Shown here piece by piece: positions 1 to 64,000 of a DNA stretch of 64,000 nucleotides. The notes under the pieces are model-generated. The model was not told the origin of the DNA. It saw nothing but the letters and a program-made list of their open reading frames with translations, and did no database searches. Positions within the stretch are counted from its first letter, which is position 1. Each line of letters starts with the position of its first letter. Source of the stretch: Streptomyces sp. NBC_01335 (GTDB lineage: Bacteria; Actinomycetota; Actinomycetes; Streptomycetales; Streptomycetaceae); contig NZ_CP108370.1 in the NCBI RefSeq assembly GCF_035953295.1, forward strand, positions 6,371,001-6,435,000, written 5' to 3'. The position numbers and the translations under genes were made by a program.

Positions 1-195
1 GCCCACGTCGGCATTCTCATGACCACGGGGGAGGCGTACGCCCACGACATCCAGACGTTCGTGGTGGGGGACGCCGTCGCCGACTTCACCCTGGCCGAAC
101 ACCGTATGACGCTCCAGTACGTCGCGACGCGCTGCGGTATGACGCTGCCCACCGACGCAGTGGTGCGGCAGCTGGAGGAGGCGAGCCGCTCATGA
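1..195 (+). CDS. phzD: PhzD-like isochorismatase, C-terminal part
   Basis: The reading frame enters from the left edge and ends at TGA 193-195, so only the last 64 residues are visible. They match the end of PhzD, which hydrolyses 2-amino-2-deoxyisochorismate (ADIC) to trans-2,3-dihydro-3-hydroxyanthranilate and pyruvate. The visible signature is the run AHVGILMTTGEAYAHDIQ followed by VVGDAVADF and a short C-terminal helix, in the same order as in Pseudomonas PhzD. No C-terminal carrier domain follows, unlike EntB-type isochorismatases. The stop overlaps the next start (ATGA), so it is translationally coupled to the ADIC synthase gene that makes its substrate. The active-site aspartate and lysine lie upstream of the window. 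Confidence 0.85.
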   Translation, partial: AHVGILMTTGEAYAHDIQTFVVGDAVADFTLAEHRMTLQYVATRCGMTLPTDAVVRQLEEASRS

Positions 196-2138
196 ACTCC
201 GGTGCCGACGAGGCGCGCTCCGGCACACCGCACCCGCTCCTGTCCCGGATCCTCGCCGCCGACCCGCCGCCGTTCGCCCTGCTGCACCGGCCGCAGGCCA
301 CCGGAGCGGACCGCCTGGAACTGCTGGTGGGCACGGTCTCCCAGCCCGGTTCGCTCGCCGAACTCCCACTGCCGCAGGGCCCCGGCTCCGACCGGCACGA
401 CGTGCTCGCCGTACTGCCCTACCGGCAGCTGGCCGAACGCGGCTATGCCTGCCTGGACGACGGCACCCCCTTGCTCGCCCTGACGGTCGAGGAACAGTGC
501 GGCCTGTCCCGGCAGGAGTTCCTGCGGGACGTCCCGGACGTGCCGATCAGGATGGACGAGCACGGCTTCGACGTCGACGACGAGGCGTACGCCGGCACGG
601 TGCGCCGGATCATCGAGGACGAGATCGGCCGGGGCACCGGCGCCAACTTCGTCTTCCGGCGCACCTACCGGGCGGATCTGGCGGACTGGGGCACGGCTAC
701 CGCCCTGGCGTTCTTCCGCCGGCTGCTCCAGGGCGAATCCGGCGTCTACTGGACGTTCCTGATCCACACGGGCGAGAGGTGCCTCGTCGGCGCGACCCCG
801 GAACGGCACGTGAGCCTGCTCGGCGGCGCCATGACGATGAACCCCATCAGTGGCACCTACCGATATCCCGAAGGCGGCGCGGATGCCGACGGGGTGATGA
901 GATTCCTGCGGGACGCCAAGGAGTCGGACGAGCTTTTCATGGTCCTCGACGAGGAACTGAAGATGATGGGCCGGGTGTGCGACCGCGGCGGCCGGGTGCG
1001 CGGTCCGTACCTCAAGGAGATGGAGCGCCTCGCGCACACCGAGTACCTCATCGAGGGCTCCAGCAGCAGCGGCGTGCGCGAGATCCTGCGCGAGACCCTG
1101 TTCGCGCCGACGGTGACCGGCAGCCCGCTGGAGAGCGCGTGCCGGGTCATCGGCAAGTACGAACCCCACGGCCGGGGCTACTACAGCGGTGTGGCGGCCC
1201 TCGTCGGCCGGGACGCCGACGGCGAGGTCGCCCTGGACTCGTCGATCCTCATCCGCACCGCGGACGTCGACCCGGCGGGCAGGCTCAGCATCGGAGTCGG
1301 CGCCACCCTGGTGAGGCACTCCTCTCCGCAGGCCGAGGTGGCCGAGACCCGGGCGAAGGCCGCCGGGCTGCTGTCCGTGCTGCGCGGCGAACCCGACACG
1401 AGGCACCCGGCACAGCACGACGCCGCGGCGTCGGCGCGCGGACCGGCACTGAGGGACCACCCCGACGTGGTGGCCGCACTGGCGAACCGCAACGCCACTC
1501 TGGCCGGCTTCTGGCTGGCGAACCCTGACGACCGCGGGTGCCCGGACGACCGGCTGGCCGGCCGGCGCCTCCTCGTCGTCGACGCGGAGGACACCTTCAC
1601 CTCCATGGCCCGGCACTGCCTCGCCTCGCTGGGCCTGGACGTGACGGTGCGCCGCTTCGACGAGCCGTACACCCTCGACGACCAGGACTTCGTGATCGTG
1701 GGGCCCGGACCCGGAGACCCGGGGCTGCACGGCGACTCCAAGATCGCGCACCTGCGGGATCTCACCCGGGGGCTGCTGGACTCCCGTACCCCGTTCCTCT
1801 CCGTGTGTCTCGGGCACCAGGTGCTGAGTTCACTCCTGGGGCTCGACATCGTGCGCAAGGCGGAGCCCAATCAGGGGTCCCAACAGAAGATCGACTTCTT
1901 CGGCCGACCGGAACTCGTCGGTTTCTACAACACGTTCGCCGCGCACTCGGCCTCGGCCACCCTGTCCTGCCCGTTCCGGGGCGCCGAGATCCGGGTCTGC
2001 CGCGATCCGGGCAGCGGTGAGGTGCACGCACTGCGCGGCCCCGGCTACGCCTCGGTCCAGTTCCATCCGGCGTCCGTCCTCACGAGCAACGGAACCGCCG
2101 TCCTGCGCGAACTCCTCGTCGGCGTGGCGGAAGGCTGA
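192..2138 (+). CDS. phzE: PhzE-like ADIC synthase (fused aminase and glutamine amidotransferase)
   Basis: This 648-residue enzyme should convert chorismate and glutamine-derived ammonia to ADIC. Residues 1 to about 400 are the chorismate-binding domain of the anthranilate synthase family (NPISGTYRYP, the DELFMVLDEELKMMGRV helix, and YYSGVAAL). Residues about 455-648 are a class I glutamine amidotransferase with nucleophile Cys539 in SVCLGHQ and His625 in VQFHPASV. The fused architecture and the N-terminal HPLLSRIL...PPFALLHRP motif fit PhzE (about 630 aa) rather than TrpE or TrpG. The oddity is Ala627: family members normally have Glu after His-Pro to complete the Cys-His-Glu triad. ATG 192 overlaps the phzD stop. 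Together phzD and phzE supply dihydrohydroxyanthranilate. No dehydrogenase or PhzF homologue is visible nearby. Confidence 0.88.
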   Translation: MNSGADEARSGTPHPLLSRILAADPPPFALLHRPQATGADRLELLVGTVSQPGSLAELPLPQGPGSDRHDVLAVLPYRQLAERGYACLDDGTPLLALTVEEQCGLSRQEFLRDVPDVPIRMDEHGFDVDDEAYAGTVRRIIEDEIGRGTGANFVFRRTYRADLADWGTATALAFFRRLLQGESGVYWTFLIHTGERCLVGATPERHVSLLGGAMTMNPISGTYRYPEGGADADGVMRFLRDAKESDELFMVLDEELKMMGRVCDRGGRVRGPYLKEMERLAHTEYLIEGSSSSGVREILRETLFAPTVTGSPLESACRVIGKYEPHGRGYYSGVAALVGRDADGEVALDSSILIRTADVDPAGRLSIGVGATLVRHSSPQAEVAETRAKAAGLLSVLRGEPDTRHPAQHDAAASARGPALRDHPDVVAALANRNATLAGFWLANPDDRGCPDDRLAGRRLLVVDAEDTFTSMARHCLASLGLDVTVRRFDEPYTLDDQDFVIVGPGPGDPGLHGDSKIAHLRDLTRGLLDSRTPFLSVCLGHQVLSSLLGLDIVRKAEPNQGSQQKIDFFGRPELVGFYNTFAAHSASATLSCPFRGAEIRVCRDPGSGEVHALRGPGYASVQFHPASVLTSNGTAVLRELLVGVAEG

Positions 2139-2625
2139 TGTCTGGGTACGCGCGGTTCGGACGGCAGTCGAGGTGTCGTGCCCCGAGATCTTCATCAGTC
2201 TTCCAGGGCGTGTGTCGAAAGTGGCGCCGTCCGCCCGGAGGGCGGGTCCGGCGGTGTCCGGTGCGTGCGATCGCACGGCGGAGGGGCGCCCCGATACTGG
2301 GTGTATCGGGGTGATCCCGGCAACGCGGCGAGCGTGCGTGCCGGGCGTCGCCGGACAGGCGGGACTTTCGACACACGCCCCAGGGCTCAAGGGGCACGAC
2401 TGGCCGATGTCCCGTCGCAGGTGCGCATCCCGGTGACAGTGCCCCCGGATGCGTGCCGTCGGCGCGACATCGCCTCTCTCGCCAGTCGGCCGGATCGGCC
2501 TCCCGGGTCAAGGCCCCCGTCGCTCGAGTCCATGGAGCTGTTCGGCCGGGACCCCGTGCGGGCCGCCCGCCGGGACGCCGCGGCCGGTGGGCCGCCCGCA
2601 GGCATGGCCCGCGGGCCCGTCCAGA
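2139..2625. other. Convergent gap holding a small palindromic element
   Basis: This 487-base gap lies between the convergent ends of the phzE-like gene and the small regulator gene. Its left third carries the MITE-like element at 2206-2380, listed separately. From 2381 to 2625 I see no convincing gene, RNA or clear terminator; open frames there have no recognisable protein features. Confidence 0.5.
2206..2380. mobile_element. MITE-like element with 17-bp perfect inverted ends
   Basis: The ends GGGCGTGTGTCGAAAGT (2206-2222) and its exact reverse complement (2364-2380) bound 175 bp with no coding capacity. Sequence just inside the ends is also partly complementary. A strong internal hairpin lies at 2289-2311: CCCCGATAC, a 5-base loop, then GTATCGGGG. 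This is the layout of a non-autonomous IS-derived miniature element, and the ends look like those of IS elements common in Streptomyces (from memory, not checked). No clear target duplication is visible. It could alternatively serve as a bidirectional terminator between the two convergent genes. Confidence 0.55.
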
Positions 2626-3174
2626 TCAGCAGAGCGTGTGCCGCCCCCGTCCGACCTTCCGCACCAGACCCTTCTTGCACAAGCGGTCGAGGGCCGACGA
2701 CACGATGGAGTCAGGCCGCCGGGAGTCGCGCAGCAGGTCCGTTTTGCCCTCGTCGCGCAGGCGCTCGATGATCGTGACGAGGTCCCGCGTGCGCAGCGGA
2801 TCCTGTGCCGTGGACAGCACGTCAAGGATCATCTCCTGAATGGAGAACGGCTTGCTCGCGCGGTAACCCGTGGAGTCGGCGCTCACCGCCGCGGGCGCGG
2901 TCGGCTCCGGCGGGGTTGCCTGCCCGGTGATCTCCACCGTGACGGCGCGCACGGCGGAGGACGTCTCCGTCTGGCCCGGCTGGAACTGGTCCAGCGAGGT
3001 GCTGAGGGTCTCCAGGAGATCCAGCTTCCGCTGCGCTTCTTCCAGTTGGGTGCTCAGCGCCTGGACCGTGTCCGCCTGCGCCCGCAACTGTTGGCGTACC
3101 AGCAGCAAGGTCTCGCGCACCACGGAATGACCGCCTGATGCTGTGGCCATGAAATCCTCCGCTGTCGTCGCCAT
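2626..3174 (-). CDS. Small protein with coiled coil and winged helix
   Basis: This 182-residue protein has no confident family match. Residues about 20-68 form a heptad-rich helix (LVRQQLRAQADTVQALSTQL and following), expected to be a coiled coil that oligomerises. A low-complexity linker covers residues 75-110. Residues about 113-182 look like a winged helix (ILDVLSTAQDPLRTRDLVTI, then a basic stretch and a KKGLVRKVGRGRHTL wing), resembling HARE-HTH-type modules. It is likely a DNA-binding or scaffolding regulator of this cluster. It is the last gene of the leftward run, 119 bp after the preceding gene, so it may have its own promoter. The ATG at 3174 was chosen because it starts the coiled-coil protein cleanly; a weak GGAAT precedes it. 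Confidence 0.7.
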   Translation of the reverse strand: MATTAEDFMATASGGHSVVRETLLLVRQQLRAQADTVQALSTQLEEAQRKLDLLETLSTSLDQFQPGQTETSSAVRAVTVEITGQATPPEPTAPAAVSADSTGYRASKPFSIQEMILDVLSTAQDPLRTRDLVTIIERLRDEGKTDLLRDSRRPDSIVSSALDRLCKKGLVRKVGRGRHTLC

Positions 3175-3293
3175 GCGGATTCCGTTTCAACTAAGCCTGC
3201 TGGAACGCAAGGATCGCAAGTCTTCCTGAGTTCGGACAGAGCATGCCCGGGACGCGGAAGCATGAATCCGCCGTTATTTCCTGGTGTATTCGA

Positions 3294-5207
3294 TTACCGG
3301 AGATCCGACTCGTCCGAGCGGACGTGATCGGATTCGCCCGGCGGAGCCGGAGCCAGCCTCATCATGGAAGACGAGGCGATGTAGGCCCCGTTCACGATGG
3401 CGATGAATACCCCGGTGTGGACGTCCGGACGCGGCTGGTGACCGACCAGATCGATCTCGGCGGTGAATTCCTCCTTCTGGCCCGGCAGCACGGCAATCGG
3501 CGCGCTGACCTCGGGCGGTAGCCCCAGGAATCGACGCATCGCGAAAGCGAATCCGATTCCACCGCGCAGAATGTGCTCGGAATCGTTGCGCAGGCTCCGG
3601 GACAGGCCGGTGACGCGACCCGACACGGCATCCGTGTCCAGAGCTCCTTCGAGTACGAACGCTGGTTCGTCCGATTCCTCGCTGGTCCACCATAGGTCAC
3701 CGCAGCGCCTGCACTGGAGGGTCCGCACGGTCAGATTGGCGTGCACCACGTGTCTCATGACGATGAGGGCGGCCCTGTCCCGCGCACAGTTCGGGCAGGT
3801 CGCGGGGCGTTGGGACACCTCGCGCAGCCCGTCGAGCGACGGGCCTCCGTAGTTCCATCCGTTCACATAGATGTCATGAACGATCGCGGCGGCCGTGGCG
3901 TGCTGGAACGCGGCGAGGTCGGTCTCGATCCCGGCGACCAGCGAAGCCAGGTCCGGCGCCTGAAGGTCCTCGGCGACCTCGCGCACCCGGACGCGGAACC
4001 CTTCCACGGCGAGGGCGTCGACCCCAGGCTCCAGCCAGCAGAGGCGTTCCAGGCGGGGGAGGACCACGTTGTTCACGTAGGCCAGGTCCCGGACCGCCTC
4101 ACCATCCCGCCGGCCTGCCGCCTCCACCGCCTTCGCGAGGTGGGCGCCTTCGGCCCGTCCGGCCGGCAGACCGAGGACGAGGCCGGGGTCGCCGAGCAGG
4201 CCGAAGCGGTTCAGCCAGCCGTTGATCGGATGCGCCCGCTCGTTCAGGCGCTCGACGGCGTGGCCGAGTGGCAGGTTCTCCGAGAGAGCGCCCTCCAGGT
4301 CCTGCTGCGCCCCCCGCTGCACGATGTGGACACCCAGCGCGCCGATGACCGCGACGGCGGTTCCTTCCAACAACCCGAGCCCCAGCGCGACATGGTGGGG
4401 GTAGGCGTTGGTGCCCACGGCGATGGACGAACAGCTGTGGGTGAAGACCACGGTCGCGTGCAGTTCCGCCGCAGGCAGGCGCCGATCCGCAGCCAGGTCG
4501 GCGCGGTGGCAGCCCGCGCCGTGCATGCACGGCATGTGCCGGTACGTGTGGTCGGTGGGGGGCAGCGGAGCATCGATCGCGTCGGACCGGCCGCACAGGA
4601 TGCCGTCGGGCAGCGCCGCACAGCACTCCTTGCCCAGCGCCTTGAGCACCAGCAGCCTCGGCCTGCGCCGGCCGAGTTCGAGGATGTCCTCGAACTCGTT
4701 GGTGTCGGCCAGTTCGGCGTCTTCGAGCATGGGGTGGGTGGCCACGAAGACGCGGTCCTCAGCCGCCGCATGGGCGGTGAGGCTCCGGTAGACCAGGCAG
4801 GTCAGTGCGGCCAGGTCGCGCGCGGTGACCACGCCGACCACCGCGCCGTGGGCGCCCGGCCAGTCGCCGGAGGCGGTGATGTCCTCGGCCAGACCGACCA
4901 CGGCGACGAGTTCACCGGCCCGCGGGGCGAGTTCGCGCGCGAGGGCGCCGGGTCCCACCACACGGTGCTCACGGCCCGTTGCGACGGCCAGCAGCCGGCC
5001 TGCGGAGCCCGCGTCGCCGCCGACGCTGATCACCGTTCCCGCCCGCGGGGCGGTGTCCACCTCCGGCAGTCGCCCTTCGGGGAACAGCGACCGATAGCGG
5101 TCCAGCGAAGGGCCGGCCAGCACGGGGAAGGGCAGGCCCTCGCTCCAGGCGTCCGCCCGCTCGCGGTAGTCGGCGATGCTCCGGCAGGGCACGACGTGGG
5201 CGTTCAC
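3294..5207 (-). CDS. Caspase-fold-like (CHAT/C25-type) protein with C-terminal zinc ribbon
   Basis: This is a 637-residue protein of unestablished function. Residues about 205-300 show the caspase-fold pattern of CHAT and gingipain-type proteins. His229 lies in CMHGAGCH. Thirty residues later Cys259 lies in VVFTHSCSSIAVGTN, followed by a Gly/Ala-rich strand (LLEGTAVAVIGALGVHIV) like the GA-sVig segment of CHAT domains. A zinc ribbon is formed by Cys471-x2-Cys474 and Cys499-x2-Cys502. The N-terminal 200 residues look like an alpha/beta domain. The start is GTG 5207, which overlaps the stop of the A-PCP gene (GTGA) with GGAGAG upstream. That coupling suggests it acts with the A-PCP protein, perhaps as a protease, transpeptidase or acyl-transfer partner. 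The His-Cys assignment is by pattern only. Confidence 0.6.
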   Translation of the reverse strand: MNAHVVPCRSIADYRERADAWSEGLPFPVLAGPSLDRYRSLFPEGRLPEVDTAPRAGTVISVGGDAGSAGRLLAVATGREHRVVGPGALARELAPRAGELVAVVGLAEDITASGDWPGAHGAVVGVVTARDLAALTCLVYRSLTAHAAAEDRVFVATHPMLEDAELADTNEFEDILELGRRRPRLLVLKALGKECCAALPDGILCGRSDAIDAPLPPTDHTYRHMPCMHGAGCHRADLAADRRLPAAELHATVVFTHSCSSIAVGTNAYPHHVALGLGLLEGTAVAVIGALGVHIVQRGAQQDLEGALSENLPLGHAVERLNERAHPINGWLNRFGLLGDPGLVLGLPAGRAEGAHLAKAVEAAGRRDGEAVRDLAYVNNVVLPRLERLCWLEPGVDALAVEGFRVRVREVAEDLQAPDLASLVAGIETDLAAFQHATAAAIVHDIYVNGWNYGGPSLDGLREVSQRPATCPNCARDRAALIVMRHVVHANLTVRTLQCRRCGDLWWTSEESDEPAFVLEGALDTDAVSGRVTGLSRSLRNDSEHILRGGIGFAFAMRRFLGLPPEVSAPIAVLPGQKEEFTAEIDLVGHQPRPDVHTGVFIAIVNGAYIASSSMMRLAPAPPGESDHVRSDESDLR

Positions 5208-7036
5208 GCGCCGCTCTCCTTCCCCGTACCGGCCACGAGGGCCGCGACGCGCTCCGGGTCGGGGGCGTAGGTCTCCAGCATGCGGGCCTGTGCGCCGAGC
5301 GTGGCGTGGGAGTAGAAGGCGCGCAGCGGCGGCCTGATCTCCAGGTCCTGGCGGATTCTCGCGTTGAGGCGTCCGAGGAGGAGGGAGTGGCCGCCCATCC
5401 GGAAGAAGTTGTCCTCGGGGGCGAGGCTGTCCACCTCCAGCAGGTCGCGCCACATGGCCGACAGGGCCTGCTCCAGCGGGGAGAGCCCGTCCGCGGGCGT
5501 CCCCGGCGCGGTGCCCCGCTCGTCCCGGCCGCCTTGGTCGTGCGGGGAGCCGAGCGCGGCGAGGGCCGTGCGGTCGACCTTGCCCATGGGCGTGAGCGGC
5601 AGCCGGTCCACCACCGTCAGCCGGGGCACCATCCACTCCGGCAGGTCACGCGCCAGGTCGTCCCGAACCCGGGCGGCCGTGTCCGGGGCAGCCGTGGCGG
5701 CCGGCACCACGAAGCCGGCGAGAACGCGGTCGGCCTCCGTGCCGCGGAGCACCACGCAGGCGTTCGCGACCTCGGGGTGGGCGAGCAGCCGCGCCTCGAT
5801 TTCGCCGAGCTCCACGCGGTGTCCGCGGATCTTGACCTGGTGGTCCGTGCGTCCGAGGTAGACGAGCACGCCGCCGGCGTCCCGCCGGACGAGATCGCCC
5901 GTGCGGTAGAGGGCGAGGTCCGTACGCTCCGGGTGGGGCACGAACACGCCGGCCGTCTGCTCGGGGCGGTTGAGGTAGCCCAGGCTGAGGCAGGGGCCCG
6001 ACATGTACAGCTCGCCGCGCACACCGTCGGGCACCGGACGGAGCTCCTCGTCGAGGACGTGGGCCTCCAGACCGGGCAGCGGCGTGCCGATCGGGATGAT
6101 CCGGGTCTCGTCGGTCACGCCGGAGACGACGTGCCGGATGACGAAGGTGGTGGTCTCGGTGGGGCCGTAGACATTGGCCAGCGTGCCGGACAGAGAGGCG
6201 AGCACGTCGCGGGCCCGCCGGGGGTCCATGGGCTCGCCGCCGACGAGGAGCAGCCGCAGGGGTGCGAACGCGGCGGGATTCTGCAGGGCGATCTCGTGGA
6301 AGACCGACGTGGCCGTGATCATGGCGGTGATGCCGTGTCGCCGGTACTCCTCGCCGAGCAGTCCGCCGTCGGTCAGCAGTTCCCGGGGGAGGATCACGAG
6401 GGTGGCGCCGGACAACAGCGTCGCCCATATCTCGTACGTGATCGCGTCGAACGCGGGACTGGTGAGCTGGGCCGTGCGGTCTCCAGGAGCGAGGGACAGG
6501 TCCGGGTCGGGTCCCGTGACGTTCGCCAGGAAATGGGCGATGCTCGCGTGACCGACCAGAACGCCCTTGGGCGTGCCGGTGGTGCCCGAGGTGTAGTACA
6601 CGATGGCCGGGGCGTCCGGCGCGACGACGGGCGGATCGACAGGCGCTCCGCCCGCGGCCGGGGCCGTTCCGACGTCCTGGAGGACCAGTTCGGAGGGGAA
6701 CCGGTCCGCCAGCTCGGCGGAGGTGATCACACAGGAGGCGCCGCTGTCGGCCAGGATGAAGCGGTGGCGGTTGACGGGCTGTTCGGGCTCCATCGACACA
6801 TAGGCCGCGCCCGCCTTCCACACGCCGAGAAAGGCGGCGATGCGCCCGCATCCCGGCGGAAGGCACACGCCCACGAACGAGCCGGGACCCGCGCCCCGGT
6901 CGAGCAGCAGGCGCGCCACGCCCTCCGCCGCCCGGTCGAGCTCCGCATACGTCAGTTGCTCGCGAGCATCCGGATGGGAAACGGCCACCGCATCGGGAGT
7001 CCGCTCGATCTGCTTGGTGAACAGAGTGTCCAACAT
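5204..7036 (-). CDS. NRPS adenylation-thiolation didomain protein
   Basis: This 610-residue NRPS protein activates one acid or amino acid as its adenylate and loads it onto its own carrier domain. The A domain spans residues about 1-500: P-loop core YYTSGTTGTPKGV (148-160), FDAITYEIW (the A4 region that begins the specificity code), NVYGPTETT, LYRTGDLVRR, RGHRVELGEIEARL and the A10 lysine in PMGKVDR. The carrier domain covers about 525-600, with phosphopantetheine Ser551 in MGGHSLLLG. There is no condensation or release domain, so it needs a partner such as the stand-alone C enzyme at 27 kb. It is the first gene of a leftward operon and diverges from the dioxygenase operon. I cannot infer the substrate reliably from the code. 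Confidence 0.92.
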   Translation of the reverse strand: MLDTLFTKQIERTPDAVAVSHPDAREQLTYAELDRAAEGVARLLLDRGAGPGSFVGVCLPPGCGRIAAFLGVWKAGAAYVSMEPEQPVNRHRFILADSGASCVITSAELADRFPSELVLQDVGTAPAAGGAPVDPPVVAPDAPAIVYYTSGTTGTPKGVLVGHASIAHFLANVTGPDPDLSLAPGDRTAQLTSPAFDAITYEIWATLLSGATLVILPRELLTDGGLLGEEYRRHGITAMITATSVFHEIALQNPAAFAPLRLLLVGGEPMDPRRARDVLASLSGTLANVYGPTETTTFVIRHVVSGVTDETRIIPIGTPLPGLEAHVLDEELRPVPDGVRGELYMSGPCLSLGYLNRPEQTAGVFVPHPERTDLALYRTGDLVRRDAGGVLVYLGRTDHQVKIRGHRVELGEIEARLLAHPEVANACVVLRGTEADRVLAGFVVPAATAAPDTAARVRDDLARDLPEWMVPRLTVVDRLPLTPMGKVDRTALAALGSPHDQGGRDERGTAPGTPADGLSPLEQALSAMWRDLLEVDSLAPEDNFFRMGGHSLLLGRLNARIRQDLEIRPPLRAFYSHATLGAQARMLETYAPDPERVAALVAGTGKESGA

Positions 7037-7414
7037 CCCCTATGTAGCCCCTCGTTGACATCGAGCCCGCACTGGCGAGGTTGTGATCCCAGGACTGTAA
7101 CCCCTGCTCGGGGCGCTGGGGAGGGAGGCAGGAAGCCAATCTGTCAGTCGCACGAAAAATGCCGGGAGTTGACCCCGCGGGCCTGATTCCCCGCAAGGAA
7201 CCTTGCGGACATTGCCAGTGAAATGCCGCCTGTGCAACGAGAGGATCTAGCCTCCGTCTGATCTTTCGGGTTAACTGACGGGCGGCCAGCGCCGCAGCGC
7301 CTGAGCGTGTCAGTTGCTCACGATCACCGACCCGCCGGAACGCGCCTTGTCCGGAAGGCGGTTCGCGCGGTTTCCGCTCCTTGGTGCGCACGTCATGTCC
7401 AGCGGGGGTAGAGA
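7037..7414. promoter_or_regulatory. Divergent control region of two biosynthetic operons
   Basis: This 378-bp gap separates the A-PCP operon (leftward) from the dioxygenase operon (rightward) and must hold both promoters. It is locally lower in GC than the genes. A perfect 8-bp dyad lies near its middle (7191-7208, listed separately). I do not see convincing -35/-10 pairs for either direction, and I see no gene. Confidence 0.6.
7191..7208. promoter_or_regulatory. Perfect dyad, likely operator
   Basis: The sequence CCGCAAGGAACCTTGCGG is a perfect 8-bp inverted repeat around an AA centre. The 2-base spacer is too short for a stable RNA loop, so it is more likely a binding site for a dimeric regulator. 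It lies centrally between the divergent start codons at 7036 and 7415. The cognate regulator is unknown; the winged-helix protein at 2626-3174 is one candidate. Confidence 0.4.
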
Positions 7415-8263
7415 ATGCTCAAAGGTAGCTTTACCGAGAACTCATCGGACGACCACTGTCGACTCCGTGCCCAACTCCTTTCTGAAAATAGTGCGTTGGC
7501 GCAGCCTGCCGTAGGATTCCCGGCCACGGCAGCGGACTTCCCCGGGGAGATCCTCGACGGGATCGACAGGGACCTCGTCCGGTACGGGCTCGGCGTCGTC
7601 CGGCTGGACGAGCCGCTTCCCAACGGCCTTTTCAGGAAGCTGGGTTCGGCACTCGGGACCGTGACACCCGAGACCGCTCCCGACATCCAGTCCTACGTTG
7701 AGGACGGTGTCGTCCTCAACCTCCGGGCCGATGCCGGAATCACGCAGGACGTCTCCCTCCAGCCCTTCGCCAGCAACCCCCTGTCCCTGCACAGCGAGGG
7801 CAGCGGACGCGCCGTCGCGGACCAGCCCCGCTACATCGTGCTCATGTGCGTGGAACCGGGCGACAACTCCGCCTCCACCGTCCTCGTCTCCATGGACGAG
7901 GTCGCCGCCGGCCTCGACGCCGAGGACCTCCGCCTGCTCCGCGCCACCCGCTACGCCGACGCCCCCGGCGTGCCCCCCGTCGTGCGGTCCCAGGGGGACC
8001 ACGTGGTCTTCGCCTTCCGCGATTTCCAGCAGGACACCCTGCGCTGGGTCTGCGAGGCGGACGGAGCCTCGCCGGAGGCCGTCAACGGCGCCCTCGGCCG
8101 CCTGCTCACCCGCATGTACGAAGCCCGGGGCGCTTCGGGCGTGCTCTGGTCCCGTGGGCTGCTCGTCGTCATCGACAACACCCGGTTCTTCCACGGGCGC
8201 ACGGCCGGGCTGCCCCGAGCGGCGGCCAGGACACGCCATCTCAAGAGGCTCCGCATCCGCTGA
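7415..8263 (+). CDS. Fe(II)/2-oxoglutarate dioxygenase, clavaminate synthase-like
   Basis: This 282-residue cytosolic oxygenase belongs to the TauD/clavaminate synthase group. The iron ligands are visible as His126 and Glu128 in LSLHSEGS and His260 in DNTRFFHGRT, with Arg near 273-278 as the likely 2-oxoglutarate anchor. The HxE form of the triad is that of clavaminate synthase and of beta-hydroxylases of free amino acids such as VioC and AsnO. I therefore infer hydroxylation or desaturation of an amino acid or tethered acyl group. Its length fits that subfamily, which usually runs 300-350 aa, though it is slightly short. It heads the rightward operon. ATG 7415 follows a GGGGGTAGAG stretch. 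Confidence 0.82.
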   Translation: MLKGSFTENSSDDHCRLRAQLLSENSALAQPAVGFPATAADFPGEILDGIDRDLVRYGLGVVRLDEPLPNGLFRKLGSALGTVTPETAPDIQSYVEDGVVLNLRADAGITQDVSLQPFASNPLSLHSEGSGRAVADQPRYIVLMCVEPGDNSASTVLVSMDEVAAGLDAEDLRLLRATRYADAPGVPPVVRSQGDHVVFAFRDFQQDTLRWVCEADGASPEAVNGALGRLLTRMYEARGASGVLWSRGLLVVIDNTRFFHGRTAGLPRAAARTRHLKRLRIR

Positions 8264-8350
8264 CGCGTCCCGTCCCACCCATGGGTGGGCGCGCGCGGGC
8301 AGCGCCCGGAGCGTCCCCCACTGGCCCCCTTCTTCTCCCTTGGAGACGGC

Positions 8351-9922
8351 ATGCCCCTGTTCGACATCTCTCCGCCCGTACGCCCGATCAGCCTGCCCAG
8401 CGAGGTGCGCGACGCGGCCCTGAACGCCGGGCCGGCCACCCCTCCGGCCGGCCTGTTCACCCCGGTCGTGGATGACGCCACCCTGGAGGTCTTCCGGCGG
8501 GCCGTCGACCCGGAGGACCCCTACGAACTGCGCGAGCTCTGGCTCGGCCGCGTCGAGCACCGTCTCGGCACCCACGCCCTACGCCCCGAACAGGCCGAAC
8601 GCTGGCGGAACTCGACCGTCCGCCGCCAGGTGACCGCCGAGGAGGTCCTCACCTCGCGGGCGACCGTCCGCTTCGTCAAGGAGCTCTTCAACTCCTACTT
8701 CCGCGACGACCTCTACGGACGCCTCCGGCAGGACGCGCGGTACATCCTCTCCAGCGGCTCCGTCGACGAGGAGCGGTGGGGGCTCCCCGAGACCATCAAG
8801 GACACCCTCCGCTACGCCCTGTCCCGCGACTGGTACGGATACTCCGACTCCTGCGGGCGCGCCCCCGCGCGGGATGCCGTCGCCGCCTACGAGAGCGCCC
8901 GCATCGCGGACGTCACCTACACGGCCGAGAACGTCGCCCTCACCATGGGCGGCACCTTCGCCGTCAGCTCCCTCGCCGACTTCGTCCTGACGGGCTCGAC
9001 GCACAACTCCCCGGCCCTGTGCGCCATTCCCAACTACCCGCCGCTCGTGGAGGCCATCGCCCGCCGCACACCGGTCACGCTGGTCCCGGTCTCCTCGGAC
9101 GACGGCGTGATGTCGGTCGACCCGGTCATCGCCGCGCTGACCCCCGACACGCCGTTCGTCATGCTCCAGACCGCGGCCAACCCCACGGGCGCCGGTGTCG
9201 CCGAGGCCGACCTGGAGCGGCTCGTCCGCGCCGCCTCGCCCAACACCATGATCCTCCTCGACGAGTGCCACGAATGGCTCGGCCCGAAGCGGGAGTTCGG
9301 CAAGTTCCGCGCGGCCTCCAACGTCATCCGGGTCTCCAGCCTGTCCAAGAACTGGTCGGCCCCGGGCGTCAAGGCCGGCTGGATCATGGCGGACGCGGCG
9401 TTCATCGCCGCCTATTACGAGTACGCCTCCACCAGCTTCGGCGGTCCCCCCTCGTTCCTCTACACCGCCATCGAGGTCCTCGCCCGCATGGAGCGCTGGA
9501 TGATCACAGGGGTCACCGAGGTGCGCGCGGCCGAACTGGCCGAGTTCGAGAAGACCTACGAACTCCAGCGCGCCGGCCTGCAGGCCGCGTACGACGGCTA
9601 CCGCCAGGAACGGCACTCCCGCGAGGCCGCGCTCGCCACCCTGCGCGACGCCAGCGGCGCCCGCCTCGCCGAGGTCGCGCACGTCCTGCGGCCCGAGTAC
9701 TCCATCAACACGGCCGTCGCCTTCGACCGCTGGGACGACTCCTACCTCTGCTTCCGTGAACTCCTGCGCGAGACGGGCGTCTCGGTCTATCCCGGCATCC
9801 TCAACTTCGGCTTCGGCAGCGGCGTCGTCCGACTCACCACCGCGCGCCCCTGGACCGTCCTCGACCCGGCCTTCGAGCGGATCCGGGCCACCGTGCGACG
9901 GGATGAGGCCGTCCATGCCTGA
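8351..9922 (+). CDS. PLP-dependent aminotransferase, fold type I
   Basis: This 523-residue class I/II aminotransferase-like enzyme has the PLP lysine at Lys333 in SSLSKNWSAPGVKAG, the aspartate in ILLDECHEW and the conserved asparagine in QTAANPTGAG. The first 110 residues are longer than in typical 400-aa aminotransferases and include ILSSGSVDEERWGLP, so it is a divergent branch. The substrate is unknown. The start ATG 8351 was preferred to an in-frame upstream codon at 8285 because TTGGAGACGGC precedes it and the protein pattern begins there. Its end overlaps the next gene by 8 bp. Its place between an amino-acid-type dioxygenase and sugar-phosphate-type enzymes suggests a role in making an unusual amino or keto acid building block. 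Confidence 0.85.
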   Translation: MPLFDISPPVRPISLPSEVRDAALNAGPATPPAGLFTPVVDDATLEVFRRAVDPEDPYELRELWLGRVEHRLGTHALRPEQAERWRNSTVRRQVTAEEVLTSRATVRFVKELFNSYFRDDLYGRLRQDARYILSSGSVDEERWGLPETIKDTLRYALSRDWYGYSDSCGRAPARDAVAAYESARIADVTYTAENVALTMGGTFAVSSLADFVLTGSTHNSPALCAIPNYPPLVEAIARRTPVTLVPVSSDDGVMSVDPVIAALTPDTPFVMLQTAANPTGAGVAEADLERLVRAASPNTMILLDECHEWLGPKREFGKFRAASNVIRVSSLSKNWSAPGVKAGWIMADAAFIAAYYEYASTSFGGPPSFLYTAIEVLARMERWMITGVTEVRAAELAEFEKTYELQRAGLQAAYDGYRQERHSREAALATLRDASGARLAEVAHVLRPEYSINTAVAFDRWDDSYLCFRELLRETGVSVYPGILNFGFGSGVVRLTTARPWTVLDPAFERIRATVRRDEAVHA

Positions 9923-10730
9923 GTTCCGCCTCCCGCCGGGCCGCAAGACCGTCATCGGCATGATCCACCTCCAGCCGCTCCCCGGCACCCCCTTCCACGA
10001 GGAAGGAGACTTCCGGGACATCCTGGAGACGGCCGTCGCCTCCGCCCGGGCGCTCGCCGCCGGCGGAGCCGACGGTTGCCTGATCCAGACCGTCGACCGC
10101 GTCTACTCCACCGAGGACGCCAGCGACCCGGCGCGCACGGTCGCGATGGGCCTGATCACCGACGCGGCCGTCCGGGCCGTGGCCGGCACGCCCGGCTTCC
10201 TCGTCGGCGTCCAGATCATGCGCAACGCCCTCAGCGCCTCCCTCGCCGTCGCCAAGGTGTCCGGAGGCCACTTCATCCGGGCCGGCGCGCTTGTCGGGAT
10301 GACCCTCAGCCCGCACGGCATGGTCACCCCCGACCCGCTCGCCGTCGCCGAGTACCGCAAGCGGATCTCCGCCGGGTCCGTGGGGATGATCGCCGACGTC
10401 GACTCGATGCACTTCCGCTGGTTCGGCGGGGAGAAGCCCACCGCGGAGGTCGCCCGCGCGGCCCGCGGCATGGGCGCCGATGCCGTCGCCCTCGGAGACC
10501 CGGACGAGGCACGCACCCACGAGCTGATCGCCTCCGTCCGCCGCGCCGCCCCGGGCCTCCCCGTCGTCCTCGCCGGCCACACCGACCACACCAACGCCGC
10601 CCGGCTGCTCGCCGACGCGGACGGGGCCTTCGTCGGCACGTGCCTCGAAGAGGGCGGCTGGGGCGGCCGGATCGACGCCGACCGGGTCCGCGCCTACGTC
10701 GACATCGCCCGCTCCCTGGAGTCCCGATGA
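9915..10730 (+). CDS. BtpA/SgcQ-family TIM-barrel protein
   Basis: This 271-residue protein matches the BtpA family (SgcQ in E. coli; BtpA in photosystem I biogenesis), a beta/alpha barrel family without an established reaction. Visible family features are KTVIGMIHLQPLPGTP at the N-terminus, LVGVQIMRN, the GGHFIRAGALVGM segment, MIADVDSMHFRW, and the terminal barrel pattern GLPVVLAGHTDHTNAARLL...DGAFVGTCLEEGG. The last segment resembles the phosphate-binding end of sugar-phosphate barrels. ATG 9915 lies inside the end of the aminotransferase gene, and its stop overlaps the SIS gene (ATGA), so the three are coupled. It is probably a lyase or isomerase step on a phosphorylated intermediate (inference). 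Confidence 0.85.
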   Translation: MPEFRLPPGRKTVIGMIHLQPLPGTPFHEEGDFRDILETAVASARALAAGGADGCLIQTVDRVYSTEDASDPARTVAMGLITDAAVRAVAGTPGFLVGVQIMRNALSASLAVAKVSGGHFIRAGALVGMTLSPHGMVTPDPLAVAEYRKRISAGSVGMIADVDSMHFRWFGGEKPTAEVARAARGMGADAVALGDPDEARTHELIASVRRAAPGLPVVLAGHTDHTNAARLLADADGAFVGTCLEEGGWGGRIDADRVRAYVDIARSLESR

Positions 10731-11851
10731 CCGCCCCGGCCCGCCCGCCCGCGGCAACGGGACCCATGGACGCCGCCGTCCTCGGCCGCCAGAGCGGACG
10801 CCTCGCGGCCGACCTCCGCGACCTCGCCGGCTTCCTCCCCGACCGCGTCGGTACGGCCTGGCACGAGCTGTACGGTCCCGACGGGGCGGGCGGGACCCCG
10901 CGCTCCGTCTGCCTGGTGGGCGACGGCGACTCCGTGCACGCGGGCACCGCCGCCGAGGCCGCCTTCGAGCACCTCGCACACCTGCCCTGCGAAGTTCAGC
11001 CCGCCCAGCGCTTCCTCGGCTACCACGTGCGTACGGCCGCCCCCGGCACCCTCGTCGTGGCCGTCTCGGCCTCCGGCCGCACCGAACGCGTCCTCCAGGG
11101 CGTCGCCGCGGCCCGTGCCCGAGGACTCCGTACCCTTGGCATCAGCGGATCGGCCACCAGCCCGCTCGCCGACGCCACCGACGCCCACGTCGCCGTCGGC
11201 CTGCCCGACCTCGAACCGTCCCCCGGCATCCGCACCCACCAGGCGAGCCTGGTCGCCCTGCTGGTGCTGGCGCTCCGTGCCGCGGAGACCACCCGCGGCA
11301 CGGAGTGGGCCACTCGCACCCGCGCCGAACTCCCCGGCCTCGCCGACGGGATCGCCGCGACCGAGGCGGCCGTCCGCGAGCGGGCCTCCGCATGGGGACG
11401 GACCCTGACCGACGCCCCCGTGATCGCCGTCCTCGGCACCGGCCCCGCCGAGGGCACGGCAGGCTACGCAGCCGCCAAGGTCGTCGAGGGCGCCGGAGTC
11501 CACGCGTACGGCCGGGACCTGGAGGAGTGGTGGCACGTGGAGCGGTTCGCCGCCCCCCTGGACACCCCTCTCGTGGTGCTCGCCCCGCACGGACCTGCCC
11601 GGCCCCGCGCCCTGGAGCTCGCCGAGCGCGCCCTCGCCCTCGGACGTCGGGTCGCCCTCGTCACGCCCGCCGAGGGGACCGAGGACCTCGACGACCGGAT
11701 CGTCCTCCTTCCGGTGCACGGCACCGCACGCGAGGAGTTCGCCCCGCTGCTCCACCAGATCTTCGCGGCCCACCTCGCTCTCGGGATCGCCCGCGGGCTG
11801 GGCCGCAGCCCCTTCCAGAGGCACCGCCCGACCGGCCCCGCCCTCCGATGA
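10727..11851 (+). CDS. Tandem SIS-domain protein, GlmS/AgaS-like
   Basis: This 374-residue protein carries two sugar isomerase (SIS) domains. The first covers about residues 55-185, with SVCLVGDGDSVHAGTAAEAA and the serine-rich phosphate loop VVAVSASGRTERV. The second covers about 220-350, with IAVLGTGPAEGTAGYAAAKV and a GRDLEEWWHVE segment like the EF.HGP..L element of GlmS-type isomerases. There is no glutaminase domain, so it should act as an aldose-ketose isomerase or amino-sugar-phosphate deaminase, or bind such a ligand. It starts at ATG 10727, overlapping the BtpA-family gene, which suggests the two act on the same phosphosugar-like intermediate. Confidence 0.85.
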   Translation: MTAPARPPAATGPMDAAVLGRQSGRLAADLRDLAGFLPDRVGTAWHELYGPDGAGGTPRSVCLVGDGDSVHAGTAAEAAFEHLAHLPCEVQPAQRFLGYHVRTAAPGTLVVAVSASGRTERVLQGVAAARARGLRTLGISGSATSPLADATDAHVAVGLPDLEPSPGIRTHQASLVALLVLALRAAETTRGTEWATRTRAELPGLADGIAATEAAVRERASAWGRTLTDAPVIAVLGTGPAEGTAGYAAAKVVEGAGVHAYGRDLEEWWHVERFAAPLDTPLVVLAPHGPARPRALELAERALALGRRVALVTPAEGTEDLDDRIVLLPVHGTAREEFAPLLHQIFAAHLALGIARGLGRSPFQRHRPTGPALR

Positions 11852-11910
11852 CACCGCGCCCACCCGGCCCCGTCGAAACCGCTCACCAGCACACAGCCAA
11901 GGAGACACCC

Positions 11911-12333
11911 ATGGACACCGTCTTCGACCCGGACAAGCACGTCCGGAACATCTACACCTCGCCCGAGGTCAAACTGCTCAACTCCCGGGGTGAAGTCATC
12001 CCGGGCATCCTCGGCACCGTCGGCGCCGGCGAACTGATCGAGGGCGGCGTGGCCATCGGGGCCGACCGCATCATCATGGAGTCCGGCTCCTGCTTCGACC
12101 TGCACACCCACCCCGGCGCGCACATCCTCTTCGTCCTCAGCTCCCGCGGCTACATCCATATCAACGGTGTGGACTACGAGATGGGCGCCGGCGACACGGT
12201 GTTCGTCCCAGCCAACTACGCGCACGGCGTGAAGACCAACCTGCACGTCCCCGAGCCGCTGGAGATCCTGGCCTTCGGCGTGCCGCACATGCCGCTGGAG
12301 TCCGCCGAACGCATGACCCTGGTGGAGGAGTGA
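11911..12333 (+). CDS. Small cupin protein
   Basis: This 140-residue protein has a single cupin fold. Cupin motif 1 is FDLHTHPGAHILFVLSSRG, with metal-ligand candidates His-x-His and the following His. Motif 2 is AGDTVFVPANYAHGVKTN. Small cupins of this type serve as isomerases, epimerases, dioxygenases or binding proteins, and the substrate cannot be deduced. The start at ATG 11911 has a clear AAGGAGA ribosome site 5 bases upstream, and the stop overlaps the carrier protein start. The 59-bp gap before it is the largest break since the BtpA gene, but it is still within the same operon. Confidence 0.85.
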   Translation: MDTVFDPDKHVRNIYTSPEVKLLNSRGEVIPGILGTVGAGELIEGGVAIGADRIIMESGSCFDLHTHPGAHILFVLSSRGYIHINGVDYEMGAGDTVFVPANYAHGVKTNLHVPEPLEILAFGVPHMPLESAERMTLVEE

Positions 12334-12641
12334 TGAGCAGCGGCCCCCGCGCCGGCGGGAGCCCGGCACACGCCGGACTCCCGGTCCCGCCCGATCTCGC
12401 GGCGGTCCTGGACGTGGTCCGCGGGCTCCTGACCGAACCGGTGCCGGCGTGGGGCCCCGAGCAGGCCGATGTCCCCCTCGCGGACCTCGGCTTCGACTCG
12501 CTGCGCACCGTGGGGCTCCTGGTCGAGGTCGAGACCGCCCTCGACGTCGAACTGCCCCAGGACAGGGTCACCGCCGACACCTTCCGTACCACCCGCACCC
12601 TCGCCGACGCCGTCCACGAGACCCGGCACGCGCATGGGTGA
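12333..12641 (+). CDS. Stand-alone acyl/peptidyl carrier protein
   Basis: This 102-residue carrier protein has phosphopantetheine site Ser56 in the DLGFDSLRT motif. The D-S-L form with Phe before Asp is closer to ACPs and aryl carriers than to the GGHSL form of peptidyl carriers. A Pro/Gly-rich 20-residue N-terminal tail precedes the four-helix domain. ATG 12333 is preferred over the adjacent GTG 12330 because of the GGAGGAG site and gives a one-base overlap (TGATG) with the cupin gene. The next gene, an acid ligase, starts before this one ends, so the ligase probably loads this carrier. Confidence 0.88.
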   Translation: MSSGPRAGGSPAHAGLPVPPDLAAVLDVVRGLLTEPVPAWGPEQADVPLADLGFDSLRTVGLLVEVETALDVELPQDRVTADTFRTTRTLADAVHETRHAHG

Positions 12642-14238
12642 CCCGACCGCGACCGACCAGGACCTCGTCCACCGCTACCGGGAAGCACCCTTTCCCACCA
12701 GCGCGGGCGGGGTCCGCTCGGTCCTCGACCACCTCGACCGGCACGCCCGGGAACGCGGCGGGGAACCGTACCTCACGACGCCGGCCGCCCACGGCACCGC
12801 GCGAACCCTGACCTATGCGGAGCTCGACCACTACAGCCGCCGAACCGCCCACTGGCTGGACACGGTCCTCGGGCTGCCGGCCGGCGGGCCCGTCGGCCTG
12901 ACCCCGGTCAACGACGTCCCATCGGTGATCGCCCTGTTCGCCGTCCTGCGCTCCGGCCGGCCCGCCCTCGTGCTCAACCCGGCGGACCCGGCCGCCCGGG
13001 TCGCCGAGCAGACCGCGGCCCTCGCGATCGAGGCGATCGTCACCGGCCCCGCCACGGCCGACGACCGGTTCCCCCGAACCGTCCGCGCCCCCGACCCCGA
13101 ACGGCTGCCCGACCCGCCCCCCGGCTGGTCCCCGCCGCCCCCGCGGGCGGACGCGGACGTGCTCTACTTCGGCACCTCAGGGTCCACCGCTGCCTCCAAG
13201 CTGGTCGCCCAGACCCACGGCAACGCCGTCGCCAACGCGGACGCCATGGTCCGGCACCACGGACTGCGCCCCGGCGACACCTTCCTCGGCTGCCTGCCCA
13301 TCCACCACGTCAACGGCGTGCACCTGACACTCATGGCCACCCTGGCCGCGGGTGCTCACGCGGTGCTCGCCCCGGGCTTCGACCCGTTCCGCTACCCGGA
13401 GCTCCTGACGCTCCACCGGCCGCGGGTCGCCGGCGTCGTCCCGAGCATCCTCGACGCCCTGTCCGCCGTGTGGCGCCGCCGCACCCTCCCGGCGGACTTC
13501 TCGCACTTCGTCACCGCCGCCGCCCCCCTGTCCGCCGAGACGGCGCGCGCCGTCCACACCCGGATCGGGGCCCGCGTCCTCCAGGGGTACGGCCTGACCG
13601 AGACCACCAACTTCTCCACCACCATGCCGCGCGACATCGGCGACGACGCCTATCGGCGCCTGCTGCTCGATGCCGACATCCCCACCGTCGGTGTCGCCGT
13701 CCCCGGCAACGAGGTGGCCGTGTTCGGCCCGGACGGCCGCCGCGCCCGCCCGGGCGAACCGGGGGAGATCCGCATGCGCGGCCACAACGTGATGTCCCGC
13801 TACGCGGGCAACGCCGAGGCCACCGCGGAGGCGTTCGCGGGCGGCTGGTTCCACTCCCAGGACCTCGGCCACGAGGTCCTGGACGAGAAGACCGGGCACA
13901 CGTACTTCGTCATCACCGGCCGCAGCAAGAACATCGCCAAGGTGCGCGGCGAGGCCGTGTCGCTGGAGGAGATGGAACGGGCTCTGCGGCGTCTTCCGGG
14001 CGTCCTGGACGCGGCCTGCGCCGCCGTCCCCGACCAGCTGCTCGGCGAGGTCGTGGCCGTGGTCCTGAACGCTCCCGACGCCGTCGGCGACGACGCGGTG
14101 CGCACGCACCTGCAAGCGCACTTCGCCGAGGCGGTCCAGCCCCATCGCATCCTGCGGGTGCCCGAGGTCCCCCGGACGGCCACCGGAAAGATCCTTCGGC
14201 CGGCCCTGCGGGACCTGCTGGCGCAGCCTCCGCGCTGA
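12634..14238 (+). CDS. AMP-forming acid ligase (carrier-loading adenylate enzyme)
   Basis: This 534-residue protein is a member of the ANL superfamily. The ATP-binding loop is FGTSGSTAASK (179-189). The motif QGYGLTETTNFSTT corresponds to A5. NIAKVRGEAVSLEEMERAL is the hinge region, and Lys in PRTATGKILRP is the catalytic A10 lysine. The sequence around the hinge and the WFHSQDLGHEVLD segment are closer to acyl-CoA/aryl ligases than to NRPS A domains. Because the gene overlaps the end of the carrier protein gene by 8 bp, loading of that carrier is the most likely role. CoA ligation remains possible. The nature of the acid is unknown. Confidence 0.85.
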   Translation: MGDPTATDQDLVHRYREAPFPTSAGGVRSVLDHLDRHARERGGEPYLTTPAAHGTARTLTYAELDHYSRRTAHWLDTVLGLPAGGPVGLTPVNDVPSVIALFAVLRSGRPALVLNPADPAARVAEQTAALAIEAIVTGPATADDRFPRTVRAPDPERLPDPPPGWSPPPPRADADVLYFGTSGSTAASKLVAQTHGNAVANADAMVRHHGLRPGDTFLGCLPIHHVNGVHLTLMATLAAGAHAVLAPGFDPFRYPELLTLHRPRVAGVVPSILDALSAVWRRRTLPADFSHFVTAAAPLSAETARAVHTRIGARVLQGYGLTETTNFSTTMPRDIGDDAYRRLLLDADIPTVGVAVPGNEVAVFGPDGRRARPGEPGEIRMRGHNVMSRYAGNAEATAEAFAGGWFHSQDLGHEVLDEKTGHTYFVITGRSKNIAKVRGEAVSLEEMERALRRLPGVLDAACAAVPDQLLGEVVAVVLNAPDAVGDDAVRTHLQAHFAEAVQPHRILRVPEVPRTATGKILRPALRDLLAQPPR

Positions 14239-14286
14239 CCCGCGCCCGCCCCTTCCCACCCGTTTCCCGACCCTGGAACCCGAGGC

Positions 14287-15639
14287 ATGACCATGACCCT
14301 GCTGACTCCTCACGACCCCCGGACGGGCCTGCCCCGCCCGGCCTACCAGGCCGCGCGCGAGAAGGACGTCACGGCCGCGGTCGAGGCCGCGGCGGCGGCC
14401 CAGCGCGGCTGGGCCGCGCTCCCCCCGGGGCAGCGGTCCCGGCGCCTGCTGCGGCTGGCCGACCGTATCGAGGACCGCGCGGAGGAGTACGCCGAGGCCC
14501 TGCGGGCCGGCACGGGCAAGCTGCCGGCGGAGGCGCGGGGCGAGGTCGAGGGCAGCGCCGACGTCCTCCGGTTCTACGCGGGCGCCGCCCGCACCGAGGT
14601 CTCTCCGGCGGCCGGCCGGCGCATGGCCGACCGCGAGAGCTGGGTGCGCTGGGAGCCGCTCGGCGTCGTCGCCGCGGTCGTCCCCTGGAACTACCCGTTG
14701 ATGATGGCGATGTGGCGGCTGGGCCCTGCCCTGGCCGCCGGGAACACCGTCGTCCTCAAGCCGGCCGAGACCACGCCCGACACCGCGCTCCTGCTCGCCG
14801 AGGACGCCGCCGGACTCCTCGGCGACGACGTGGTCCGCGTACTCCCCGGGGACCGGCAGACCGGCGTCCTGCTCGTGGAGGCCCGCGTCGACGCCATCGC
14901 CTTCACCGGAAGCACCGCCGGCGGCCTGGACGTCGCCTACCGCGCCGGACTGCGGCGGGTCAGCCTCGAACTCGGCGGCAACTGCGCCGCCCTGGTGCTG
15001 CCCGACGCGCCCGCGTACACCTGCGCCTCGCTGGCCGCCGCCTCCGTCTTCAACGCCGGCCAGAGCTGCGCCGCCCCCGCGCGGGTGATCACGCTCCCCG
15101 AGAACCACGACGCCGTGGTCGCGGGGCTGGCCCGGGAGATGGGCCGCATGGTCGCCGGGGTCGACTTCGGCCCGCTCAACAACCCCGACCAGGCGGCCCG
15201 TTACGACCGCATCCTGGAGGCGAGCCGGGCGGGCGTCCGGCACACGGGCCGGACCGAGCCGGGCCCGGAGCGCGACGGCGGCCACTGGCGGCCGTCCGTG
15301 GTCCTCGCGGACCTCGCCGACGACGACCCGGCCGTGGTGGAGGAGGTCTTCGGGCCGGTCCTGACCGTGCAGCGGGCCCGGGACCTCGCGCACGCGGTCG
15401 AGCTCGCCAACGGCGTGCCCCAGGCACTGGCCGCCAGTGTGTGGTCCTCGGACGTCTCGTCCGCCCTGACGCTGGCGGGCGAACTGGAAGCCGGGGAGGC
15501 CTGGGTCAACTGCCACCTCGACCAGACCCCCGAACTCCCGCACGGCGGGCGCAAGTCGTCGGGCCACGGAACAGACCTGAGCGTGCTGGCCATCGCCGAG
15601 TACCAGCGCCCCAAGTGCGTGACCGTACGCCTGGACTGA
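14287..15639 (+). CDS. NAD(P)-dependent aldehyde dehydrogenase
   Basis: This 450-residue aldehyde dehydrogenase has the nucleophile Cys261 in FNAGQSCAAP and general base Glu228 in SLELGGN. The cofactor segment VVPWNYPLMMAMW, KPAETTP and the FTGS motif are also visible. Its length is slightly under the family's usual 480-500 residues because the N-terminus is short. It would oxidise an aldehyde intermediate to an acid, or a carrier-bound semialdehyde, as the last gene of this operon. Two in-frame ATGs (14287 and 14293) are possible; the first was taken. A strong hairpin follows the stop. Confidence 0.9.
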   Translation: MTMTLLTPHDPRTGLPRPAYQAAREKDVTAAVEAAAAAQRGWAALPPGQRSRRLLRLADRIEDRAEEYAEALRAGTGKLPAEARGEVEGSADVLRFYAGAARTEVSPAAGRRMADRESWVRWEPLGVVAAVVPWNYPLMMAMWRLGPALAAGNTVVLKPAETTPDTALLLAEDAAGLLGDDVVRVLPGDRQTGVLLVEARVDAIAFTGSTAGGLDVAYRAGLRRVSLELGGNCAALVLPDAPAYTCASLAAASVFNAGQSCAAPARVITLPENHDAVVAGLAREMGRMVAGVDFGPLNNPDQAARYDRILEASRAGVRHTGRTEPGPERDGGHWRPSVVLADLADDDPAVVEEVFGPVLTVQRARDLAHAVELANGVPQALAASVWSSDVSSALTLAGELEAGEAWVNCHLDQTPELPHGGRKSSGHGTDLSVLAIAEYQRPKCVTVRLD

Positions 15640-15664
15640 CCGGGCGTCATCCGCGAACCGGCCC

Positions 15665-15708
15665 CGGAGGGAGCGAGCCACCCGGCATGATCAGGTGGCC
15701 GCCCTCCG
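15665..15708. terminator. Bidirectional hairpin terminator
   Basis: Between the convergent ends of the aldehyde dehydrogenase and glycosyltransferase genes, CGGAGGG (15665-15671) pairs with CCCTCCG (15702-15708) and GCCACC (15677-15682) pairs with GGTGGC (15694-15699), with a small internal bulge. No T-run follows, as is usual in Streptomyces. It is placed to stop transcription from both sides. Confidence 0.7.
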
Positions 15709-15726
15709 TGGTTCCCGGCGTCCGGC

Positions 15727-17064
15727 TCAGCGGGCCGCGGCGAGCAGGCCGGCGACGAGCCCCGCCGCCCGGGGCGCCCCGCCCTCCGCGAGCATCGCGT
15801 CCCGCAGCCGCGCGCACGCGACCCGGTGCGAGCCGTCGGCCAGGACCTGGTCCACGGCCTCGCGCAGCAGCTCCGCCGTGACCGTGGCGTAGGGGTTTTG
15901 CAGGTCCCAGGGCGCCACTGCGGCACCGCCCCCGACCGCCGTCGCCGCGTTGGCGAACTGGTCCCCGACACCGGGCACGGACACCATCGGCACGCCCGCG
16001 AGAATGCTCTCGGTGGTCGAGTTCATCCCGTGGTGCGTGATGAAGACGTCGGCGTACCGCTCCAGCACCTCGCGCTGCGGGACGAAGTCCCGCACCAGGA
16101 AGTTCGCCGGCCAGTCCGGCTCGTCCCCGGCGGCCAGCAGGGAGCCGACGGCCGTGACGACCAGGAGGTCCTCGCGGCCGCCCAGCGCCGTGGTCAGCCG
16201 GTCCAGCATCGCCGTCAGGAACGCGCGGCCGGTGGCCGCGCCCCCGACCGGGCTCCGGAAGCGGAAGTCCGTCAGGACCGTGCCCAGGGAGAACAGCACC
16301 ACGGACCGGCCGGCCCTCCGCGCCGCGCCGAGCGTCTCGAAGGGGAAGCCGGAGGAGTCGTGGCGGAGGCGCGCCTCGGTGCGCACCGGCCCCGTGAGCG
16401 CGGTGCCCGGCGTGTACCGGCCCGCCCCCACGGAGGCGCCGACGTGCACACAGGTGTCCCGGTACGGCTCCAGCGCCTCCGCGAGACGCGGGGTGTCCGG
16501 GCCCGGCGCGCGGGACAGCTCCCGCGCGGCGGTGACCACGGAGAGGTCCCGGGACGGGAACAGTGCCGGCAGTAGGCCCTCGCCCAGCGGGTCCACCCCG
16601 TACCGGGCCAGGTACACCTCGTTCGCCCGGGTCAGTTCCGGGTGCGGGCGCCCGTGCTGCACGGCGAAGTCCTCGCCGAGGGCCCCGTAGCCGGGGAAGG
16701 TCACCAGGGAGACGGACGGGACGCCGTGGATCCGTGCCGCGAGCATGCCGTGGATGCCGAACACGTCGTAGAGGACGACGTCCGGCCGGAAGGCGGCCAC
16801 GGCCTCCTGGTACGCGTCGCTCACGGACAGCGGGTGGACGAAGCTCTTGAAGGGCAGGTCGCCGAGGCCGTCGGGCGTCGGAGGCAGAGGCACCGACGGG
16901 ACGGCCGTGTAACCGGCCCCCACGGACGAGAAGACGTCCACGAGGGTGTCCGGGCCGAAGCCGCGGACCTCGGTCACGTCCGGCCGACGGAGCAGTTCCT
17001 CCACGATCGCGAGCAGGGGGTTGACGTGTCCGATCGCGTCGATCGGGAGTACGGCGATCCGCAT
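15727..17064 (-). CDS. GT1-family glycosyltransferase (MGT-like)
   Basis: This 445-residue enzyme of the GT-B fold is like macrolide and antibiotic glycosyltransferases. The N-terminal acceptor domain begins MRIAVLPIDAIGHVNPLLAI with the conserved G-H-N-P loop. The C-terminal donor domain carries VLFSLGTVLTDF, VRDFVPQREVLERYADVFIT and HHGMNSTTESILAGVPMVSV, followed by GDQ and the donor-binding end of the signature. It would transfer an activated sugar to the product or an intermediate. It is the last gene of a five-gene leftward operon, 8 bp after the radical SAM gene. The ATG at 17064 was chosen over long upstream frame extensions because the GT-B fold starts exactly there. Confidence 0.9.
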   Translation of the reverse strand: MRIAVLPIDAIGHVNPLLAIVEELLRRPDVTEVRGFGPDTLVDVFSSVGAGYTAVPSVPLPPTPDGLGDLPFKSFVHPLSVSDAYQEAVAAFRPDVVLYDVFGIHGMLAARIHGVPSVSLVTFPGYGALGEDFAVQHGRPHPELTRANEVYLARYGVDPLGEGLLPALFPSRDLSVVTAARELSRAPGPDTPRLAEALEPYRDTCVHVGASVGAGRYTPGTALTGPVRTEARLRHDSSGFPFETLGAARRAGRSVVLFSLGTVLTDFRFRSPVGGAATGRAFLTAMLDRLTTALGGREDLLVVTAVGSLLAAGDEPDWPANFLVRDFVPQREVLERYADVFITHHGMNSTTESILAGVPMVSVPGVGDQFANAATAVGGGAAVAPWDLQNPYATVTAELLREAVDQVLADGSHRVACARLRDAMLAEGGAPRAAGLVAGLLAAAR

Positions 17065-17072
17065 GAGACGCC

Positions 17073-18293
17073 TCAGCCGACGACGGTCAGCGGCAGCGGG
17101 CGGCGGGTCTGGATGGCCGCTTCGATCTGGGGTGTCCGGTAGTCGCGGCCGGCGCAGGAGCCGCAGGCGGTCAGGTGGGTGTCGCGGGAGTACAGCGCGC
17201 GGATGTGCTCGCGCAGCGCGGCTCCGGACAGGTCGCCGGTCAGGTCGATCACGTCCTGCGGCGCGTCGGGGACGGCCTTGAGGTTGTGGGCGTTGGCCGA
17301 GAACGGGCAGCGGTACAGCTTGCCGTTGAGGAGGGTGACGATGTCGTTCACGCAGCAGTTGTGGAACATGTCGTCCAGCACCTCGGCGCTGCGCTCGACG
17401 TAGCGGATCCGGCCCGAGTCCGTCCACACGGGTATCTTCGACAGGTGCGTGATCCCCTCAGTGGCCAGGGTCTCCTGGAGCGCGTCGAATTTCTTCGAGT
17501 GCTGGCCGTAGTTGGTGATCTCGACGACCACCTTCTCGTTCCGCAGACAGTCGAGGTTGGCGCCGCGCGGCACGATCGTGCCGTTGGTGTAGACCACGAC
17601 TTTCTCGACCACCTCGTAGGCGACCAGCTGTTCGATCACCCGGTGCACCCGGGGATTGACGAAGGGCTCGCCGCCCAGGACGCGGAACTCGTAGATCCCG
17701 TCGACGCTGTCCATGATCCGGTCGACGGCGCTCGCCAGCAGGTCGAGGTCGCTGTGGCGAGGCTTGGCGTAGTACTGCATCAGGTTCGAGCAGTCCTGGC
17801 ACTTCATCGAGCACGCCTCGGTGACCACCACGTCGAGGTACTTGAGGATCAGGGTGTCCTCGGCGTGCTCGCGGTCCTTGAGGGTCTCGTGCTTGTGCAG
17901 TGCGGCCTTGCGCTCCGCCAGCACCGGGCTCATGCCGGTGTCCGCCTCGGAGCCGGAGAAGTCGAACCCGTCGAGCAGCTCGACGCAGTCCTGGATGCGG
18001 GTGAAGCCGGCGGACCGCACCCGGTCGGTCATCGTCTTCAGGTAGTTCCCGCACAGGAACACGAGGGCTTCGTCGGCCAGTTGGGGAAGATCCGTGATGG
18101 AGTGGATCGGAAGCCCGCGCAGAACGGTGCCCTGCTTGGACGCCCGGCCGTCCGCGAAGCAGGTGACGGGCACTCCCTGGCGGGTCAGGACGTGGTGGGC
18201 CAGGACGCCGACGTCTCCCGCTCCGAAGAGAACGATGGGACGGGGGTCGGCCAAAAGGCGCTGGATCATGGGCGGGGGGGTGTTCTCGAGCAT
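17073..18293 (-). CDS. Radical SAM enzyme with N-terminal Rossmann-like domain and SPASM-like cysteines
   Basis: This is a 406-residue protein. Residues about 15-100 form a Rossmann-like module (PIVLFGAGDVGVLAHHVLTR, then VTCFADGR), similar to N-terminal domains of PglD-type and sugar-modifying enzymes. The radical SAM core has the CX3CX2C cluster at Cys161, Cys165 and Cys168 (TEACSMKCQDCSNLM) and the GGEP motif at 208-211. Extra cysteines at 313, 314, 329 (LYRCPF), 377 and 380 (ACGSCAG) suggest an auxiliary iron-sulfur cluster in a SPASM-like tail. It probably performs a radical epimerisation, dehydrogenation or bond-forming step. The substrate is unknown; the sugar-active neighbours are suggestive. 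ATG 18293 has GAGGAAGG upstream and overlaps the GNAT gene by 28 bp. Confidence 0.85.
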   Translation of the reverse strand: MLENTPPPMIQRLLADPRPIVLFGAGDVGVLAHHVLTRQGVPVTCFADGRASKQGTVLRGLPIHSITDLPQLADEALVFLCGNYLKTMTDRVRSAGFTRIQDCVELLDGFDFSGSEADTGMSPVLAERKAALHKHETLKDREHAEDTLILKYLDVVVTEACSMKCQDCSNLMQYYAKPRHSDLDLLASAVDRIMDSVDGIYEFRVLGGEPFVNPRVHRVIEQLVAYEVVEKVVVYTNGTIVPRGANLDCLRNEKVVVEITNYGQHSKKFDALQETLATEGITHLSKIPVWTDSGRIRYVERSAEVLDDMFHNCCVNDIVTLLNGKLYRCPFSANAHNLKAVPDAPQDVIDLTGDLSGAALREHIRALYSRDTHLTACGSCAGRDYRTPQIEAAIQTRRPLPLTVVG

Positions 18294-18805
18294 GGTTCGG
18301 CCTTCCTCACGTCAAGGGGTTTGTGGAGGTGCACGAAACGGCGTCCCGTGTCGTCGGAGTGCGCAGGACCGCACTGCTCGAAGCCGAGCGACGCGAGCAG
18401 GGCGCGGGTGCCCCGGATGTCCGGGTTGGCCTCGGCCCGGAGGGCGTCGGCCCCGAGCGCGCCGGCCAGACGGACGGCCTCGCGCAGACAGCGGACGCCG
18501 ACCAGCGAGCCGGCGGCGAGGTGGTCGGGAGCGACGGCGAGTCGGCTCAGATAAGCGGGGCGATCGGCCCGCGGATGCCCGGGGGGCACCTCGGCGCGCG
18601 GACGGGTGTCGAGGGTGAACATGCCGACGGCCCGGCCGTCCTCGCGCAGCAGCCGGACGTGTCTCCCCGCTACCAGGGCGGCGGTGGTCTCCGGGCGCCG
18701 CACCGGCCGCGGGGTGCCGGTGGCCTCCGCCTGGTGGGCGTCGCACGCCTCCAGGAGCGCGTGCACCTCGTCGGCGTCGGCGGCGTCTTCCCAGCCGCCG
18801 GTCAT
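18266..18805 (-). CDS. GNAT-family N-acetyltransferase
   Basis: This 179-residue protein has the GNAT fold: a beta-strand pair (VRLLREDGRAVGMFTLDT), the acetyl-CoA strand-loop (YLSRLAVAPDHLAAGSLVGV, with a modified R/Q-x-x-G-x-G/A loop) and a C-terminal helix ending in GFEQCG. It would acetylate an amine, possibly on the product or for self-protection. Its start overlaps the stop of the S51 peptidase gene (ATGA). Its C-terminal 9 residues are encoded within the start of the radical SAM gene. The substrate is unknown. Confidence 0.8.
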   Translation of the reverse strand: MTGGWEDAADADEVHALLEACDAHQAEATGTPRPVRRPETTAALVAGRHVRLLREDGRAVGMFTLDTRPRAEVPPGHPRADRPAYLSRLAVAPDHLAAGSLVGVRCLREAVRLAGALGADALRAEANPDIRGTRALLASLGFEQCGPAHSDDTGRRFVHLHKPLDVRKAEPCSRTPPRP

Positions 18806-19452
18806 CCGACGACGCTGCGGGTGTCCCCGTCCACGACGATCGCCTGTCCGTCGCGCAGGGCGATGAAGGGCACATGGTGCTCGGTGTAGTACTCGACCAG
18901 GCGGTCGATCTCCCCGGACTCGGGGTGGTCCGAGCGGTAGTGTGGGGCGATGGCGAAGGGCAGCAGGCCGAGGCAGTTCCAGTCCATGGTGGTGCCCTCG
19001 TAGCCGCTCGGCACCAGCTCCGGGTCGTCCGTGTCGCCGTGGATGCCGTGCAGGTCGGGACCGAGCAGGCAGGGACCCGCGCTGTAACCGGCGTAGACGA
19101 CGGCCTCCTCCGTGATCAGCCGCTTCAGGACGTGGTCGGCGCCGCTCGCCTGGAAGGCGCGCCGCAGGACGAACACGCTGCCGCCCCGGACGTAGACGCA
19201 GTCGGCCGTAGAGAGCACCTTCTCCAGCTCGTCGGCGCGCCCGAAGTAGTCGCGGAGGTCGACCTCGAACGGGTCGAGGCCGATGCCGGAGAGCTCGTCC
19301 AGCTCGCGCGCGAGGGAGGCGGCTCGGCCCTCCTCGTCCTTGTAGTCGTCGGCGTTCAGGATCAGGGCGGTCCGCCGGCCGCCGTCGCCGAGCAGGCGCA
19401 GCAACTCCTCGGGCTTGTTGCCGATCCGGAAGGAGGACAGGTAGAGCTTCAT
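18802..19452 (-). CDS. Peptidase family S51 (peptidase E-like)
   Basis: This 216-residue protein belongs to the S51 family, cytosolic serine peptidases that cleave aspartyl dipeptides or, in cyanophycinase relatives, isoaspartyl bonds. The catalytic serine lies in the nucleophile elbow VYAGYSAGPCLLG, and the start MKLYLSSFRIGNKPEEL is typical. Its length is near that of peptidase E (about 230 aa). In this operon it may trim a peptide precursor or hydrolyse a protected intermediate. ATG 19452 overlaps the epimerase stop and its own stop overlaps the GNAT start, so three consecutive genes are coupled. Confidence 0.85.
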   Translation of the reverse strand: MKLYLSSFRIGNKPEELLRLLGDGGRRTALILNADDYKDEEGRAASLARELDELSGIGLDPFEVDLRDYFGRADELEKVLSTADCVYVRGGSVFVLRRAFQASGADHVLKRLITEEAVVYAGYSAGPCLLGPDLHGIHGDTDDPELVPSGYEGTTMDWNCLGLLPFAIAPHYRSDHPESGEIDRLVEYYTEHHVPFIALRDGQAIVVDGDTRSVVG

Positions 19453-20462
19453 GCGGGTACGTCTCCGATCGTGTGGAACTCGTGAACGGTCCGGTGGCGG
19501 TAAGTCTGGCCCGGATCCAGGCGCACCGACGGGAAGTCCGGACGATTCGGAGCGTCCGGCCAGGCGCCCGTCTCCAGGCACAGGCCCGCCCGCGGCCGGC
19601 GGAAGTGGTCGCCCGAGTAGACGCCCACGCCGCTCTGGTCGGTGCGGACGCGCATGGCCCGGCCGGACGGCCGGTGGACGAGCTCGGCGGCCCAGGCCGG
19701 GTCGTCGAGGACGAAGAAGTTGTCGATGCGGGAGCCGTCCAGCCGACGGGGTTTCGTGTGGTCGAGCGGGGTGCCGGCGGTCGGCCGGGGCGGTCCCGCC
19801 AGCGGCATCAGCCGCTCGTCGAAAGCCACGTACCGGGTGGAGTTCAGTGCGAGCTCATGGTCGTCCACGGTCCGCCCCGGCCCGCCGAGGTTCCAGAACG
19901 CGTGGTTGGTGAACCCGGCGATCGTCGGCGCCGTGGTGGTCGCCCGGAAGTCGAAGGTCAGACGGGATCCGGCGTCGATCTCGTAGCGCGCCTCGGCGGC
20001 GAGCGCCCCGGGGTATCCCTGGTCGCCGTCCGGGCTGTCCAGGCGCAACGAGAGCACCAGGCGGTCGGGCAGCACCAGCGGCTCCGCCCGCCAGACGTGC
20101 TTGTCGAAGCCCAGCGAACCTCCGTGGAGGTGATGACCGGCGTCGTTCCGGTCCAAGTCGTGTACGAGTCCGTCGAGTTCGATGCGTCCGCCGGTCACGC
20201 AGCGGCAGTAGCGCCCGACGGTCGCGCCCACGTAGGCGTTCAGACCGGGGTCCTCGTAGGACGCCAGATCGGGCAGCCGGACGACGACGTTCTCCGAACG
20301 GCCGTACCGGTCGGGCACGTTGACCTCTACCAGAGTGGCCCCGTAGGTCCACACCGTGATTGCCAGGCCCTTGCCCGAATCCAGTGTGTAGGCATCCACG
20401 TCGACCGGCCCCTGTGCCGCATGCCCGATCGTGGTCCCGACGCGCTCGCGCAGAATCCTCAA
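19449..20462 (-). CDS. Aldose 1-epimerase (galactose mutarotase family)
   Basis: This 337-residue mutarotase interconverts alpha and beta anomers of an aldose. Family features include NAYVGATVGRYCRCVTGGRI, HHLHGGSLGFDKHVW with the substrate-binding His pair, the catalytic His in GFTNHAFWNLGG and the catalytic base in LCLETGAWPD. The start appears to be TTG 20462, preceded by GGGGGAG. No ATG or GTG start fits the conserved N-terminus. It is first in the leftward operon that also holds the S51 peptidase, GNAT, radical SAM and glycosyltransferase genes, so sugar supply to the glycosyltransferase is a reasonable role. Confidence 0.85.
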   Translation of the reverse strand: MRILRERVGTTIGHAAQGPVDVDAYTLDSGKGLAITVWTYGATLVEVNVPDRYGRSENVVVRLPDLASYEDPGLNAYVGATVGRYCRCVTGGRIELDGLVHDLDRNDAGHHLHGGSLGFDKHVWRAEPLVLPDRLVLSLRLDSPDGDQGYPGALAAEARYEIDAGSRLTFDFRATTTAPTIAGFTNHAFWNLGGPGRTVDDHELALNSTRYVAFDERLMPLAGPPRPTAGTPLDHTKPRRLDGSRIDNFFVLDDPAWAAELVHRPSGRAMRVRTDQSGVGVYSGDHFRRPRAGLCLETGAWPDAPNRPDFPSVRLDPGQTYRHRTVHEFHTIGDVPA

Positions 20463-20603
20463 TGCTCCCCCTGGCCTGGACGAACGGCGGCGGTGGTGGT
20501 TGATTGGATCACTCAACTCGGGCCAAGGCAAGGGCCTTTCCATGTCTTGCTCGGTCTCGTACAGTTGCCGCCAGCGCACGCTGTGGGCCGCGAGGGGGAG
20601 CAA
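20463..20603. promoter_or_regulatory. Divergent promoter region
   Basis: These 141 bp separate the divergent starts of the aldose epimerase operon and the flavin monooxygenase operon, so both promoters must lie here. The segment is less GC-rich than its surroundings (for example TTGATTGGATCACTCAACTC). I cannot assign the promoter boxes with confidence. Confidence 0.5.
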
Positions 20604-21584
20604 GTGATCAGAGTCGGGGTCCACTCCGGACAGCAATACGCGAACTTCGATGAATGCCTGCAACTGTGGACCCAGGCAGAGGAGTTGGGCTACGACTGGG
20701 TGTCGCTCTTCGATCACCAGCGCCCCCCGCTCGGCGGCCCGGACGGTCCCTGCTTCGACGGCCCGACGCTGCTGGCGGCCCTCGCCGCGCGTACCCGGCG
20801 GATCCGCTGCGGCATGCTGGTGTCCGCGGTCACCTGGCGGCATCCCGCCATGGCCGCCTCCATCGCCGCCACGCTCGACCACGTGTCCGGCGGACGCCTG
20901 GAATTCGGGGTCGGCGCCGGGGGCGCGGACCTGGCGTACGAACAGTACGGCCTGCCGTTCCCGCGGACCGGCGACCGCCTGGACATGCTCGACGAGGCCT
21001 GCGAGATCATGCGCGGCCTGTGGACCCGTGAGCGCGTCGACCACGAGGGCGAGCACTACCGTCTCAGCGGCGCGGCCCTGGCACCCAAACCTGTGCAGGA
21101 AAGGCTGCCGCTGGTGATCGGCGGCGGGGGGGAGAAGCGCACCCTGCGGACCGTCGCCCGCCACGCCGACGTGTGGAACACGCTCGTCACCGACATCGAC
21201 ACCTACCGCCACAAGAAGGACGTCCTCCGGGGGTACTGCGAGGAGATCGGGCGGAACCCCGACGAGATCCGGATGTCGATGACCTTCCGGGCCGTCCTCG
21301 GCGAGGACGAGACCCGTGCCGAGGAGCGGCGGAGGGAGCGCATCGCGCTGCTGCCGGCCGGGTCGCCGGATCTGGGCGAGTACCTGGCCTTCGGCACGGC
21401 CGAGCAGTGCGTCGAGGCGCTCCTGCCCTATGTACGCCTGGGAGTGGGGGACTTCCTCCTCGGGCTGCGGCCGCCGGTGGACCGGGAGACGATGCGGATC
21501 TTCGCCGAGCGGGTCGCACCGGCACTCCGGCAGGCCGCCGCCGGACTCGACGGGTCCCGACCCGCGGACCTCGTCCGCCGCTGA
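20604..21584 (+). CDS. Luciferase-like flavin-dependent monooxygenase
   Basis: This 326-residue protein is from the bacterial luciferase-like (LLM) superfamily, which uses reduced F420 or FMN. The N-terminus VGVHSGQQYANFDECLQLW leads into the barrel; ELGYDWVSLFDH, RIRCGMLVSAVTWRHPAMAA and DHVSGGRLEFGVGAGG are characteristic. The last segment is typical of F420-dependent members. It would catalyse an oxidation or hydride transfer on the cluster product. The start is GTG 20604 with GGGGGAG upstream. It opens the long rightward operon that runs to 29,225, followed by a 115-bp gap. Confidence 0.88.
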   Translation: MIRVGVHSGQQYANFDECLQLWTQAEELGYDWVSLFDHQRPPLGGPDGPCFDGPTLLAALAARTRRIRCGMLVSAVTWRHPAMAASIAATLDHVSGGRLEFGVGAGGADLAYEQYGLPFPRTGDRLDMLDEACEIMRGLWTRERVDHEGEHYRLSGAALAPKPVQERLPLVIGGGGEKRTLRTVARHADVWNTLVTDIDTYRHKKDVLRGYCEEIGRNPDEIRMSMTFRAVLGEDETRAEERRRERIALLPAGSPDLGEYLAFGTAEQCVEALLPYVRLGVGDFLLGLRPPVDRETMRIFAERVAPALRQAAAGLDGSRPADLVRR

Positions 21585-21699
21585 ACTCCGTCCACTCCAG
21601 CGCGAGGGCCGTCCGCGAGGTATGCCCGTGCGCACCAGCCGAGGAGCGTTGCCCCATGCCGCCGAGCCGCCGTGCCGCCCGACACCCCGGGCCGACAGC

Positions 21700-22770
21700 G
21701 TGACCGGGACGGACTTCCGGATCGTGGAGCTGACGGATCTCCTGACGGAGACCGACGCGGCGACCAGGTCCGAGGCCGACGCCGCGGCGGGTACCGGACC
21801 GGCACGCACCGTCTGGGACGCGACGTCCGTCGCACTCCTGCCGCCCCGGCTCGGCCGCCCCTACCTGCGCCCGGGGGACTGCCGCGCGGTAGTCGCCTCC
21901 AGAGCGGGCCGCCCCGTCGGCATTCTTCCGCTGCTGCGTGGCACGCCCGGCCAGACCCCGCAGGCCCTTCAGGACCCCGGACCGGAGCTCGCCGCCCGCC
22001 TGCCGGCGGACTGCGGTGACCTGCTGTTCGTCGGCGGATGCGTCGACCTGGTCGCCGGTGCCGCCGTGGCCGCGGAGTTGACCGACGAGGAGCGCCGCAC
22101 CGTGCGCCACGGTCTGGTGGACCGGGCCTGGGACCGGGCCCGCCGCGACGGCCTCGTCCCGCTCGCCCTGCACGTGCGGGACGCCGAGGTCGCCGACTTC
22201 CTCGGCCCCGGCCGGCGGGCCGCCGAGATCGGTGTGTCCTGCCTGCTCCGCCTGCCCGCCGACGGCTCCGACGCCTCCTACCTGGCAGGCCTCGGCCGGA
22301 GTGGCCGCCGCACCGTCCTCAAGGACCGCCGCTCGGCGGCCGGGGCCGGACTCCGCTCCGAGGTCCGCCCGGCCGGGGAGCTGACGGCCGAGGCCGCGGA
22401 ACTCGTCGTAGCTGTCAAGCGGCGGTACGGCGTGGAGGAGCACCCCCGGCTGGTGCGCGCCCGGCTCGCCCGCTGGGCCGCCGACCCCGCCGGCGAGCGC
22501 GTCGCCTTCGCGGTGTGCGACGCCGACGGCCCCGTGGCCGTCACCTTCGGCTGCGTGCTCGGCACCGGCCTGGAGATCTACGAGACGGGCCTCGCCGACG
22601 GGCACCCGCATCGCCACGAGGCGTACGCCGAGAGCCTCTTCCAGGCACCGATCGCCTTCGCGCAGGCACGAGGGATCACCGAGATCGACCTCGGCCTCGA
22701 CGCGACCATCCCCAAGACCCGGCGAGGGGCGACCCTCGCGCCGACCTGGGCCGTCACATCCGACCAGTGA
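21700..22770 (+). CDS. GNAT-superfamily acyltransferase (BioF2-like/Acetyltransf_6)
   Basis: This 356-residue protein resembles the GNAT/FemX-type double-domain acyltransferases. The second half shows the family pattern: SYLAGLGRSGRRTVLKDRRS, a central ELVVAVKRRYG helix, AFAVCDADGPVAVTFGCVLG and IYETGLADGHPHRHEAYAES. The first half is a diverged copy of the same fold. FemX-like members transfer aminoacyl or acyl groups, so amide formation from a thioester is possible. The start is uncertain: GTG 21700 was preferred, but ATG 21622 is in frame and would add 26 residues; neither has a strong ribosome site. It is followed 12 bp later by a carrier protein gene, a possible acyl donor. Confidence 0.75.
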   Translation: MTGTDFRIVELTDLLTETDAATRSEADAAAGTGPARTVWDATSVALLPPRLGRPYLRPGDCRAVVASRAGRPVGILPLLRGTPGQTPQALQDPGPELAARLPADCGDLLFVGGCVDLVAGAAVAAELTDEERRTVRHGLVDRAWDRARRDGLVPLALHVRDAEVADFLGPGRRAAEIGVSCLLRLPADGSDASYLAGLGRSGRRTVLKDRRSAAGAGLRSEVRPAGELTAEAAELVVAVKRRYGVEEHPRLVRARLARWAADPAGERVAFAVCDADGPVAVTFGCVLGTGLEIYETGLADGHPHRHEAYAESLFQAPIAFAQARGITEIDLGLDATIPKTRRGATLAPTWAVTSDQ

Positions 22771-22782
22771 AAGAGACAGAAC

Positions 22783-23013
22783 ATGGACACGACGATCGAC
22801 GACATCGTGCGGGCCGAGTGGTGCGAGGTGCTCGACGTGACCTCGCCCGACCCGTGTGACGACTTCTTCGAGATAGGGGGCAACTCGCTGCTGGCCGTCA
22901 GCCTGGTCGAGCGCGTCGAGTCGCGGATCGGAGCGGAGGTGGCCCTGGAGGACTTCTTCCTCGACGGCCGCCTTCAGACCCTGGTCTCCGCAGCCCGCGC
23001 CGCAGCGAACTGA
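22783..23013 (+). CDS. Stand-alone peptidyl carrier protein
   Basis: This 76-residue PCP has phosphopantetheine site Ser35 in FFEIGGNSLLAV. The GGNSL form is typical of NRPS peptidyl carriers. It has no fused domains and is exactly one carrier domain long. Likely partners are the stand-alone adenylation enzyme (25,616-27,100), the condensation enzyme (27,097-28,386), and the neighbouring GNAT and ATP-grasp proteins. ATG 22783 follows an AAAGAGACAG stretch. It needs a phosphopantetheinyl transferase; one is encoded at 51,891-52,544. Confidence 0.9.
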   Translation: MDTTIDDIVRAEWCEVLDVTSPDPCDDFFEIGGNSLLAVSLVERVESRIGAEVALEDFFLDGRLQTLVSAARAAAN

Positions 23014-23025
23014 GCCCGCGGAACC

Positions 23026-24375
23026 ATGTCCGCTCCCGCACTGCCCCGGCTCGGGATCTGCCACGCCCCGGACGGCGCGGCCAACCTGCGCGAGGTGTTC
23101 CGCGCCGCCCGTGACCTGTGCGTCCCGGTCATCCTGGTCGACGCGCGGGTCGCCGCCGCGCACCCGGACCTGGTGGCGCTGGCCTCCCGAATCCTGGAAT
23201 GCCACGTCCTCCCGGAGAGCGACGTCCCGGAGGCCGTCGCCGACCTGGTGACCGGCCTCGGCCTGGCCGGCGTCACCACTTTCCACGACGACGAGCTGGA
23301 ACGGGCCGACGCGCTGGACCGCCTGGTCCGCCGGGCGCCCGCACCGGCCGTCGCGGCCCCCTGGGACAAGCTGGTGCAGCGTCAGGTGCTGCACGCCGCC
23401 GGGCTGTCCGCCGTGCGCGCCGAAGCCGTCGACTCGCCCGAGGAGCTCCACCGGGCGTACGCGGCGCTGGGCGGCTCCTGCGTCCTCAAACCCCGGCGGG
23501 CCGCCGGCGGCAGGGGGATCGCCTTCCTGGACGGCTGGGACGACATTGCCGCGCACGTCGCCGCACGCCGTGTGTGGGACGGGATGCTCCTGGAGACCAG
23601 GATCCCGGCCGCCCCGCACCCCTCCGGGACCCCCTGGCTCGGCAGCCTGATCTCCGTCGAGACCGTCAGCGCCGGCTCCCGCCGGGTCCACCTCGGGGTC
23701 CTTGACAAGCTGCCCGTCGCCGTCGGCCGCCACGAGGGGCCGGACGGCACGGACGCGGTGAACGTCCAGGGCGACATCCTGCCCTCGGCGCTCCCCGCCG
23801 GCCTCCTCGACCGGGCCCGTGAACTGACCGGCCGGGTCCTGGACGCGCTGGAGGTCCGCGACCGCGTCACCCACACCGAACTCCTCCTCACCCCCGCCGG
23901 GCTGGAGGTCATGGAGGTGAACGGACGTCTCGCCGGCCACACCGCCCGGCTGTTCCGGCTCGTCGGCGCCCCCGACCCGGTCCGTACGGCCCTGGCCGCC
24001 GCGCTCGGCGGCGAACCGAACACCACCGCAGCGCCCGAGGGGACGGCCGCGGGCCTCTTCCCGACCTTCCGGGACCGCACCGGCACCGTCCGCACCCAGC
24101 TGCGCCCGCGCGACCTGAGGGAACTCCCCGGGGTGCAGGCCGTGGACGAACTCGCCCGGGACGGCGAGGAGAAGGCGGCCCTCCAGTACCGCATGGCCAA
24201 CCTCACCGTGCGCGCCGACGACCGCCCCGGCCTCGACCACGCCGTCACCCGCGTCCTCGCCACCCTCACCGAGGGCTTCGCCGACCCGGCCGGCATACCG
24301 GACACCCACCCGGACGCCTCCGCCGCGGCCGCACCGGGCCCCGACACCACCAAGGAGCAGCCGAGATGCGTCTGA
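23026..24375 (+). CDS. ATP-grasp ligase
   Basis: This 449-residue protein belongs to the ATP-grasp superfamily, which forms amide or similar bonds through acyl-phosphate intermediates. The nucleotide-binding core is visible as CVLKPRRAAGGRGIAFL (strand and Gly-rich lid). The metal-binding end appears in HTELLLTPAGLEVMEVNGRLAG, with the E...N/E ligands. The N-terminal 100 residues form the pre-ATP-grasp Rossmann-like lobe (LGICHAPDG, VPVILVDAR, GVTTFHDDELE). The layout resembles dipeptide ligases of the BacD/carnosine synthase type found in natural-product clusters. The 3' end overlaps the MFS gene by 10 bp. It probably joins two building blocks of the product. Confidence 0.88.
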   Translation: MSAPALPRLGICHAPDGAANLREVFRAARDLCVPVILVDARVAAAHPDLVALASRILECHVLPESDVPEAVADLVTGLGLAGVTTFHDDELERADALDRLVRRAPAPAVAAPWDKLVQRQVLHAAGLSAVRAEAVDSPEELHRAYAALGGSCVLKPRRAAGGRGIAFLDGWDDIAAHVAARRVWDGMLLETRIPAAPHPSGTPWLGSLISVETVSAGSRRVHLGVLDKLPVAVGRHEGPDGTDAVNVQGDILPSALPAGLLDRARELTGRVLDALEVRDRVTHTELLLTPAGLEVMEVNGRLAGHTARLFRLVGAPDPVRTALAAALGGEPNTTAAPEGTAAGLFPTFRDRTGTVRTQLRPRDLRELPGVQAVDELARDGEEKAALQYRMANLTVRADDRPGLDHAVTRVLATLTEGFADPAGIPDTHPDASAAAAPGPDTTKEQPRCV

Positions 24376-25592
24376 GGCAGTCCCTCGAACCGTTCAGGCA
24401 CCGCCGGTTCGCCTACCAGTACGCCGGCTTCACCGTGTCCGTCATCGGCAACACGCTCAGCCAGGTCGCGGTCACCGTCGGCCTGCTGGAGGTGACCGGC
24501 TCCGGCGCCACTGCCGGTCTCGCCCTCAGCACCTCCACCATCACCCTCGTCGTCTGCATCCTCTTCGGCGGGGTCTGGGCCGACCGCCTGCCCCGGCACC
24601 TGGTCATGGCGGCGATGGACTGCGTCCGCGCCGCCAGCCAGATCGGCGTCGGTGTCATGCTGCTCGCGGACACGGTCAATCTGCCGCTCCTTCTCGTCCT
24701 CCAGATGTGCTTCGGCGCTGCGCAGGCCTTCCACCTGCCCGCCTCCGCCGGCCTCACCCGCTTCACCGTCCCCAAGGACCAGCTCCAGCGCGCCAACACC
24801 CTCCTCTCCTTCGCCCGCAGCATGTCCGGCGTGCTCGGACCGCTGCTCGCGGGGGTGCTGATCGCCACCGTCGGCGCCGGCTGGGCGCTGATCGGCGACG
24901 GACTGTCCTTCCTGGTCAGCTCCGCCTGCGCGGCCCTGATCAAGCTGCCCCGCCGGGAGACTCCGCGCCAGAAGGACGGCACCCTGCGCGAACTCGCGGC
25001 CGGCTTCCGGCTGGTCCGCACCACCCCCTGGATCTGGACCAGCATCGCCGGATTCATGTGCACGCACGTGGCCGTCGCCGTCTTCATGGTCGTCGGACCG
25101 GTACTCGCCGCCCAGAACGACAGCGGCGTCTGGCAGTGGTCGCTCCTCATCGCCGCCCTCGGTATCGGCGACGTTCTCGGCGACCTCTTCCTGCTCCGCT
25201 ACCAGCCGCAGCGGCCCATGCTCGTCGCACGGCTCGCCGAACTCCTCCTCGTCCCCATGCTGCTCCTGATCGCCTGGGGCGCCCCGCTCCCGGTCCAGAT
25301 CGTCGCCGTGGCCCTGGCGGGCGCGGGGATGACCGCCGCCGACTCCCTGTGGCTGACGACCATGCAGCACGAGGTGCCGGAGGACTCCATGTCGAAGGTC
25401 TCCTCCTACGACTGGCTCAGCTCCGTCGCCCTGCGACCCGTCGGCTTCGCCCTCGGAACCACCTTCGCGGGCGGCGGCCTGGCCGTCGTGCTCGTCTGCC
25501 TGGCCGTGCTGGTCCTCGCCTCCCGTCTCGTGAGCCTCGCCCACCCGAGCGTCCGGGCCCTGCGCACCCCGGCCGACGCCCTGGCGCACTGA
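24366..25592 (+). CDS. MFS exporter, EntS-like
   Basis: This 408-residue membrane protein has about 12 predicted hydrophobic helices and matches the EntS/enterobactin-exporter group of the major facilitator superfamily. The N-terminal RQSLEPFRHRRFAYQYAGFT, the helix 2-3 loop GGVWADRLPRHLVMAAMD and the domain-3/4 segment RFTVPKDQLQRANTLLSFAR are typical. It likely exports the cluster product or acts in self-resistance. It overlaps the end of the ATP-grasp gene and precedes the adenylation gene by 23 bp, so it is made with the biosynthetic enzymes. Confidence 0.9.
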   Translation: MRLRQSLEPFRHRRFAYQYAGFTVSVIGNTLSQVAVTVGLLEVTGSGATAGLALSTSTITLVVCILFGGVWADRLPRHLVMAAMDCVRAASQIGVGVMLLADTVNLPLLLVLQMCFGAAQAFHLPASAGLTRFTVPKDQLQRANTLLSFARSMSGVLGPLLAGVLIATVGAGWALIGDGLSFLVSSACAALIKLPRRETPRQKDGTLRELAAGFRLVRTTPWIWTSIAGFMCTHVAVAVFMVVGPVLAAQNDSGVWQWSLLIAALGIGDVLGDLFLLRYQPQRPMLVARLAELLLVPMLLLIAWGAPLPVQIVAVALAGAGMTAADSLWLTTMQHEVPEDSMSKVSSYDWLSSVALRPVGFALGTTFAGGGLAVVLVCLAVLVLASRLVSLAHPSVRALRTPADALAH

Positions 25593-25615
25593 CCCCGACA
25601 CCCCCGGAGAATCCC

Positions 25616-27100
25616 ATGCATGACGTCGTGTCCGCGATCGCGGAGCAGACCGGACGCGGTCCGGACCGGATCGCCCTGCGTGTGGCCGAACGGGAACACA
25701 CCTACGCCGAGCTGTGGCGGGCCGCCGGCTCCGTCGCCGCACGCCTCGGCCCGCGCCCCGGCCGCGTCGGGCTCGTCTTCCGCCGGGAGTTCCCCACCTA
25801 CGCCGCGTACCTGGGCATCCTCCGGGCCGGTGGCGCCGTCCTGCCGATCGGCCCCCGGTGGCCGCAGAAGCGGATCCGGGAGGTTTTGGACCACGCGGCT
25901 CCCGCGACCGTTCTCGTGGACGGCGAGGTTCCGGACCCGGCGACGTTCGAGGGGGTGCGCCTCGTCTCCGCGGCCGACCACCTGGACGGGACCGGCCCCG
26001 CCCCGGCCGGGGTCGAGGCGGAGCCCGGCCAGGAGGCCTACGTGCTGCACACCTCGGGCTCCACCGGCCGCCCCAAGGGCGTCCCCGTCGACCACCGGGC
26101 GCTCCGGGCCTACCTCACCCACGTCATCGACCGGTACGAACTCGGCCCCGGCTGCCGGATGGCCCAGGCCGCCGACCTCACGTTCGACGGGTCGGTCTTC
26201 GAGATCCTCGCCGCGTGGGCGTCCGGGGCCGGCCTGGTCGCCGCCGCCGGACACTCCTGGCGCTCCCCGGCCCGCTTCCTCGCCGAGCACGCCATCACCC
26301 ACCTGGACACCGTCCCCTCGGTGATCGCCATCGCCCGCCGTATGCGTACCCTCGGCCCCGGAGCCCTGCCCGACCTGCGGTGGAGCATGTTCGGCGGCGA
26401 ACAGCTCACCTACGAGGCGGCCGCCGCGTGGCGCGCGGCCGCCCCCGGCTCCGTCGTGGAGAACATCTACGGCCCTACCGAACTGGCCGGCGTCTGCGTC
26501 AGCTACCGCATGCCGGACGACCCCACGCTCTGGCCCGACACCGGCAATGGCACCGTCCCCATCGGCACCGTCTACCCCCACCTGGAGGAGACCGTCCTCG
26601 ACCCCGCGGGGCTCCCCGCCGACGACGGTGAACTGTGCGTCCGGGGCCCCCAGCGGTTCGCCGGGTACGTCGATCCTGCCGACGACCGGGGCCGGTTCCT
26701 GCGGGGACCCGCGCCCCACGCCCCCGTCGTGGGACGCCCCGCACCCGAGGACTGGTACCGCACCGGCGACCGGGTCCGTCGCCAGGACGGCCTCCTCGTG
26801 CACTGGGGCCGCGTCGACCGGCAGGTCAAACTCCGCGGCCACCGGGTCGAACTCGACGAAGTGGAGGCGGCCGTACGCGGCCGGGCCGGGGTCCGCGAGG
26901 CCGCGGTCGTCGTCGTCGACTCCCAGCTCGTTGCCACCTACACCACCGACACGGCGGACGGCGTGACCGGCGGCGACCTGCGCGCGCACGTGGCCGCGCT
27001 GCTGCCCGACTACATGGTCCCCGTCGTCTGGCGGCAGATGGACGAACTGCCGCTGACGCAGAACGGCAAGCTCGACCGCGCCCTCCTGGAGCGCGCGTGA
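25616..27100 (+). CDS. Stand-alone NRPS-type adenylation enzyme
   Basis: This 494-residue A domain has no carrier fused. Core motifs include HTSGSTGRPKGVP (145-157), FDGSVFEIL (A4 region), ENIYGPTELAG, DWYRTGDRVRRQDG, KLRGHRVELDEVEAAV and the A10 lysine in PLTQNGKLDR. It activates an amino or aryl acid and probably loads the free PCP encoded at 22,783-23,013. Start ATG 25616 has GGAGA upstream. Its stop overlaps the start of the condensation gene (GTGA). The substrate cannot be read safely from the motifs. Confidence 0.92.
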   Translation: MHDVVSAIAEQTGRGPDRIALRVAEREHTYAELWRAAGSVAARLGPRPGRVGLVFRREFPTYAAYLGILRAGGAVLPIGPRWPQKRIREVLDHAAPATVLVDGEVPDPATFEGVRLVSAADHLDGTGPAPAGVEAEPGQEAYVLHTSGSTGRPKGVPVDHRALRAYLTHVIDRYELGPGCRMAQAADLTFDGSVFEILAAWASGAGLVAAAGHSWRSPARFLAEHAITHLDTVPSVIAIARRMRTLGPGALPDLRWSMFGGEQLTYEAAAAWRAAAPGSVVENIYGPTELAGVCVSYRMPDDPTLWPDTGNGTVPIGTVYPHLEETVLDPAGLPADDGELCVRGPQRFAGYVDPADDRGRFLRGPAPHAPVVGRPAPEDWYRTGDRVRRQDGLLVHWGRVDRQVKLRGHRVELDEVEAAVRGRAGVREAAVVVVDSQLVATYTTDTADGVTGGDLRAHVAALLPDYMVPVVWRQMDELPLTQNGKLDRALLERA

Positions 27101-28386
27101 CCGGGCCGGGAGACGTCCGACTCTCCCACGCCCAGCAGCGGTTCCTCTGGGACGAGGAGATGACACCGGGCCAGGACGACAACAACGTCATCCTCGCCTA
27201 CCACCTCACGGGCCCCGTCGACGCGGACGCGATGAGCGCCGCCCTCGACGACGTGCTGCGCCGTCACGAGGTGCTGCGCACCGTCTACCTGTGGGACGTG
27301 GCCGCCGAGCCCGTTCAGCGGATCACGACGGCCGAGGCCGCCGGGATCGCCCTGGAACACGTCACGGTGACCGACCTCGACCTCCCCCCGGCCGACCTCG
27401 CGGCGCGCGTGTGCGCGGACTGGTGGGACAGCCCCTTCGACCTGGAGCGGCGCCCGCCCGTCCGCGCTCGCCTGGCCGCACTCGCCCCGGAATCCTGGCT
27501 GCTCTGCCTGAACGTCCATCACATCGCCTTCGACGGGCAGTCCGAACTGCTCCTCGCGGCGGACCTCGGCACCGCCTACGAAGCCCGGGCGGCCGGCCGG
27601 GCCCCCACGTGGGACGCCGTTCCCGGATACAGGGAGTACGCCCGCTGGGAGCCCGACCGGATCCCGGTCTGGGCGGAGAACGACCTCCCGTTCTGGCGGA
27701 AGGTGCTCGCGGACCCCGCCCCGGCCCTGCTGGCGCCCCCCGAGACCGACCAGGGTGCCCGGGGCGAGTACGAGATCGCTCTGGACGCGGCCACGACGGA
27801 CCGCATCCGAGGCGGGGTCCGGGCCGCCCGCTCCATCGTGCTGTCGGCCCTGCTCCATGAGACGTCCGCCGCCGTCGGCGACGTCTTCGGAGTGGACGCG
27901 GTGAACCTCACGACTGTCTCCTCCGGCCGATTCGAGAAGGCCCACGCCCCGATCCTCGGCTGCTTCGTCAACCCCCTCGTCCTGCCCCTGCGCGGTCTGA
28001 GGACGACGGACTCCGTCACACGCCTGACCGAGGTGAACCGGCTGGTGCTCCAGGCACTGCGGCGCGCCCGCCTCCCCTTCGACCTCATCGCCCGCGACCT
28101 GGGCATCCAGGCCACCGACGCGGGACTCTTCGACGTGATGGTGGCCCTCCAAGCCCCTGAGCCCGGCGGCGCGTTCGCCTCCGGCGTGACGTACCGCCCC
28201 CTGCGCGTCAGCGCGCCCCGGGCGGGCTTCGGGCTGGTCGTGGAGCTCGAACAGAACGTCGCGGGCCACTGGGTGGTGGCCGGCCGCTGGCGGCGGGACC
28301 TCGTCGAGGAGCCGATCGGCCGCCAGGTCGTTGAGTCCCTGACCGAACGCCTGCTCGCCCTTCCCCACCGGGCAGGCATCCGATGA
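27097..28386 (+). CDS. Stand-alone NRPS condensation enzyme
   Basis: This 429-residue condensation domain has the active-site motif HHIAFDG (141-147), the N-terminal LSHAQQRFLWDEE and the C-terminal latch-type segments. It should form an amide or ester bond between two carrier-bound acyl groups, or between a carrier-bound group and a soluble amine. It is the only C domain in the window. It follows the A gene with a GTGA overlap and precedes the NUDIX gene with an ATGA-type overlap. Donor and acceptor may be the A-PCP protein at 5,204-7,036 and the free PCP at 22,783 (inference). Confidence 0.92.
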   Translation: MTGPGDVRLSHAQQRFLWDEEMTPGQDDNNVILAYHLTGPVDADAMSAALDDVLRRHEVLRTVYLWDVAAEPVQRITTAEAAGIALEHVTVTDLDLPPADLAARVCADWWDSPFDLERRPPVRARLAALAPESWLLCLNVHHIAFDGQSELLLAADLGTAYEARAAGRAPTWDAVPGYREYARWEPDRIPVWAENDLPFWRKVLADPAPALLAPPETDQGARGEYEIALDAATTDRIRGGVRAARSIVLSALLHETSAAVGDVFGVDAVNLTTVSSGRFEKAHAPILGCFVNPLVLPLRGLRTTDSVTRLTEVNRLVLQALRRARLPFDLIARDLGIQATDAGLFDVMVALQAPEPGGAFASGVTYRPLRVSAPRAGFGLVVELEQNVAGHWVVAGRWRRDLVEEPIGRQVVESLTERLLALPHRAGIR

Positions 28387-29225
28387 CCCGACGGACCGAC
28401 GACGCACAGGTGGTCGCGGTCGACGGCGACACGATCCTGCTCCGGGACGGCGCCCGGGGCCCCGAACTCGCCGACCTGGCGCTGCCGCCCCCGGCCGAGG
28501 GCCAGGTGACGGGAACGGACGCCGAGGGCAGGCCCTACCTCGCCGTGCCGCGCGCCGACGTCCCTCCCGGAACCCGCCGCGCCCGCCTGATCGACGTCCT
28601 GGACGAGCTCCCCCCGGCGCAGGCCAACATTGCGCTGCGCGCCGTCGGATTCCACCAGTGGGTACGCACGTCTCCGAACTGCCCGCGCTGCGGTACCCCG
28701 GCCGGCCTCCGCACCGACGGCCGCTCCCGCTGGTGCGCGTACTGCGCGACCGAGCACCACCCGCGCACCGACCCCGCCGTGATGATGTCGGTCACCGACG
28801 ACCGGGACCGCCTCCTTCTCGCACGCCGCGCCGTGGCGCCGCCGGGCCGGATGTCACCTCCGGCGGGATTCGTCGAGCCCGGCGAGACCGCCGAGGAGGC
28901 GGCGGCCCGGGAGCTGCTGGAGGAGGTCGGCGTACGCGCGACGGACGTCACCTACGTCGCCAGTCAGGCGTGGCCCTTCCCCGGCAGCCTGATGCTCGCC
29001 TTCGCTCTGCGCGCTGCCTCGCCGCGGATCACCGTCGACGGTGACGAGATTGTCGCCGCCCGATGGTTCACCCGCGAGGAACTGGGGACCGCGATACGCG
29101 AGGGGGCTCTGATCCCGCCGCCCCCCGGCTCCCTCGCGGTGAAGCTGGTCAAGCGCTGGTACGGCCCCGGGTACGACGCGCTCGCCGGCCGCACCGCGGA
29201 GCGCGGTCCGGTGCCCGGGGCGTGA
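28383..29225 (+). CDS. nudC: NudC-type NUDIX hydrolase (NAD(H) pyrophosphatase-like)
   Basis: This 280-residue protein has the NudC layout. A zinc ribbon with Cys100, Cys103, Cys118 and Cys121 is followed by the NUDIX box (162-184, GFVEPGETAEEAAARELLEE). Next comes SQAWPFPGSL (194-203), close to the SQPWPFPxS signature of NADH pyrophosphatases. Such enzymes cleave NAD(H) to NMN(H) and AMP or remove NAD caps from RNA. Its start overlaps the condensation gene, so it is co-translated with biosynthetic genes. That is unexpected for a housekeeping enzyme and raises the chance of a pathway-specific diphosphate substrate. Confidence 0.88.
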   Translation: MTRRTDDAQVVAVDGDTILLRDGARGPELADLALPPPAEGQVTGTDAEGRPYLAVPRADVPPGTRRARLIDVLDELPPAQANIALRAVGFHQWVRTSPNCPRCGTPAGLRTDGRSRWCAYCATEHHPRTDPAVMMSVTDDRDRLLLARRAVAPPGRMSPPAGFVEPGETAEEAAARELLEEVGVRATDVTYVASQAWPFPGSLMLAFALRAASPRITVDGDEIVAARWFTREELGTAIREGALIPPPPGSLAVKLVKRWYGPGYDALAGRTAERGPVPGA

Positions 29226-29529
29226 CACGACGCCGTGAGCCGGGGCGGGTTCCCGCGCGTACGGGTCCCGCCCCGGGCGTCACGGCCCGCCCGGCGCACG
29301 GAAAACGGAGCGGCCGACCTGTTCATCCCACTCGGCCAGGATCTCCTCGGCGCAGAGGACTTCGCGGAGGGGCGCGGAGCTCCAGGCCAGGCCAGGCGGA
29401 TTGCACTGGCAGCCGGACGGTCGGGCAAGCCGGTCGGCGTCGACAGACCAGGCGTTCTCAGCGTGACGCCCACGGGGAAGGTGCTCGCCGAGGCAGTGTT
29501 CGCCGAGACCACCAAGCGCCTGGCCGACG

Positions 29530-29799
29530 GCCGTCGAGGTCACCGGCGACGAGCCGACGGGCCCCCAGATCGCTGCCTCGTTCGGCGCGCGCGCCGGGCT
29601 GTCGTCACGCTACGAGGCGCTGCCGCTGAGCGTCCTCGGCAACGACCTCGGCAAGGCGATGTTCCGCCAGTTCGCCAAGGGGTCCGCATACCCGTCGGAT
29701 TTCGCGGCACTGAAGGCGATCGAGCCGACCATCCGGAACCTGGCCGAGTGGATCCGCTCCACCGGCTGGACCGCGCCCGCGGAGCGGATCCGTTCCTGA
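29530..29799 (+). pseudogene. NmrA-family NAD(P)-binding protein, C-terminal remnant
   Basis: The frame from about 29530 to TGA 29797-29799 encodes AVEVTGDEPTGPQIAASFG and FRQFAKGSAYPSDFAALK, ending in an IRNLAEWIRSTGW helix. This reads like the last 90 residues of NmrA/HSCARG-type proteins, redox-sensing atypical short-chain dehydrogenases. No matching N-terminal NAD-binding part lies upstream in any frame, and no start codon with a ribosome site is suitable. I call it a decayed gene fragment marking the edge of the biosynthetic cluster. Confidence 0.5.
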
Positions 29800-29817
29800 T
29801 CCTCCAGCCGTAGGCCG

Positions 29818-29857
29818 TGATGCCGAGCTGCCGGCGGTGATGCCGGGCTGCCGGCGG
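29818..29857. repeat. Two-copy 20-bp tandem repeat
   Basis: Two adjacent 20-bp units beginning TGATGCCG and ending GCTGCCGGCGG differ at one base (A or G at the ninth position). They lie between the NmrA remnant and the terminator hairpin. No function is apparent. Confidence 0.7.
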
Positions 29858-29899
29858 TGGCGTCACCATCACGGCCGCCGGGTGACCGGACCGGTCGGC

Positions 29900-29945
29900 G
29901 ATGCGGGCGGTCGACACCGGAAGACCGGTGTCGACCGCCCGCATC
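29900..29945 (-). terminator. Perfect 21-bp hairpin after the SnoaL gene
   Basis: The arms 29900-29920 and 29925-29945 are perfectly complementary over 21 bp around an AAGA loop. The hairpin starts 9 bp past the stop of the leftward SnoaL-like gene. The core GCGGTCGACACCGG recurs in the hairpin at 63560-63600, so this may be one of a genome-wide family. There is no T-run, as usual in this GC range. Confidence 0.8.
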
Positions 29946-29953
29946 GAGGGTGC

Positions 29954-30952
29954 TCAGTAGATGTTGGCCTCGACCCGCGAGCCTTCATCGCGGCCGGCGT
30001 TGATCTGCGCGCGCAGCGAGATCTCGTCGTAGACACGGACCTCCTTGACGATGCGGCCCTCCTGGATCAGGAACTGCGAGACACCGAGCACCGTGACCGG
30101 CTTGCCGGTGATCGGGCCGAAGGACGGGGTGCCGCGATACGTGCCGTGCATGGTCCACAGGACTGCCACGCGCAGGCCCGCGTAGCGCGGGGAGAAGTTG
30201 GTCTGGATGTCCCGGACCGCGAACCGTGCGTCGGGGAACGGGCCGACCATGGCAAGCAGATCGGCCTGGTAGCGCTCGGGCCGGATGACCGTCCGGTCCC
30301 CGATCGTGTGGAGGAACAGGTCACGGTCCATGTAGTCGTGGACCTTGTTCAGCTGACGCTGCGTCCACACCTCGTCGATGAACCGGAGCACCATCTCGCA
30401 CTCGGGACGGAACTCGTCCGGACGCTCACCGCTGACCCCGTCGACCAGCACGTCCTGTGGCGGCTCGTCGAGCATCGAGCCGCTGTACCCCTGGAAGGTC
30501 AGCTCGCGGGCCGCCTCGGCCGGGTCCTGGCCGCGCTGCAGACAGTCGGCGAGATCGTCGCGTACGACCCACTCCTCCACCATCCGGCCACGCCGGTAGA
30601 GGCAGTTGGCCACGGTGCGCTTGCGGATACGGATGTTGTGGCCGTCCACGAGGTGCTCGTCGGCGGAGAAGACCAGGTGCGAGCTGAGGAACGCGTCGTC
30701 GCCGCGCGCCTCCCACACCACGTCCTCGGCCTGGCCGATGTGGCCCGGCGTGCTGCCCATGCGGATCGTGCTGCCCTCGATGACGCCGTCACGTCCGACG
30801 ACGGTGCCGAGGCTGGCGTGGACGATCGAGTCGGGCTCGTAGTTGTCGACGATGTGGGCGATGTCGCGGTCGACCCAGATGCGGTCGGTCACCTCGCGGA
30901 TGAAGTCGTCCGGGTCCTTGTACGGGAGGTATGCGACAGGGTCCAGGGTCAT
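29954..30952 (-). CDS. Tandem SnoaL/NTF2-like protein
   Basis: This 332-residue protein has two NTF2-like (SnoaL) alpha+beta-barrel domains, at about residues 15-150 and 185-320. Each has the pattern of a helical start (FIREVTDRIWVDRDIAHIVD; MVLRFIDEVWTQRQLNKVHD) and strand ends such as EEWVVRDD and VKEVRVYDE. Such folds serve as cyclases, isomerases, dehydratases or binding proteins; the reaction here is unknown. The Asp residues before the strand turns could be catalytic. It is the last unit of the LacI regulon and has its own ATACGTAT-like operator at 30988-31001. A perfect hairpin follows it. Confidence 0.82.
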   Translation of the reverse strand: MTLDPVAYLPYKDPDDFIREVTDRIWVDRDIAHIVDNYEPDSIVHASLGTVVGRDGVIEGSTIRMGSTPGHIGQAEDVVWEARGDDAFLSSHLVFSADEHLVDGHNIRIRKRTVANCLYRRGRMVEEWVVRDDLADCLQRGQDPAEAARELTFQGYSGSMLDEPPQDVLVDGVSGERPDEFRPECEMVLRFIDEVWTQRQLNKVHDYMDRDLFLHTIGDRTVIRPERYQADLLAMVGPFPDARFAVRDIQTNFSPRYAGLRVAVLWTMHGTYRGTPSFGPITGKPVTVLGVSQFLIQEGRIVKEVRVYDEISLRAQINAGRDEGSRVEANIY

Positions 30953-30987
30953 GGTGCTTTCCGTTCCAGTGGTGTGCGTGAGCTATG

Positions 30988-31001
30988 TGAATGCGTATGT
31001 A
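30988..31001. promoter_or_regulatory. LacI-type operator before the SnoaL gene
   Basis: The sequence TGAATGCGTATGTA, 36 bp upstream of the leftward start at 30952, matches the motif found before the transporter, bicupin and lacI genes, with one change in the central ATACGTAT core. Confidence 0.6.
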
Positions 31002-31056
31002 TGCAGCTGGTCATGAGGGTAGCCGGGGGCCATGCGGTCCGTTGGGGGCCCAGGCC

Positions 31057-32445
31057 CTACCGGACACCGCCCGCCCGGCGGGAATGGTCAGGCACGGCCT
31101 GGCGGGCGAACTTGTCCGCGCCGAGCTGACTCCGGTACGTCTCGGTCATGAAGGCGCTCACGACGGCCAGTGCCAGGAGCGCGCCCACCGCCAGGTAGGC
31201 CCAGACGGCGAAGATGGTGCCGAAGGTGCTGACCAGCAGGGTCGCGACGAACGGCGTGGTGCCCATGAAGATGGAGAACGAGCTGTTGTACGCGATGGCG
31301 CTGGCGCTGAACCGGGTGCGGGTGGTGAACAGTTCGGCCGCGCAGACGGTCACGATGCCCGTGAGGAAGAACTCCGGCACGAGGTAGATGAGCTGGCTGG
31401 CCACGGCCGTCCCGAAGGTGCCGTGCTCGCCGACCATGAAGGCGACCGGGACCAGCACGATGCACGCGATGGCGCCGGTGACCAGCATCGGTTTGCGCCC
31501 GATGCGGTCCGACAGGATGCCGGCCAGCGGCAGCATCGGGATGAGGACGGCGATGGAGATGGCGTTGGAGGTGAGGGCCATCCACCGCGGCAGGCCCAGG
31601 GTGTCGGTCAGGTACTGGGGATAGAACGTGACCCAGGTGTAGGACAGGATCGCGAGCATGATCGAGATCCCGCAGAAGACCAGGATCGGCCGCCACTGCG
31701 AGCGCAGCGCCTCACGGATGGGGGCCTTGACGACATCCGTCCCCTCGTTGGTCGCGCGGACGAACTCCGGCGTCTCCTCGATGTGGCGGCGCAGCCACAC
31801 GCCGACCAGGCTGAACGGGATCGCCAGCAGGAAGGGGAGCCGCCAGCCGTACGAGTCGAGGGCCTCGCCCTCGAACAGCCAGCTGGTCAGGGCCGCCGTA
31901 CCGGCGCCGGCGAGGGTGCCGACGAAGCAGCTGTTGGAGGCGTACGACGTGTAGTAGGCCCGCCGGTTCGGCTCCGCCCACTCCACGATGAACGCGACGG
32001 CTCCGACGTACTCGCCGCCGGAGACGGAGCCCTGGACGACGCGCAGCAGCAGGAGCAGCGCCGGGGCGCCGATGCCGATCTGCTGGTACGTCGGCAGCGC
32101 CGCGATCAGGGCGGTGGCCACACCCATGGCGACGATGGTCCACAGCAGGGTTTTCTTACGGCCCACCCGGTCGCCCCAGCGGCCCACGAGGGTGCCGCCG
32201 AGCGGGCGGAACAGACAGGCGACGGCGATGATCGCGTAGGTGCTCAGGACCGCCACGGTCCTGTCGCTCTCGGGGAAGAACGCCGGGGCCATGATCGGTG
32301 CCATGTAGCCGTACAGGCCGTAGTCGAACTGTTCGACGAAATTGCCTATGCTTCCCGCGCCGATCGCCCGGCGCACCGCCTTCCGCCTGTGCGGGTCGGC
32401 TGGGGAAAGGCCGACGGCTGGGGCGGGTGGCGCTGTGGCGGACAT
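31057..32445 (-). CDS. MHS-family MFS transporter (proton symporter)
   Basis: This 462-residue membrane protein has 12 hydrophobic segments and the signatures of the metabolite:H+ symporter group (ProP, ShiA, citrate and alpha-ketoglutarate permeases). These include RRAIGAGSIGNFVEQFDYGL, RPLGGTLVGRWGDRVGRKK (the helix 2-3 motif), the RVVQGSVSGGEYVG motif and RRHIEETPEFV. It should import the organic acid or zwitterion degraded by the neighbouring enzymes. ATG 32445 was chosen because an operator-like sequence lies at 32475-32488 just upstream, which excludes an in-frame start at 32511. It ends 104 bp before the SnoaL gene. Confidence 0.9.
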   Translation of the reverse strand: MSATAPPAPAVGLSPADPHRRKAVRRAIGAGSIGNFVEQFDYGLYGYMAPIMAPAFFPESDRTVAVLSTYAIIAVACLFRPLGGTLVGRWGDRVGRKKTLLWTIVAMGVATALIAALPTYQQIGIGAPALLLLLRVVQGSVSGGEYVGAVAFIVEWAEPNRRAYYTSYASNSCFVGTLAGAGTAALTSWLFEGEALDSYGWRLPFLLAIPFSLVGVWLRRHIEETPEFVRATNEGTDVVKAPIREALRSQWRPILVFCGISIMLAILSYTWVTFYPQYLTDTLGLPRWMALTSNAISIAVLIPMLPLAGILSDRIGRKPMLVTGAIACIVLVPVAFMVGEHGTFGTAVASQLIYLVPEFFLTGIVTVCAAELFTTRTRFSASAIAYNSSFSIFMGTTPFVATLLVSTFGTIFAVWAYLAVGALLALAVVSAFMTETYRSQLGADKFARQAVPDHSRRAGGVR

Positions 32446-32474
32446 GGCTGCTCCGATCACGCGGGAACGAGGTG

Positions 32475-32488
32475 TGCATACGTATGGA
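32475..32488. promoter_or_regulatory. LacI-type operator before the MHS transporter
   Basis: TGCATACGTATGGA lies 30 bp upstream of the transporter start at 32445 and contains the intact ATACGTAT core shared with the sites at 37488 and 37618. Confidence 0.65.
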
Positions 32489-32668
32489 TTGGGAGAACTG
32501 GTCGAGAACACTATGGACCCGGCTCCGGGGCGTCAAGGGTGGGCCGGGAGTGGTCCTGCGGGCCCCGGCGGGCGGCAGCCGGGAGCCCGGCGGGGCGGCG
32601 CGTGCAGGGGTGCGCGCCGCACCGCCGCAGGTTCCGCAGGCACAGTTCCTCGGCCGTCCCGGAAGCGC

Positions 32669-33454
32669 TCAGGCAGGGGCGCCGGCCGCGTCCGTCGTGC
32701 CCGGCCCGGCCAACGCGCGCATGGTGTCCATGAGGACATGGGCCATGTTGTAGAGGACGAGCTGCGCCCCTCGGCGCTCGGCGGTCCGGCCGGCGTCGAG
32801 ACTCGGCACGATCGTCATCACCGCGCGCTTGCGTGCCCGCGCCGCGTCGTGTGCCCGCGCGGTCAGCCCGTCGACGACGCCGGGCGCCGGGAAGCCGCAG
32901 TCCACGGCCAGATCCGCGGGGCCCACCAGGACCGCGTCCACCCCCTCGGTGCCGAGGATCGCCTCGGCGTCCTCGCAGGCGCGCCGGGTCTCGATCATCG
33001 CCACGACCAGGGTCTGGCGGGACGAGGCCACATGATCGGCCGCCGTGACCGTGCCGAACCGGCCCGCTCTGCTGTAGGTGGCGAAGCCCCGCTCCCCCCA
33101 CGGAGGGTAGTGGCTGGCCGCCACCGCCCGCGCCGCGTCCTCGCGGCTGTCCACGTGCGGGAAGATCAGCCCGGCCGCACCCAGGTCGAGGCAGCGCAGC
33201 GCGAGCGTCGGCTCGGCCGAGCCGACGCGGACCAGGACGTCGATTCCCTGCGCCGCGGCCGCCGTCAGGTGCTGCTGGAGCAGCGCCGTGTCGGCAGGGC
33301 CGTGCTCGCAGTCGATGACGACGTAGTCGAATCCCGCGACCCCCGCCATCTCCACCAGTGTCTCCGCGGGGAGCCGAAGCAGGGCGCCCCGCAACTGCTC
33401 GCCGTCCGCCAGCCTCTGCTTGAGACCGCGGCGCGGTGTGCTGTGCGCGGTCAC
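32669..33454 (-). CDS. HpcH/HpaI-family aldolase
   Basis: This 261-residue class II aldolase is of the HpaI type. Such enzymes cleave 2-keto-3-deoxy (or 4-hydroxy-2-oxo) acids to pyruvate plus an aldehyde. Family motifs are GFDYVVIDCEHGPAD, the PHVDSREDAARAVAA segment, the metal-ligand Glu in VVAMIETRRACEDAE and the Asp in VGPADLAVDCG, where this family usually has GPxDLS. It is the last of five genes of the leftward catabolic run. GTG 33454 overlaps the SDR stop (GTGA). It suggests that degradation ends with a pyruvate-releasing cleavage. Confidence 0.88.
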   Translation of the reverse strand: MTAHSTPRRGLKQRLADGEQLRGALLRLPAETLVEMAGVAGFDYVVIDCEHGPADTALLQQHLTAAAAQGIDVLVRVGSAEPTLALRCLDLGAAGLIFPHVDSREDAARAVAASHYPPWGERGFATYSRAGRFGTVTAADHVASSRQTLVVAMIETRRACEDAEAILGTEGVDAVLVGPADLAVDCGFPAPGVVDGLTARAHDAARARKRAVMTIVPSLDAGRTAERRGAQLVLYNMAHVLMDTMRALAGPGTTDAAGAPA

Positions 33455-34224
33455 CGGGCCACCATCCCCGCGGAGAGGTCGATGTCGGCCCCGCACAGTC
33501 CGCGCATGCGCAGCATCGCGACGACGGCCTCGCCCACCTCGTCCTCGGTGACCATGCGTCCCAGGGCGGAGCGTCCGACGAACTCCTGCTCGGCCCGCGC
33601 ACGGGTGCTCCCGGTGCGCTCCGCCTCCAGACGGAAGTTGCGCTCCATACGAGGACCCGAGACAGGCCCGGGGGACAGCGAGTTGACCGTGACACCAAGC
33701 GGTCCGACCTCACCGGCCAGCGTGGTCGTGAGGCCGATGACCGCCATCTTCGACGCGCAGTACGGGGTACGCCGCAGCAGGGGGCGCTTGCCCGACACCG
33801 AGGCGATGTTGATGACGTCGCCCGTGCCCCGCCCGGTCATGGCGGGCAGGAAGGCCCGGCACATCAGGAACACCCCGCGCACGTTCACGTCGAAGACCTC
33901 GTCCCACTCCTGCGGGGTGATCTCGGTCAGCGGGGCGACCGGGCCGGCGATCCCGGCGTTGTTGACCAGTATCGATATCTCCTCACCGGCCAGCTCCCCG
34001 GCGAGCTCCTCGACGTCGTCGGGGCGGGAGACGTCGCAGACGCGGTACGAGACCTGCGGGCCGAAGTGCGCCGCGGTCTCCTTGAGCGCGGCCTCGTTGC
34101 GGCCCGTGATCACCACCCGGGCGCCGTCGGCGTGCAGTGACCCGGTGACGGCCCGGCCGAGCCCGCTGCCGCCTCCGGTGACGAGCGCGACGCGGCCGGC
34201 CAACGGTGCGGTGCGGCCGCTCAT
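33451..34224 (-). CDS. Short-chain dehydrogenase/reductase
   Basis: This 257-residue classical SDR has cofactor motif VTGGGSGLGRA, ILVNNAGIAGP, catalytic Ser in INIASVSGK and the YCASK pair. The C-terminus is RGLCGADIDLSAGMVAR. It would oxidise or reduce an alcohol/ketone intermediate with NAD(P). ATG 34224 overlaps the stop of the HisD-family gene and its own stop overlaps the aldolase start. The dehydrogenase, SDR and aldolase are therefore translated as a coupled set. Confidence 0.9.
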   Translation of the reverse strand: MSGRTAPLAGRVALVTGGGSGLGRAVTGSLHADGARVVITGRNEAALKETAAHFGPQVSYRVCDVSRPDDVEELAGELAGEEISILVNNAGIAGPVAPLTEITPQEWDEVFDVNVRGVFLMCRAFLPAMTGRGTGDVINIASVSGKRPLLRRTPYCASKMAVIGLTTTLAGEVGPLGVTVNSLSPGPVSGPRMERNFRLEAERTGSTRARAEQEFVGRSALGRMVTEDEVGEAVVAMLRMRGLCGADIDLSAGMVAR

Positions 34225-35531
34225 GCGGCGCCCTCCTCGTTCCACGGCAGGGTGCCCTTGCCGTACTTGGCGGCGCGGACGTCTCCGGAGCGGGCGTGGC
34301 CCTCGAAGAGCTCGACGCGCGCGGCCCGGCCGCACACCTCGCCGAGCAGCGCGGAGGACGCGGTGTCGGTGACCTCCTGGTACGTCACCGTCTTGAGGTA
34401 CTTGCCGACCCACAGGCCCCCCGTGTAGCGGGCGGCGCCCCGGGTGGGCAGGACGTGGTTGGTGCCGATGACCTTGTCGCCGTAGGAGACGCAGGTACCT
34501 TCGCCGAGGAAGAGCGCACCGTAGTCGCGCATCTTCTCCAGTGCCTGACGAGGGTTCACGGTCAGGACCTCGACGTGCTCGCTGGCGTAGGAGTCGGCGA
34601 TCCGGAAGGCCTCGTCGAGGGTGTCGGCCACCACGATCTCGCCGTGGTCGCGCCAGGCGGGTTCGGCGAAGTCCTTGGTGGGCATGCCCGGCAGCAGGCG
34701 CTCGATGTGCCGCTCGACCTCGCGGCCCAGCTGTTCGGACGTCGTGACCAGCACGGCGGGGGAGTCCGGGCCGTGCTCCGCCTGCGACAGCAGGTCGACG
34801 GCCACGACGAAGGGGTCCGCGTTCTCGTCGGCGATCACCAGGATCTCGGTCGGTCCGGCGAACAGGTCGATGCCGACCTCGCCGAACAGCTGCCGCTTGG
34901 CCTCCGCCACGTACGCGTTGCCCGGCCCCGCGAGCATCGGGACGCGGCCGATGGTCTCGGTGCCCACGGCCAGCGCGGCGACGGCCTGGACGCCGCCCAG
35001 CAGGTAGATCTCGTCGGCGCCCGCGAGGTGCATCGCCGCGACCGTCGCGGCGGGGATCTCGCCCCGGATGGGCGGTGTGCAGGCGGCGACGCGGGAAACG
35101 CCGGCCACCTTGGCGGTCACGATCGTCATGTGGGCCGACGCCGTCAGGGGGTAGCGGCCGCCGGGCACATACGCCCCGGCGGCGGCCACGGGGACGTGCC
35201 GGTGCCCGAGGCGGACGCCGGGCAGCGTCTCGATCTCGACGTCGGCCAGCGAGTCACGCTGGGCCTGCGCGAACGTACGGACCTGCTGCTGTACGAAGCG
35301 GATGTCGTCCAGCACCGTGCCGGGCACCCGCGACACGATCCGGCGGACCTCGTCGGCGCTGAGGCGGAACGAGTCCGGGCTCCACTTGTCGAACTTCTCG
35401 GAGTACTCACGGACCGCGTCGTCACCGCGCCGGCGGATGTCGCCGAGGATGGCGTGGACGCGCTCGGCGACATCGGCCCGGGCCGCGCTCACCTGCGCGG
35501 AGGGGAGGGGGGACTTGAGGTGTCGGGGCAT
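34221..35531 (-). CDS. HisD-family alcohol dehydrogenase (HpsN-like), not histidine biosynthesis
   Basis: This 436-residue enzyme of the histidinol dehydrogenase family oxidises an alcohol with NAD, often by two steps to the acid. Visible features are AGPGNAYVAEAKRQLFG, AGPTEILVIADE, LLSQAEHGPDSPAVL, the catalytic Glu-His in SEHVEV and the GTNHVLPTRGAARYTGGL end. The paralogous branch includes sulfopropanediol 3-dehydrogenase HpsN. The neighbours are catabolic and no his genes are present, so a role in histidine synthesis is unlikely. The exact substrate is unknown. ATG 35531 has AGAGAG upstream; a GATGAG-type repeat lies just before it. Confidence 0.85.
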   Translation of the reverse strand: MPRHLKSPLPSAQVSAARADVAERVHAILGDIRRRGDDAVREYSEKFDKWSPDSFRLSADEVRRIVSRVPGTVLDDIRFVQQQVRTFAQAQRDSLADVEIETLPGVRLGHRHVPVAAAGAYVPGGRYPLTASAHMTIVTAKVAGVSRVAACTPPIRGEIPAATVAAMHLAGADEIYLLGGVQAVAALAVGTETIGRVPMLAGPGNAYVAEAKRQLFGEVGIDLFAGPTEILVIADENADPFVVAVDLLSQAEHGPDSPAVLVTTSEQLGREVERHIERLLPGMPTKDFAEPAWRDHGEIVVADTLDEAFRIADSYASEHVEVLTVNPRQALEKMRDYGALFLGEGTCVSYGDKVIGTNHVLPTRGAARYTGGLWVGKYLKTVTYQEVTDTASSALLGEVCGRAARVELFEGHARSGDVRAAKYGKGTLPWNEEGAA

Positions 35532-35545
35532 GACGGCTCTCTTCC

Positions 35546-35569
35546 GATGAGGATGAGGATGAGGATGAA
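35546..35569. repeat. Hexanucleotide repeat (GATGAG), nearly four copies
   Basis: Nearly four tandem GATGAG units on the + strand fill part of the 57-bp gap between the hydrolase and HisD-family genes, 15 bp upstream of the latter's start. Copy number changes here would alter spacing in the leader but not a reading frame. Confidence 0.7.
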
Positions 35570-35588
35570 GGGGGCGGGGGTGGTGCGT

Positions 35589-36335
35589 TCAGGGAGCGGC
35601 GGGCGCCGGTCTCGTACCGCCGGCGGCCGCGACGAGTTCGCGCAGTGCGGCCGTGACCGCCTCCGGCCGCTGCCACGGCAGCAGGTGTCCCGCGTCGGGC
35701 AGCAGGGTCAGGGCGGCTCCGGGGACGGAGTCCGCGATGGCCCGGTGGTAGGAGGGCGGGCACAGGGTGTCCCGCTCCCCGGCCAGTACGACGGTGGGGC
35801 AGCGGGCCATCCGCAGCGCGGGGGCCGCGTCGGTGCGGGTCGCCTGCGCGGCGAGCTGGGCGCGGGCGGCGGTGGCGCCCACCGCGTGCGCCATGGCCCG
35901 GTAGCGCCCAGCGGCCTCGGGCGTGGGGCTGCGGTCGGGGAACATGTCCGGCAGTGTCTGCTCGACGACGTGCGAGAACCGGCCGGCCGCGATCAGCTCG
36001 TCCATCGCCCGCCAGGCCGCGTACTGCCCGGGAAGCGGCCGGCCCCCGTTGGTCGCCATCACGCACAGACCCGCGATGCGCCCGGGCGCCCGGCGCAGTG
36101 CCTCAAAGCCGACGATGGCTCCCAGGCTGAGCCCGACGAGCACGAACGGTCCCGCCACCGCGGCGAGCACGTCCTCGGCGAGCGCCCCGATGGTCCCGCG
36201 TCGCAGGGCGACGTGGTGGACGTCGTGGCCCTCGGGGAAGTCCACGTCGCGCCACAGGTTCGCGTCGCAGAGCATCCCGGGCACGACGACGAGCGGCAGC
36301 GGACGGCCCGTGTCCCCGTGATCCACGTCGGTCAC
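35589..36335 (-). CDS. Alpha/beta-fold hydrolase
   Basis: This 248-residue hydrolase has the nucleophile elbow VLVGLSLGAIVGFEAL (catalytic Ser), oxyanion segment VVVPGMLCDANLW, acid in VLAGERDTLCPP and catalytic His in LLPDAGHLLPWQRP. It likely opens an ester, lactone or carbon-carbon bond in the pathway, perhaps an enol-lactone. The start is GTG 36335, overlapping the bicupin stop (GTGA), which fits two consecutive catabolic steps. The gene ends 57 bp before the HisD-family gene. Confidence 0.88.
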   Translation of the reverse strand: MTDVDHGDTGRPLPLVVVPGMLCDANLWRDVDFPEGHDVHHVALRRGTIGALAEDVLAAVAGPFVLVGLSLGAIVGFEALRRAPGRIAGLCVMATNGGRPLPGQYAAWRAMDELIAAGRFSHVVEQTLPDMFPDRSPTPEAAGRYRAMAHAVGATAARAQLAAQATRTDAAPALRMARCPTVVLAGERDTLCPPSYHRAIADSVPGAALTLLPDAGHLLPWQRPEAVTAALRELVAAAGGTRPAPAAP

Positions 36336-37471
36336 CAGAAGCGCGCGGAGCGGGGCAGCAGGGCGTAGGGGGCGACGTAGCCGTTGTGGTCGATGCCCAG
36401 GCCCGCGTCCGCCGCGCTCTTGCGCACCTCCTCGTCCCACTCCAGACGGACGCGTCCGTCACCGGAGTTGACCACGAGGAGGTCGCCCTGCTCGTCGCCG
36501 ACATTGCGTACGGTGCGCCAGGCGTCCTGCGGGACGGAGAGCATGTCGCGGGGGCCGAGACGGACGGGGAGGGGGTCGGTGCGGTTGAGGGTGACCTCCC
36601 ACAGGCCGTCCTTCACGATCAGTGTCTGGGTCTCGTGCTGGCGGTGCGCCGAGACGCCCTGCCCGGGGTCGGCGCGGAGCCAGGCGACGTTGTGCCCGTG
36701 CGGATTGAACACGCGGGGCTCCTGATGCGGGTCCTCCGTCATGCCGTACCCGATGACGCAGTTCAGCCGGGCACCGCCGCCGGGCAGGGCGCTGTCGAGG
36801 AAGGGGTGCTCGGAGAAGACCAGCTCGTCCGCGGCGGCGATCCGGCGCTTCATCTCGTCGGGGGTGTAGTGGCGCAGCCGGTCGATGTGCTCCCGCGTCA
36901 TCGGGCTGACGAGCTCGGACTCCGGCGGGAGGGCGTCGCCGGCGACGGTGTCGACCAGCTGGTTGTCCGCGGTGAGGTACAGGCCGTGCTTCCCGGCCTC
37001 CCGCAGGACCGACGGGCCCCAGATGATGCCGCCGGTGTGATCCATTCCCAGCACGGTGAACATCCAGCCGTCGTCCGGACCGGTGTTGGTGAAGCCGCGG
37101 AAGATCCAGGTGGGGATGGAGGCGATGTCGCCGGCCCTGAGGGTGAGTTCGCCCTCGGCGCCGTCCGCGCCCCAGCGCAGCAGGTACTCGCCCTCGGTGC
37201 AGACGAACACCTCGGCGGTGTAGTGCAGATGGAGGTTGTTGGTGATGCCGTTCGGCATCGCGGCGGCACCGATGTTGTAGCCGTGCGGCAGCCGGAGGTT
37301 GACGTGCTGACCGGCGGCCTGCGAGACGCCCGGCCCGATCATCGCGTAGTTCTCCTTGCGGTCCGACCCGGGCGTACGGCAGTCGATGAAGGCCTGGTTG
37401 CAGGAGACGAAGTCGCTGCGCCGGACCGTGCGGCGGGCCAGCTCGCTGGGTGATACGACGACATCGGGCAT
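36332..37471 (-). CDS. Two-domain cupin (bicupin), possible ring-cleaving or metal oxygenase
   Basis: This is a 379-residue bicupin. The N-terminal cupin (about 80-170) has NNLHLHYTAEVFVCTEGEYL with a His-x-His-Glu-type metal site and AGDIASIPTWIFRGF. The C-terminal cupin (about 255-335) has GVSAHRQHETQTLIVKDG and GPRDMLSVPQDAWRTVRN. The architecture resembles gentisate 1,2-dioxygenase and homogentisate-like bicupins, but no specific match is assured. It is first in the leftward catabolic run and has an ATACGTAT operator 17 bp upstream. The start at ATG 37471 has an AAGGAG site. I infer an early oxidation or cleavage step. Confidence 0.8.
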   Translation of the reverse strand: MPDVVVSPSELARRTVRRSDFVSCNQAFIDCRTPGSDRKENYAMIGPGVSQAAGQHVNLRLPHGYNIGAAAMPNGITNNLHLHYTAEVFVCTEGEYLLRWGADGAEGELTLRAGDIASIPTWIFRGFTNTGPDDGWMFTVLGMDHTGGIIWGPSVLREAGKHGLYLTADNQLVDTVAGDALPPESELVSPMTREHIDRLRHYTPDEMKRRIAAADELVFSEHPFLDSALPGGGARLNCVIGYGMTEDPHQEPRVFNPHGHNVAWLRADPGQGVSAHRQHETQTLIVKDGLWEVTLNRTDPLPVRLGPRDMLSVPQDAWRTVRNVGDEQGDLLVVNSGDGRVRLEWDEEVRKSAADAGLGIDHNGYVAPYALLPRSARFW

Positions 37472-37487
37472 GACTGCTCCTTGCGTG

Positions 37488-37501
37488 TGAATACGTATGT
37501 A
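37488..37501. promoter_or_regulatory. LacI-type operator before the bicupin operon
   Basis: TGAATACGTATGTA has an intact ATACGTAT core and lies 17 bp before the leftward start at 37471. A second, similar site lies 117 bp away next to the divergent lacI gene, so repression by looping across the intergenic region is possible. Confidence 0.7.
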
Positions 37502-37617
37502 TCTCATGACAGGCGGTGCCGCGTCGGATGTCAAGGGGGCCGGGTGCGGCAATTGACCATGCGGGCTTTGCGTGTGTGCCGCGACGACCTGGGCGGAACA
37601 AGGCGACGTGTGGGTAT

Positions 37618-37631
37618 GGCATACGTATACT
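37618..37631. promoter_or_regulatory. LacI-type operator before the lacI gene
   Basis: GGCATACGTATACT carries the same ATACGTAT core 50 bp upstream of the rightward lacI start at 37681, which indicates autoregulation. Confidence 0.65.
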
Positions 37632-37680
37632 GGCCGGGAGGCGCGGTCGGGCGGCTCCGGTGGCGACGAGGAGAGAGCCG

Positions 37681-38679
37681 ATGGGGATCACCAGTCACGA
37701 CGTGGCCAAGCTGGCAGGTGTCTCACAGCCCACGGTCTCGCGCGCGCTGCGTGACGACCCCCGCGTGTCCCGGGCCACCCGCGAGAAGGTCAGGCGGGCG
37801 GCCCAGGCGCTGAACTACGTGCCGAGCGAGGCCGGGCGCACGCTGTCGACGAGCGCCACCCGGCGGGTGGGCGTCATCGTCACTGATCTGACGAACCCGT
37901 TCTACCCGCATGTCATCGCCCCGCTCCACGACGAACTGAGCAGTCTCGGCTACCGGATGATGCTGATCACCGAGCGGTCCGACGAGGCGGTCGCCGAGGA
38001 GAAGCTGCTCGACCAGTCGATGGACGGCGTCGTCCTCGCCACCGCCACCACGGACTCCCGCCTGCCGGCCCAGCTGGAGCGGCGTGGCATGCCCTACGTC
38101 TTCCTCAACCGCGACACCGGACGCAGCGACGACTTCGCCTCCGTCGTCGACAACGAGGGCGGCGGACGGCTCGTCGCGCGGGAACTCGCGGCCTTGGGGC
38201 ACCGGCGCGTAGCCGGGATCTTCGGTTCCGCCAACACCACGACGGGCCGCGAGCGCGAGCTGGGCTTCCGGCTGGCCCTCGCCGAGGTGGGCGTAGGGCT
38301 TCCGGAGAGCCGGGTGGTGCGTGGGGCCTTCGAGTACGAGACCGGCTACCGCGCGCTGCCCGCCCTCCTCGACGCGGACGAGCCGCCCACGGCGGTGTTC
38401 TGCGGCAACGATGTCGTCGCCATCGGTGTCCTGAACGCGGCGCTCGCGGCGGGTGTCAGGGTCCCCGAGGACCTCACTGTCATCGGCTTCGACGACCTCC
38501 CGATGGCGGCCTGGGAGGTGTTCCGGCTCACCACCGTCCGGCACGACCTGCGGGAGCTGTCGCGTCAGGCGGCGCGCCTGCTGGTGCGGCGGATCGCCAA
38601 GGAGGTCGACCCGGCCGGTGAACGCCTGGTCCTGCCGACGGAGTTCGTCCCCCGCGCCACGCACGCGCGCGCCCACTGA
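37681..38679 (+). CDS. LacI-family regulator of the catabolic regulon
   Basis: This 332-residue repressor has an N-terminal LacI helix-turn-helix (DVAKLAGVSQPTVSRALRDD) and hinge, followed by a periplasmic-binding-like sensor domain (VGVIVTDLTNPFYPHVIAPL, TAVFCGNDVVAIGVLNAAL, TVIGFDDLPMA). ATG 37681 was chosen because GAGGAGAGAG precedes it and it starts the DNA-binding domain. An in-frame upstream extension would run through the operator. Four operator-like sites near the divergent operon, this gene, the transporter and the SnoaL gene define its likely regulon. The inducer is probably the pathway substrate or an intermediate. Confidence 0.93.
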   Translation: MGITSHDVAKLAGVSQPTVSRALRDDPRVSRATREKVRRAAQALNYVPSEAGRTLSTSATRRVGVIVTDLTNPFYPHVIAPLHDELSSLGYRMMLITERSDEAVAEEKLLDQSMDGVVLATATTDSRLPAQLERRGMPYVFLNRDTGRSDDFASVVDNEGGGRLVARELAALGHRRVAGIFGSANTTTGRERELGFRLALAEVGVGLPESRVVRGAFEYETGYRALPALLDADEPPTAVFCGNDVVAIGVLNAALAAGVRVPEDLTVIGFDDLPMAAWEVFRLTTVRHDLRELSRQAARLLVRRIAKEVDPAGERLVLPTEFVPRATHARAH

Positions 38680-38691
38680 GCCGCCCCGGCC

Positions 38692-40131
38692 TCATCGTGC
38701 CGCCTGCTCCGCAATCCGCTCCGTGTCCAAGGGGCGCGCTGCCGGACCGTCGCCCCTGGCACCAGCCCGGCGCTGCCGCGCCGCTCCCACCGCGACGAGC
38801 ACGGCGGCGAGCCCCAGGGAGAGCCACAGCTCCAGCCGGTGGCCCGGCAGTACGGCCATGAGCACCAGCACTCCGGCGATGAAGGCGACCGTGGCGAGGG
38901 TGAGGTAGGGGAACGCCCACATCCGGACCTCGGCCGGCCGGCCCCCCTTGCGGCGGGTCGCGTACTGCGTGAGCGCGATGACCATGTACATCATCAGGGC
39001 GATCGCTCCGCTGGAGGCGATGAGGTACGAGAAGACCTCCGGCAGCAGGTAGTTGGCGATGACCGCGGCGATCCCGATGACGGTGGAGGCCACGACCGCG
39101 TTGGCGGGCACTCCGCGCCGTGAGGTACGCGCGAAGGCGGCGGGGGCGTCACCCCGGCCGGACAGCGAGAACATCATGCGGGACGCCGTGTAGACGGCGG
39201 AGTTCAGGCAGCTGCTCACGGCGACGACGAGGACGACGTCCATGATCCACGCGGCGCCCGGGATGTTCATCCGGTCGAGGGCGGCCTGGTACGAGCCGGC
39301 CGCCAGGTCGTCGGCGTTCCACGGCACGAGGCAGACCACGATGAGGATCGAGCCGATGTAGAAGAGGCCCAGCCGCCAGACGACGGCGCGGACGGCCTTC
39401 TTGATGTTCTTGCGCGGCTCCTCGGACTCGGCGGCTGCGATGGTGACGATCTCGCTGCCCTGGAAGCTGAACATCGCGGTGAGCAGGCCGGCGATGACGG
39501 CCATGGAGCCTTGCGGGGCGAAACCGCCGTGGCTCCAGAGGTTCGACACGCCGTGGGTGTCCGAGCCCGGCAGCACACCGAGCACGGCGAGCACACCCAG
39601 GACCAGGAACGCCACGATCGCGACGACCTTCAGGAGGGCGAACCAGTACTCGAACTCCCCGTAGTTGCGCACCGCCAGCAGATTGCTGCCCGCCAGTGCG
39701 GCGATCACCAGGAGCGCCGGGATCCAGCTGGGGACCGAGGTCGGACCGGCGATCACCTCGCCCGCCGCGATGGCCTCGATGGGAATGACGAGGATGTAGA
39801 ACCACCAGTAAAGCCAGCCGATCGAGAAGCCCGCCCAGCGGCCCAGCGCGCGGTCGGCGTAGGTGGAGAAGGAGCCCGTGTCCGGCTGGGCGACGGCCAT
39901 CTCGCCCAGCATCTGCATGACGAGCACCACGAGCGCGGCCGCCAGCAGGAACGAGATCAGGACGGCCGGCCCCGCGGCGGCCACGGAGGTGGACGAACCG
40001 ACGAAGAGGCCGGCTCCGATCACCCCGCCGATGGAGATCATGGTGATCTGGCGGCCCTTCAGGCCCTGGGTGAGAGCGGTGCCGCTCCCGCTTCGGGGAG
40101 GCGAGGACGGCGCGGACGGGCGGTGTCGCAT
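38692..40131 (-). CDS. Amino acid permease, GABA/AnsP-type APC transporter
   Basis: This 479-residue membrane protein has 12 hydrophobic helices. The family signature is KGRQITMISIGGVIGAGLFVGSS in helix 1, GEMAVAQPDTGSFSTYADRALG after helix 2, and FSFQGSEIVTIAAAESEEPRKNI in the middle. It should import an amino acid or related amine with protons. It is convergent with lacI (12 bp apart) and follows the second HisD-family gene across a 137-bp gap that contains a strong terminator, so it is probably transcribed from its own promoter. No ATACGTAT operator lies upstream. ATG 40131 has GAGG before it. Confidence 0.92.
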   Translation of the reverse strand: MRHRPSAPSSPPRSGSGTALTQGLKGRQITMISIGGVIGAGLFVGSSTSVAAAGPAVLISFLLAAALVVLVMQMLGEMAVAQPDTGSFSTYADRALGRWAGFSIGWLYWWFYILVIPIEAIAAGEVIAGPTSVPSWIPALLVIAALAGSNLLAVRNYGEFEYWFALLKVVAIVAFLVLGVLAVLGVLPGSDTHGVSNLWSHGGFAPQGSMAVIAGLLTAMFSFQGSEIVTIAAAESEEPRKNIKKAVRAVVWRLGLFYIGSILIVVCLVPWNADDLAAGSYQAALDRMNIPGAAWIMDVVLVVAVSSCLNSAVYTASRMMFSLSGRGDAPAAFARTSRRGVPANAVVASTVIGIAAVIANYLLPEVFSYLIASSGAIALMMYMVIALTQYATRRKGGRPAEVRMWAFPYLTLATVAFIAGVLVLMAVLPGHRLELWLSLGLAAVLVAVGAARQRRAGARGDGPAARPLDTERIAEQAAR

Positions 40132-40224
40132 GGGGGGACCTCGGGTGTGGGCGGTGTCTGGGGGGAGCCGGTGCGGCCCGGGGCGCGGCCGACAGGTCTC
40201 GCTCGTAGGGGGCGCGCACCGGTG

Positions 40225-40263
40225 CTCCCCGTGCCGCCGCACGCGGAGCGGCGGCACGGGGAG
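40225..40263 (-). terminator. Perfect 16-bp hairpin after the second HisD-family gene
   Basis: CTCCCCGTGCCGCCGC (40225-40240) pairs perfectly with 40248-40263 across a 7-base loop, immediately past the stop of the leftward gene at 40269. It separates that gene from the permease gene. Confidence 0.8.
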
Positions 40264-40268
40264 AGCGG

Positions 40269-41630
40269 TCAGAGCTGGTCGCGCAGAGCGGCCGGGACCT
40301 CGTCGAACGCGTCGGACGTCCGCCCGATCCGGTCGATGCGGAGCGTCGCCGTGGCGCCGTGGGCGGCCAGCCCCTCGAACGCCGAGATGCGCTCGACGGC
40401 GGGAGCGAGGGAAGCGGTCCCCTCCTTCGAGGCGCGCTGGTACGTCAGCGGCTTGAGGAAGCGGGAGACGGAGAGCCCCGCATTGTAGCGGGCCGTCTTG
40501 CCCGTGGGCAGCACGTGGTTGGTGCCGGCGATGCCCTTGTCGGAGTAGGCGACCGTCGACCACGCCCCGATGAACAGCGAGCCGTAGTTGGAGAGGTTCT
40601 CCAAGTAGTAGTCGTCGTCCTCGGTCTGGATCTCCAGGTGCTCGGGGGCGATGACGTCGGCGACGGCGACGGCGTCGGCCCGGTCGTCCACCACGATGAC
40701 GGACCCGAAGTCACGCCATGCCGGGCCGGCGATGTCCCGGGTGACCAGGGACTCCAGCTGGCGGTCCATCTCCGCGATCACCGCGCGTCCCAGCTTCTCG
40801 GACGTGGTGATCAACGCGGCGGGCGAGTTGGGGCCGTGCTCGGCCTGGCCCAGCAGGTCCGCCGCGACCCACTCGGGGTCGGCGCTGTCGTCGGCGATGA
40901 CGGCGACCTCGGAGGGGCCGGCCAGCAGGTCGATGCCGACCCGGCCGAACAGCTGCCGCTTGGCCTCGGTGACGAACGCGTTGCCCGCGCCGACCAGCAT
41001 GTCGACCGGGGCCTCGCCGAGCAGACCGAAGGCCATCGCGCCGAGTGCCTGGACGCCGCCGAGCGCGAACACCCGGTCGGCGCGCGACAGATGGGCGCCG
41101 TACAGGACGGCGGGGTGCGCGCCGTGCTCACCCGACGGGGGCGTGCACGCCAGCACCGTGGGCACACCGGCGGTCTTCGCCACGTTCACCGTCATGAAGG
41201 CGCTGGCGAGCAGCGGGAAGCGGCCGGCCGGCAGATACGCGCCGACCCGGGAGACGGGGACGTATCGCTGGCCGCCGGCGACACCGGGAGCGACCTCGAC
41301 CTCGAAGTCCTTCAGGTGCTCCCGCTGCGCGGAGGCGAACCGGTGGGTGCGCTCGTAGCCCATCTCCAGGGCAGTACGGACGTCCGGGGGCAGGGCGTCC
41401 CCCGACTTCTTGAGCTCGGTGGCCCCGATCTCCACGTCGCCGGACCAGCCGTCCAGCTCCTGGGCGTAGGCGCGCACCGCGTCCATACCCTTGTGCTCGA
41501 TCTCCTTCAGCATGTGAGAGACCCGCTCGACCACCTTGGGGTCGCGCTGGGCGGGGGGGCCGTCCACGGACGGCTTCTTGAGCCACTGGAACGGGGGGAG
41601 GGCCTGTGCTTCGTCGTGCGTGATCTGCAT
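40269..41630 (-). CDS. Second HisD-family dehydrogenase
   Basis: This 453-residue paralogue of histidinol dehydrogenase is clearly different from the one at 34,221-35,531. It has VGAGNAFVTEAKRQLFGRVG, AGPSEVAVIADDSADP, LLGQAEHGPNSPAAL, the catalytic Glu-His in APEHLEI and GTNHVLPTGKTARYNAGLS. It likely oxidises an amino alcohol or other alcohol with NAD. It lies downstream of a LysR regulator in the same direction (95 bp) and near an amino acid permease and a nitrilase, which suggests use of a nitrogen-containing substrate. It has no visible ATACGTAT operator. Confidence 0.85.
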   Translation of the reverse strand: MQITHDEAQALPPFQWLKKPSVDGPPAQRDPKVVERVSHMLKEIEHKGMDAVRAYAQELDGWSGDVEIGATELKKSGDALPPDVRTALEMGYERTHRFASAQREHLKDFEVEVAPGVAGGQRYVPVSRVGAYLPAGRFPLLASAFMTVNVAKTAGVPTVLACTPPSGEHGAHPAVLYGAHLSRADRVFALGGVQALGAMAFGLLGEAPVDMLVGAGNAFVTEAKRQLFGRVGIDLLAGPSEVAVIADDSADPEWVAADLLGQAEHGPNSPAALITTSEKLGRAVIAEMDRQLESLVTRDIAGPAWRDFGSVIVVDDRADAVAVADVIAPEHLEIQTEDDDYYLENLSNYGSLFIGAWSTVAYSDKGIAGTNHVLPTGKTARYNAGLSVSRFLKPLTYQRASKEGTASLAPAVERISAFEGLAAHGATATLRIDRIGRTSDAFDEVPAALRDQL

Positions 41631-41725
41631 GGCAGGGACGCTAGACGTCTCGCTGCCACAGGACCAGAGGGGCGAGTCCTGTCCGATCCACAGGGTTTCC
41701 CTGATCCCCGGGGTGAGGCCGCGGC

Positions 41726-42637
41726 TCAGAGACCGAGGTCGGTACGGATCTCGCGCAGGGTGTCCTCGGCCAGCCGGGCGAGCTCCCTCGTGGCCCGCGA
41801 CAGCGGGTGTCCCCGCCGCTTGACGAGGGCGATCGTGTCGTAGAGGGGGTCGGCGAACGAGGCGGTGTGCAGCCCGGGCGGGAACGACGGGCCGGCGACC
41901 ACCGCCCGGCTGGCGATCGTGTCGCCCACCCCGGCCGCCACCAGGCCCAGCGCGGCCTCCACGCGCTCCAGCTCGATGAGCGGGTCGATGGCGACCCCGG
42001 CGAGCTGGGCCCGCTCCGCGATCTGCCGCCGGGTGGGGTCCTGCCAGCCGTAATGGGCGTCGTAGAGAACCAGTGGCGCTCGGGCGAACGCCTCGATCGT
42101 CACCGGGACGCGGGTCCGTTCCTCGCTCGCGCTGATGTAGAAGACCTCGTCGCGCAGGAGCGGGGTCACCACCAGCCCCTCGTCGTCGATCGGCAGGACG
42201 ACCAGGCCCGCCTCGATCCGGCCCGCGGCCACGGCGGCCGCGGTCTCCGACGAGTTCTGCCCCACGAGCCTGACCCTGACGGACGGATACCGGGCGTGAA
42301 ACATCTGTACGAGGTTGGACAGCAGGTAGTAGTCCGCGTTACGCAGAACACCGAAGGTCGCCGTTCCTCCGCCCAGGGAGCCCAGGGAGCGCACCGCCCG
42401 CGTCCCGCTCGCGGCGGCCTCCAGGGCCTGCTGGGCGTACGGCAGCAGTTCCTGCCCGGCCGAGGTCAGGGTCAGGGTGCGGCTGCCCCGTGCGAACAGC
42501 TCGGCGTCGAGTTCCGCCTCCAGGCGCCGCACCAGTTCGGAGGCCGATGCCTGGGCGATGTCCATGGCCTGCGCCGCCGCGGTGAACGACCCCAGTCGCC
42601 CCGCCTCGACGAAGGCCCTCAGCTGGGTGAGGGTCAT
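41726..42637 (-). CDS. LysR-family transcriptional regulator
   Basis: This 303-residue LysR regulator has an N-terminal winged helix (LTQLRAFVEAGRLGSFTAAA, AQASASELVRRLEAEL) and a C-terminal effector-binding domain. ATG 42637 was preferred over an in-frame upstream codon at 42721 because MTLTQLRAF is the usual LysR start. It diverges from the nitrilase gene (235 bp apart) and lies upstream of the second HisD-family gene in the same direction. It therefore probably controls the nitrilase, and possibly the dehydrogenase. Confidence 0.92.
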   Translation of the reverse strand: MTLTQLRAFVEAGRLGSFTAAAQAMDIAQASASELVRRLEAELDAELFARGSRTLTLTSAGQELLPYAQQALEAAASGTRAVRSLGSLGGGTATFGVLRNADYYLLSNLVQMFHARYPSVRVRLVGQNSSETAAAVAAGRIEAGLVVLPIDDEGLVVTPLLRDEVFYISASEERTRVPVTIEAFARAPLVLYDAHYGWQDPTRRQIAERAQLAGVAIDPLIELERVEAALGLVAAGVGDTIASRAVVAGPSFPPGLHTASFADPLYDTIALVKRRGHPLSRATRELARLAEDTLREIRTDLGL

Positions 42638-42872
42638 GCGTGTTCCTGTGTCCTGTCGGATCGGTGAGGCACGTCCGGGCGGTCGTGCGCAGCGCGGACG
42701 CGGTGGCCCTCGTTCTACCACGGAGCCACTGGTTCTCCCTGTGGATGGTGCTGGACAAGGGGATCTTGCCCTGAGGCAGACGCGATGATTGGCTCGTCAG
42801 CGCCCCGGGACCAGCGCCCGCAGACACCACCAGACAGCCACGGGACACCCCCTGCGCGGAAAGTTGCTCGAT
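42638..42872. promoter_or_regulatory. LysR-nitrilase divergent control region
   Basis: This 235-bp region lies between the divergent lysR and nitrilase genes, where a LysR protein would normally bind. I see no unambiguous T-N11-A dyad or promoter boxes. Confidence 0.4.
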
Positions 42873-43748
42873 ATGACGGTCCCCCTGACGATCGGCCTCG
42901 TCCAGGCGGCGGCGCTCCACCACGCCGCCGACGATCCGGACGCGTTCGCCACGGACGTACGCCGTGTCGTCGAGGCGCGTCCCGGCGTACGCCTGCTCGC
43001 CTACCCGGAGCTGCATCTGTGTGGCCACGAGCCCGGCGAGGACCCCGGGACGGTCATGACCGAGGCGGCCGAGCCGTTGGACGGCCCCCGCGGCACCCGG
43101 CTGGCGGCCCTCGCCCGCGAACTGGGCATCTGGCTCGTGCCCGGCAGCGTCTACGAAAAAGGCTCGGACGGCAAGATCTACAACACCGCCCCCGTCTACT
43201 CGCCCACCGGCGAACGGGTCGCCGAGTACCGCAAGATCTTCCCGTGGCGGCCGTACGAGACCACGGCGTCCGGCAGCAGTTTCGTGGTCTTCGACCTTGA
43301 GGGCCACGGACGCGTGGGCCTGACGATCTGCTACGACGCCTGGTTTCCCGAGACCACCCGCCACCTGGCCTGGCAGGGTGCCGACCTCGTGCTCAACCTG
43401 GTGCGCACACCGACCGTCGACCGCGCCCAGGAGGTCGTGCTGGCCCAGGCCAACGCGATCGTGAACCAGGTCTTCATGGCCAGCCTCAACGCGGCTTCGC
43501 CCGACGGCATCGGACGCAGCGTCGTCGTGGACCCCGAGGGGCATACGCGTGCCGAAGCCGGGCCCGGCCCCGAGGAGGTCCTGACCGACGTGCTGGACCT
43601 CGCCGAGGCGCGGAGGGTGCGCGCACGGGGGACGGCGGGCCTCACCCGGGTGTGGGACCCGTTCGCGGACGACCAACTCCCGATCGAACTCCCCCTGTAC
43701 GCAGGCAGGATCGACCCGGCACGCTGGCGCGGCGGATCCCGGCCGTGA
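42873..43748 (+). CDS. Carbon-nitrogen hydrolase (nitrilase superfamily)
   Basis: This 291-residue enzyme has the Glu-Lys-Cys triad of the family: Glu46 (YPELH), Lys121 (YRKIFPW) and Cys153 (LTICYDAWFPE). It hydrolyses an amide, nitrile or carbamoyl group; the YDAWFPE neighbourhood is more typical of amidases than of true nitrilases. ATG 42873 was chosen over an in-frame codon at 42789 because the family begins VPLTIGLVQAA. It diverges from the lysR gene and ends convergently with the glucosidase gene across a hairpin. With the permease and HisD-family enzyme it may form a small amide-using pathway. Confidence 0.9.
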   Translation: MTVPLTIGLVQAAALHHAADDPDAFATDVRRVVEARPGVRLLAYPELHLCGHEPGEDPGTVMTEAAEPLDGPRGTRLAALARELGIWLVPGSVYEKGSDGKIYNTAPVYSPTGERVAEYRKIFPWRPYETTASGSSFVVFDLEGHGRVGLTICYDAWFPETTRHLAWQGADLVLNLVRTPTVDRAQEVVLAQANAIVNQVFMASLNAASPDGIGRSVVVDPEGHTRAEAGPGPEEVLTDVLDLAEARRVRARGTAGLTRVWDPFADDQLPIELPLYAGRIDPARWRGGSRP

Positions 43749-43749
43749 G

Positions 43750-43781
43750 CCGGCCCCTCCGCGCACGGCGCGAGGGGCCGG
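43750..43781. terminator. Bidirectional hairpin between nitrilase and glucosidase genes
   Basis: CCGGCCCCT (43750-43758) pairs with AGGGGCCGG (43773-43781), with further GCGC pairing inside. It fills the 43-bp gap between convergent genes. Confidence 0.75.
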
Positions 43782-43791
43782 ACGCCGCGCC

Positions 43792-45504
43792 TCAGCGGCC
43801 GGACCGGGAGACGGACGCGGCCCCGGTCCTCAGCCAGACGGTGGTCCACGGCGGGAGCGTGTCATCGGTCAGCGTCGCGGAGGCGAGCAGGACCTCCCCC
43901 TGGGGCAGCCGAACGGGCTCGTCGGAAAGGTTGCTGACGGTCTGCCAGCCTCCGGCGCGCTCGAAGTGCAGCAGCCCCTGATGTGCCGGTTCCTGCGGGC
44001 CGGTCCACGCCAGCGCCTCGTCCGCGACCAGCGTGCGACGCAGGCGCAGGGCCTCCCGGTACAGCTCCAGGAAGGATCCCGCGTCCCCGCTCTGTGCCTC
44101 CGCCGCATACCGGCCCCAGCCGGAGGGCTGCGGAAGCCACGAGCCCCCGGAACCGAACCCGAAGCTGGTGCCCTCAGTGGTCCACGGCAGCGGTACGCGG
44201 CAGCCGTCGCGTCCCTTGACGCGTCCGCCGCTGCGTACCCACATCGGGTCCTGGAGGTCCGCGCGGTCGAGGTCCGCGACCTCGGGAAGGCCCAGTTCCT
44301 CACCCTGGTAGACATACGCGGAACCGGGCAGCGCCAGCATCAGCAGGGCAGCGGCCCGCGCCTTGCGTTCACCCGCCGCCAGGTCCGGGGCCGGTTCCCG
44401 GCCGTCGGTGAGCAGCCACGCCTCGATGTCGCGCTTGCGGTGGTCGCCGGGCAGGGCGTAGCGCGAGACATGACGTACGACGTCGTGGTTGGAGAGCACC
44501 CAGGTGCTCGTCGCACCGGCGTCGCGGGCGTCGGCGAGCGCCGTTTCGATGGTGGCGCGCATCTCGCCCGCGTCGAGCCTCGCGCCGAGGAAGTCGAAGT
44601 TGAACGCCTGGCCCAGCCCGTCGGCGGAGGCGTACGCCATGCGCCGTGAGGTGCCCACCCAGGCCTCGGCGACGGCGAAGCGCGGCGGGTCGTACGTGTT
44701 GAACACCTGCCGCCAGCCGCGGTAGATCTCGTGCACCGCGTCGCGGTCCCACAGCGGATGACTGCCGTCGACCGGCAGGGCGCCGGGCTGGTAGCTCTGC
44801 TGGTCACCGAGGTCGCGCAGCGGTGCGCGCAGGTCCTTGGCGAGTCCGTGGGCGACATCGACGCGGAAACCGGCGACACCCCGGTCGGACCAGAACCGCA
44901 GGGTGGCGTGGAAGTCCTCACGGACCTCGGGGTTGTCCCAGTTGAAGTCGGGCTGCTGGGGTGCGTAGAGGTGCAGGTACCACTGGCCGTCCGCCACCCG
45001 GGTCCAGGCGGGGCCTCCGAAGCTGGACGGCCAGTCGGTGGGCGGCAGTTCACCGTCGTCCCCCCGCCCGTCACGGAAGACGTAGCGCTCGCGGGCGGCC
45101 GATCCGGGCGCGGCCCGGAGTGCCTCCTGGAACCAGACGTGCTGGTCGGAGGAGTGGTTGGGGACGATGTCGACCATGATTCGCAGGCCGAGCCGGCGGG
45201 CCGTGGCGACCATCTCGTCGAAGTCGTCGAGGGTGCCGAGCCGCGGGTCCACATCGCGGTAGTCGGCGACGTCGTAGCCGCCGTCGGCGAGCTGCGAAGG
45301 GTAGAACGGGCTCAGCCAGACGGCGTCCACGCCGAGGTCGGCGAGGTACTCCAGCCGGGACGTGACGCCGGGGATGTCACCGAGGCCGTCGCCGTCGGAG
45401 TCGGCGAAACTGCGGGGATATATCTGGTAGATGACCGCCTGCCGCCACCAGTCCGCGTCGCAGGAGGAGGACGGGGAGGGGGTGGGGGAGTCGTGGTGGG
45501 GCAT
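43792..45504 (-). CDS. GH13 alpha-glucosidase
   Basis: This 570-residue glycoside hydrolase of family 13 (oligo-1,6-/alpha-glucosidase type) begins WWRQAVIYQIYPRSFADSDG. It has DIVPNHSSDQH, nucleophile Asp in GVAGFRVDVAHG, acid/base Glu in RFAVAEAWVG and Asp in WVLSNHDVVRH. It lacks a signal peptide, so it acts in the cytosol on oligosaccharides imported by the ABC system encoded upstream. Start ATG 45504 has GAGAGG before it; an in-frame upstream extension was rejected. It is 97 bp after the second permease gene and ends the operon. Confidence 0.93.
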   Translation of the reverse strand: MPHHDSPTPSPSSSCDADWWRQAVIYQIYPRSFADSDGDGLGDIPGVTSRLEYLADLGVDAVWLSPFYPSQLADGGYDVADYRDVDPRLGTLDDFDEMVATARRLGLRIMVDIVPNHSSDQHVWFQEALRAAPGSAARERYVFRDGRGDDGELPPTDWPSSFGGPAWTRVADGQWYLHLYAPQQPDFNWDNPEVREDFHATLRFWSDRGVAGFRVDVAHGLAKDLRAPLRDLGDQQSYQPGALPVDGSHPLWDRDAVHEIYRGWRQVFNTYDPPRFAVAEAWVGTSRRMAYASADGLGQAFNFDFLGARLDAGEMRATIETALADARDAGATSTWVLSNHDVVRHVSRYALPGDHRKRDIEAWLLTDGREPAPDLAAGERKARAAALLMLALPGSAYVYQGEELGLPEVADLDRADLQDPMWVRSGGRVKGRDGCRVPLPWTTEGTSFGFGSGGSWLPQPSGWGRYAAEAQSGDAGSFLELYREALRLRRTLVADEALAWTGPQEPAHQGLLHFERAGGWQTVSNLSDEPVRLPQGEVLLASATLTDDTLPPWTTVWLRTGAASVSRSGR

Positions 45505-45601
45505 GTGTGTACCTCTCGGGCGTGCGCCCAGGACGGGGTTCGGATGTGCGGAAGTCAGGCGCGTGACGGCCGGAGGGGCCCTCACGCCGTACGGCGCCCG
45601 G

Positions 45602-46450
45602 TCAGCCCTTCACCGCGCCGGTGGTCATCCCGGAGACGACGGACCGGCGGAAGATCAGCACCAGGACCGCGATCGGCACGGTGGCGACCATCGCACCGGC
45701 GAAGATCACCCCGTACGGCACCTGGTACTGGCTGGTGAACAGGGCGATGCCGACGGAGACGGTGCGGCGGGCGTCGGAGCCGTTGAAGGTGAGCGCGAGC
45801 AGGAATTCCGACCAGGTCGCGGTGAAGGAGAAGACCCCGGCCGTGAACATCCCCGGCCGGGCCAGCGGCAGGATCACCGTCACGGCGGTGCGCAGCGGGC
45901 CGGCACCGTCGATGGCCGCTGCCTCCTCCAGCTCCTTCGGGATGCCGCTGAGGTAGTTGCGCATGATCCAGATCGCGAACGGCAGATTCAGCGCCACGTA
46001 CGGGATGACGAGCCCCGGGTAGCTGTTGAGCAGACCTGCCTGACGCTCCATGAGGAACAGTGGCACGAGCAGGGCGATCGGCGGGAAGACCGACAGCATC
46101 AGCAGCGCTGTCATGACGGCTCCGCGGCCGCGCAACGGCAGCCGGGCGAGGGCGTAACCGGCGAAGAACGCCAGGGACAGGATCAGCACCGTCGAGCAAC
46201 AGGCCACGACGACGCTGTTGAGGAAGTAGTGGCCGATGCCGTTCCGGGAGAACGCCGTCTCGTAGTTGCTGAGGGTGGGATGGGCCGGCAGCAGCGAGGG
46301 CGGCGTCGCGCTGATCTCGCCGGGCCCCTTCAGGGAGGCGGACGCCATCCAGATCAGGGGCAGCGTGGCGCACAGGGCGATCACCAGCCCGCCGAGGTTG
46401 ACGGCATTGACGTAACGGCGCACGCCTGTGCGCGGGACGTGGCGGCTCAT
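45602..46450 (-). CDS. Carbohydrate ABC transporter permease 2 (MalG-like)
   Basis: This 282-residue inner-membrane permease has six hydrophobic helices and the cytoplasmic EAA loop ELEEAAAIDGAGPLRTAVTV. The N-terminal TLPLIWMASASLKGPGEI and the mid-section NSVVVACCSTVLILSLAF are typical of MalG/CUT1 proteins. It pairs with the permease encoded immediately upstream, whose stop overlaps this start. The operon has no ATPase gene; in Streptomyces the shared ATPase MsiK usually energises such importers. Confidence 0.93.
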   Translation of the reverse strand: MSRHVPRTGVRRYVNAVNLGGLVIALCATLPLIWMASASLKGPGEISATPPSLLPAHPTLSNYETAFSRNGIGHYFLNSVVVACCSTVLILSLAFFAGYALARLPLRGRGAVMTALLMLSVFPPIALLVPLFLMERQAGLLNSYPGLVIPYVALNLPFAIWIMRNYLSGIPKELEEAAAIDGAGPLRTAVTVILPLARPGMFTAGVFSFTATWSEFLLALTFNGSDARRTVSVGIALFTSQYQVPYGVIFAGAMVATVPIAVLVLIFRRSVVSGMTTGAVKG

Positions 46451-47454
46451 GCCCGCCCCTCCTCGTCGACTTGGGCGCGGAAGACGCGCAGGAACAACAG
46501 ACAGCAGGCCAGGACGATGGCGGCAGTGGTGACCGCGACGGCGGCACCGCCCCCGAAGTCGAGGTTCTGGAAGAGGATCCGGTAGCCCAGCATCGCCACC
46601 GACTGCGTGGCCGTCCCCGGGCCGCCCTGGGTAAGGACGAACGGCAGGTCGAAGATCCCGAACGCCTGGAGGATGCGGAAGAGGACCGCGATGGCGACGA
46701 TGGGCCGCAGTTGCGGCAGCGTGACCCTCCAGAACGTCGTCCAGGCGCTCGCCCCGTCGATCTCGGCGGCCTCGTAGACGTCACCCGGGATCAGCATCAG
46801 ACCGGCGAGCACGACGATCGCGACGAACGGCGTCGTCTTCCACACGTCGACGGCGACCATCGCCGCCATCGCGGGCACCGGCTCGCCGAGGATGTCGGGC
46901 CGGTAGCCGAGCAGTTGCTCGCAGAGCCAGGTCACGGCCCCGTAGGTGCCGTTGAACAGATACGACCACAGCTGCGCCGCGACCACGTTGATCAGCGCCC
47001 AGGGCAGCAGGAGCAGGGCGAGGATCCACCCGCGGGCAGCACCGAGCCGTTCCAGGACGAGTGCTGTGAGCGTCCCGAGGACCAGCTCGATGAAGACCGA
47101 GACGACGGTGAAGCCCAGCGTGAACGCGAGTGCCCTGTACCACTCGGAGTGCGTCAGGAGCGTTTCGTAGTGCGCGAGGGTGGGGGAGCCGATCCGCAGG
47201 CCGCCGTACTCCAGCCGGACCTCGCAGAACGACAGCACCAGCGAGAAGGCGACGGGGAAGACCGTCACCGCCGCGATGACCAGGAGAGCGGGGGAGGCGA
47301 ACAGCCACCCGGTGCGGGCGCGACGGCGGGTGGCGAAGCCTGGGGGCGCGCTCTTCGGGGACCGCTGGGACCGGGGCGGTGCGTCGCAGGTGCGGCCGGC
47401 CGTCGCCGTCACCACTGTCCTCGTCGATGCCCTCGCATGCTGTACTGAACTCAC
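46447..47454 (-). CDS. Carbohydrate ABC transporter permease 1 (MalF-like)
   Basis: This 335-residue CUT1 permease has an N-terminal cytoplasmic tail (about 35 residues), six membrane helices and the EAA loop VYEAAEIDGASAWTTFWRVT. The start is GTG 47454, overlapping the stop of the binding-protein gene (GTGA); a much longer in-frame extension lies antisense to nothing functional and was rejected. Together with permease 2 it forms the membrane channel of an alpha-glucoside-type importer. Confidence 0.9.
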   Translation of the reverse strand: MSSVQHARASTRTVVTATAGRTCDAPPRSQRSPKSAPPGFATRRRARTGWLFASPALLVIAAVTVFPVAFSLVLSFCEVRLEYGGLRIGSPTLAHYETLLTHSEWYRALAFTLGFTVVSVFIELVLGTLTALVLERLGAARGWILALLLLPWALINVVAAQLWSYLFNGTYGAVTWLCEQLLGYRPDILGEPVPAMAAMVAVDVWKTTPFVAIVVLAGLMLIPGDVYEAAEIDGASAWTTFWRVTLPQLRPIVAIAVLFRILQAFGIFDLPFVLTQGGPGTATQSVAMLGYRILFQNLDFGGGAAVAVTTAAIVLACCLLFLRVFRAQVDEEGRA

Positions 47455-48779
47455 AGCGCTTTTCCTTCCAGGGCCGTACGCAGCCCTTCGCGTGCGGCGC
47501 GGACACCGGCCGCGGGGGAGAGGCTGCCGCGTACGACCGCGTTCGCCGGGGTGTACAGCGCCTTGCTGACCTGCGGGTAGTACGGGGTCTGCACGGGCCG
47601 GGCGACGAGTCGCAGGTCGGCGGCGCGCAGGACTGTGGGGTCGCCCGCCGCACGCGCCTGAGGGCCGCTCAACACGGAGGTCATCGCGGGGATGACACCG
47701 GCCTCCTGGGCGAGGAGGCGCTGCACCTCGCCGCCGGCGCAGAACCGGGCGAACTCCATGGCGGCACCCAGCTGCTGGGAGCTGGGGTTGACGAAGTTGC
47801 TCCAGCCGCCGGCGCAGGAGACACCGGAGCGGCCGGTTCCCTCGAAGCCCGGACGCGGGGTGGCCGCGATCTTGCCGGCGACACGGGAGACCTTCGGATT
47901 GTTCGCATTGACCCAGGCGTACGACCAGTTGCGCAGGAACAGCCCGCGTCCGTTGGCGAAGGCGTCCTGCGAGTCCGACTCCTTGTACGTGGCCACGGTG
48001 CGGGGCGAGACTCCCTGTGCGGTGAAGTCGGCCATGAGCGAGAAGGCCCGCTCCGCCTCGGCCCCTCCCAGTACGGCCCTGCCCCGGGAGTCCAGGATCT
48101 CGGCGCCGGCGTCGGCGAGGAATTCGGTGACGTTGGCCGTCAGCGACTCGGACACCCCGGCCTGCCACAGGAATCCGGTCTCCACGTCGCCGGCCCTCTG
48201 CACCGTGCGGGAGGTGTGCAGCAACTCCTCCCAGCTGCGCGGGGTGCGCAGCCCGTGCTTGGCGAGGAGGTCCTTGCGGTAGAAGAGATAGGTGCTGTCG
48301 GTGAAGAACGGCACCGCGTAGGCGCTGCCGCGGAACGTGGAGCTGTCCCGCAGGGCGGCCGGAAAGGCGTTCCAGAAGCCACTGGGAAGCAGCGTCTCCA
48401 CCGGCAGTGCGAGCGAGGCGTGGCCGAACTGCGCGGGCCATGTCGTGTCGCCCAGATACACGTCGGGCTGGGGGGATCCGCCGGCGAGCTGTGTGGCGAT
48501 GGCGCTGCGGTTGCCGTCCGAGGTGGACAGGGCGTTGATCTTCGAGATGCGGACGAGAGGATGCCGCCGCTCGAAGGCACGGATGATCAGATCCGCGACG
48601 ACGGCGCCCCGCCGGGAGGGGATCTCGGAGACCCACCAGGTCAGCCGGGCCGGTTTTCGGGGGACGGTTGCGGCCTGCGTGAGCAGGTCGTCGAGGTTCT
48701 TCCCTCCGCATCCGGCCAGCAGACCCGCTGCGGCGACGCTCGCAGCGCTCGTCAGCAGTGCTCTGCGGTTCAGGGTCAT
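47451..48779 (-). CDS. Sugar-binding lipoprotein of the ABC importer
   Basis: This 442-residue solute-binding protein of the CUT1 class begins with a lipoprotein signal peptide: MTLNRRALLTSAAS, a hydrophobic core, and lipobox LAGC with Cys24 as the lipidated residue. The RR pair suggests possible Tat export. The mature part has SBP_bac_1 features such as PDVYLGDTTWPAQFG, AVPFFTDSTYLFYRKDLL and WSNFVNPSSQQLGAAMEFARF. It is first in the operon and lies just downstream of the 48810-48823 operator. ATG 48779 was preferred to an upstream in-frame start because the signal peptide begins there. Confidence 0.93.
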   Translation of the reverse strand: MTLNRRALLTSAASVAAAGLLAGCGGKNLDDLLTQAATVPRKPARLTWWVSEIPSRRGAVVADLIIRAFERRHPLVRISKINALSTSDGNRSAIATQLAGGSPQPDVYLGDTTWPAQFGHASLALPVETLLPSGFWNAFPAALRDSSTFRGSAYAVPFFTDSTYLFYRKDLLAKHGLRTPRSWEELLHTSRTVQRAGDVETGFLWQAGVSESLTANVTEFLADAGAEILDSRGRAVLGGAEAERAFSLMADFTAQGVSPRTVATYKESDSQDAFANGRGLFLRNWSYAWVNANNPKVSRVAGKIAATPRPGFEGTGRSGVSCAGGWSNFVNPSSQQLGAAMEFARFCAGGEVQRLLAQEAGVIPAMTSVLSGPQARAAGDPTVLRAADLRLVARPVQTPYYPQVSKALYTPANAVVRGSLSPAAGVRAAREGLRTALEGKAL

Positions 48780-48809
48780 GGCGCACTCCCTCCCTCTTGC
48801 GCTGTCTGA

Positions 48810-48823
48810 TGACAGCGCTGTCA
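48810..48823. promoter_or_regulatory. LacI operator of the alpha-glucoside operon
   Basis: TGACAGCGCTGTCA is a perfect 14-bp palindrome with the CG-centred form typical of LacI/GalR sites, 31 bp upstream of the binding-protein start. A near-identical copy lies at 48889-48902. Confidence 0.8.
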
Positions 48824-48888
48824 CGCTAGGGAGGCCCAGGAGTCGTGTCAATGGTTGTGGTTGCCCGAGTAGAGCGAAAATGCACCAA

Positions 48889-48902
48889 TGACAGCGCTGC
48901 CA
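48889..48902. promoter_or_regulatory. Second LacI operator near the divergent lacI gene
   Basis: TGACAGCGCTGCCA matches the upstream palindrome with one change. It lies 46 bp before the lacI start at 48948, so the repressor can control both the operon and itself. Confidence 0.75.
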
Positions 48903-48947
48903 CGCCGGTGGGCCGTGCAGGGCGATTGTTGTGTTAACGTCCAGCGC

Positions 48948-50009
48948 ATGGTCGGTGAATCCGCGGTGAGGGGCGCCACGCTGGCGGATGTCGCCCAGAG
49001 GGCCGGAGTCTCGCCCTCGACCGTCTCGCGTGCGCTGCGTGGTCTGTCAACGGTGTCCCCGGAGACCCGGGCACGCGTCGAAATGGCGGCTCGCGAGCTG
49101 TCGTTCGCGATCTCGCGCAGCGCGTCCAGCCTGGTCACGGGGCGCACGGGGCGGGTCGCCGTGCTCGTGCCCAACCTCGACTCCTGGTTCCTGGGCGCGG
49201 CGCTGGCCGGTATGGCGCCCGCGCTGAACGCGGCCGGCCTGGACATGCTGGTCTACAGCGTCACCACCGCCAAGCAGCGCGCACAGTTCTTCGACCGTCT
49301 GCCGGCCCGCCGCAACGCCGACGCCCTGCTCGTCGTCAGCTTCGCGCTCTCTCCCGAGGAGCGCGCGCGCCTGGACGACCTGGGCATGCCCCTGGTCTTC
49401 GTCAGTCAGCACGAACAGGGCAGAGCCGGCGTCTACGTGGACGACGTGGAGGCCGCCCAGCGCGGCACCCGCTATCTGCTCAACCTGGGCCACCGGCGCA
49501 TCGCCTACCTGGAGCCCGCGGACGCCTCAGGATTCGCCTGGAGCAGCAGGGCCCGCCTCGACGGCTATCGCACCGCCCTCGCGGAGGCGGGTATCGAGCG
49601 GGACGACGACCTCGTCCGCCATGTCGCCGAGTGGCAGGGACCGAGTCTGGAAGCGGCGGTGGGGCGGCTGCTGAGCCTCGCGGAGCCTCCCACGGCGATC
49701 TTCGCCGAGACGGACGACATCGCCTTCAGGCTCCTCACGGTGCTGCGCGGGGTCAATGTCCCGGTGCCGCAGCGGATGTCGATCCTCGGCTTCGACGGTC
49801 ACACGATGTCCGAGCCGTGGGACCTCTCCACGATGGCGCAGCCCGCCCGCCGGCTGGGCGAGGCGGCGGCGGAGCTGGTCCACCGCGTGATCCACGACCC
49901 CGAGGCGTACCGGGAGCGCCACGTGGTCCTGCCGGTGGAGCTTGTCCCCAGGGGCAGTACGGGCCCCGCACCGGCCCCGCCGTCCGGTGACGAGGTTGAA
50001 GGCGTGTGA
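48948..50009 (+). CDS. LacI-family repressor of the alpha-glucoside operon
   Basis: This 353-residue regulator has DNA-binding motif TLADVAQRAGVSPSTVSRAL at about residues 10-30 and sensor domain segments VAVLVPNLDSWFLGAALAGM, RRIAYLEPADASGF and MSILGFDGHTMSEPW. ATG 48948 is used because the DNA-binding domain follows directly; an in-frame start at 48888 would overlap the operator. It diverges from the importer operon and flanks two matching operators, so it is most likely that operon's repressor, relieved by the imported sugar. Confidence 0.93.
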   Translation: MVGESAVRGATLADVAQRAGVSPSTVSRALRGLSTVSPETRARVEMAARELSFAISRSASSLVTGRTGRVAVLVPNLDSWFLGAALAGMAPALNAAGLDMLVYSVTTAKQRAQFFDRLPARRNADALLVVSFALSPEERARLDDLGMPLVFVSQHEQGRAGVYVDDVEAAQRGTRYLLNLGHRRIAYLEPADASGFAWSSRARLDGYRTALAEAGIERDDDLVRHVAEWQGPSLEAAVGRLLSLAEPPTAIFAETDDIAFRLLTVLRGVNVPVPQRMSILGFDGHTMSEPWDLSTMAQPARRLGEAAAELVHRVIHDPEAYRERHVVLPVELVPRGSTGPAPAPPSGDEVEGV

Positions 50010-50685
50010 CGACGGGGGCGAGGGGTCAGCTCGGAAGTACTCCCACTTCCTGCCCCGCGCCGGTGCACGAGGCAGTGCCGCCATCGACGCGATCTTCGCG
50101 TAGCCGCGGCCGGTCGGTGGAGCCTGTCGAGTGCGGCTCGTAGCCCACCGCGGGCCCAAAGTCCCGGAGAGGTCCGGGAGATGCCGCCGCACCCTTCTCT
50201 GACCCGCTAAGTAGCTGGTCGGACGGGGTGCGGCGGCATCCTCGTATCAGATGTCCCGGGAGAGACCAGCCACTCGGCTGATCTGCAGGAACGATCGACC
50301 ACCAGCCGCTGACCTGCAGGAAAGGCCTTTCTGCTGTTTCACGGTCGTGCCCCTTGATGCAGCGGAAAGTCCCAGGAAAGTCCCAGAGGACTCCCAAGAA
50401 GTCAGCCGTTCTTTCCAGGTCATGCGGGCTGTGCAGGACGCCCTGCAGTTCAGCAGCCGGCGCGCCGGCAGGGAGGACACTCGGTCCAACGTGCCTGGAT
50501 CGGCGGCCGTCCGGAACACCCCCGCGTCGGCGGGGAGGACCACCGGGCATCCGGCTTCGTGGACGAACTCGGCTCGCATGACGAGGGATTCGTGGACTGC
50601 GTGGGTGGTCTCGTCCGACCAGGTCCGTTCCCTGTCAAGTTCCGCGTGCTGGGCCGCGGAGAGAAAATGACCCCCGAGGTGAGGG
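50010..50685. other. Region without an intact gene, bordering transposase remnants
   Basis: These 676 bases hold a long hairpin (50180-50240) and a leftward open frame around 50,300-50,670. That frame includes SDETTHAVHESLVMRAEFVH and VVLPADAGVFRTAADPG; it looks coding but has no start, no ribosome site and no family I recognise. Together with the truncated transposase that follows, this reads as decayed DNA. Confidence 0.5.
50180..50240. repeat. 15-bp perfect inverted repeat with 31-base spacer
   Basis: GATGCCGCCGCACCC (50180-50194) is exactly complementary to 50226-50240. It may be the end structure of a lost mobile element or a terminator for the upstream lacI gene, though it lies 170 bp past that stop. 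Confidence 0.65.
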
Positions 50686-51231
50686 GTGGAGCCCGGCGGC
50701 GAGATCCGCGACGGCGCCTGGGTCGCCGAACTGTCCGGCGACTGCCTGAAGGGCTGGCCGAAGGGAATGCGGCTGATCGTCCGCAAGGAACGGCCCCACC
50801 CCGGTGTCCAGTTGCGGATCACCGACGCCGATGGACTGCAGCTGACCTGCTTCGCCACCAACACCCCCGTCATGCCGATCGCGGCACTGGAGCTACGACA
50901 CCGCCAGCGGGCGCGAGCCGAGGACCGCATCTGGGCCGCGCGGACCACCGGCCTGCGCAACCTGCCCCTGCACGACACCGCGCAGAACCGGATCTGGCTG
51001 GAGATCGTCCAGCTCGCCCTGGACCTGCTGGCCTGGATGCCGATGCTCGCTCTGACCGGCGAAATCCGCAGGTGGGAGCCCCGCCGCCTCCGGTTCCGTC
51101 TTCTCTCCGCCGCCGCCCAGATCGTCACGACCGCCCGCCGCCGCTATCTGCGGTTCGCCCGCCACTGGCCCTGGACCGGCGTGATCACCGACGCCCTGGC
51201 ATGGCTTGAAGCTCTCCCGAACCCCGGCTGA
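50686..51231 (+). pseudogene. IS1380-family transposase, C-terminal remnant
   Basis: The frame encodes about 180 residues typical of the C-terminal third of IS1380 transposases: GAWVAELSG, GMRLIVRKERPHPGVQL, ALELRHRQRARAEDRI and AARTTGLRNLPLHDTAQNRI. IRRWEPRRLRFRLL follows near the end. Intact members have about 450 residues. The N-terminal two thirds and the catalytic aspartates are missing upstream, so the element is dead. The TGA is at 51229-51231. Confidence 0.85.
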
Positions 51232-51408
51232 GCAGCACGTTCCCGTCCCCGCGAGCAGCATTACCCCGACCGGAGCCGTGGAATCCGACGCGACAGCCGG
51301 GCCATCAGCCTGGCTGCCACCAGCCCGATAGCCGAAACGGCCCGCCGAAAGAACCGACGGGCCGTCACGAAAGATCGAGGCTAATACTCCAGCTGTATAT
51401 CGTGATCT

Positions 51409-51678
51409 TCATGTCTGATCGGCGGCTTGTCGGTGATAGTGGCTGGTTCTGGCTCGGGCCTGGTGGCGGCGCCGCCAGAGGGACCAGCGCAGCCGGCGGA
51501 CCGCATCGGGCGCGGGTCCAACGAGCGCCGTGAACAACCGCTGGATCTCGTTGCAGGTGAGCGGAACCAACCCGTCCGGAGCGGGATGGCGGGCATGTTC
51601 TGCCCCACGGGTGACCGCCAGGAAAGCGTGCGCGAGCATGGCCAGGGTGACCCAGCGTGACCAGGAGGTGAAGCGGCG
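51409..51678 (-). pseudogene. IS701-like transposase, C-terminal remnant
   Basis: The last 89 residues of this leftward frame (SRWVTLAMLAHAFLAVTRGA, PDGLVPLTCNEIQRLFTAL, SLWRRRHQARARTSHYHR) match the C-terminal end of IS701-family (DDE superfamily) transposases. The catalytic part is absent: upstream the frame becomes unlike any protein. It lies near the IS1380-type remnant, in opposite orientation. Confidence 0.75.
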
Positions 51679-51890
51679 GTCGGCGGTGGACGCGGTGGAG
51701 TTCGTGATTTGGGAATTGTTGAAGCGGACTCGGATGATGCCGATCGCTGTGATCGCGGAGAGGGCCGGCTGGGAGTGTGGGCGGGGCGCGAGCTGCGGCC
51801 GGCCTATCCATCCAATGGATCCCGTTTCATGGGCCTTCTGCCAGCCCTGCGGGCTCGCCCACTGGTCAACCGGAACCGGCGGTGAGGCCC

Positions 51891-52544
51891 CTACACCTGC
51901 TCCACGGCCACGGCTGTGAGCACATGGCTGCTGTCGGCGGCCCAACGTCCGTGCACACAGGCGAGTTCGGGCGGGGCGGGGACGAGGACGCGGGCGGTGA
52001 ACGTACCGTCTGGGGCGAATTCGAGGAACGCCTCCTGGAAGTCCAGCCAGCGGCGGGTCACCGGGTACCACGCCTTGTATACGGACTCCTTGGCGCTGAA
52101 CAGGAGGCGGTCCCACGCGGGCCTGGCCGCCGCGGCGGGTAGGGCGGCAAGTGAGGCCAGGGCGGAGCGTTCCTCGGGGCGGGTTATGGCCTCCAGTATC
52201 CCTTCCGGAAGCGGGGAGTTGGGCTCGGCGTCGATGCCGAGCGCGGTAATCTCATGGGCGTGGGCCACCACGGCGGCACCGTAGCCCGCGCAGTGCGTCA
52301 TGCTGCCGACGACCCCGGGCGGCCAGCCCGGGGCGCCCCGCTTGTCCGGGAGCAGCGGAACCGGAGCTAGGCCGAGCGCGGCCAGCGCCTCGTGGGCGCA
52401 GGCGCGGACGGTGGTGAACTCGTTGCGCCGTTTCGGGACGGCTCTGGCGATGAGTGCCTCTTCCTGAGGGGACAGAGTGATGTCCAGCCGATGGGTGAAG
52501 GACTGAACGGCGCGGGCGGCGGGGGGCAAGAGGGAGTCGATCAT
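51891..52544 (-). CDS. Sfp/EntD-type 4'-phosphopantetheinyl transferase
   Basis: This 217-residue enzyme transfers phosphopantetheine from CoA to the conserved serine of carrier proteins. Family motifs are GSMTHCAGYGAAVV, the metal-binding Asp-x-Glu in LGIDAEPN and the helix FSAKESVYKAWYP (W/F-KEAxxK class). Its length and N-terminus (PQEEALIARAVPKRRNEF) fit the EntD/Svp group. It lies at the edge of the aromatic polyketide region and could activate carriers of both clusters. The start at ATG 52544 overlaps the end of an upstream leftward open frame (ATGA). Confidence 0.92.
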   Translation of the reverse strand: MIDSLLPPAARAVQSFTHRLDITLSPQEEALIARAVPKRRNEFTTVRACAHEALAALGLAPVPLLPDKRGAPGWPPGVVGSMTHCAGYGAAVVAHAHEITALGIDAEPNSPLPEGILEAITRPEERSALASLAALPAAAARPAWDRLLFSAKESVYKAWYPVTRRWLDFQEAFLEFAPDGTFTARVLVPAPPELACVHGRWAADSSHVLTAVAVEQV

Positions 52545-53146
52545 GCGACGGTTTCCGTGTTCGCGTTCGTGGTGGTGTCGGGCCGGTGCAGGACCTGCTG
52601 GGCCAGGTCGAGGCGCGGCCCGAAGCGGCGCCACTCCCGCGGGTGGCCGAGGGGTACTTCTTCGAACGGCGCGCCGTCGTAGACGGTGTTGCGGGAGACC
52701 TGTAGGAGCCCATGGACGCAGGTCCGTTGAAACGTTTCCGCAACGGGCGTCGCCCATCTGCGTCCGGCATCAACTCCCCGACGTCGCTGGCGACGATCAG
52801 TCAGTCGTCGGGGCGACGACTTGAACTCGCTCGCGAAATCCGGGATTTCGGCGTGGGAGATGCGCAGGATGCTGAATGCCCGTAAGGCGCCTTCACTCCC
52901 TGTCATGTGAGGAGCGCAGGCGGCCGCGTGCCCACGGACCGGCCCTGCGTGGCCATCCGGACCGAGCTTCCCATGACGATGCGGCGGGGGTTGGTCATGT
53001 CGTGGTCCTTCCTCGGCTTCCGTACGGGCTGGAGGGAATGCTGTGCCTCCGCAGTCAGGTCCGGTGCCGGTGACGGGACTTCGCACGCGGAAGGCTCCCG
53101 GGAACTCCTCCAGCGGGGCGCGCGGGGTGGCCGTCCGGCACGGCGG
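52545..53146. other. Unassigned stretch upstream of the phosphopantetheinyl transferase
   Basis: A leftward open frame ends at 52541, overlapping the transferase start (ATGA). Its last 65 residues (HGLLQVSRNTVYDGAPFEEV, HPREWRRFGPRLDLAQQVLH) look like real protein. I cannot place a start and do not recognise a family, so it may be a truncated gene. From about 52,750 to 53,146 the sequence shows lower GC and no gene; it probably includes the 3' flank of the leftward SDR gene. Confidence 0.4.
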
Positions 53147-53887
53147 TCACGAGATCGACATGCCCCCGTCGATGGACAGCACCTGACCGGTCATGTAGTC
53201 GGCGTCCAGCAGCAGTTCGATGCCACGGGCCACCTCGTCGGGCGTGCCCATGCGGCCGAACGCGGTCCGCGCCACGAGCGTGGCGCGGAGCTCGGCCGGC
53301 AGCTCCTCGGTGAGCGCGGTGTCCATGAGGCCGGGTGACAGCGCGTTGACCGTCACATTGAACCGCCCGCACTCCAGGGCCAGGCTCCGGGTCATCCCCA
53401 GCACACCGGCCTTGGCCGCCGAGTACGCCGTCTGGCCCCGGCTGCCGAGGAGGCCGGCGGGCGAGACGACGTTGATGATGCGTCCCCAGCGGCCCCGCAG
53501 CATGTCCGGGAGTGCCGCCCGGCAGGTATGGAAGGTGCCGATCAGATTGACGGCGACGGTCCGGGTCCAGTCGTCGACGGACTGGGTGGCCATGAGACCG
53601 TCCCGGCGGATCGCACCCGCGTTGACGAGGACGCTGATGCCTCCCAGCTCAGCGCGTACCCGGTCGACCATGTCCTGGGTGGCAGCCCAGTCGGCGACGT
53701 CCGCCCGCACGAGGGTGCTCGGCCCGCTGAGCGTGGCCGCTACCTCGCGGGCCCGGTCCTCACCGCTGGTGTAGTGCAACGCCAGCCGGTAGCCACGGTG
53801 GTCGAGGACCCGTGCCACGGCGGCGCCGAGCGCTCCCGAAGCGCCGGTGACGAGAGCGACACGGCCGTCAGTACCCGGCGTCGCCAT
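53147..53887 (-). CDS. FabG-like SDR ketoreductase
   Basis: This 246-residue classical SDR has cofactor loop VTGASGALGAAVA, SVLVNAGAIRRDGL (the usual NNAG reads VNAG), catalytic Ser in INVVSPAGLLG, YSAAK, and a C-terminus YMTGQVLSIDGGMSIS. It resembles the extra ketoreductases of aromatic polyketide clusters, so reduction of a polyketide carbonyl is the likely role. Primary fatty acid FabG activity is an alternative. ATG 53887 follows no strong ribosome site. Gene order and orientation group it with the leftward P450 and cyclase genes, but it is separated from them by the Clp_N-domain regulator. Confidence 0.85.
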   Translation of the reverse strand: MATPGTDGRVALVTGASGALGAAVARVLDHRGYRLALHYTSGEDRAREVAATLSGPSTLVRADVADWAATQDMVDRVRAELGGISVLVNAGAIRRDGLMATQSVDDWTRTVAVNLIGTFHTCRAALPDMLRGRWGRIINVVSPAGLLGSRGQTAYSAAKAGVLGMTRSLALECGRFNVTVNALSPGLMDTALTEELPAELRATLVARTAFGRMGTPDEVARGIELLLDADYMTGQVLSIDGGMSIS

Positions 53888-54323
53888 CAGACAGGCGCTC
53901 CCGTACGTGCGCCGGCCGGCCGGCGCGGCGCGGTCAGGGAGGCCGCCGGTGCGAGGCTTCCCCTCGCGGTCTTGCGTTGACGTACCCTCCGTAGGCGCCG
54001 AAGGCCGAAGATCCGGGTCCGGTCGAAAGTCATCACACCACTCCGCATGTACGGGGTCGGGAAAGGGAGACGGGATCCGATCCTCCGCGGGAGGTCCGGC
54101 CGCCATCGCACCCGGGTAGGCGGTTCACAGCGCACAGGGCGCGACGGGCCGAGTCCGGTAGGGGTCGGAGCGGGGCGCGAGGACATCCGGGCGGGGTGTC
54201 ACCTTTGACAGGTTTCACCTCGCCCGGAGCTCCCGTTCCGTAACCGTTCGGTTCCCGTGCCGTTCCCATTCCGGGAGTCCGCCGCTGTCAGCCGACGTCC
54301 GCGGACGGACGCGGTCGGTTTCG
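53888..54323. other. Intergenic region upstream of the SDR gene
   Basis: These 436 bases lie between the end of the leftward Clp_N-domain gene and the leftward SDR start and should contain the SDR promoter. I see no gene, no clear promoter boxes and only weak inverted repeats. Confidence 0.4.
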
Positions 54324-55028
54324 CTACGAGGCGACGGACGATTCGTCGGCGGCTTCCGCCACGAAACGCTCGGCGGCCGCCGTGTCGAGGCCCAGCGAGG
54401 CCAGGACCCCGGCGCCGTCCTCCTCCTCCAGCAGCCCCAGCAGCATGTGGCCGGTGCTGACGCTGTCCTGGTCGAGGCGGAAGGCCACCCGCGACGCCAG
54501 TTCCAGCGCCTTCTTCGCCCGGGCGTCGTACGGGATCAGCACCGGATCGGCGTCACTGCGCGGCGGCAGGGCGGCCACCGCCGTGTCTCGCGCCTGGTCG
54601 AGGTCGATGCCCTGCGCCCGCAGGGCGCCGACCGCACTGCCCTCGGTGCCGAGCAGGCCGAGGAGGACATGCGCCAGGACGATCTCGGCGTTGCCGGCCG
54701 CCTTGGCCTCGTTCATGCCGGCGATGATGGCGCTGCGGGCGGGCTGGGAGAACTTCTCGAAGGCATTCGACGGCTTGGCGTCGGGCTTGCCGACGAACCG
54801 CTTCTGGGCTGCCTGCCGGGTGACGCCCATGCTGCGGCCGATGTCGGTCCAAGACGCGCCGGAGCGACGGGCCTGGTCGACGAAGTGGCCGATGAGATGG
54901 TCGGCGACCTCGCCGATGTGGTCGGCCAGCAGGATGGCGCCGCTGAGCTGGTCGAGGGCGGTGGTGTGGTTCTCGGTGATCGCCGTGATGAGCTCGTCGA
55001 GCTTGACCGGCGGAGTGATCTGCGTCAT
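54324..55028 (-). CDS. Clp_N-domain protein with helix-turn-helix, putative regulator
   Basis: This is a 234-residue protein. Residues about 8-70 form a helical DNA-binding region with a helix-turn-helix (SWTDIGRSMGVTRQAAQKRF). Residues about 80-225 hold two Clp_N-type repeats (ARSAIIAGMNEAKAAGNAEI, LAHVLLGLLGTEGSAVGALR; then ALELASRVAFRLDQDSVSTG, HMLLGLLEEEDGAGVLASLG). Clp_N repeats normally recruit substrates or adaptors to ClpA/ClpC, but here no AAA+ ATPase domain follows. I infer a regulator whose stability or activity is tied to the Clp system. ATG 55028 is chosen because promoter boxes place the transcript start at or next to it (leaderless). Two 22-bp repeats over the promoter suggest autoregulation. 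Confidence 0.8.
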   Translation of the reverse strand: MTQITPPVKLDELITAITENHTTALDQLSGAILLADHIGEVADHLIGHFVDQARRSGASWTDIGRSMGVTRQAAQKRFVGKPDAKPSNAFEKFSQPARSAIIAGMNEAKAAGNAEIVLAHVLLGLLGTEGSAVGALRAQGIDLDQARDTAVAALPPRSDADPVLIPYDARAKKALELASRVAFRLDQDSVSTGHMLLGLLEEEDGAGVLASLGLDTAAAERFVAEAADESSVAS

Positions 55029-55030
55029 GG

Positions 55031-55077
55031 TGTCAACCATAGGTTGTCAGTCGGGTGGTGTCAACCCGAGGTTGTCA
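55031..55077 (-). promoter_or_regulatory. Leaderless promoter overlapped by two imperfect dyads
   Basis: On the - strand TTGACA (55064-55059) is followed after 17 bases by TATGGT (55041-55036), a near-consensus vegetative promoter. The expected start is at or one base before ATG 55028. Two copies of TGACAACC-N3-GGTTGACA (55059-55077 and 55031-55049), 28 bp apart, cover the -35 and -10 boxes, so a bound regulator would block transcription. Confidence 0.75.
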
Positions 55078-55163
55078 TTTCTCTCGGTCGGTCCTGGGCC
55101 CGCGTGGCCACCGCGCTCCGCGGCGGCCACGCCTGTCGCCGATGAGCGCGGCGGCCTTCGCCG

Positions 55164-56369
55164 CTACCAGGTGACCGGCATCTCGGCCGGGCCGAACGCC
55201 TGGATCGAGTGGTACTTGTACGTCAGTTCTGCCTCGGGCACGGCGAGCGCGAGCGTCGGGACCCGCTCGAAGAGCGTCGTGTAGACGATTTCGAGCAGGC
55301 TCGGCACCAGGCGGTCCGCCGGACACTTGTGCGGTCCGTGACCGAACGCCAGGTGCCGGGCGGGCTCCTCCCGCATGATGTCGAGCTGATGGGGATACGG
55401 GCACACCGACGGGTCGCGGTTGACGGGCAGCGTCGGCACCGCCACGCCGTCACCGGCCTTGACCAGCGTGTCGCCGATGAGCATGTCCTCGGTGGCGAGC
55501 CGCATGGGGGTTCCGTCGTTGACCGAGAAGTACCGCAGCATCTCGTCCACCGCGACCGTCATCCGGTCCGGATGGGCGAGCAGCGTCGGCCGCTGCTCCG
55601 GGTGGTTCAGCAGGGTGAGCACGCCCAGCGAGATCATCGTGGACACCGAGTTGTGAATGCCCTGGGCGTTCGACAGCATCAGAGGCGCGAGTTCGTACCA
55701 GTCGACCTCGCCGTGCTTCTCGCGTTCCTGCACAATCAGACGACTCATCATGTCGTCGCCGAGGTGCTTGGCCTTCTCCTTCAGGACCTCTTCCGCGTGC
55801 CCGTTCAGGCGGTCGGCCGCTTCCCTCTCCTCGGCCTCGGTGGTGGTGCCGAGCAGCAGCTTCCAGACGTTGTCCCGCATCGTCTGCAGCTCGGCCGCGG
55901 GGATGCCGAGGAACATCTCCTGCAGCCGCCACGCGATGGGGAACGCCAGCTCCTTCACCAGGTCGACCGGCTTCGTCGGCTGCCGCAGCATGTCGTCGAT
56001 CTTCTCCTCGACGGCGACCCGCAGGCGCGGCAGCAGCCGGGCGAGTCCTTCCGGGGAGAACTCGTCCATGATGGACTTCTTCTTCTTCAGGTGTTCCGGA
56101 CCGTCCAGGTTGATCATGAACGGTGCGCAGTACCGCAGCTTCATCAGCGAATTGGGTGTCAGCTTCGGAAATCGGTCGTCCGTCTTGTCCGAGCTGAACC
56201 GCGGGTCGGAGAGCACGATGCGGGCGTATTCCGGCCTCACCACCATCCAGACGAGTTTGCCCGTGGGCAATTCGACCTGGCCGATGCCTCGTTCCCGCAG
56301 TGTCTCGTACTCGGCCGGTAGCACGCCGGGGAGCTGCCGGCGAATGGGGTGGGTAGGGAGTTTCGTCAT
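55164..56369 (-). CDS. Cytochrome P450 with unusual I-helix
   Basis: This 401-residue bacterial P450 has the heme-binding loop LAFGHGPHKCPADRL with Cys349 as thiolate ligand, the K-helix ExxR (VDEMLRY) and the start LPTHPIRRQLPGVLP. In the I-helix the usual A-G-x-D/E-T is replaced by a GIHNS-type sequence, with Asn in place of the acid and Ser in place of the Thr. Such changes occur in P450s with atypical oxygen activation. It probably tailors the aromatic polyketide. Its ATG 56369 overlaps the cyclase stop (ATGA), so the two are coupled. Confidence 0.9.
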   Translation of the reverse strand: MTKLPTHPIRRQLPGVLPAEYETLRERGIGQVELPTGKLVWMVVRPEYARIVLSDPRFSSDKTDDRFPKLTPNSLMKLRYCAPFMINLDGPEHLKKKKSIMDEFSPEGLARLLPRLRVAVEEKIDDMLRQPTKPVDLVKELAFPIAWRLQEMFLGIPAAELQTMRDNVWKLLLGTTTEAEEREAADRLNGHAEEVLKEKAKHLGDDMMSRLIVQEREKHGEVDWYELAPLMLSNAQGIHNSVSTMISLGVLTLLNHPEQRPTLLAHPDRMTVAVDEMLRYFSVNDGTPMRLATEDMLIGDTLVKAGDGVAVPTLPVNRDPSVCPYPHQLDIMREEPARHLAFGHGPHKCPADRLVPSLLEIVYTTLFERVPTLALAVPEAELTYKYHSIQAFGPAEMPVTW

Positions 56370-57043
56370 GCTGACACCTCTGCAGCCCAGTGGTAGAAAC
56401 GGGTGGCCAGTGAATTGCCCTGCGGGTCGTACGGCGGAATGATCTCCGTGAGGTCGTCGACGAGCTGGAGGAAGCGGGGATCGCCTTCCGTCCACACCTC
56501 GCTGATCGCCTCCATGCTGTTGGCTACGGCGAAGTCCTGGATGTGCAGGTAGATGCCGCGCCACAGATAGATCTGGCGGCGCAGCGTGCCCATCTTCTGC
56601 GGGATGTCGGTCGCGTCCGACTCCGCGAACAGCCGTGACGCCTCGGGGATGTGTTCCTGCCGCTGGGTGTTGACGATCACCGCGCTGTACGTCTGCTCCA
56701 GGTCGTCCAGTCGCTCGGCCGGCCACAGGTAGAAGCGCTCGGCCGTCGGCCGGTCGACCGGGCCGTCCCAGTCCTCCGTCGCGGCGTGATCGCCGAAATA
56801 GGTCGACAGGCGTTCGTTCAGCCGCGTGCACCGGGGGTCGGTGCTGATGATCCGGTATGCCTCGTCGGGGTCGGCGACGTCCCAGTCCTGCATGTGCACG
56901 TAAAGGTCGCTGTAGCTGAATACCTGGCGGCGGCGCAGCTGGGGCAGTTCGGACGCGACCTCGCCATCGAACTCCTGAAGGATCTTGGTGACGTCGGCGA
57001 CGTTACCACTGTCGAATGTGCCGACAGTGACGATGCTCGGCAT
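56366..57043 (-). CDS. Tandem-fused TcmI-type polyketide cyclase
   Basis: This 225-residue protein consists of two TcmI-like domains (about 1-110 and 115-225), where classical TcmI is a single domain of about 108 residues that dimerises. Corresponding segments are RRRQVFSYSDLYVHMQDW and RRQIYLWRGIYLHIQDF, and RCTRLNERLSTYF and RFLQLVDDLTEII. TcmI cyclases close a later ring of an aromatic polyketide. The fused form likely acts as an intramolecular pseudo-dimer, possibly with one degenerate active site. It is the first gene of the leftward pair with the P450 and diverges from the aromatase gene. Confidence 0.85.
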   Translation of the reverse strand: MPSIVTVGTFDSGNVADVTKILQEFDGEVASELPQLRRRQVFSYSDLYVHMQDWDVADPDEAYRIISTDPRCTRLNERLSTYFGDHAATEDWDGPVDRPTAERFYLWPAERLDDLEQTYSAVIVNTQRQEHIPEASRLFAESDATDIPQKMGTLRRQIYLWRGIYLHIQDFAVANSMEAISEVWTEGDPRFLQLVDDLTEIIPPYDPQGNSLATRFYHWAAEVSA

Positions 57044-57251
57044 TTAGCGTCTCCTCACGAATAGGCGGGGTGCGTTTCGGGGGTGCGCCCAGCTTGGCCC
57101 CGCGCCTTCGACGCCGGATCGACGCCCGGTCAACGGCCGGGGCCGACCGCGGACGGCGAACTCGAAGGGTCCTCGAAGCGAGGTCGATCGAGGACGGACA
57201 TCGTCGGTCGCGACGGATCCGGATGTGACGACGCTTGTGAGGTGTCTTGTT
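57044..57251. promoter_or_regulatory. Divergent control region of the polyketide cyclase genes
   Basis: A 208-bp gap between the leftward TcmI-type gene and the rightward aromatase gene must hold both promoters. I see no convincing boxes or operators. Confidence 0.45.
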
Positions 57252-58193
57252 GTGTCGAGTACACAGCGGCGAGTTGACCACGCCATCACCATCGAGGCCG
57301 ACGTGGAGACGGTGTTCGACCTGGTCGCGGACATCGCGCGGTGGCCGCAGTTCCACCGGTCCGCGGTGCACGCGGAGACGGTCCACGCCAACGAGAAGGG
57401 AGAGTTGGTCAGGCACTGGGCTCTGGCCGGTGACGCCGCCGTCCGCACCTGGCAGACCGTGCGCCGCACGGACCGGCCGGGGCGCCGCATCACCTTCGCG
57501 CACATGGAACCCGAACAGCCCGCCACCGACCTCCGCGGCGAGTGGGTCTTCACCGAACTGACGCCGAACCGGACCCGGGTCGAGGTGAGCCACCAGGTCG
57601 TCGCGCCGGCCGACGCCGATCTCGGCCCGTTGCTGGACAGGATCGCGCAGGAGAGCGAGGACTGCCTCGCCACGCTCCGCGACACGGCCGAGCGCCGGGC
57701 CGACCTGGACGAACTCGTCGTGTCCTTCACCGACCCGCTGTTCATCGCCGGCTCCGTCGAGGACGCCTATGACTACCTCTACCGGGCGGACCTGTGGCCC
57801 GAGCGCATCCCGCACGTGGTGGGGCTCGCCATGACCGAGGACGTGCCGAACGTCCAGTTCTTCGACATGGACACCAAGGGCCCGGACGGCAGCACGCACA
57901 CCGTCCGCTCGGTGCGGATCTGCCTCCCGAACCACCTGATCGTGTACAAGCAGATCTCGCTGCCCACGATGCTGGACGCGCACACCGGCCACTGGCGGTT
58001 CACCGAGACGCCGGAAGGCGTCATCGCCGAGGCCCGGCACACCAGCACGATCAAGCGCTCGGCGCTGTCCCAGCTGGGCGGCGCGACGACGGTCGCCGAG
58101 GCGCGCCGGTACCTGCGACGGCTGCTGAGCGGCAACAGCATGAGCAACCTCCGCCTCGCCAAGGCGTACGCGGAGGAGCGCGCCGGCTTCTGA
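57252..58193 (+). CDS. Didomain aromatase/cyclase (TcmN/ActVII-like)
   Basis: This 313-residue protein has two START/SRPBCC domains. The first starts at HAITIEADVETVFDLVADI and includes WPQFHRSAVHAETV; the second covers FTDPLFIAGSVEDAYDYLYR, LWPERIPHVVGLAM and ISLPTMLDAHTGHWRFTET. Such didomain proteins fold and aromatise the first ring of reduced type II polyketides. The start is uncertain: GTG 57252 has GAGGTG six bases upstream and is preferred over GTG 57225. It opens the rightward operon with the methyltransferase. It strongly indicates a type II PKS cluster whose minimal PKS lies outside the window. Confidence 0.88.
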   Translation: MSSTQRRVDHAITIEADVETVFDLVADIARWPQFHRSAVHAETVHANEKGELVRHWALAGDAAVRTWQTVRRTDRPGRRITFAHMEPEQPATDLRGEWVFTELTPNRTRVEVSHQVVAPADADLGPLLDRIAQESEDCLATLRDTAERRADLDELVVSFTDPLFIAGSVEDAYDYLYRADLWPERIPHVVGLAMTEDVPNVQFFDMDTKGPDGSTHTVRSVRICLPNHLIVYKQISLPTMLDAHTGHWRFTETPEGVIAEARHTSTIKRSALSQLGGATTVAEARRYLRRLLSGNSMSNLRLAKAYAEERAGF

Positions 58194-58334
58194 GCCGGCC
58201 GCACCGGCCTCCGAGAGACCTCGCCGCAGCGCGAGGGGCGAGGAACCGCCCGGCCGGACGTGAGCTGCCGCACCGGCACCGACACCGTCCCGGCCGGGTC
58301 CCACGAACAGAGAACCGTCGAGTCAGGAGAAATC

Positions 58335-59339
58335 ATGGCCAAGGAGACGACCCCCCGAGGCGGGGGAGTGTGGGCAGCCGCCGATCTGCTGACCCCGATG
58401 GCCGTCCGGGTGGCGGCGACGTTGCGGCTGGCCGACCAGATCGCCGCGGGCGCCCGGACGACCGAGGCGCTGGCCGAGGCCGTCGGCGCCGACCGGGACG
58501 CGCTGGGGCGGCTGCTGGACCACCTGGTGACCGCGGGCGTGCTGTCGGGCACCGGGCTCGGCGCCTACGACCTGACGGCCATGGGCCGCCACCTGTGCGA
58601 GGGCGCGCCCGAGGACATGCGGGCCATACTCGACATCGAAGGTGCCCTGGGGCATGCCGAGTTGAGCCTCGTCCACCTGTTGCACACGGTACGTACGGGT
58701 GAGGCCGCGTTCCCGCAGCAGTACGGTGTGACGTTCTGGGACGACCTGTCGTCCGACGACGGGCGCGCCGAGTCCTTCGACACCTTGATGGGCGCCAGGC
58801 TGACGGCGCACTCGCCGGCCGTGGCCGGGGCGTATCCGTGGGGAACGCTCCGTCATGTGGTCGATGTCGGCGGTGGCGACGGCACCATGCTGATCGCCAT
58901 CCTGCAGTCCTACCCCGATCTGAGGGGGACGGTCGTCGACCTGCCCGGCCCGGTGCGCCGCGCCGAGAAGGCCATCGCCGCGGCCGGTCTCGACCACCGG
59001 GCCGACGCCGCGGCCGGCAGTTTCTTCGACGCTCTTCCCGCCGGAGCGGACGGATATCTGCTGTCGAGCATCCTGCACAACTGGGACGACGCGGCGGCCG
59101 CCCGTATCCTGCGCCGCTGCGCCGACGCGGCGCAGACGACGGGACGTGTGCTCGTCGTGGACTACTTCGGTGACCGGACCGTGCAGACGGAGGGCGACCT
59201 GCGCATGCTCGGCTACTTCGGCGGCCGGCAGCACACCCTGGAGCAACTGGCCGAACTGGCGGGAACCGTCGGCCTGCACACCACCTCGGTCACGCCGGCT
59301 GGCCGTTATTCCGTCGTCGAACTGCGTGCGGTTGGCTGA
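58335..59339 (+). CDS. SAM-dependent O-methyltransferase
   Basis: This 334-residue class I methyltransferase is of the plant-COMT-like/DmpM/carminomycin 4-O-methyltransferase family. It has an N-terminal winged-helix dimerisation domain (LLTPMAVRVAATLRLADQIA, EALAEAVGADRDALGRLL), the SAM-binding GxGxG-type loop HVVDVGGGDGTM and LLSSILHNWDDAAAARIL with the catalytic His region. It likely methylates a phenol of the polyketide. ATG 58335 has an AGGAGA site; an in-frame upstream start at 58260 was rejected. Its 3' end overlaps the convergent tetR gene by 34 bp. Confidence 0.92.
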   Translation: MAKETTPRGGGVWAAADLLTPMAVRVAATLRLADQIAAGARTTEALAEAVGADRDALGRLLDHLVTAGVLSGTGLGAYDLTAMGRHLCEGAPEDMRAILDIEGALGHAELSLVHLLHTVRTGEAAFPQQYGVTFWDDLSSDDGRAESFDTLMGARLTAHSPAVAGAYPWGTLRHVVDVGGGDGTMLIAILQSYPDLRGTVVDLPGPVRRAEKAIAAAGLDHRADAAAGSFFDALPAGADGYLLSSILHNWDDAAAARILRRCADAAQTTGRVLVVDYFGDRTVQTEGDLRMLGYFGGRQHTLEQLAELAGTVGLHTTSVTPAGRYSVVELRAVG

Positions 59340-60127
59340 CCGTTCGCGCGCCGCGCCGACGGCGCACCACCGCCGGTGTCGCCGACCGGCCGACCCGATC
59401 CGTCCTTCCCGGTGGCCGTCGGGAAGCGGGCTTCGATTCCGTCCAGGATGATCTCCAGGCCGTTCGCGAACCGCTCGTCTGCCTCCCCGATCTCGGAGAC
59501 CTGGACCATCCGGCTCAGGTGCGGGAACTCACCGGTCTCCAGCAGGGACTTGAGGTACGGCTCCATCCGCAGCCGCCAGGCATGGCGATCGAGGCCGGAC
59601 TGATTCGCGGTCGCCCGCTCGGTCAACTCGGCCTGCACGGCGCCGCCGACCCAGGAGTGGATCAGGTTGAGCACGTGGATCGTGTCGTCCATGCCCAGAC
59701 CGCAGCCGGCGAGAACGGCGAGATCGCGTTCCATGCCGCGCATGAAGTTGGGGCCCATGATCGGGCGGGTGGCGAGGAGCGGGGCGAGCCAGGGGTGCCG
59801 CAGGAAGATCTGCCGGCGGCGGCGTGCCAAGGTCGTCAGATCCGCACGGAGATCGCCGGTCGGCTCCTGCGGCTCGAAGCCGGTCGCCTCGTCGATCATC
59901 ACCGTGTACAGGTCTTCCTTGGTCGGCAGGTAGCGGTAGAGGGTCATCGCACCGGTGCCGAGTCGCTTGGCGATGGCGCGCACCGACGCGGCTTCGATGC
60001 CTTCGGAGTCCGCGATGTCGATCGCCACCGCGGCGATCTGCCCACGACTGTGCGCCGGCGCGGGGCCTCGCGCCGGCTTCTCCCGTCGCATCCAGATGAT
60101 TGGTTTCGAGTCCGACACGACAGTCAT
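59306..60127 (-). CDS. TetR-family regulator (TetR_C-like)
   Basis: This 273-residue regulator has the N-terminal helix-turn-helix in ASVRAIAKRLGTGAMTLYRY and LPTKEDLYTVMIDEA. The C-terminal ligand domain includes RHPWLAPLLATRPIMGPN and DDTIHVLNLIHSWVGGAVQAE, as in TetR/TetR_C proteins that control drug exporters. It diverges from the DrrAB-type transporter genes, so it most likely represses them until the product binds. ATG 60127 is at the intergenic edge. It overlaps the methyltransferase gene at its 3' end. Confidence 0.9.
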   Translation of the reverse strand: MTVVSDSKPIIWMRREKPARGPAPAHSRGQIAAVAIDIADSEGIEAASVRAIAKRLGTGAMTLYRYLPTKEDLYTVMIDEATGFEPQEPTGDLRADLTTLARRRRQIFLRHPWLAPLLATRPIMGPNFMRGMERDLAVLAGCGLGMDDTIHVLNLIHSWVGGAVQAELTERATANQSGLDRHAWRLRMEPYLKSLLETGEFPHLSRMVQVSEIGEADERFANGLEIILDGIEARFPTATGKDGSGRPVGDTGGGAPSARRANGQPTARSSTTE

Positions 60128-60147
60128 CCTACGCGTCCGCCGCAGAG

Positions 60148-60189
60148 TTGCGTACGGCGCACTCAGTTGGCTACGCTGAAATCGCGTAC
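60148..60189 (+). promoter_or_regulatory. Likely exporter promoter with repeated GCGTAC
   Basis: TTGCGT (60148-60153) and TACGCT (60172-60177), separated by 18 bases, form a plausible promoter for the ABC exporter. GCGTAC occurs at 60150-60155 and again at 60184-60189, flanking it, and could be half-sites for the divergent TetR protein. Confidence 0.4.
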
Positions 60190-60214
60190 ACCGTACTCGG
60201 TGAGGGGTTGAGGC

Positions 60215-61186
60215 ATGGAAGACGCGATCATGTACACCGAGGATGTGAGGAAGCAGTACGGGGACGTCGTCGCGCTGGACGGCCTGGACCTGGTGGTGCC
60301 GTCGCACACCGTCTACGGCCTGCTCGGCCCGAAGGGCGCGGGGAAGAGCACCACCGTGCGGATCCTGACCACCCTGACCAAGCCCAGCAGCGGGCGGGCC
60401 GTCGTCGCCGGCTTCGACGTGGCCCGGAATCCGGCCGATGTGCGGAGGGTGATCGGCCTGGCCGGTCAGGACGCCTCGTTCGACGACGGACTGACCGGCC
60501 TGGAGAACCTGCGGATCCTCGGCCGCCTCTCGCGGCTCGGCTCGCGCGGCGCCCGCCGGCGCGCCGACGAGCTGCTGGAACGGTTCGGTCTCGCTCACGC
60601 CGGTGATCGGCTGGTCGGCACGTACTCCGATGGCATGCGCCGCCGGATCCACCTGATCGCCAGTCTGTTACGGGCTCCCGCGGTGCTCTTCCTCGACGAG
60701 CCGACCACCGGGCTCGACGCCCCCAGTCGCGCCGAGATCTGGGAGAGCGTGCGGAGACTGGTGGCCGACGGCACCACGGTCCTGCTCACCACCCCGTGTC
60801 TGGAGGAGGTGGAGCGGCTCGCCACGGCGGTCGGCGTGATCGACCGCGGCCAGCTGATCGCCGAAGGCAGCCCGGCCCAGCTCAAAGCCCAGATCGGCCG
60901 TCACATCGACGTCGTGGTCGAGTCGGCGGACCATGTGCCGAGTGCCATGGCGAGGCTGGAGCGGCTGACCGGCCGGTGCCCGGAGGCCGACGGATCGCGC
61001 ATCGTCGTGGCCGCGGTGGATCAGGTGCCCGCCCTGCCGCTGATCGTGAGTGAACTGGACGCGTCCGGCGCGGTGATCAGGAACATCGGGATCCGCGAGC
61101 CCGGCCTGGACGACATCTTCCTGACGATGACCGGGCAGACCGTCGAACCGGCGCAACCGGTCGAGATGCCCGAGGCGGTGTCGTGA
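60215..61186 (+). CDS. DrrA-type ABC exporter ATPase
   Basis: This 323-residue ATPase is of the antibiotic exporter class (DrrA family). Walker A is GPKGAGKST (38-46; Lys replaces the usual Asn at the third position). The signature region is TYSDGMRRR (136-144) instead of YSGGMRRR, and Walker B is AVLFLDEPTTGLD. In the switch region the usual His (Gln in DrrA) is Pro194 in LLTTPCLEEVE. A C-terminal DrrA-like extension (about 225-323) includes GIREPGLDDIFLTMTG. It pairs with the permease gene that overlaps its stop. It likely exports the polyketide, controlled by the divergent TetR protein. Confidence 0.9.
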   Translation: MEDAIMYTEDVRKQYGDVVALDGLDLVVPSHTVYGLLGPKGAGKSTTVRILTTLTKPSSGRAVVAGFDVARNPADVRRVIGLAGQDASFDDGLTGLENLRILGRLSRLGSRGARRRADELLERFGLAHAGDRLVGTYSDGMRRRIHLIASLLRAPAVLFLDEPTTGLDAPSRAEIWESVRRLVADGTTVLLTTPCLEEVERLATAVGVIDRGQLIAEGSPAQLKAQIGRHIDVVVESADHVPSAMARLERLTGRCPEADGSRIVVAAVDQVPALPLIVSELDASGAVIRNIGIREPGLDDIFLTMTGQTVEPAQPVEMPEAVS

Positions 61187-61968
61187 ACCTCCTGGCCGAC
61201 GGCTGGACGCTGACCCAGCGAAGGCTGTTCCGGCTGCGCCACGAGCCCGGCACCCTGCTCACCATGCTGATGATGCCGAGCGTGTTCGTGGTGCTGTTCG
61301 GCTTCGTGTTCGGCGGCGCGATCGGGGTGCCGGGCACCTCGAACTACCGCGAGTTCATGATGCCCGGCCTGTTCGTGATGACGACCGGGACCGCCCTGTC
61401 CACCGCCATGGTGGAGGTGGCGACGGACCAGGCGCGCGGGGTGATGGAGCGCCTGCGTTCGCTCCCGACCCACCGGGTGTCCGTGCCGCTCGGCCAGAGC
61501 GGCGCCGAGGGGATCCTCGGGGCCTACGGCCTCGCGGTCCTGATGGTGTGCGGTCTCGTCGTCGGCTGGCGGCCGTACGACGGCGTTCCGCGGGCGCTGG
61601 CCGGCATCGGCCTGCTCCTGCTGTTCCGCTACACGCTGGCGTGGGTCGGCGCCTACCTGGGCCTTGTGGTGCGGTCGGCACGGACCGCGGCCCGGCTGGC
61701 ACCGCTCACGCTGTCGCTCACCATGGTGTCCAACGCCCTCGTGCCCACCGACCGGATGCCGGTCGGCCTCCGGGCGCTGTGCGAGTGGAACCCGCTCAGC
61801 TCCGCCGCGGCGGCCGCGCGCGAGCTCTTCGGCAACCCCGGTGCTCCCGGGCCGGACGCAGCGTGGCCGCTGACCCACCCGGTGACCGCGAGCCTGCTGT
61901 GGGCCGGCCTGCTGTTGCTGATCTTCGTGCCGCTCTCGGTGCGCCGCTTCGCCCGCGCCGGACTCTAG
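61183..61968 (+). CDS. DrrB-type ABC exporter permease
   Basis: This 261-residue ABC-2 type permease has six hydrophobic helices. Family features are LTQRRLFRLRHEPGTLLTML, FMMPGLFVMTTGTALSTAMV, DQARGVMERLRSLPTHRVSV, and the end NPLSSAAAAARELFGNPGAP. GTG 61183 overlaps the ATPase stop (GTGA). It forms the membrane channel of the exporter. Confidence 0.92.
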   Translation: MNLLADGWTLTQRRLFRLRHEPGTLLTMLMMPSVFVVLFGFVFGGAIGVPGTSNYREFMMPGLFVMTTGTALSTAMVEVATDQARGVMERLRSLPTHRVSVPLGQSGAEGILGAYGLAVLMVCGLVVGWRPYDGVPRALAGIGLLLLFRYTLAWVGAYLGLVVRSARTAARLAPLTLSLTMVSNALVPTDRMPVGLRALCEWNPLSSAAAAARELFGNPGAPGPDAAWPLTHPVTASLLWAGLLLLIFVPLSVRRFARAGL

Positions 61969-62086
61969 ATCCGTACGCGCGTCTCCCGCCCGGGGACGCG
62001 GCGGGTGAGCGGAGGCGTCTCCAGTACCGCCACGGGTGCGACGTACCCGTGAGGAAAACACCGTTCTCATTCTCGGAGGGACAAGC

Positions 62087-63541
62087 ATGCGCGTAGTGAT
62101 CGTCGGAGGCGGCACGGTCGGGTTGTGCACCGCCGTCTTCCTCGCCCGTCAGGGTGTCTCGGTCCATGTGCTGGAGCGCCGGGCACAGGTCAACGACCAT
62201 CCGCGGGCCTTCGGCATCACGGACCGGTCGGCGGAGATCCTCCGGGAGGCCGGCATCGACATCGAGACGGACCATCTCGTCCGGGGCCTCATGACGGGCA
62301 CGAGCCTGGCCGATCTGACCACCGTCACGGCCAAGTTCGAGCCGCCGGAGATCGGCCCGGCGAAGCTGGGAAGCTGCCCGCAGGACCGGGTCGACCGGGC
62401 CGCGCTGGCACGGCTGCGGGAGCTCGGCGGCCAGGTGGACTTCGACAGCGAGGTGGTCGCGGTGACGGACGGCGGCGTCACCACCGCGGACGGCAGGACC
62501 GTCACGGCGGACTACGTGATCGCCGCCGACGGAGTCCGCAGCCGGATGCGTGACCTGCTCGGCATCGGCGTGACCGGCCCGGGACCGCTGAGCAGTTCGC
62601 ACATGCTCAACGTGCTGTTCCGCGCGGAACTGCCCACCCCGCCGACGTCCATGACGTTCCTGCGCAACGAGCGGGCGTCCGGGATCCTGCTGAAGGTAGA
62701 CGAGACCGGCCGCTGGGTCTTCCACATCCCGAACGGTGACCCGGAGACCCCCGTCGAGCGGATCCAGCAGCAGATCAGGGACGCCACCGGCGTCAGCGAC
62801 ATCGAGCCGGAGATCATCAGCCTGCTGCCCTGGTCGTCGACGGCGCGGGTCGCCGACCGCTTCCGGCAGGGCAACGTCTTCCTCGTGGGTGACGCGGCCC
62901 ACGTGGTGCCGCCGGTCGGGGGTCTCGGACTCAACGTGGGTATCGCCGACGGCCACAACCTGGCGTGGAAACTGGCCGCCGGCGGTGACGCGCTGCTCGA
63001 CACCTACGAGGCCGAGCGCCGGCCGGTCGCGCTGTTCACCATGCGACAGACCGTGCTCCGCGCCGAGAACCGTGACCTGCACTGGGACAATGACGCGAGC
63101 CGGGCCGCCGACCGGGCGGCCGTGGGCATGGCGGGCATCATGATCCCCGTGATCGGCTACCGGTACGACTCCGGCGCGGTGGTCGACCCGGAGCCGCTCT
63201 CCGACATGGAGAACCTCGTCCTGGACGGCGCCCCGGGCAGCCGCCTGCCGCACCGGTGGCTTCCGGACGGACGGTCCACGGTCGACCTCGTCGACGGATT
63301 CACGCTGATCACCGGGACCGCGGCCGACCACTGGCTGGACGCGGCACGGGACCTGGGCATCACGGCGCACGCGGTCGAAGGGTGGGCCGAGGCCGCAGGC
63401 ATCAAGGAGGACGGCGCCGTGCTCGTCCGCCCGGACGGGTTCGTCGGCTGGCGTACGGCCACCACACGGCATGCCGTGGAGACCAGCACGCAGCACCTGC
63501 GGGACGTCCTCGACCGGATCCTGTGCCGGCAGAAGGCCTGA
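62087..63541 (+). CDS. FAD-dependent aromatic monooxygenase
   Basis: This 484-residue class A flavoprotein hydroxylase is like those of angucycline and tetracenomycin pathways. The FAD dinucleotide loop is VVIVGGGTVGLC (residues 3-14). The GD motif appears in VFLVGDAAHVVPPVGGLGLN, and VIAADGVRSRMRDLLG is the DG motif. The C-terminal thioredoxin-like domain ends the protein. It would hydroxylate or oxidatively rearrange the polyketide using NAD(P)H and oxygen. ATG 62087 has a GGAGGG site. The gap of 118 bp after the transporter suggests it may have its own promoter. Confidence 0.93.
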   Translation: MRVVIVGGGTVGLCTAVFLARQGVSVHVLERRAQVNDHPRAFGITDRSAEILREAGIDIETDHLVRGLMTGTSLADLTTVTAKFEPPEIGPAKLGSCPQDRVDRAALARLRELGGQVDFDSEVVAVTDGGVTTADGRTVTADYVIAADGVRSRMRDLLGIGVTGPGPLSSSHMLNVLFRAELPTPPTSMTFLRNERASGILLKVDETGRWVFHIPNGDPETPVERIQQQIRDATGVSDIEPEIISLLPWSSTARVADRFRQGNVFLVGDAAHVVPPVGGLGLNVGIADGHNLAWKLAAGGDALLDTYEAERRPVALFTMRQTVLRAENRDLHWDNDASRAADRAAVGMAGIMIPVIGYRYDSGAVVDPEPLSDMENLVLDGAPGSRLPHRWLPDGRSTVDLVDGFTLITGTAADHWLDAARDLGITAHAVEGWAEAAGIKEDGAVLVRPDGFVGWRTATTRHAVETSTQHLRDVLDRILCRQKA

Positions 63542-63864
63542 CGCGGATCCGTATCCCTGGCATGCGGTCGACACCGGCACGGTCGGTGTCGGCCGCATGC
63601 TGTCTCGGCGCCGGGAGGCGCCCCGGACCGCCTCCGTACGCCCCCCTCCTTGGGTCGAACCACACACGAACTCGCCTCGAACCGCTGCCGCGAGCATCGG
63701 CGCCATGTGGTCCCTCGACCACCGACCTCGAGCGAACGCGCGCTCGGCGCGCCCTGTTCGCGGATGTTCCCCGCGTGATGGTGAAGGCCGGGCCGGCAGG
63801 GATCAGGTCCGGGTGGGACGCGAGGCCGGTCAGGAACCGAACACCGAGGCAGAGGAGGCGGAGG
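63542..63864. other. Gap between monooxygenase and P450 genes
   Basis: These 323 bases contain a terminator hairpin (63560-63600) near the start and then about 260 bases without a recognisable gene; the promoter of the following P450 is probably here, but no boxes stand out. Confidence 0.5.
63560..63600 (+). terminator. Hairpin terminator after the monooxygenase gene
   Basis: A 17-bp stem (63560-63576 with 63584-63600, one G-T pair) and 7-base loop lies 18 bp past the monooxygenase stop. It contains GCGGTCGACACCGG, identical to the core of the hairpin at 29900-29945. Confidence 0.75.
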
Positions 63865-64000
63865 ATGGATTTCGGCGCTGATCCCTATCCCGAGTACGCG
63901 TGGTTACGTGCGGAGGAACCGGTCCGGCAGGTCCTGGAGGGCCGCGGCCTTTACGGACTGCTGGTGACCCGGTACGAGGACGTGCGGAAGCTGCTGTCCG
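63865..64000 (+). CDS. Cytochrome P450, N-terminal part
   Basis: The visible 45 residues begin MDFGADPYPEYAWLRAEEPV, followed by LLVTRYEDVRKLLS, the N-terminal pattern of bacterial P450s (PxxYAxLRxxxPV; WLVTRYxDVRxLLS). ATG 63865 has AGGAGGCGGAGG immediately upstream. The heme-binding part lies beyond the right edge. It is probably a second oxidative tailoring enzyme of the aromatic polyketide cluster. Confidence 0.85.
   Translation, partial: MDFGADPYPEYAWLRAEEPVRQVLEGRGLYGLLVTRYEDVRKLLS

Follow-up and report, generated by a model that had tools for sequence, protein, structure and literature searches.

A probable altemicidin-type gene cluster beside the end of a benzoxazole-type operon in Streptomyces sp. 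NBC_01335

The sbz cluster of Streptomyces sp. NCIMB 40513, the cluster for altemicidin, SB-203207 and SB-203208, is the closest described system for the locus studied here. In the parts of the published accounts available to us, no NAD-derived natural products of this type are named apart from these three compounds; SbzP joins β-NAD and SAM; and roles are given for a methyltransferase (D), carrier proteins (G/K), a GNAT (I), an aldehyde dehydrogenase (ALDH; J), an AMP-ligase (L), a cupin (M) and the PLP enzyme (P). The same accounts report that F, H, J and M-Q are essential for altemicidin. SB-203207/208 inhibit isoleucyl-tRNA synthetase. A second described system, the caboxamycin operon (cbxR, cbxA-I) of Streptomyces sp. 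NTK937, serves as a comparison for the left end of the locus only.

We analyzed a stretch of 64,000 nucleotides (the window), and coordinates below are positions within it. Its first 29.2 kb divides into two adjoining gene sets: a known benzoxazole-type operon finishes here, and an uncharacterized cluster follows at about 3.3-29.2 kb. Gene content, homology, synteny and separateness were observed directly, and they make it probable that the latter is an altemicidin-type (sbz-like) cluster in its own right, apart from the phzD/phzE pair at 1-2138, which belongs to a separate, chloro-caboxamycin-like operon.

Counterparts of the altemicidin operon

Our link to sbz runs via three sbz-ordered loci (G175, G383 and G356) rather than via the SbzP sequence itself, and sbz letters are assigned by gene order. 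The gene row of G175 (MT-MT-LLM-ACP-epimerase-GNAT-ALDH-ACP-AMP ligase-cupin-SIS-BtpA-PLP-TauD-MFS) has 15 genes exactly as in sbzD-R, and is accompanied by a divergent set of IleRS-like, A and GNAT genes; each sbz role given in the accessible literature (A, B, C, D, G/K, I, J, L, M, P) fits the matching place. G383 and G356 carry all 18 genes, 17 of them 68-87% identical to those of G175; their second carrier gene, missed in gene calling, was recovered by tblastn (69-70%).

Twelve of the 15 proteins encoded by sbzD-R have counterparts in the window, covering sbzF-Q by homology and order. On the forward strand lie a TauD/VioC-type Fe/2OG oxygenase (7415..8263; SbzQ position), the SbzP-type PLP enzyme (8351..9922; a predicted NAD + SAM annulase), a BtpA/SgcQ-family protein (9915..10730; SbzO position), a GlmS isomerase-like SIS-domain protein (10766..11851; SbzN position), a short cupin (11911..12333; SbzM position), a free carrier protein (12333..12641; SbzK position), the AMP-ligase (12634..14238; SbzL position), the ALDH (14287..15639; SbzJ position), a luciferase-like (LLM, F420-type) oxidoreductase (20604..21584; SbzF position) and a free PCP with a GGNSL motif that we take as the SbzG counterpart (22783..23013). 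The reverse strand carries the GNAT corresponding to SbzI (18266..18805) and an aldose-1-epimerase family protein (19449..20399; SbzH position). Identity to G175 is 69% for BtpA, 68% for the PLP enzyme, 67% for ALDH, 65% for LLM, 64% for the epimerase, 58% for the GNAT (57.8% before rounding), 57% for TauD, 54% for the AMP-ligase and 42% for SIS. The window thus holds an N-acylation set (AMP-ligase, carrier protein and GNAT; L, K/G, I), counterparts of F, H, N, O and Q, and one for every gene reported as essential in the accounts available (F, H, J, M-Q).

The window differs from sbz in lacking the IleRS-like SbzA, SbzB and SbzC, and none of the genome's own matches to PF00133, PF00587 or PF00152 falls within it. 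Both methyltransferases (D, E) are also absent, as the scanned cluster proteins matched no methyltransferase family; in particular nothing of the SbzE kind was seen, so that the N-methyl of altemicidin may be missing from the product.

These core genes (the SbzP-like PLP enzyme, BtpA, SIS, cupin, ALDH and others) are the decisive ones, and the first-pass annotation did not mention them. Thirteen right-hand genes were absent from its list: those for the PLP enzyme, TauD, BtpA, SIS, cupin, ALDH, GNAT, S51 peptidase, aldose epimerase, LLM oxidoreductase, BioF2-like GNAT, gingipain-fold protein and Nudix.

The left-hand operon and alternative readings

The window opens with the 3' end (last 64 codons) of a PhzD/CbxH-like isochorismatase gene (1..195, forward strand; whole gene L012:5545-6195, isochorismatase match 137 bits), the last but one of the left operon, and its final gene, for a PhzE/CbxI-like ADIC synthase (192..2138, forward strand). 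The left operon follows the caboxamycin order cbxA-I, with a SARP-type (BTAD) regulator encoded on the opposite strand: chorismate-binding enzyme, KASIII, AMP-ligase, ACP, amidohydrolase, DAHP synthase, SDR, isochorismatase and PhzE are common to both in the same order, and a tryptophan-halogenase-type enzyme, a flavin reductase and an antiporter are additional to cbx. No PhzF, PhzA/B or PhzG was found among the Pfam matches of the scanned left-operon and window proteins. The first-pass annotation had placed the pair in a single cluster, with dihydrohydroxyanthranilate as a building block of a peptide product, and had allowed that leftward sequence might assign the pair to a separate phenazine operon. 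The pair does belong to a separate operon, since it occupies the cbxH/cbxI positions, but that operon is of the benzoxazole type. The end of the pair and the gingipain-fold gene are about 1.2 kb apart, and sharing of a precursor within one strain is possible in principle; against this stand the cbxA-I order that the pair terminates, the switch of strand immediately after phzE and the absence of PhzD/PhzE homologs (E<=1e-5) from the regions read around this cluster in three relatives (G370, G392 and G393), so that a single cluster is hardly credible. A terminator scan of positions 2000-2800 found none. One lesson for genome mining is that phzD/phzE genes at the border of a cluster can stem from a neighboring benzoxazole operon.

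Within the right-hand cluster, the TauD protein and the PLP enzyme could instead be an arginine hydroxylase/cyclodehydratase pair, as GntD/GntC for enduracididine, making a small cyclic-arginine peptide. NCBIfam does list GntC for the PLP protein (71.5 bits) and GntD for the TauD protein (23.5 bits), but both scores are far under the cut-offs (415 and 345), whereas the PLP enzyme, with Lys333 in an SLSKN motif (codon at 9347), matches PseP residues 335-810 at 552-553 bits and the TauD protein matches PseP residues 2-281 at 184 bits. PseP (PDB 8k3h, 8k3i), which we take to be a homolog of SbzP and on which a literature search found nothing, has a TauD and then a PLP domain in the order of the window, fused in PseP and encoded by two genes here. 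The pair is moreover accompanied by BtpA, SIS, LLM, epimerase, GNAT, ALDH and AMP-ligase, as in the sbz-ordered loci, and we consider the arginine pair very improbable. The product core is best read as an NAD-derived 6-azatetrahydroindane, because SbzP joins β-NAD and SAM. Less clear is the fate of the sulfonamide arm: the same NAD + SAM core might be made without it, the short cupin and the ALDH giving a different small acid to be attached by AMP-ligase and GNAT. The window cupin has 140 aa, whereas those of G175, G383 and G191 have about 235 aa and are 36% identical to it over a part, and the short form is found in the window-type clusters as well as in G020 and G100; because of this, a sulfonamide is not assured for the window product. 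On the other side, the histidine pattern HTHPGxH...H is kept across 11 aligned cupin rows (by eye), and G175 and the window share 67% identity in the ALDH and 54% in the AMP-ligase. We regard the loss of the sulfonamide as possible but doubtful.

Additional genes and recurrence in relatives

Beyond sbz, the window holds A-PCP, A, C, ATP-grasp, BioF2-like GNAT, glycosyltransferase, radical SAM, S51 peptidase, gingipain-fold and Nudix genes and another MFS gene. On the reverse strand are the A-PCP didomain protein (5204..7036; AMP-binding + PP-binding), a macrolide-type (MGT-family) glycosyltransferase (15727..17064), a radical SAM protein (17073..18293; CX3CX2C at residue 161; PF13353 24.8 bits, over its cut-off of 22, PF04055 26.1, under 29.5) and an S51 dipeptidase-E-like hydrolase with a GYSAG motif (18802..19452). 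The forward strand carries a BioF2-like GNAT acyltransferase candidate (21700..22770; PF13480 in some relatives), an ATP-grasp ligase, distantly BacD-like (23026..24375), with a weak match (Pfam 19.8 bits against a cut-off of 27; BacD 22 bits) and relatives at three loci in one pattern scan of genome contigs, an MFS exporter (24366..25592; EntS model 88 bits, under the cut-off of 324), a free-standing A domain (25616..27100), a free-standing C domain (27097..28386; HHxxxD motif HHIAFD at residue 141) and a Nudix hydrolase (28383..29225; 176 bits against a curated NAD(+) diphosphatase cut-off of 158). Read by eye from an alignment at presumed positions, and too weak for naming substrates, the A-domain codes would be about DAYTLGVTFK for A-PCP, presumably hydrophobic-like, and about DGFDMGIGVK for the free A, with Asp at 278 and perhaps a basic amino acid. 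Every gene that the first-pass annotation had named is real: the PhzD/PhzE-like pair (which belongs to the other gene set), A-PCP, free A, free C, two free carriers, a third adenylate-forming ligase, ATP-grasp, radical SAM, glycosyltransferase and exporter were each located. The genes called at 1-29.2 kb include no modular NRPS or PKS, and the first-pass description of the cluster as non-modular and peptide-type, with a product that may be undescribed, holds, with dissociated NRPS parts and most of the set in four other genomes.

S. filamentosus (G370) and S. echinoruber (G392) have the cluster as well, and reduced versions are present in Nonomuraea sp. PA05 (G393; S51 and Nudix not found) and G002 (ATP-grasp, BioF2-like GNAT and Nudix not found). 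In a search of 396 genomes across the phylum, the PLP enzyme turned up in one, the own genome; in the PLP tree the window, G370, G392 and G002 form one clade (support 99/97), and G393 lies outside the other window-type enzymes with weak support. Nudix is present in three of the five window-type clusters (window, G370 and G392), and S51, ATP-grasp and BioF2-like GNAT in four each, window included; since each was not found in at least one of the five, none of these genes can be indispensable to the core that the clusters have in common. For S. echinoruber, no such alkaloid appears in the titles or abstract starts among the literature matches listed.

The gingipain-fold (C25-like) protein (3294..5207, reverse strand) has a C-terminal CxxC...CxxC, and its gene overlaps that of A-PCP by 4 bases. 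Foldseek's own top rows are mostly complement-type matches, and a second look matched the gingipain (C25) catalytic fold. Compared with the gingipains RgpB and Kgp, Cys259 is kept (invariant in 36 of 36 aligned rows) and there is an extra invariant Cys, but the residue before the invariant Gly230 is His in only 8 of the 36 rows, so that the His-Cys dyad of peptidase C25 is not conserved in this alignment; we assume the equivalence of these positions with the gingipain dyad from their spacing. Its relatives are named hypothetical or uncharacterized, or are unnamed, and gingipain-like or C25 peptidases were absent among the matches listed in a search of literature on gingipain-like proteins and NRPS; the protein apparently represents an undescribed NRPS-associated family. 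Next to it, a small protein without a Pfam match (2626..3123, reverse strand), of uncertain membership, has a homolog (about 60%) at the corresponding position in just one of four relatives, S. filamentosus.

Predicted pathway and product

The cluster probably builds a small bicyclic alkaloid from NAD and SAM and decorates it with amino acids, possibly also with a sugar; each reaction step and the product are predicted from homology. The PLP enzyme would join SAM and β-NAD by [3+2] annulation to a 6-azatetrahydroindane still bearing the ADP-ribose part; BtpA, SIS and the aldose-epimerase-like protein would remove nucleotide and sugar, joined in this strain by the NAD+-diphosphatase-like Nudix enzyme, which fits an NAD-derived core; and the LLM oxidoreductase and TauD hydroxylase would adjust the bicycle. 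Cupin and ALDH would then supply a small acid, which in sbz is 2-sulfamoylacetate derived from cysteine; the AMP-ligase would load the acid made here on a carrier protein, and the GNAT would move it to the amine. Other amino acids, added by A-PCP, free A, PCP, free C, BioF2-like GNAT and ATP-grasp ligase, would replace the Ile and β-methyl-Phe arms of SB-203208; the role of the glycosyltransferase may be sugar attachment or self-protection, and the MFS protein would serve export.

If this is true, the existence of a second family, tailored with peptides and sugars, would make the NAD + SAM scaffold a platform rather than a one-off, and relatives could be antibiotic leads because SB-203207/208 inhibit isoleucyl-tRNA synthetase. 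A bolder combined proposal, which we regard as rather unlikely, is that the product would be the first NAD-derived alkaloid to be both glycosylated and peptidyl, an altemicidin-like mimic of an aminoacyl adenylate that carries a non-isoleucine amino acid and is delivered as a sugar- and peptide-masked Trojan horse; S51 would unmask or disarm it, and the gingipain-fold protein, near NRPS genes in other clusters too, would be a new kind of NRPS partner, repurposed for a release or transfer step that depends on a carrier protein.

Self-resistance aminoacyl-tRNA synthetases were dropped as a clue to the target. PF00587 and PF00152 were counted in five genomes (G000, G370, G002, G392 and G393: 5, 6, 7, 5, 6 and 3, 1, 2, 1, 3 matches, respectively), and PF00133 in the own genome; because no extra copy is common to all five, no target is claimed. 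Two ValRS genes, 81% identical, are present in the own genome, against a single one in each of the 12 other genomes among the 13 PLP-bearing ones searched.

Two adjoining clusters

The first-pass annotation had assigned phzD and phzE to the same cluster as the peptide-type genes on their right. The window corresponds to G000:C1:6371001-6435000. The 20 kb directly to its left (L011, G000:C1:6351001-6371000) place both genes instead at the end of a caboxamycin-ordered operon, which spans L011 7849-20000 and window 1-2138. Read rightward, this operon encodes a tryptophan-halogenase-type enzyme, a flavin reductase, an antiporter, a chorismate-binding enzyme, KASIII, an AMP-ligase, an ACP, an amidohydrolase, a class II DAHP synthase and an SDR, and it ends with an isochorismatase (stopping at window base 195) and the PhzE-like gene; the opposite strand carries a BTAD (SARP-type) regulator. 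The gene order matches that of the caboxamycin cluster as outlined in PMC5481532, and we infer a halogenated, caboxamycin-like product; the added halogenase-type enzyme and flavin reductase suggest a chlorinated benzoxazole.

The natural border is the 487-base gap that separates the PhzE stop from the next opposite-strand gene, and the region holds two clusters, not one. By tblastn (E<=1e-5), PhzD and PhzE homologues are absent from 39 kb of Streptomyces filamentosus (G370), 51 kb of S. echinoruber (G392) and 52 kb of Nonomuraea sp. PA05 (G393), all carrying window-type clusters, as they are from 20 kb of a further relative (G002), a stretch that begins at the contig end with the flank outside it. 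A second PhzE-like gene (55%) lies elsewhere in the 8.36-Mb genome, beside a class II DAHP synthase (G000:C1:1977146-1979008).

A probable altemicidin-type core with added genes

Codon-usage gene calls, combined with family or structure-sequence searches, bore out the gene list of the first-pass annotation and added 13 genes that it had left unnamed, including TauD, a PLP enzyme, BtpA, SIS, cupin, ALDH, an LLM oxidoreductase and a Nudix hydrolase. In the PDB search, the TauD protein matches residues 2-281 of PseP (184 bits) and the PLP protein residues 296-810 (553 bits). At E<=1e-60 the PLP protein occurs in 11 of 392 Streptomyces genomes, this one counted, and in a phylum-wide search in 1 of 396, again this one; we read its gene neighbourhoods in all 10 other Streptomyces carriers.

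The SB-203208 (sbz) cluster is described as two operons (sbzA-C and sbzD-R) totalling 18 genes, with A being IleRS-like, B adenylation, C and I GNAT, D methyltransferase, G and K carriers, J ALDH, L AMP-ligase and M cupin (PMC6331615); SbzP is reported as a PLP enzyme that couples NAD with SAM (PMC11610977, PMC10491745). One sbz-ordered locus (G175) carries a row of two methyltransferases, LLM, ACP, epimerase, GNAT, ALDH, ACP, AMP-ligase, long cupin, SIS, BtpA, PLP, TauD and MFS, and on the other side an IleRS-like protein, an A domain and a GNAT, identified partly by family check and otherwise by homology to the window. Each sbz letter given a role above coincides with the matching gene there; E, F, H, N, O, Q and R were assigned from gene order only. 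Two further loci (G383 and G356) each carry all 18 genes, a family check of four G383 proteins giving two methyltransferases, MFS and IleRS-like.

The window holds counterparts of SbzF-Q and none of SbzA-E, and the exporter is a different MFS protein; its cupin is of the short type, as in genomes G020 and G100. Unlike sbz, the right cluster (window ~3.3-29.2 kb) also contains A-PCP, free A, free C, ATP-grasp, a BioF2-like GNAT (16 relatives among the matches listed), GT, radical SAM, an S51 peptidase and a Nudix protein that scores above the NAD+ diphosphatase cut-off. We consider it likely that the core is altemicidin-like, and the whole would be a cluster of the altemicidin kind with peptide tailoring and probably sugar tailoring; we are less confident about the sulfonamide, amino acids, sugar and target of its product. 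The combination was partly foreseen in print, because the review PMC9113183 reports SbzM homologues adjoining sbz-like, PKS, NRPS and ATP-grasp genes, in clusters for which it describes the natural products as unknown; our search of open-access papers, mostly at listing level, found no description of it.

Six other Streptomyces genomes, which lack the PLP enzyme, encode homologues (36-42%) of the gingipain-fold protein (window 3294-5207) in the same stretch as A-domain genes (L080-L089, L091). A PLP/BtpA/TauD/SIS/LLM/epimerase/GNAT/AMP-ligase/Nudix set lies at G137:C1:3587000-3637999 (L031, L032, L093), with no cupin or ALDH match within the 51 kb read; this locus may represent a third type of NAD-derived cluster.

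The right cluster in relatives

The right cluster forms one unit, from which certain relatives have lost genes. Its nearest named relative among three loci found, S. filamentosus, has every gene at 80-94% identity and the small protein (window 2626-3123) at about 60%; S. echinoruber has all genes except this small protein. In Nonomuraea sp. PA05 the set is rearranged, the small protein is absent, as are S51 and Nudix, and one carrier is detected by tblastn only (41%); G002, on a 24.6-kb contig that stops shortly past the C gene, likewise has neither the small protein nor Nudix, and it also lacks ATP-grasp and the BioF2-like GNAT. Given their uneven presence, Nudix, S51, ATP-grasp and the BioF2-like GNAT would serve tailoring or replaceable functions. 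In a tree of the PLP proteins, the window sequence joins those of G370, G392 and G002 in one clade (support 99/97), and the Nonomuraea protein is placed outside it with weak support; the peptide arm and the core therefore may not share one history. Between its ALDH and GT genes, S. filamentosus has an additional 241-aa ORF that matches no Pfam family (L027 3762-4487), where the window has only 87 bases.

Aminoacyl-tRNA synthetase genes elsewhere in the genome

Two class II aaRS-like (PF00152) matches lie near each other about 120-130 kb to the left of the window (G000:C1:6241872-6242816 and G000:C1:6247681-6248589); G370 and G392 have no such extra match. The genome also carries two ValRS genes, 81% identical (G000:C1:4804018-4806648 and G000:C1:2597067-2599685), with one each in the other 12 PLP-bearing genomes searched; the extra gene may be a copy that gives resistance to a different product.
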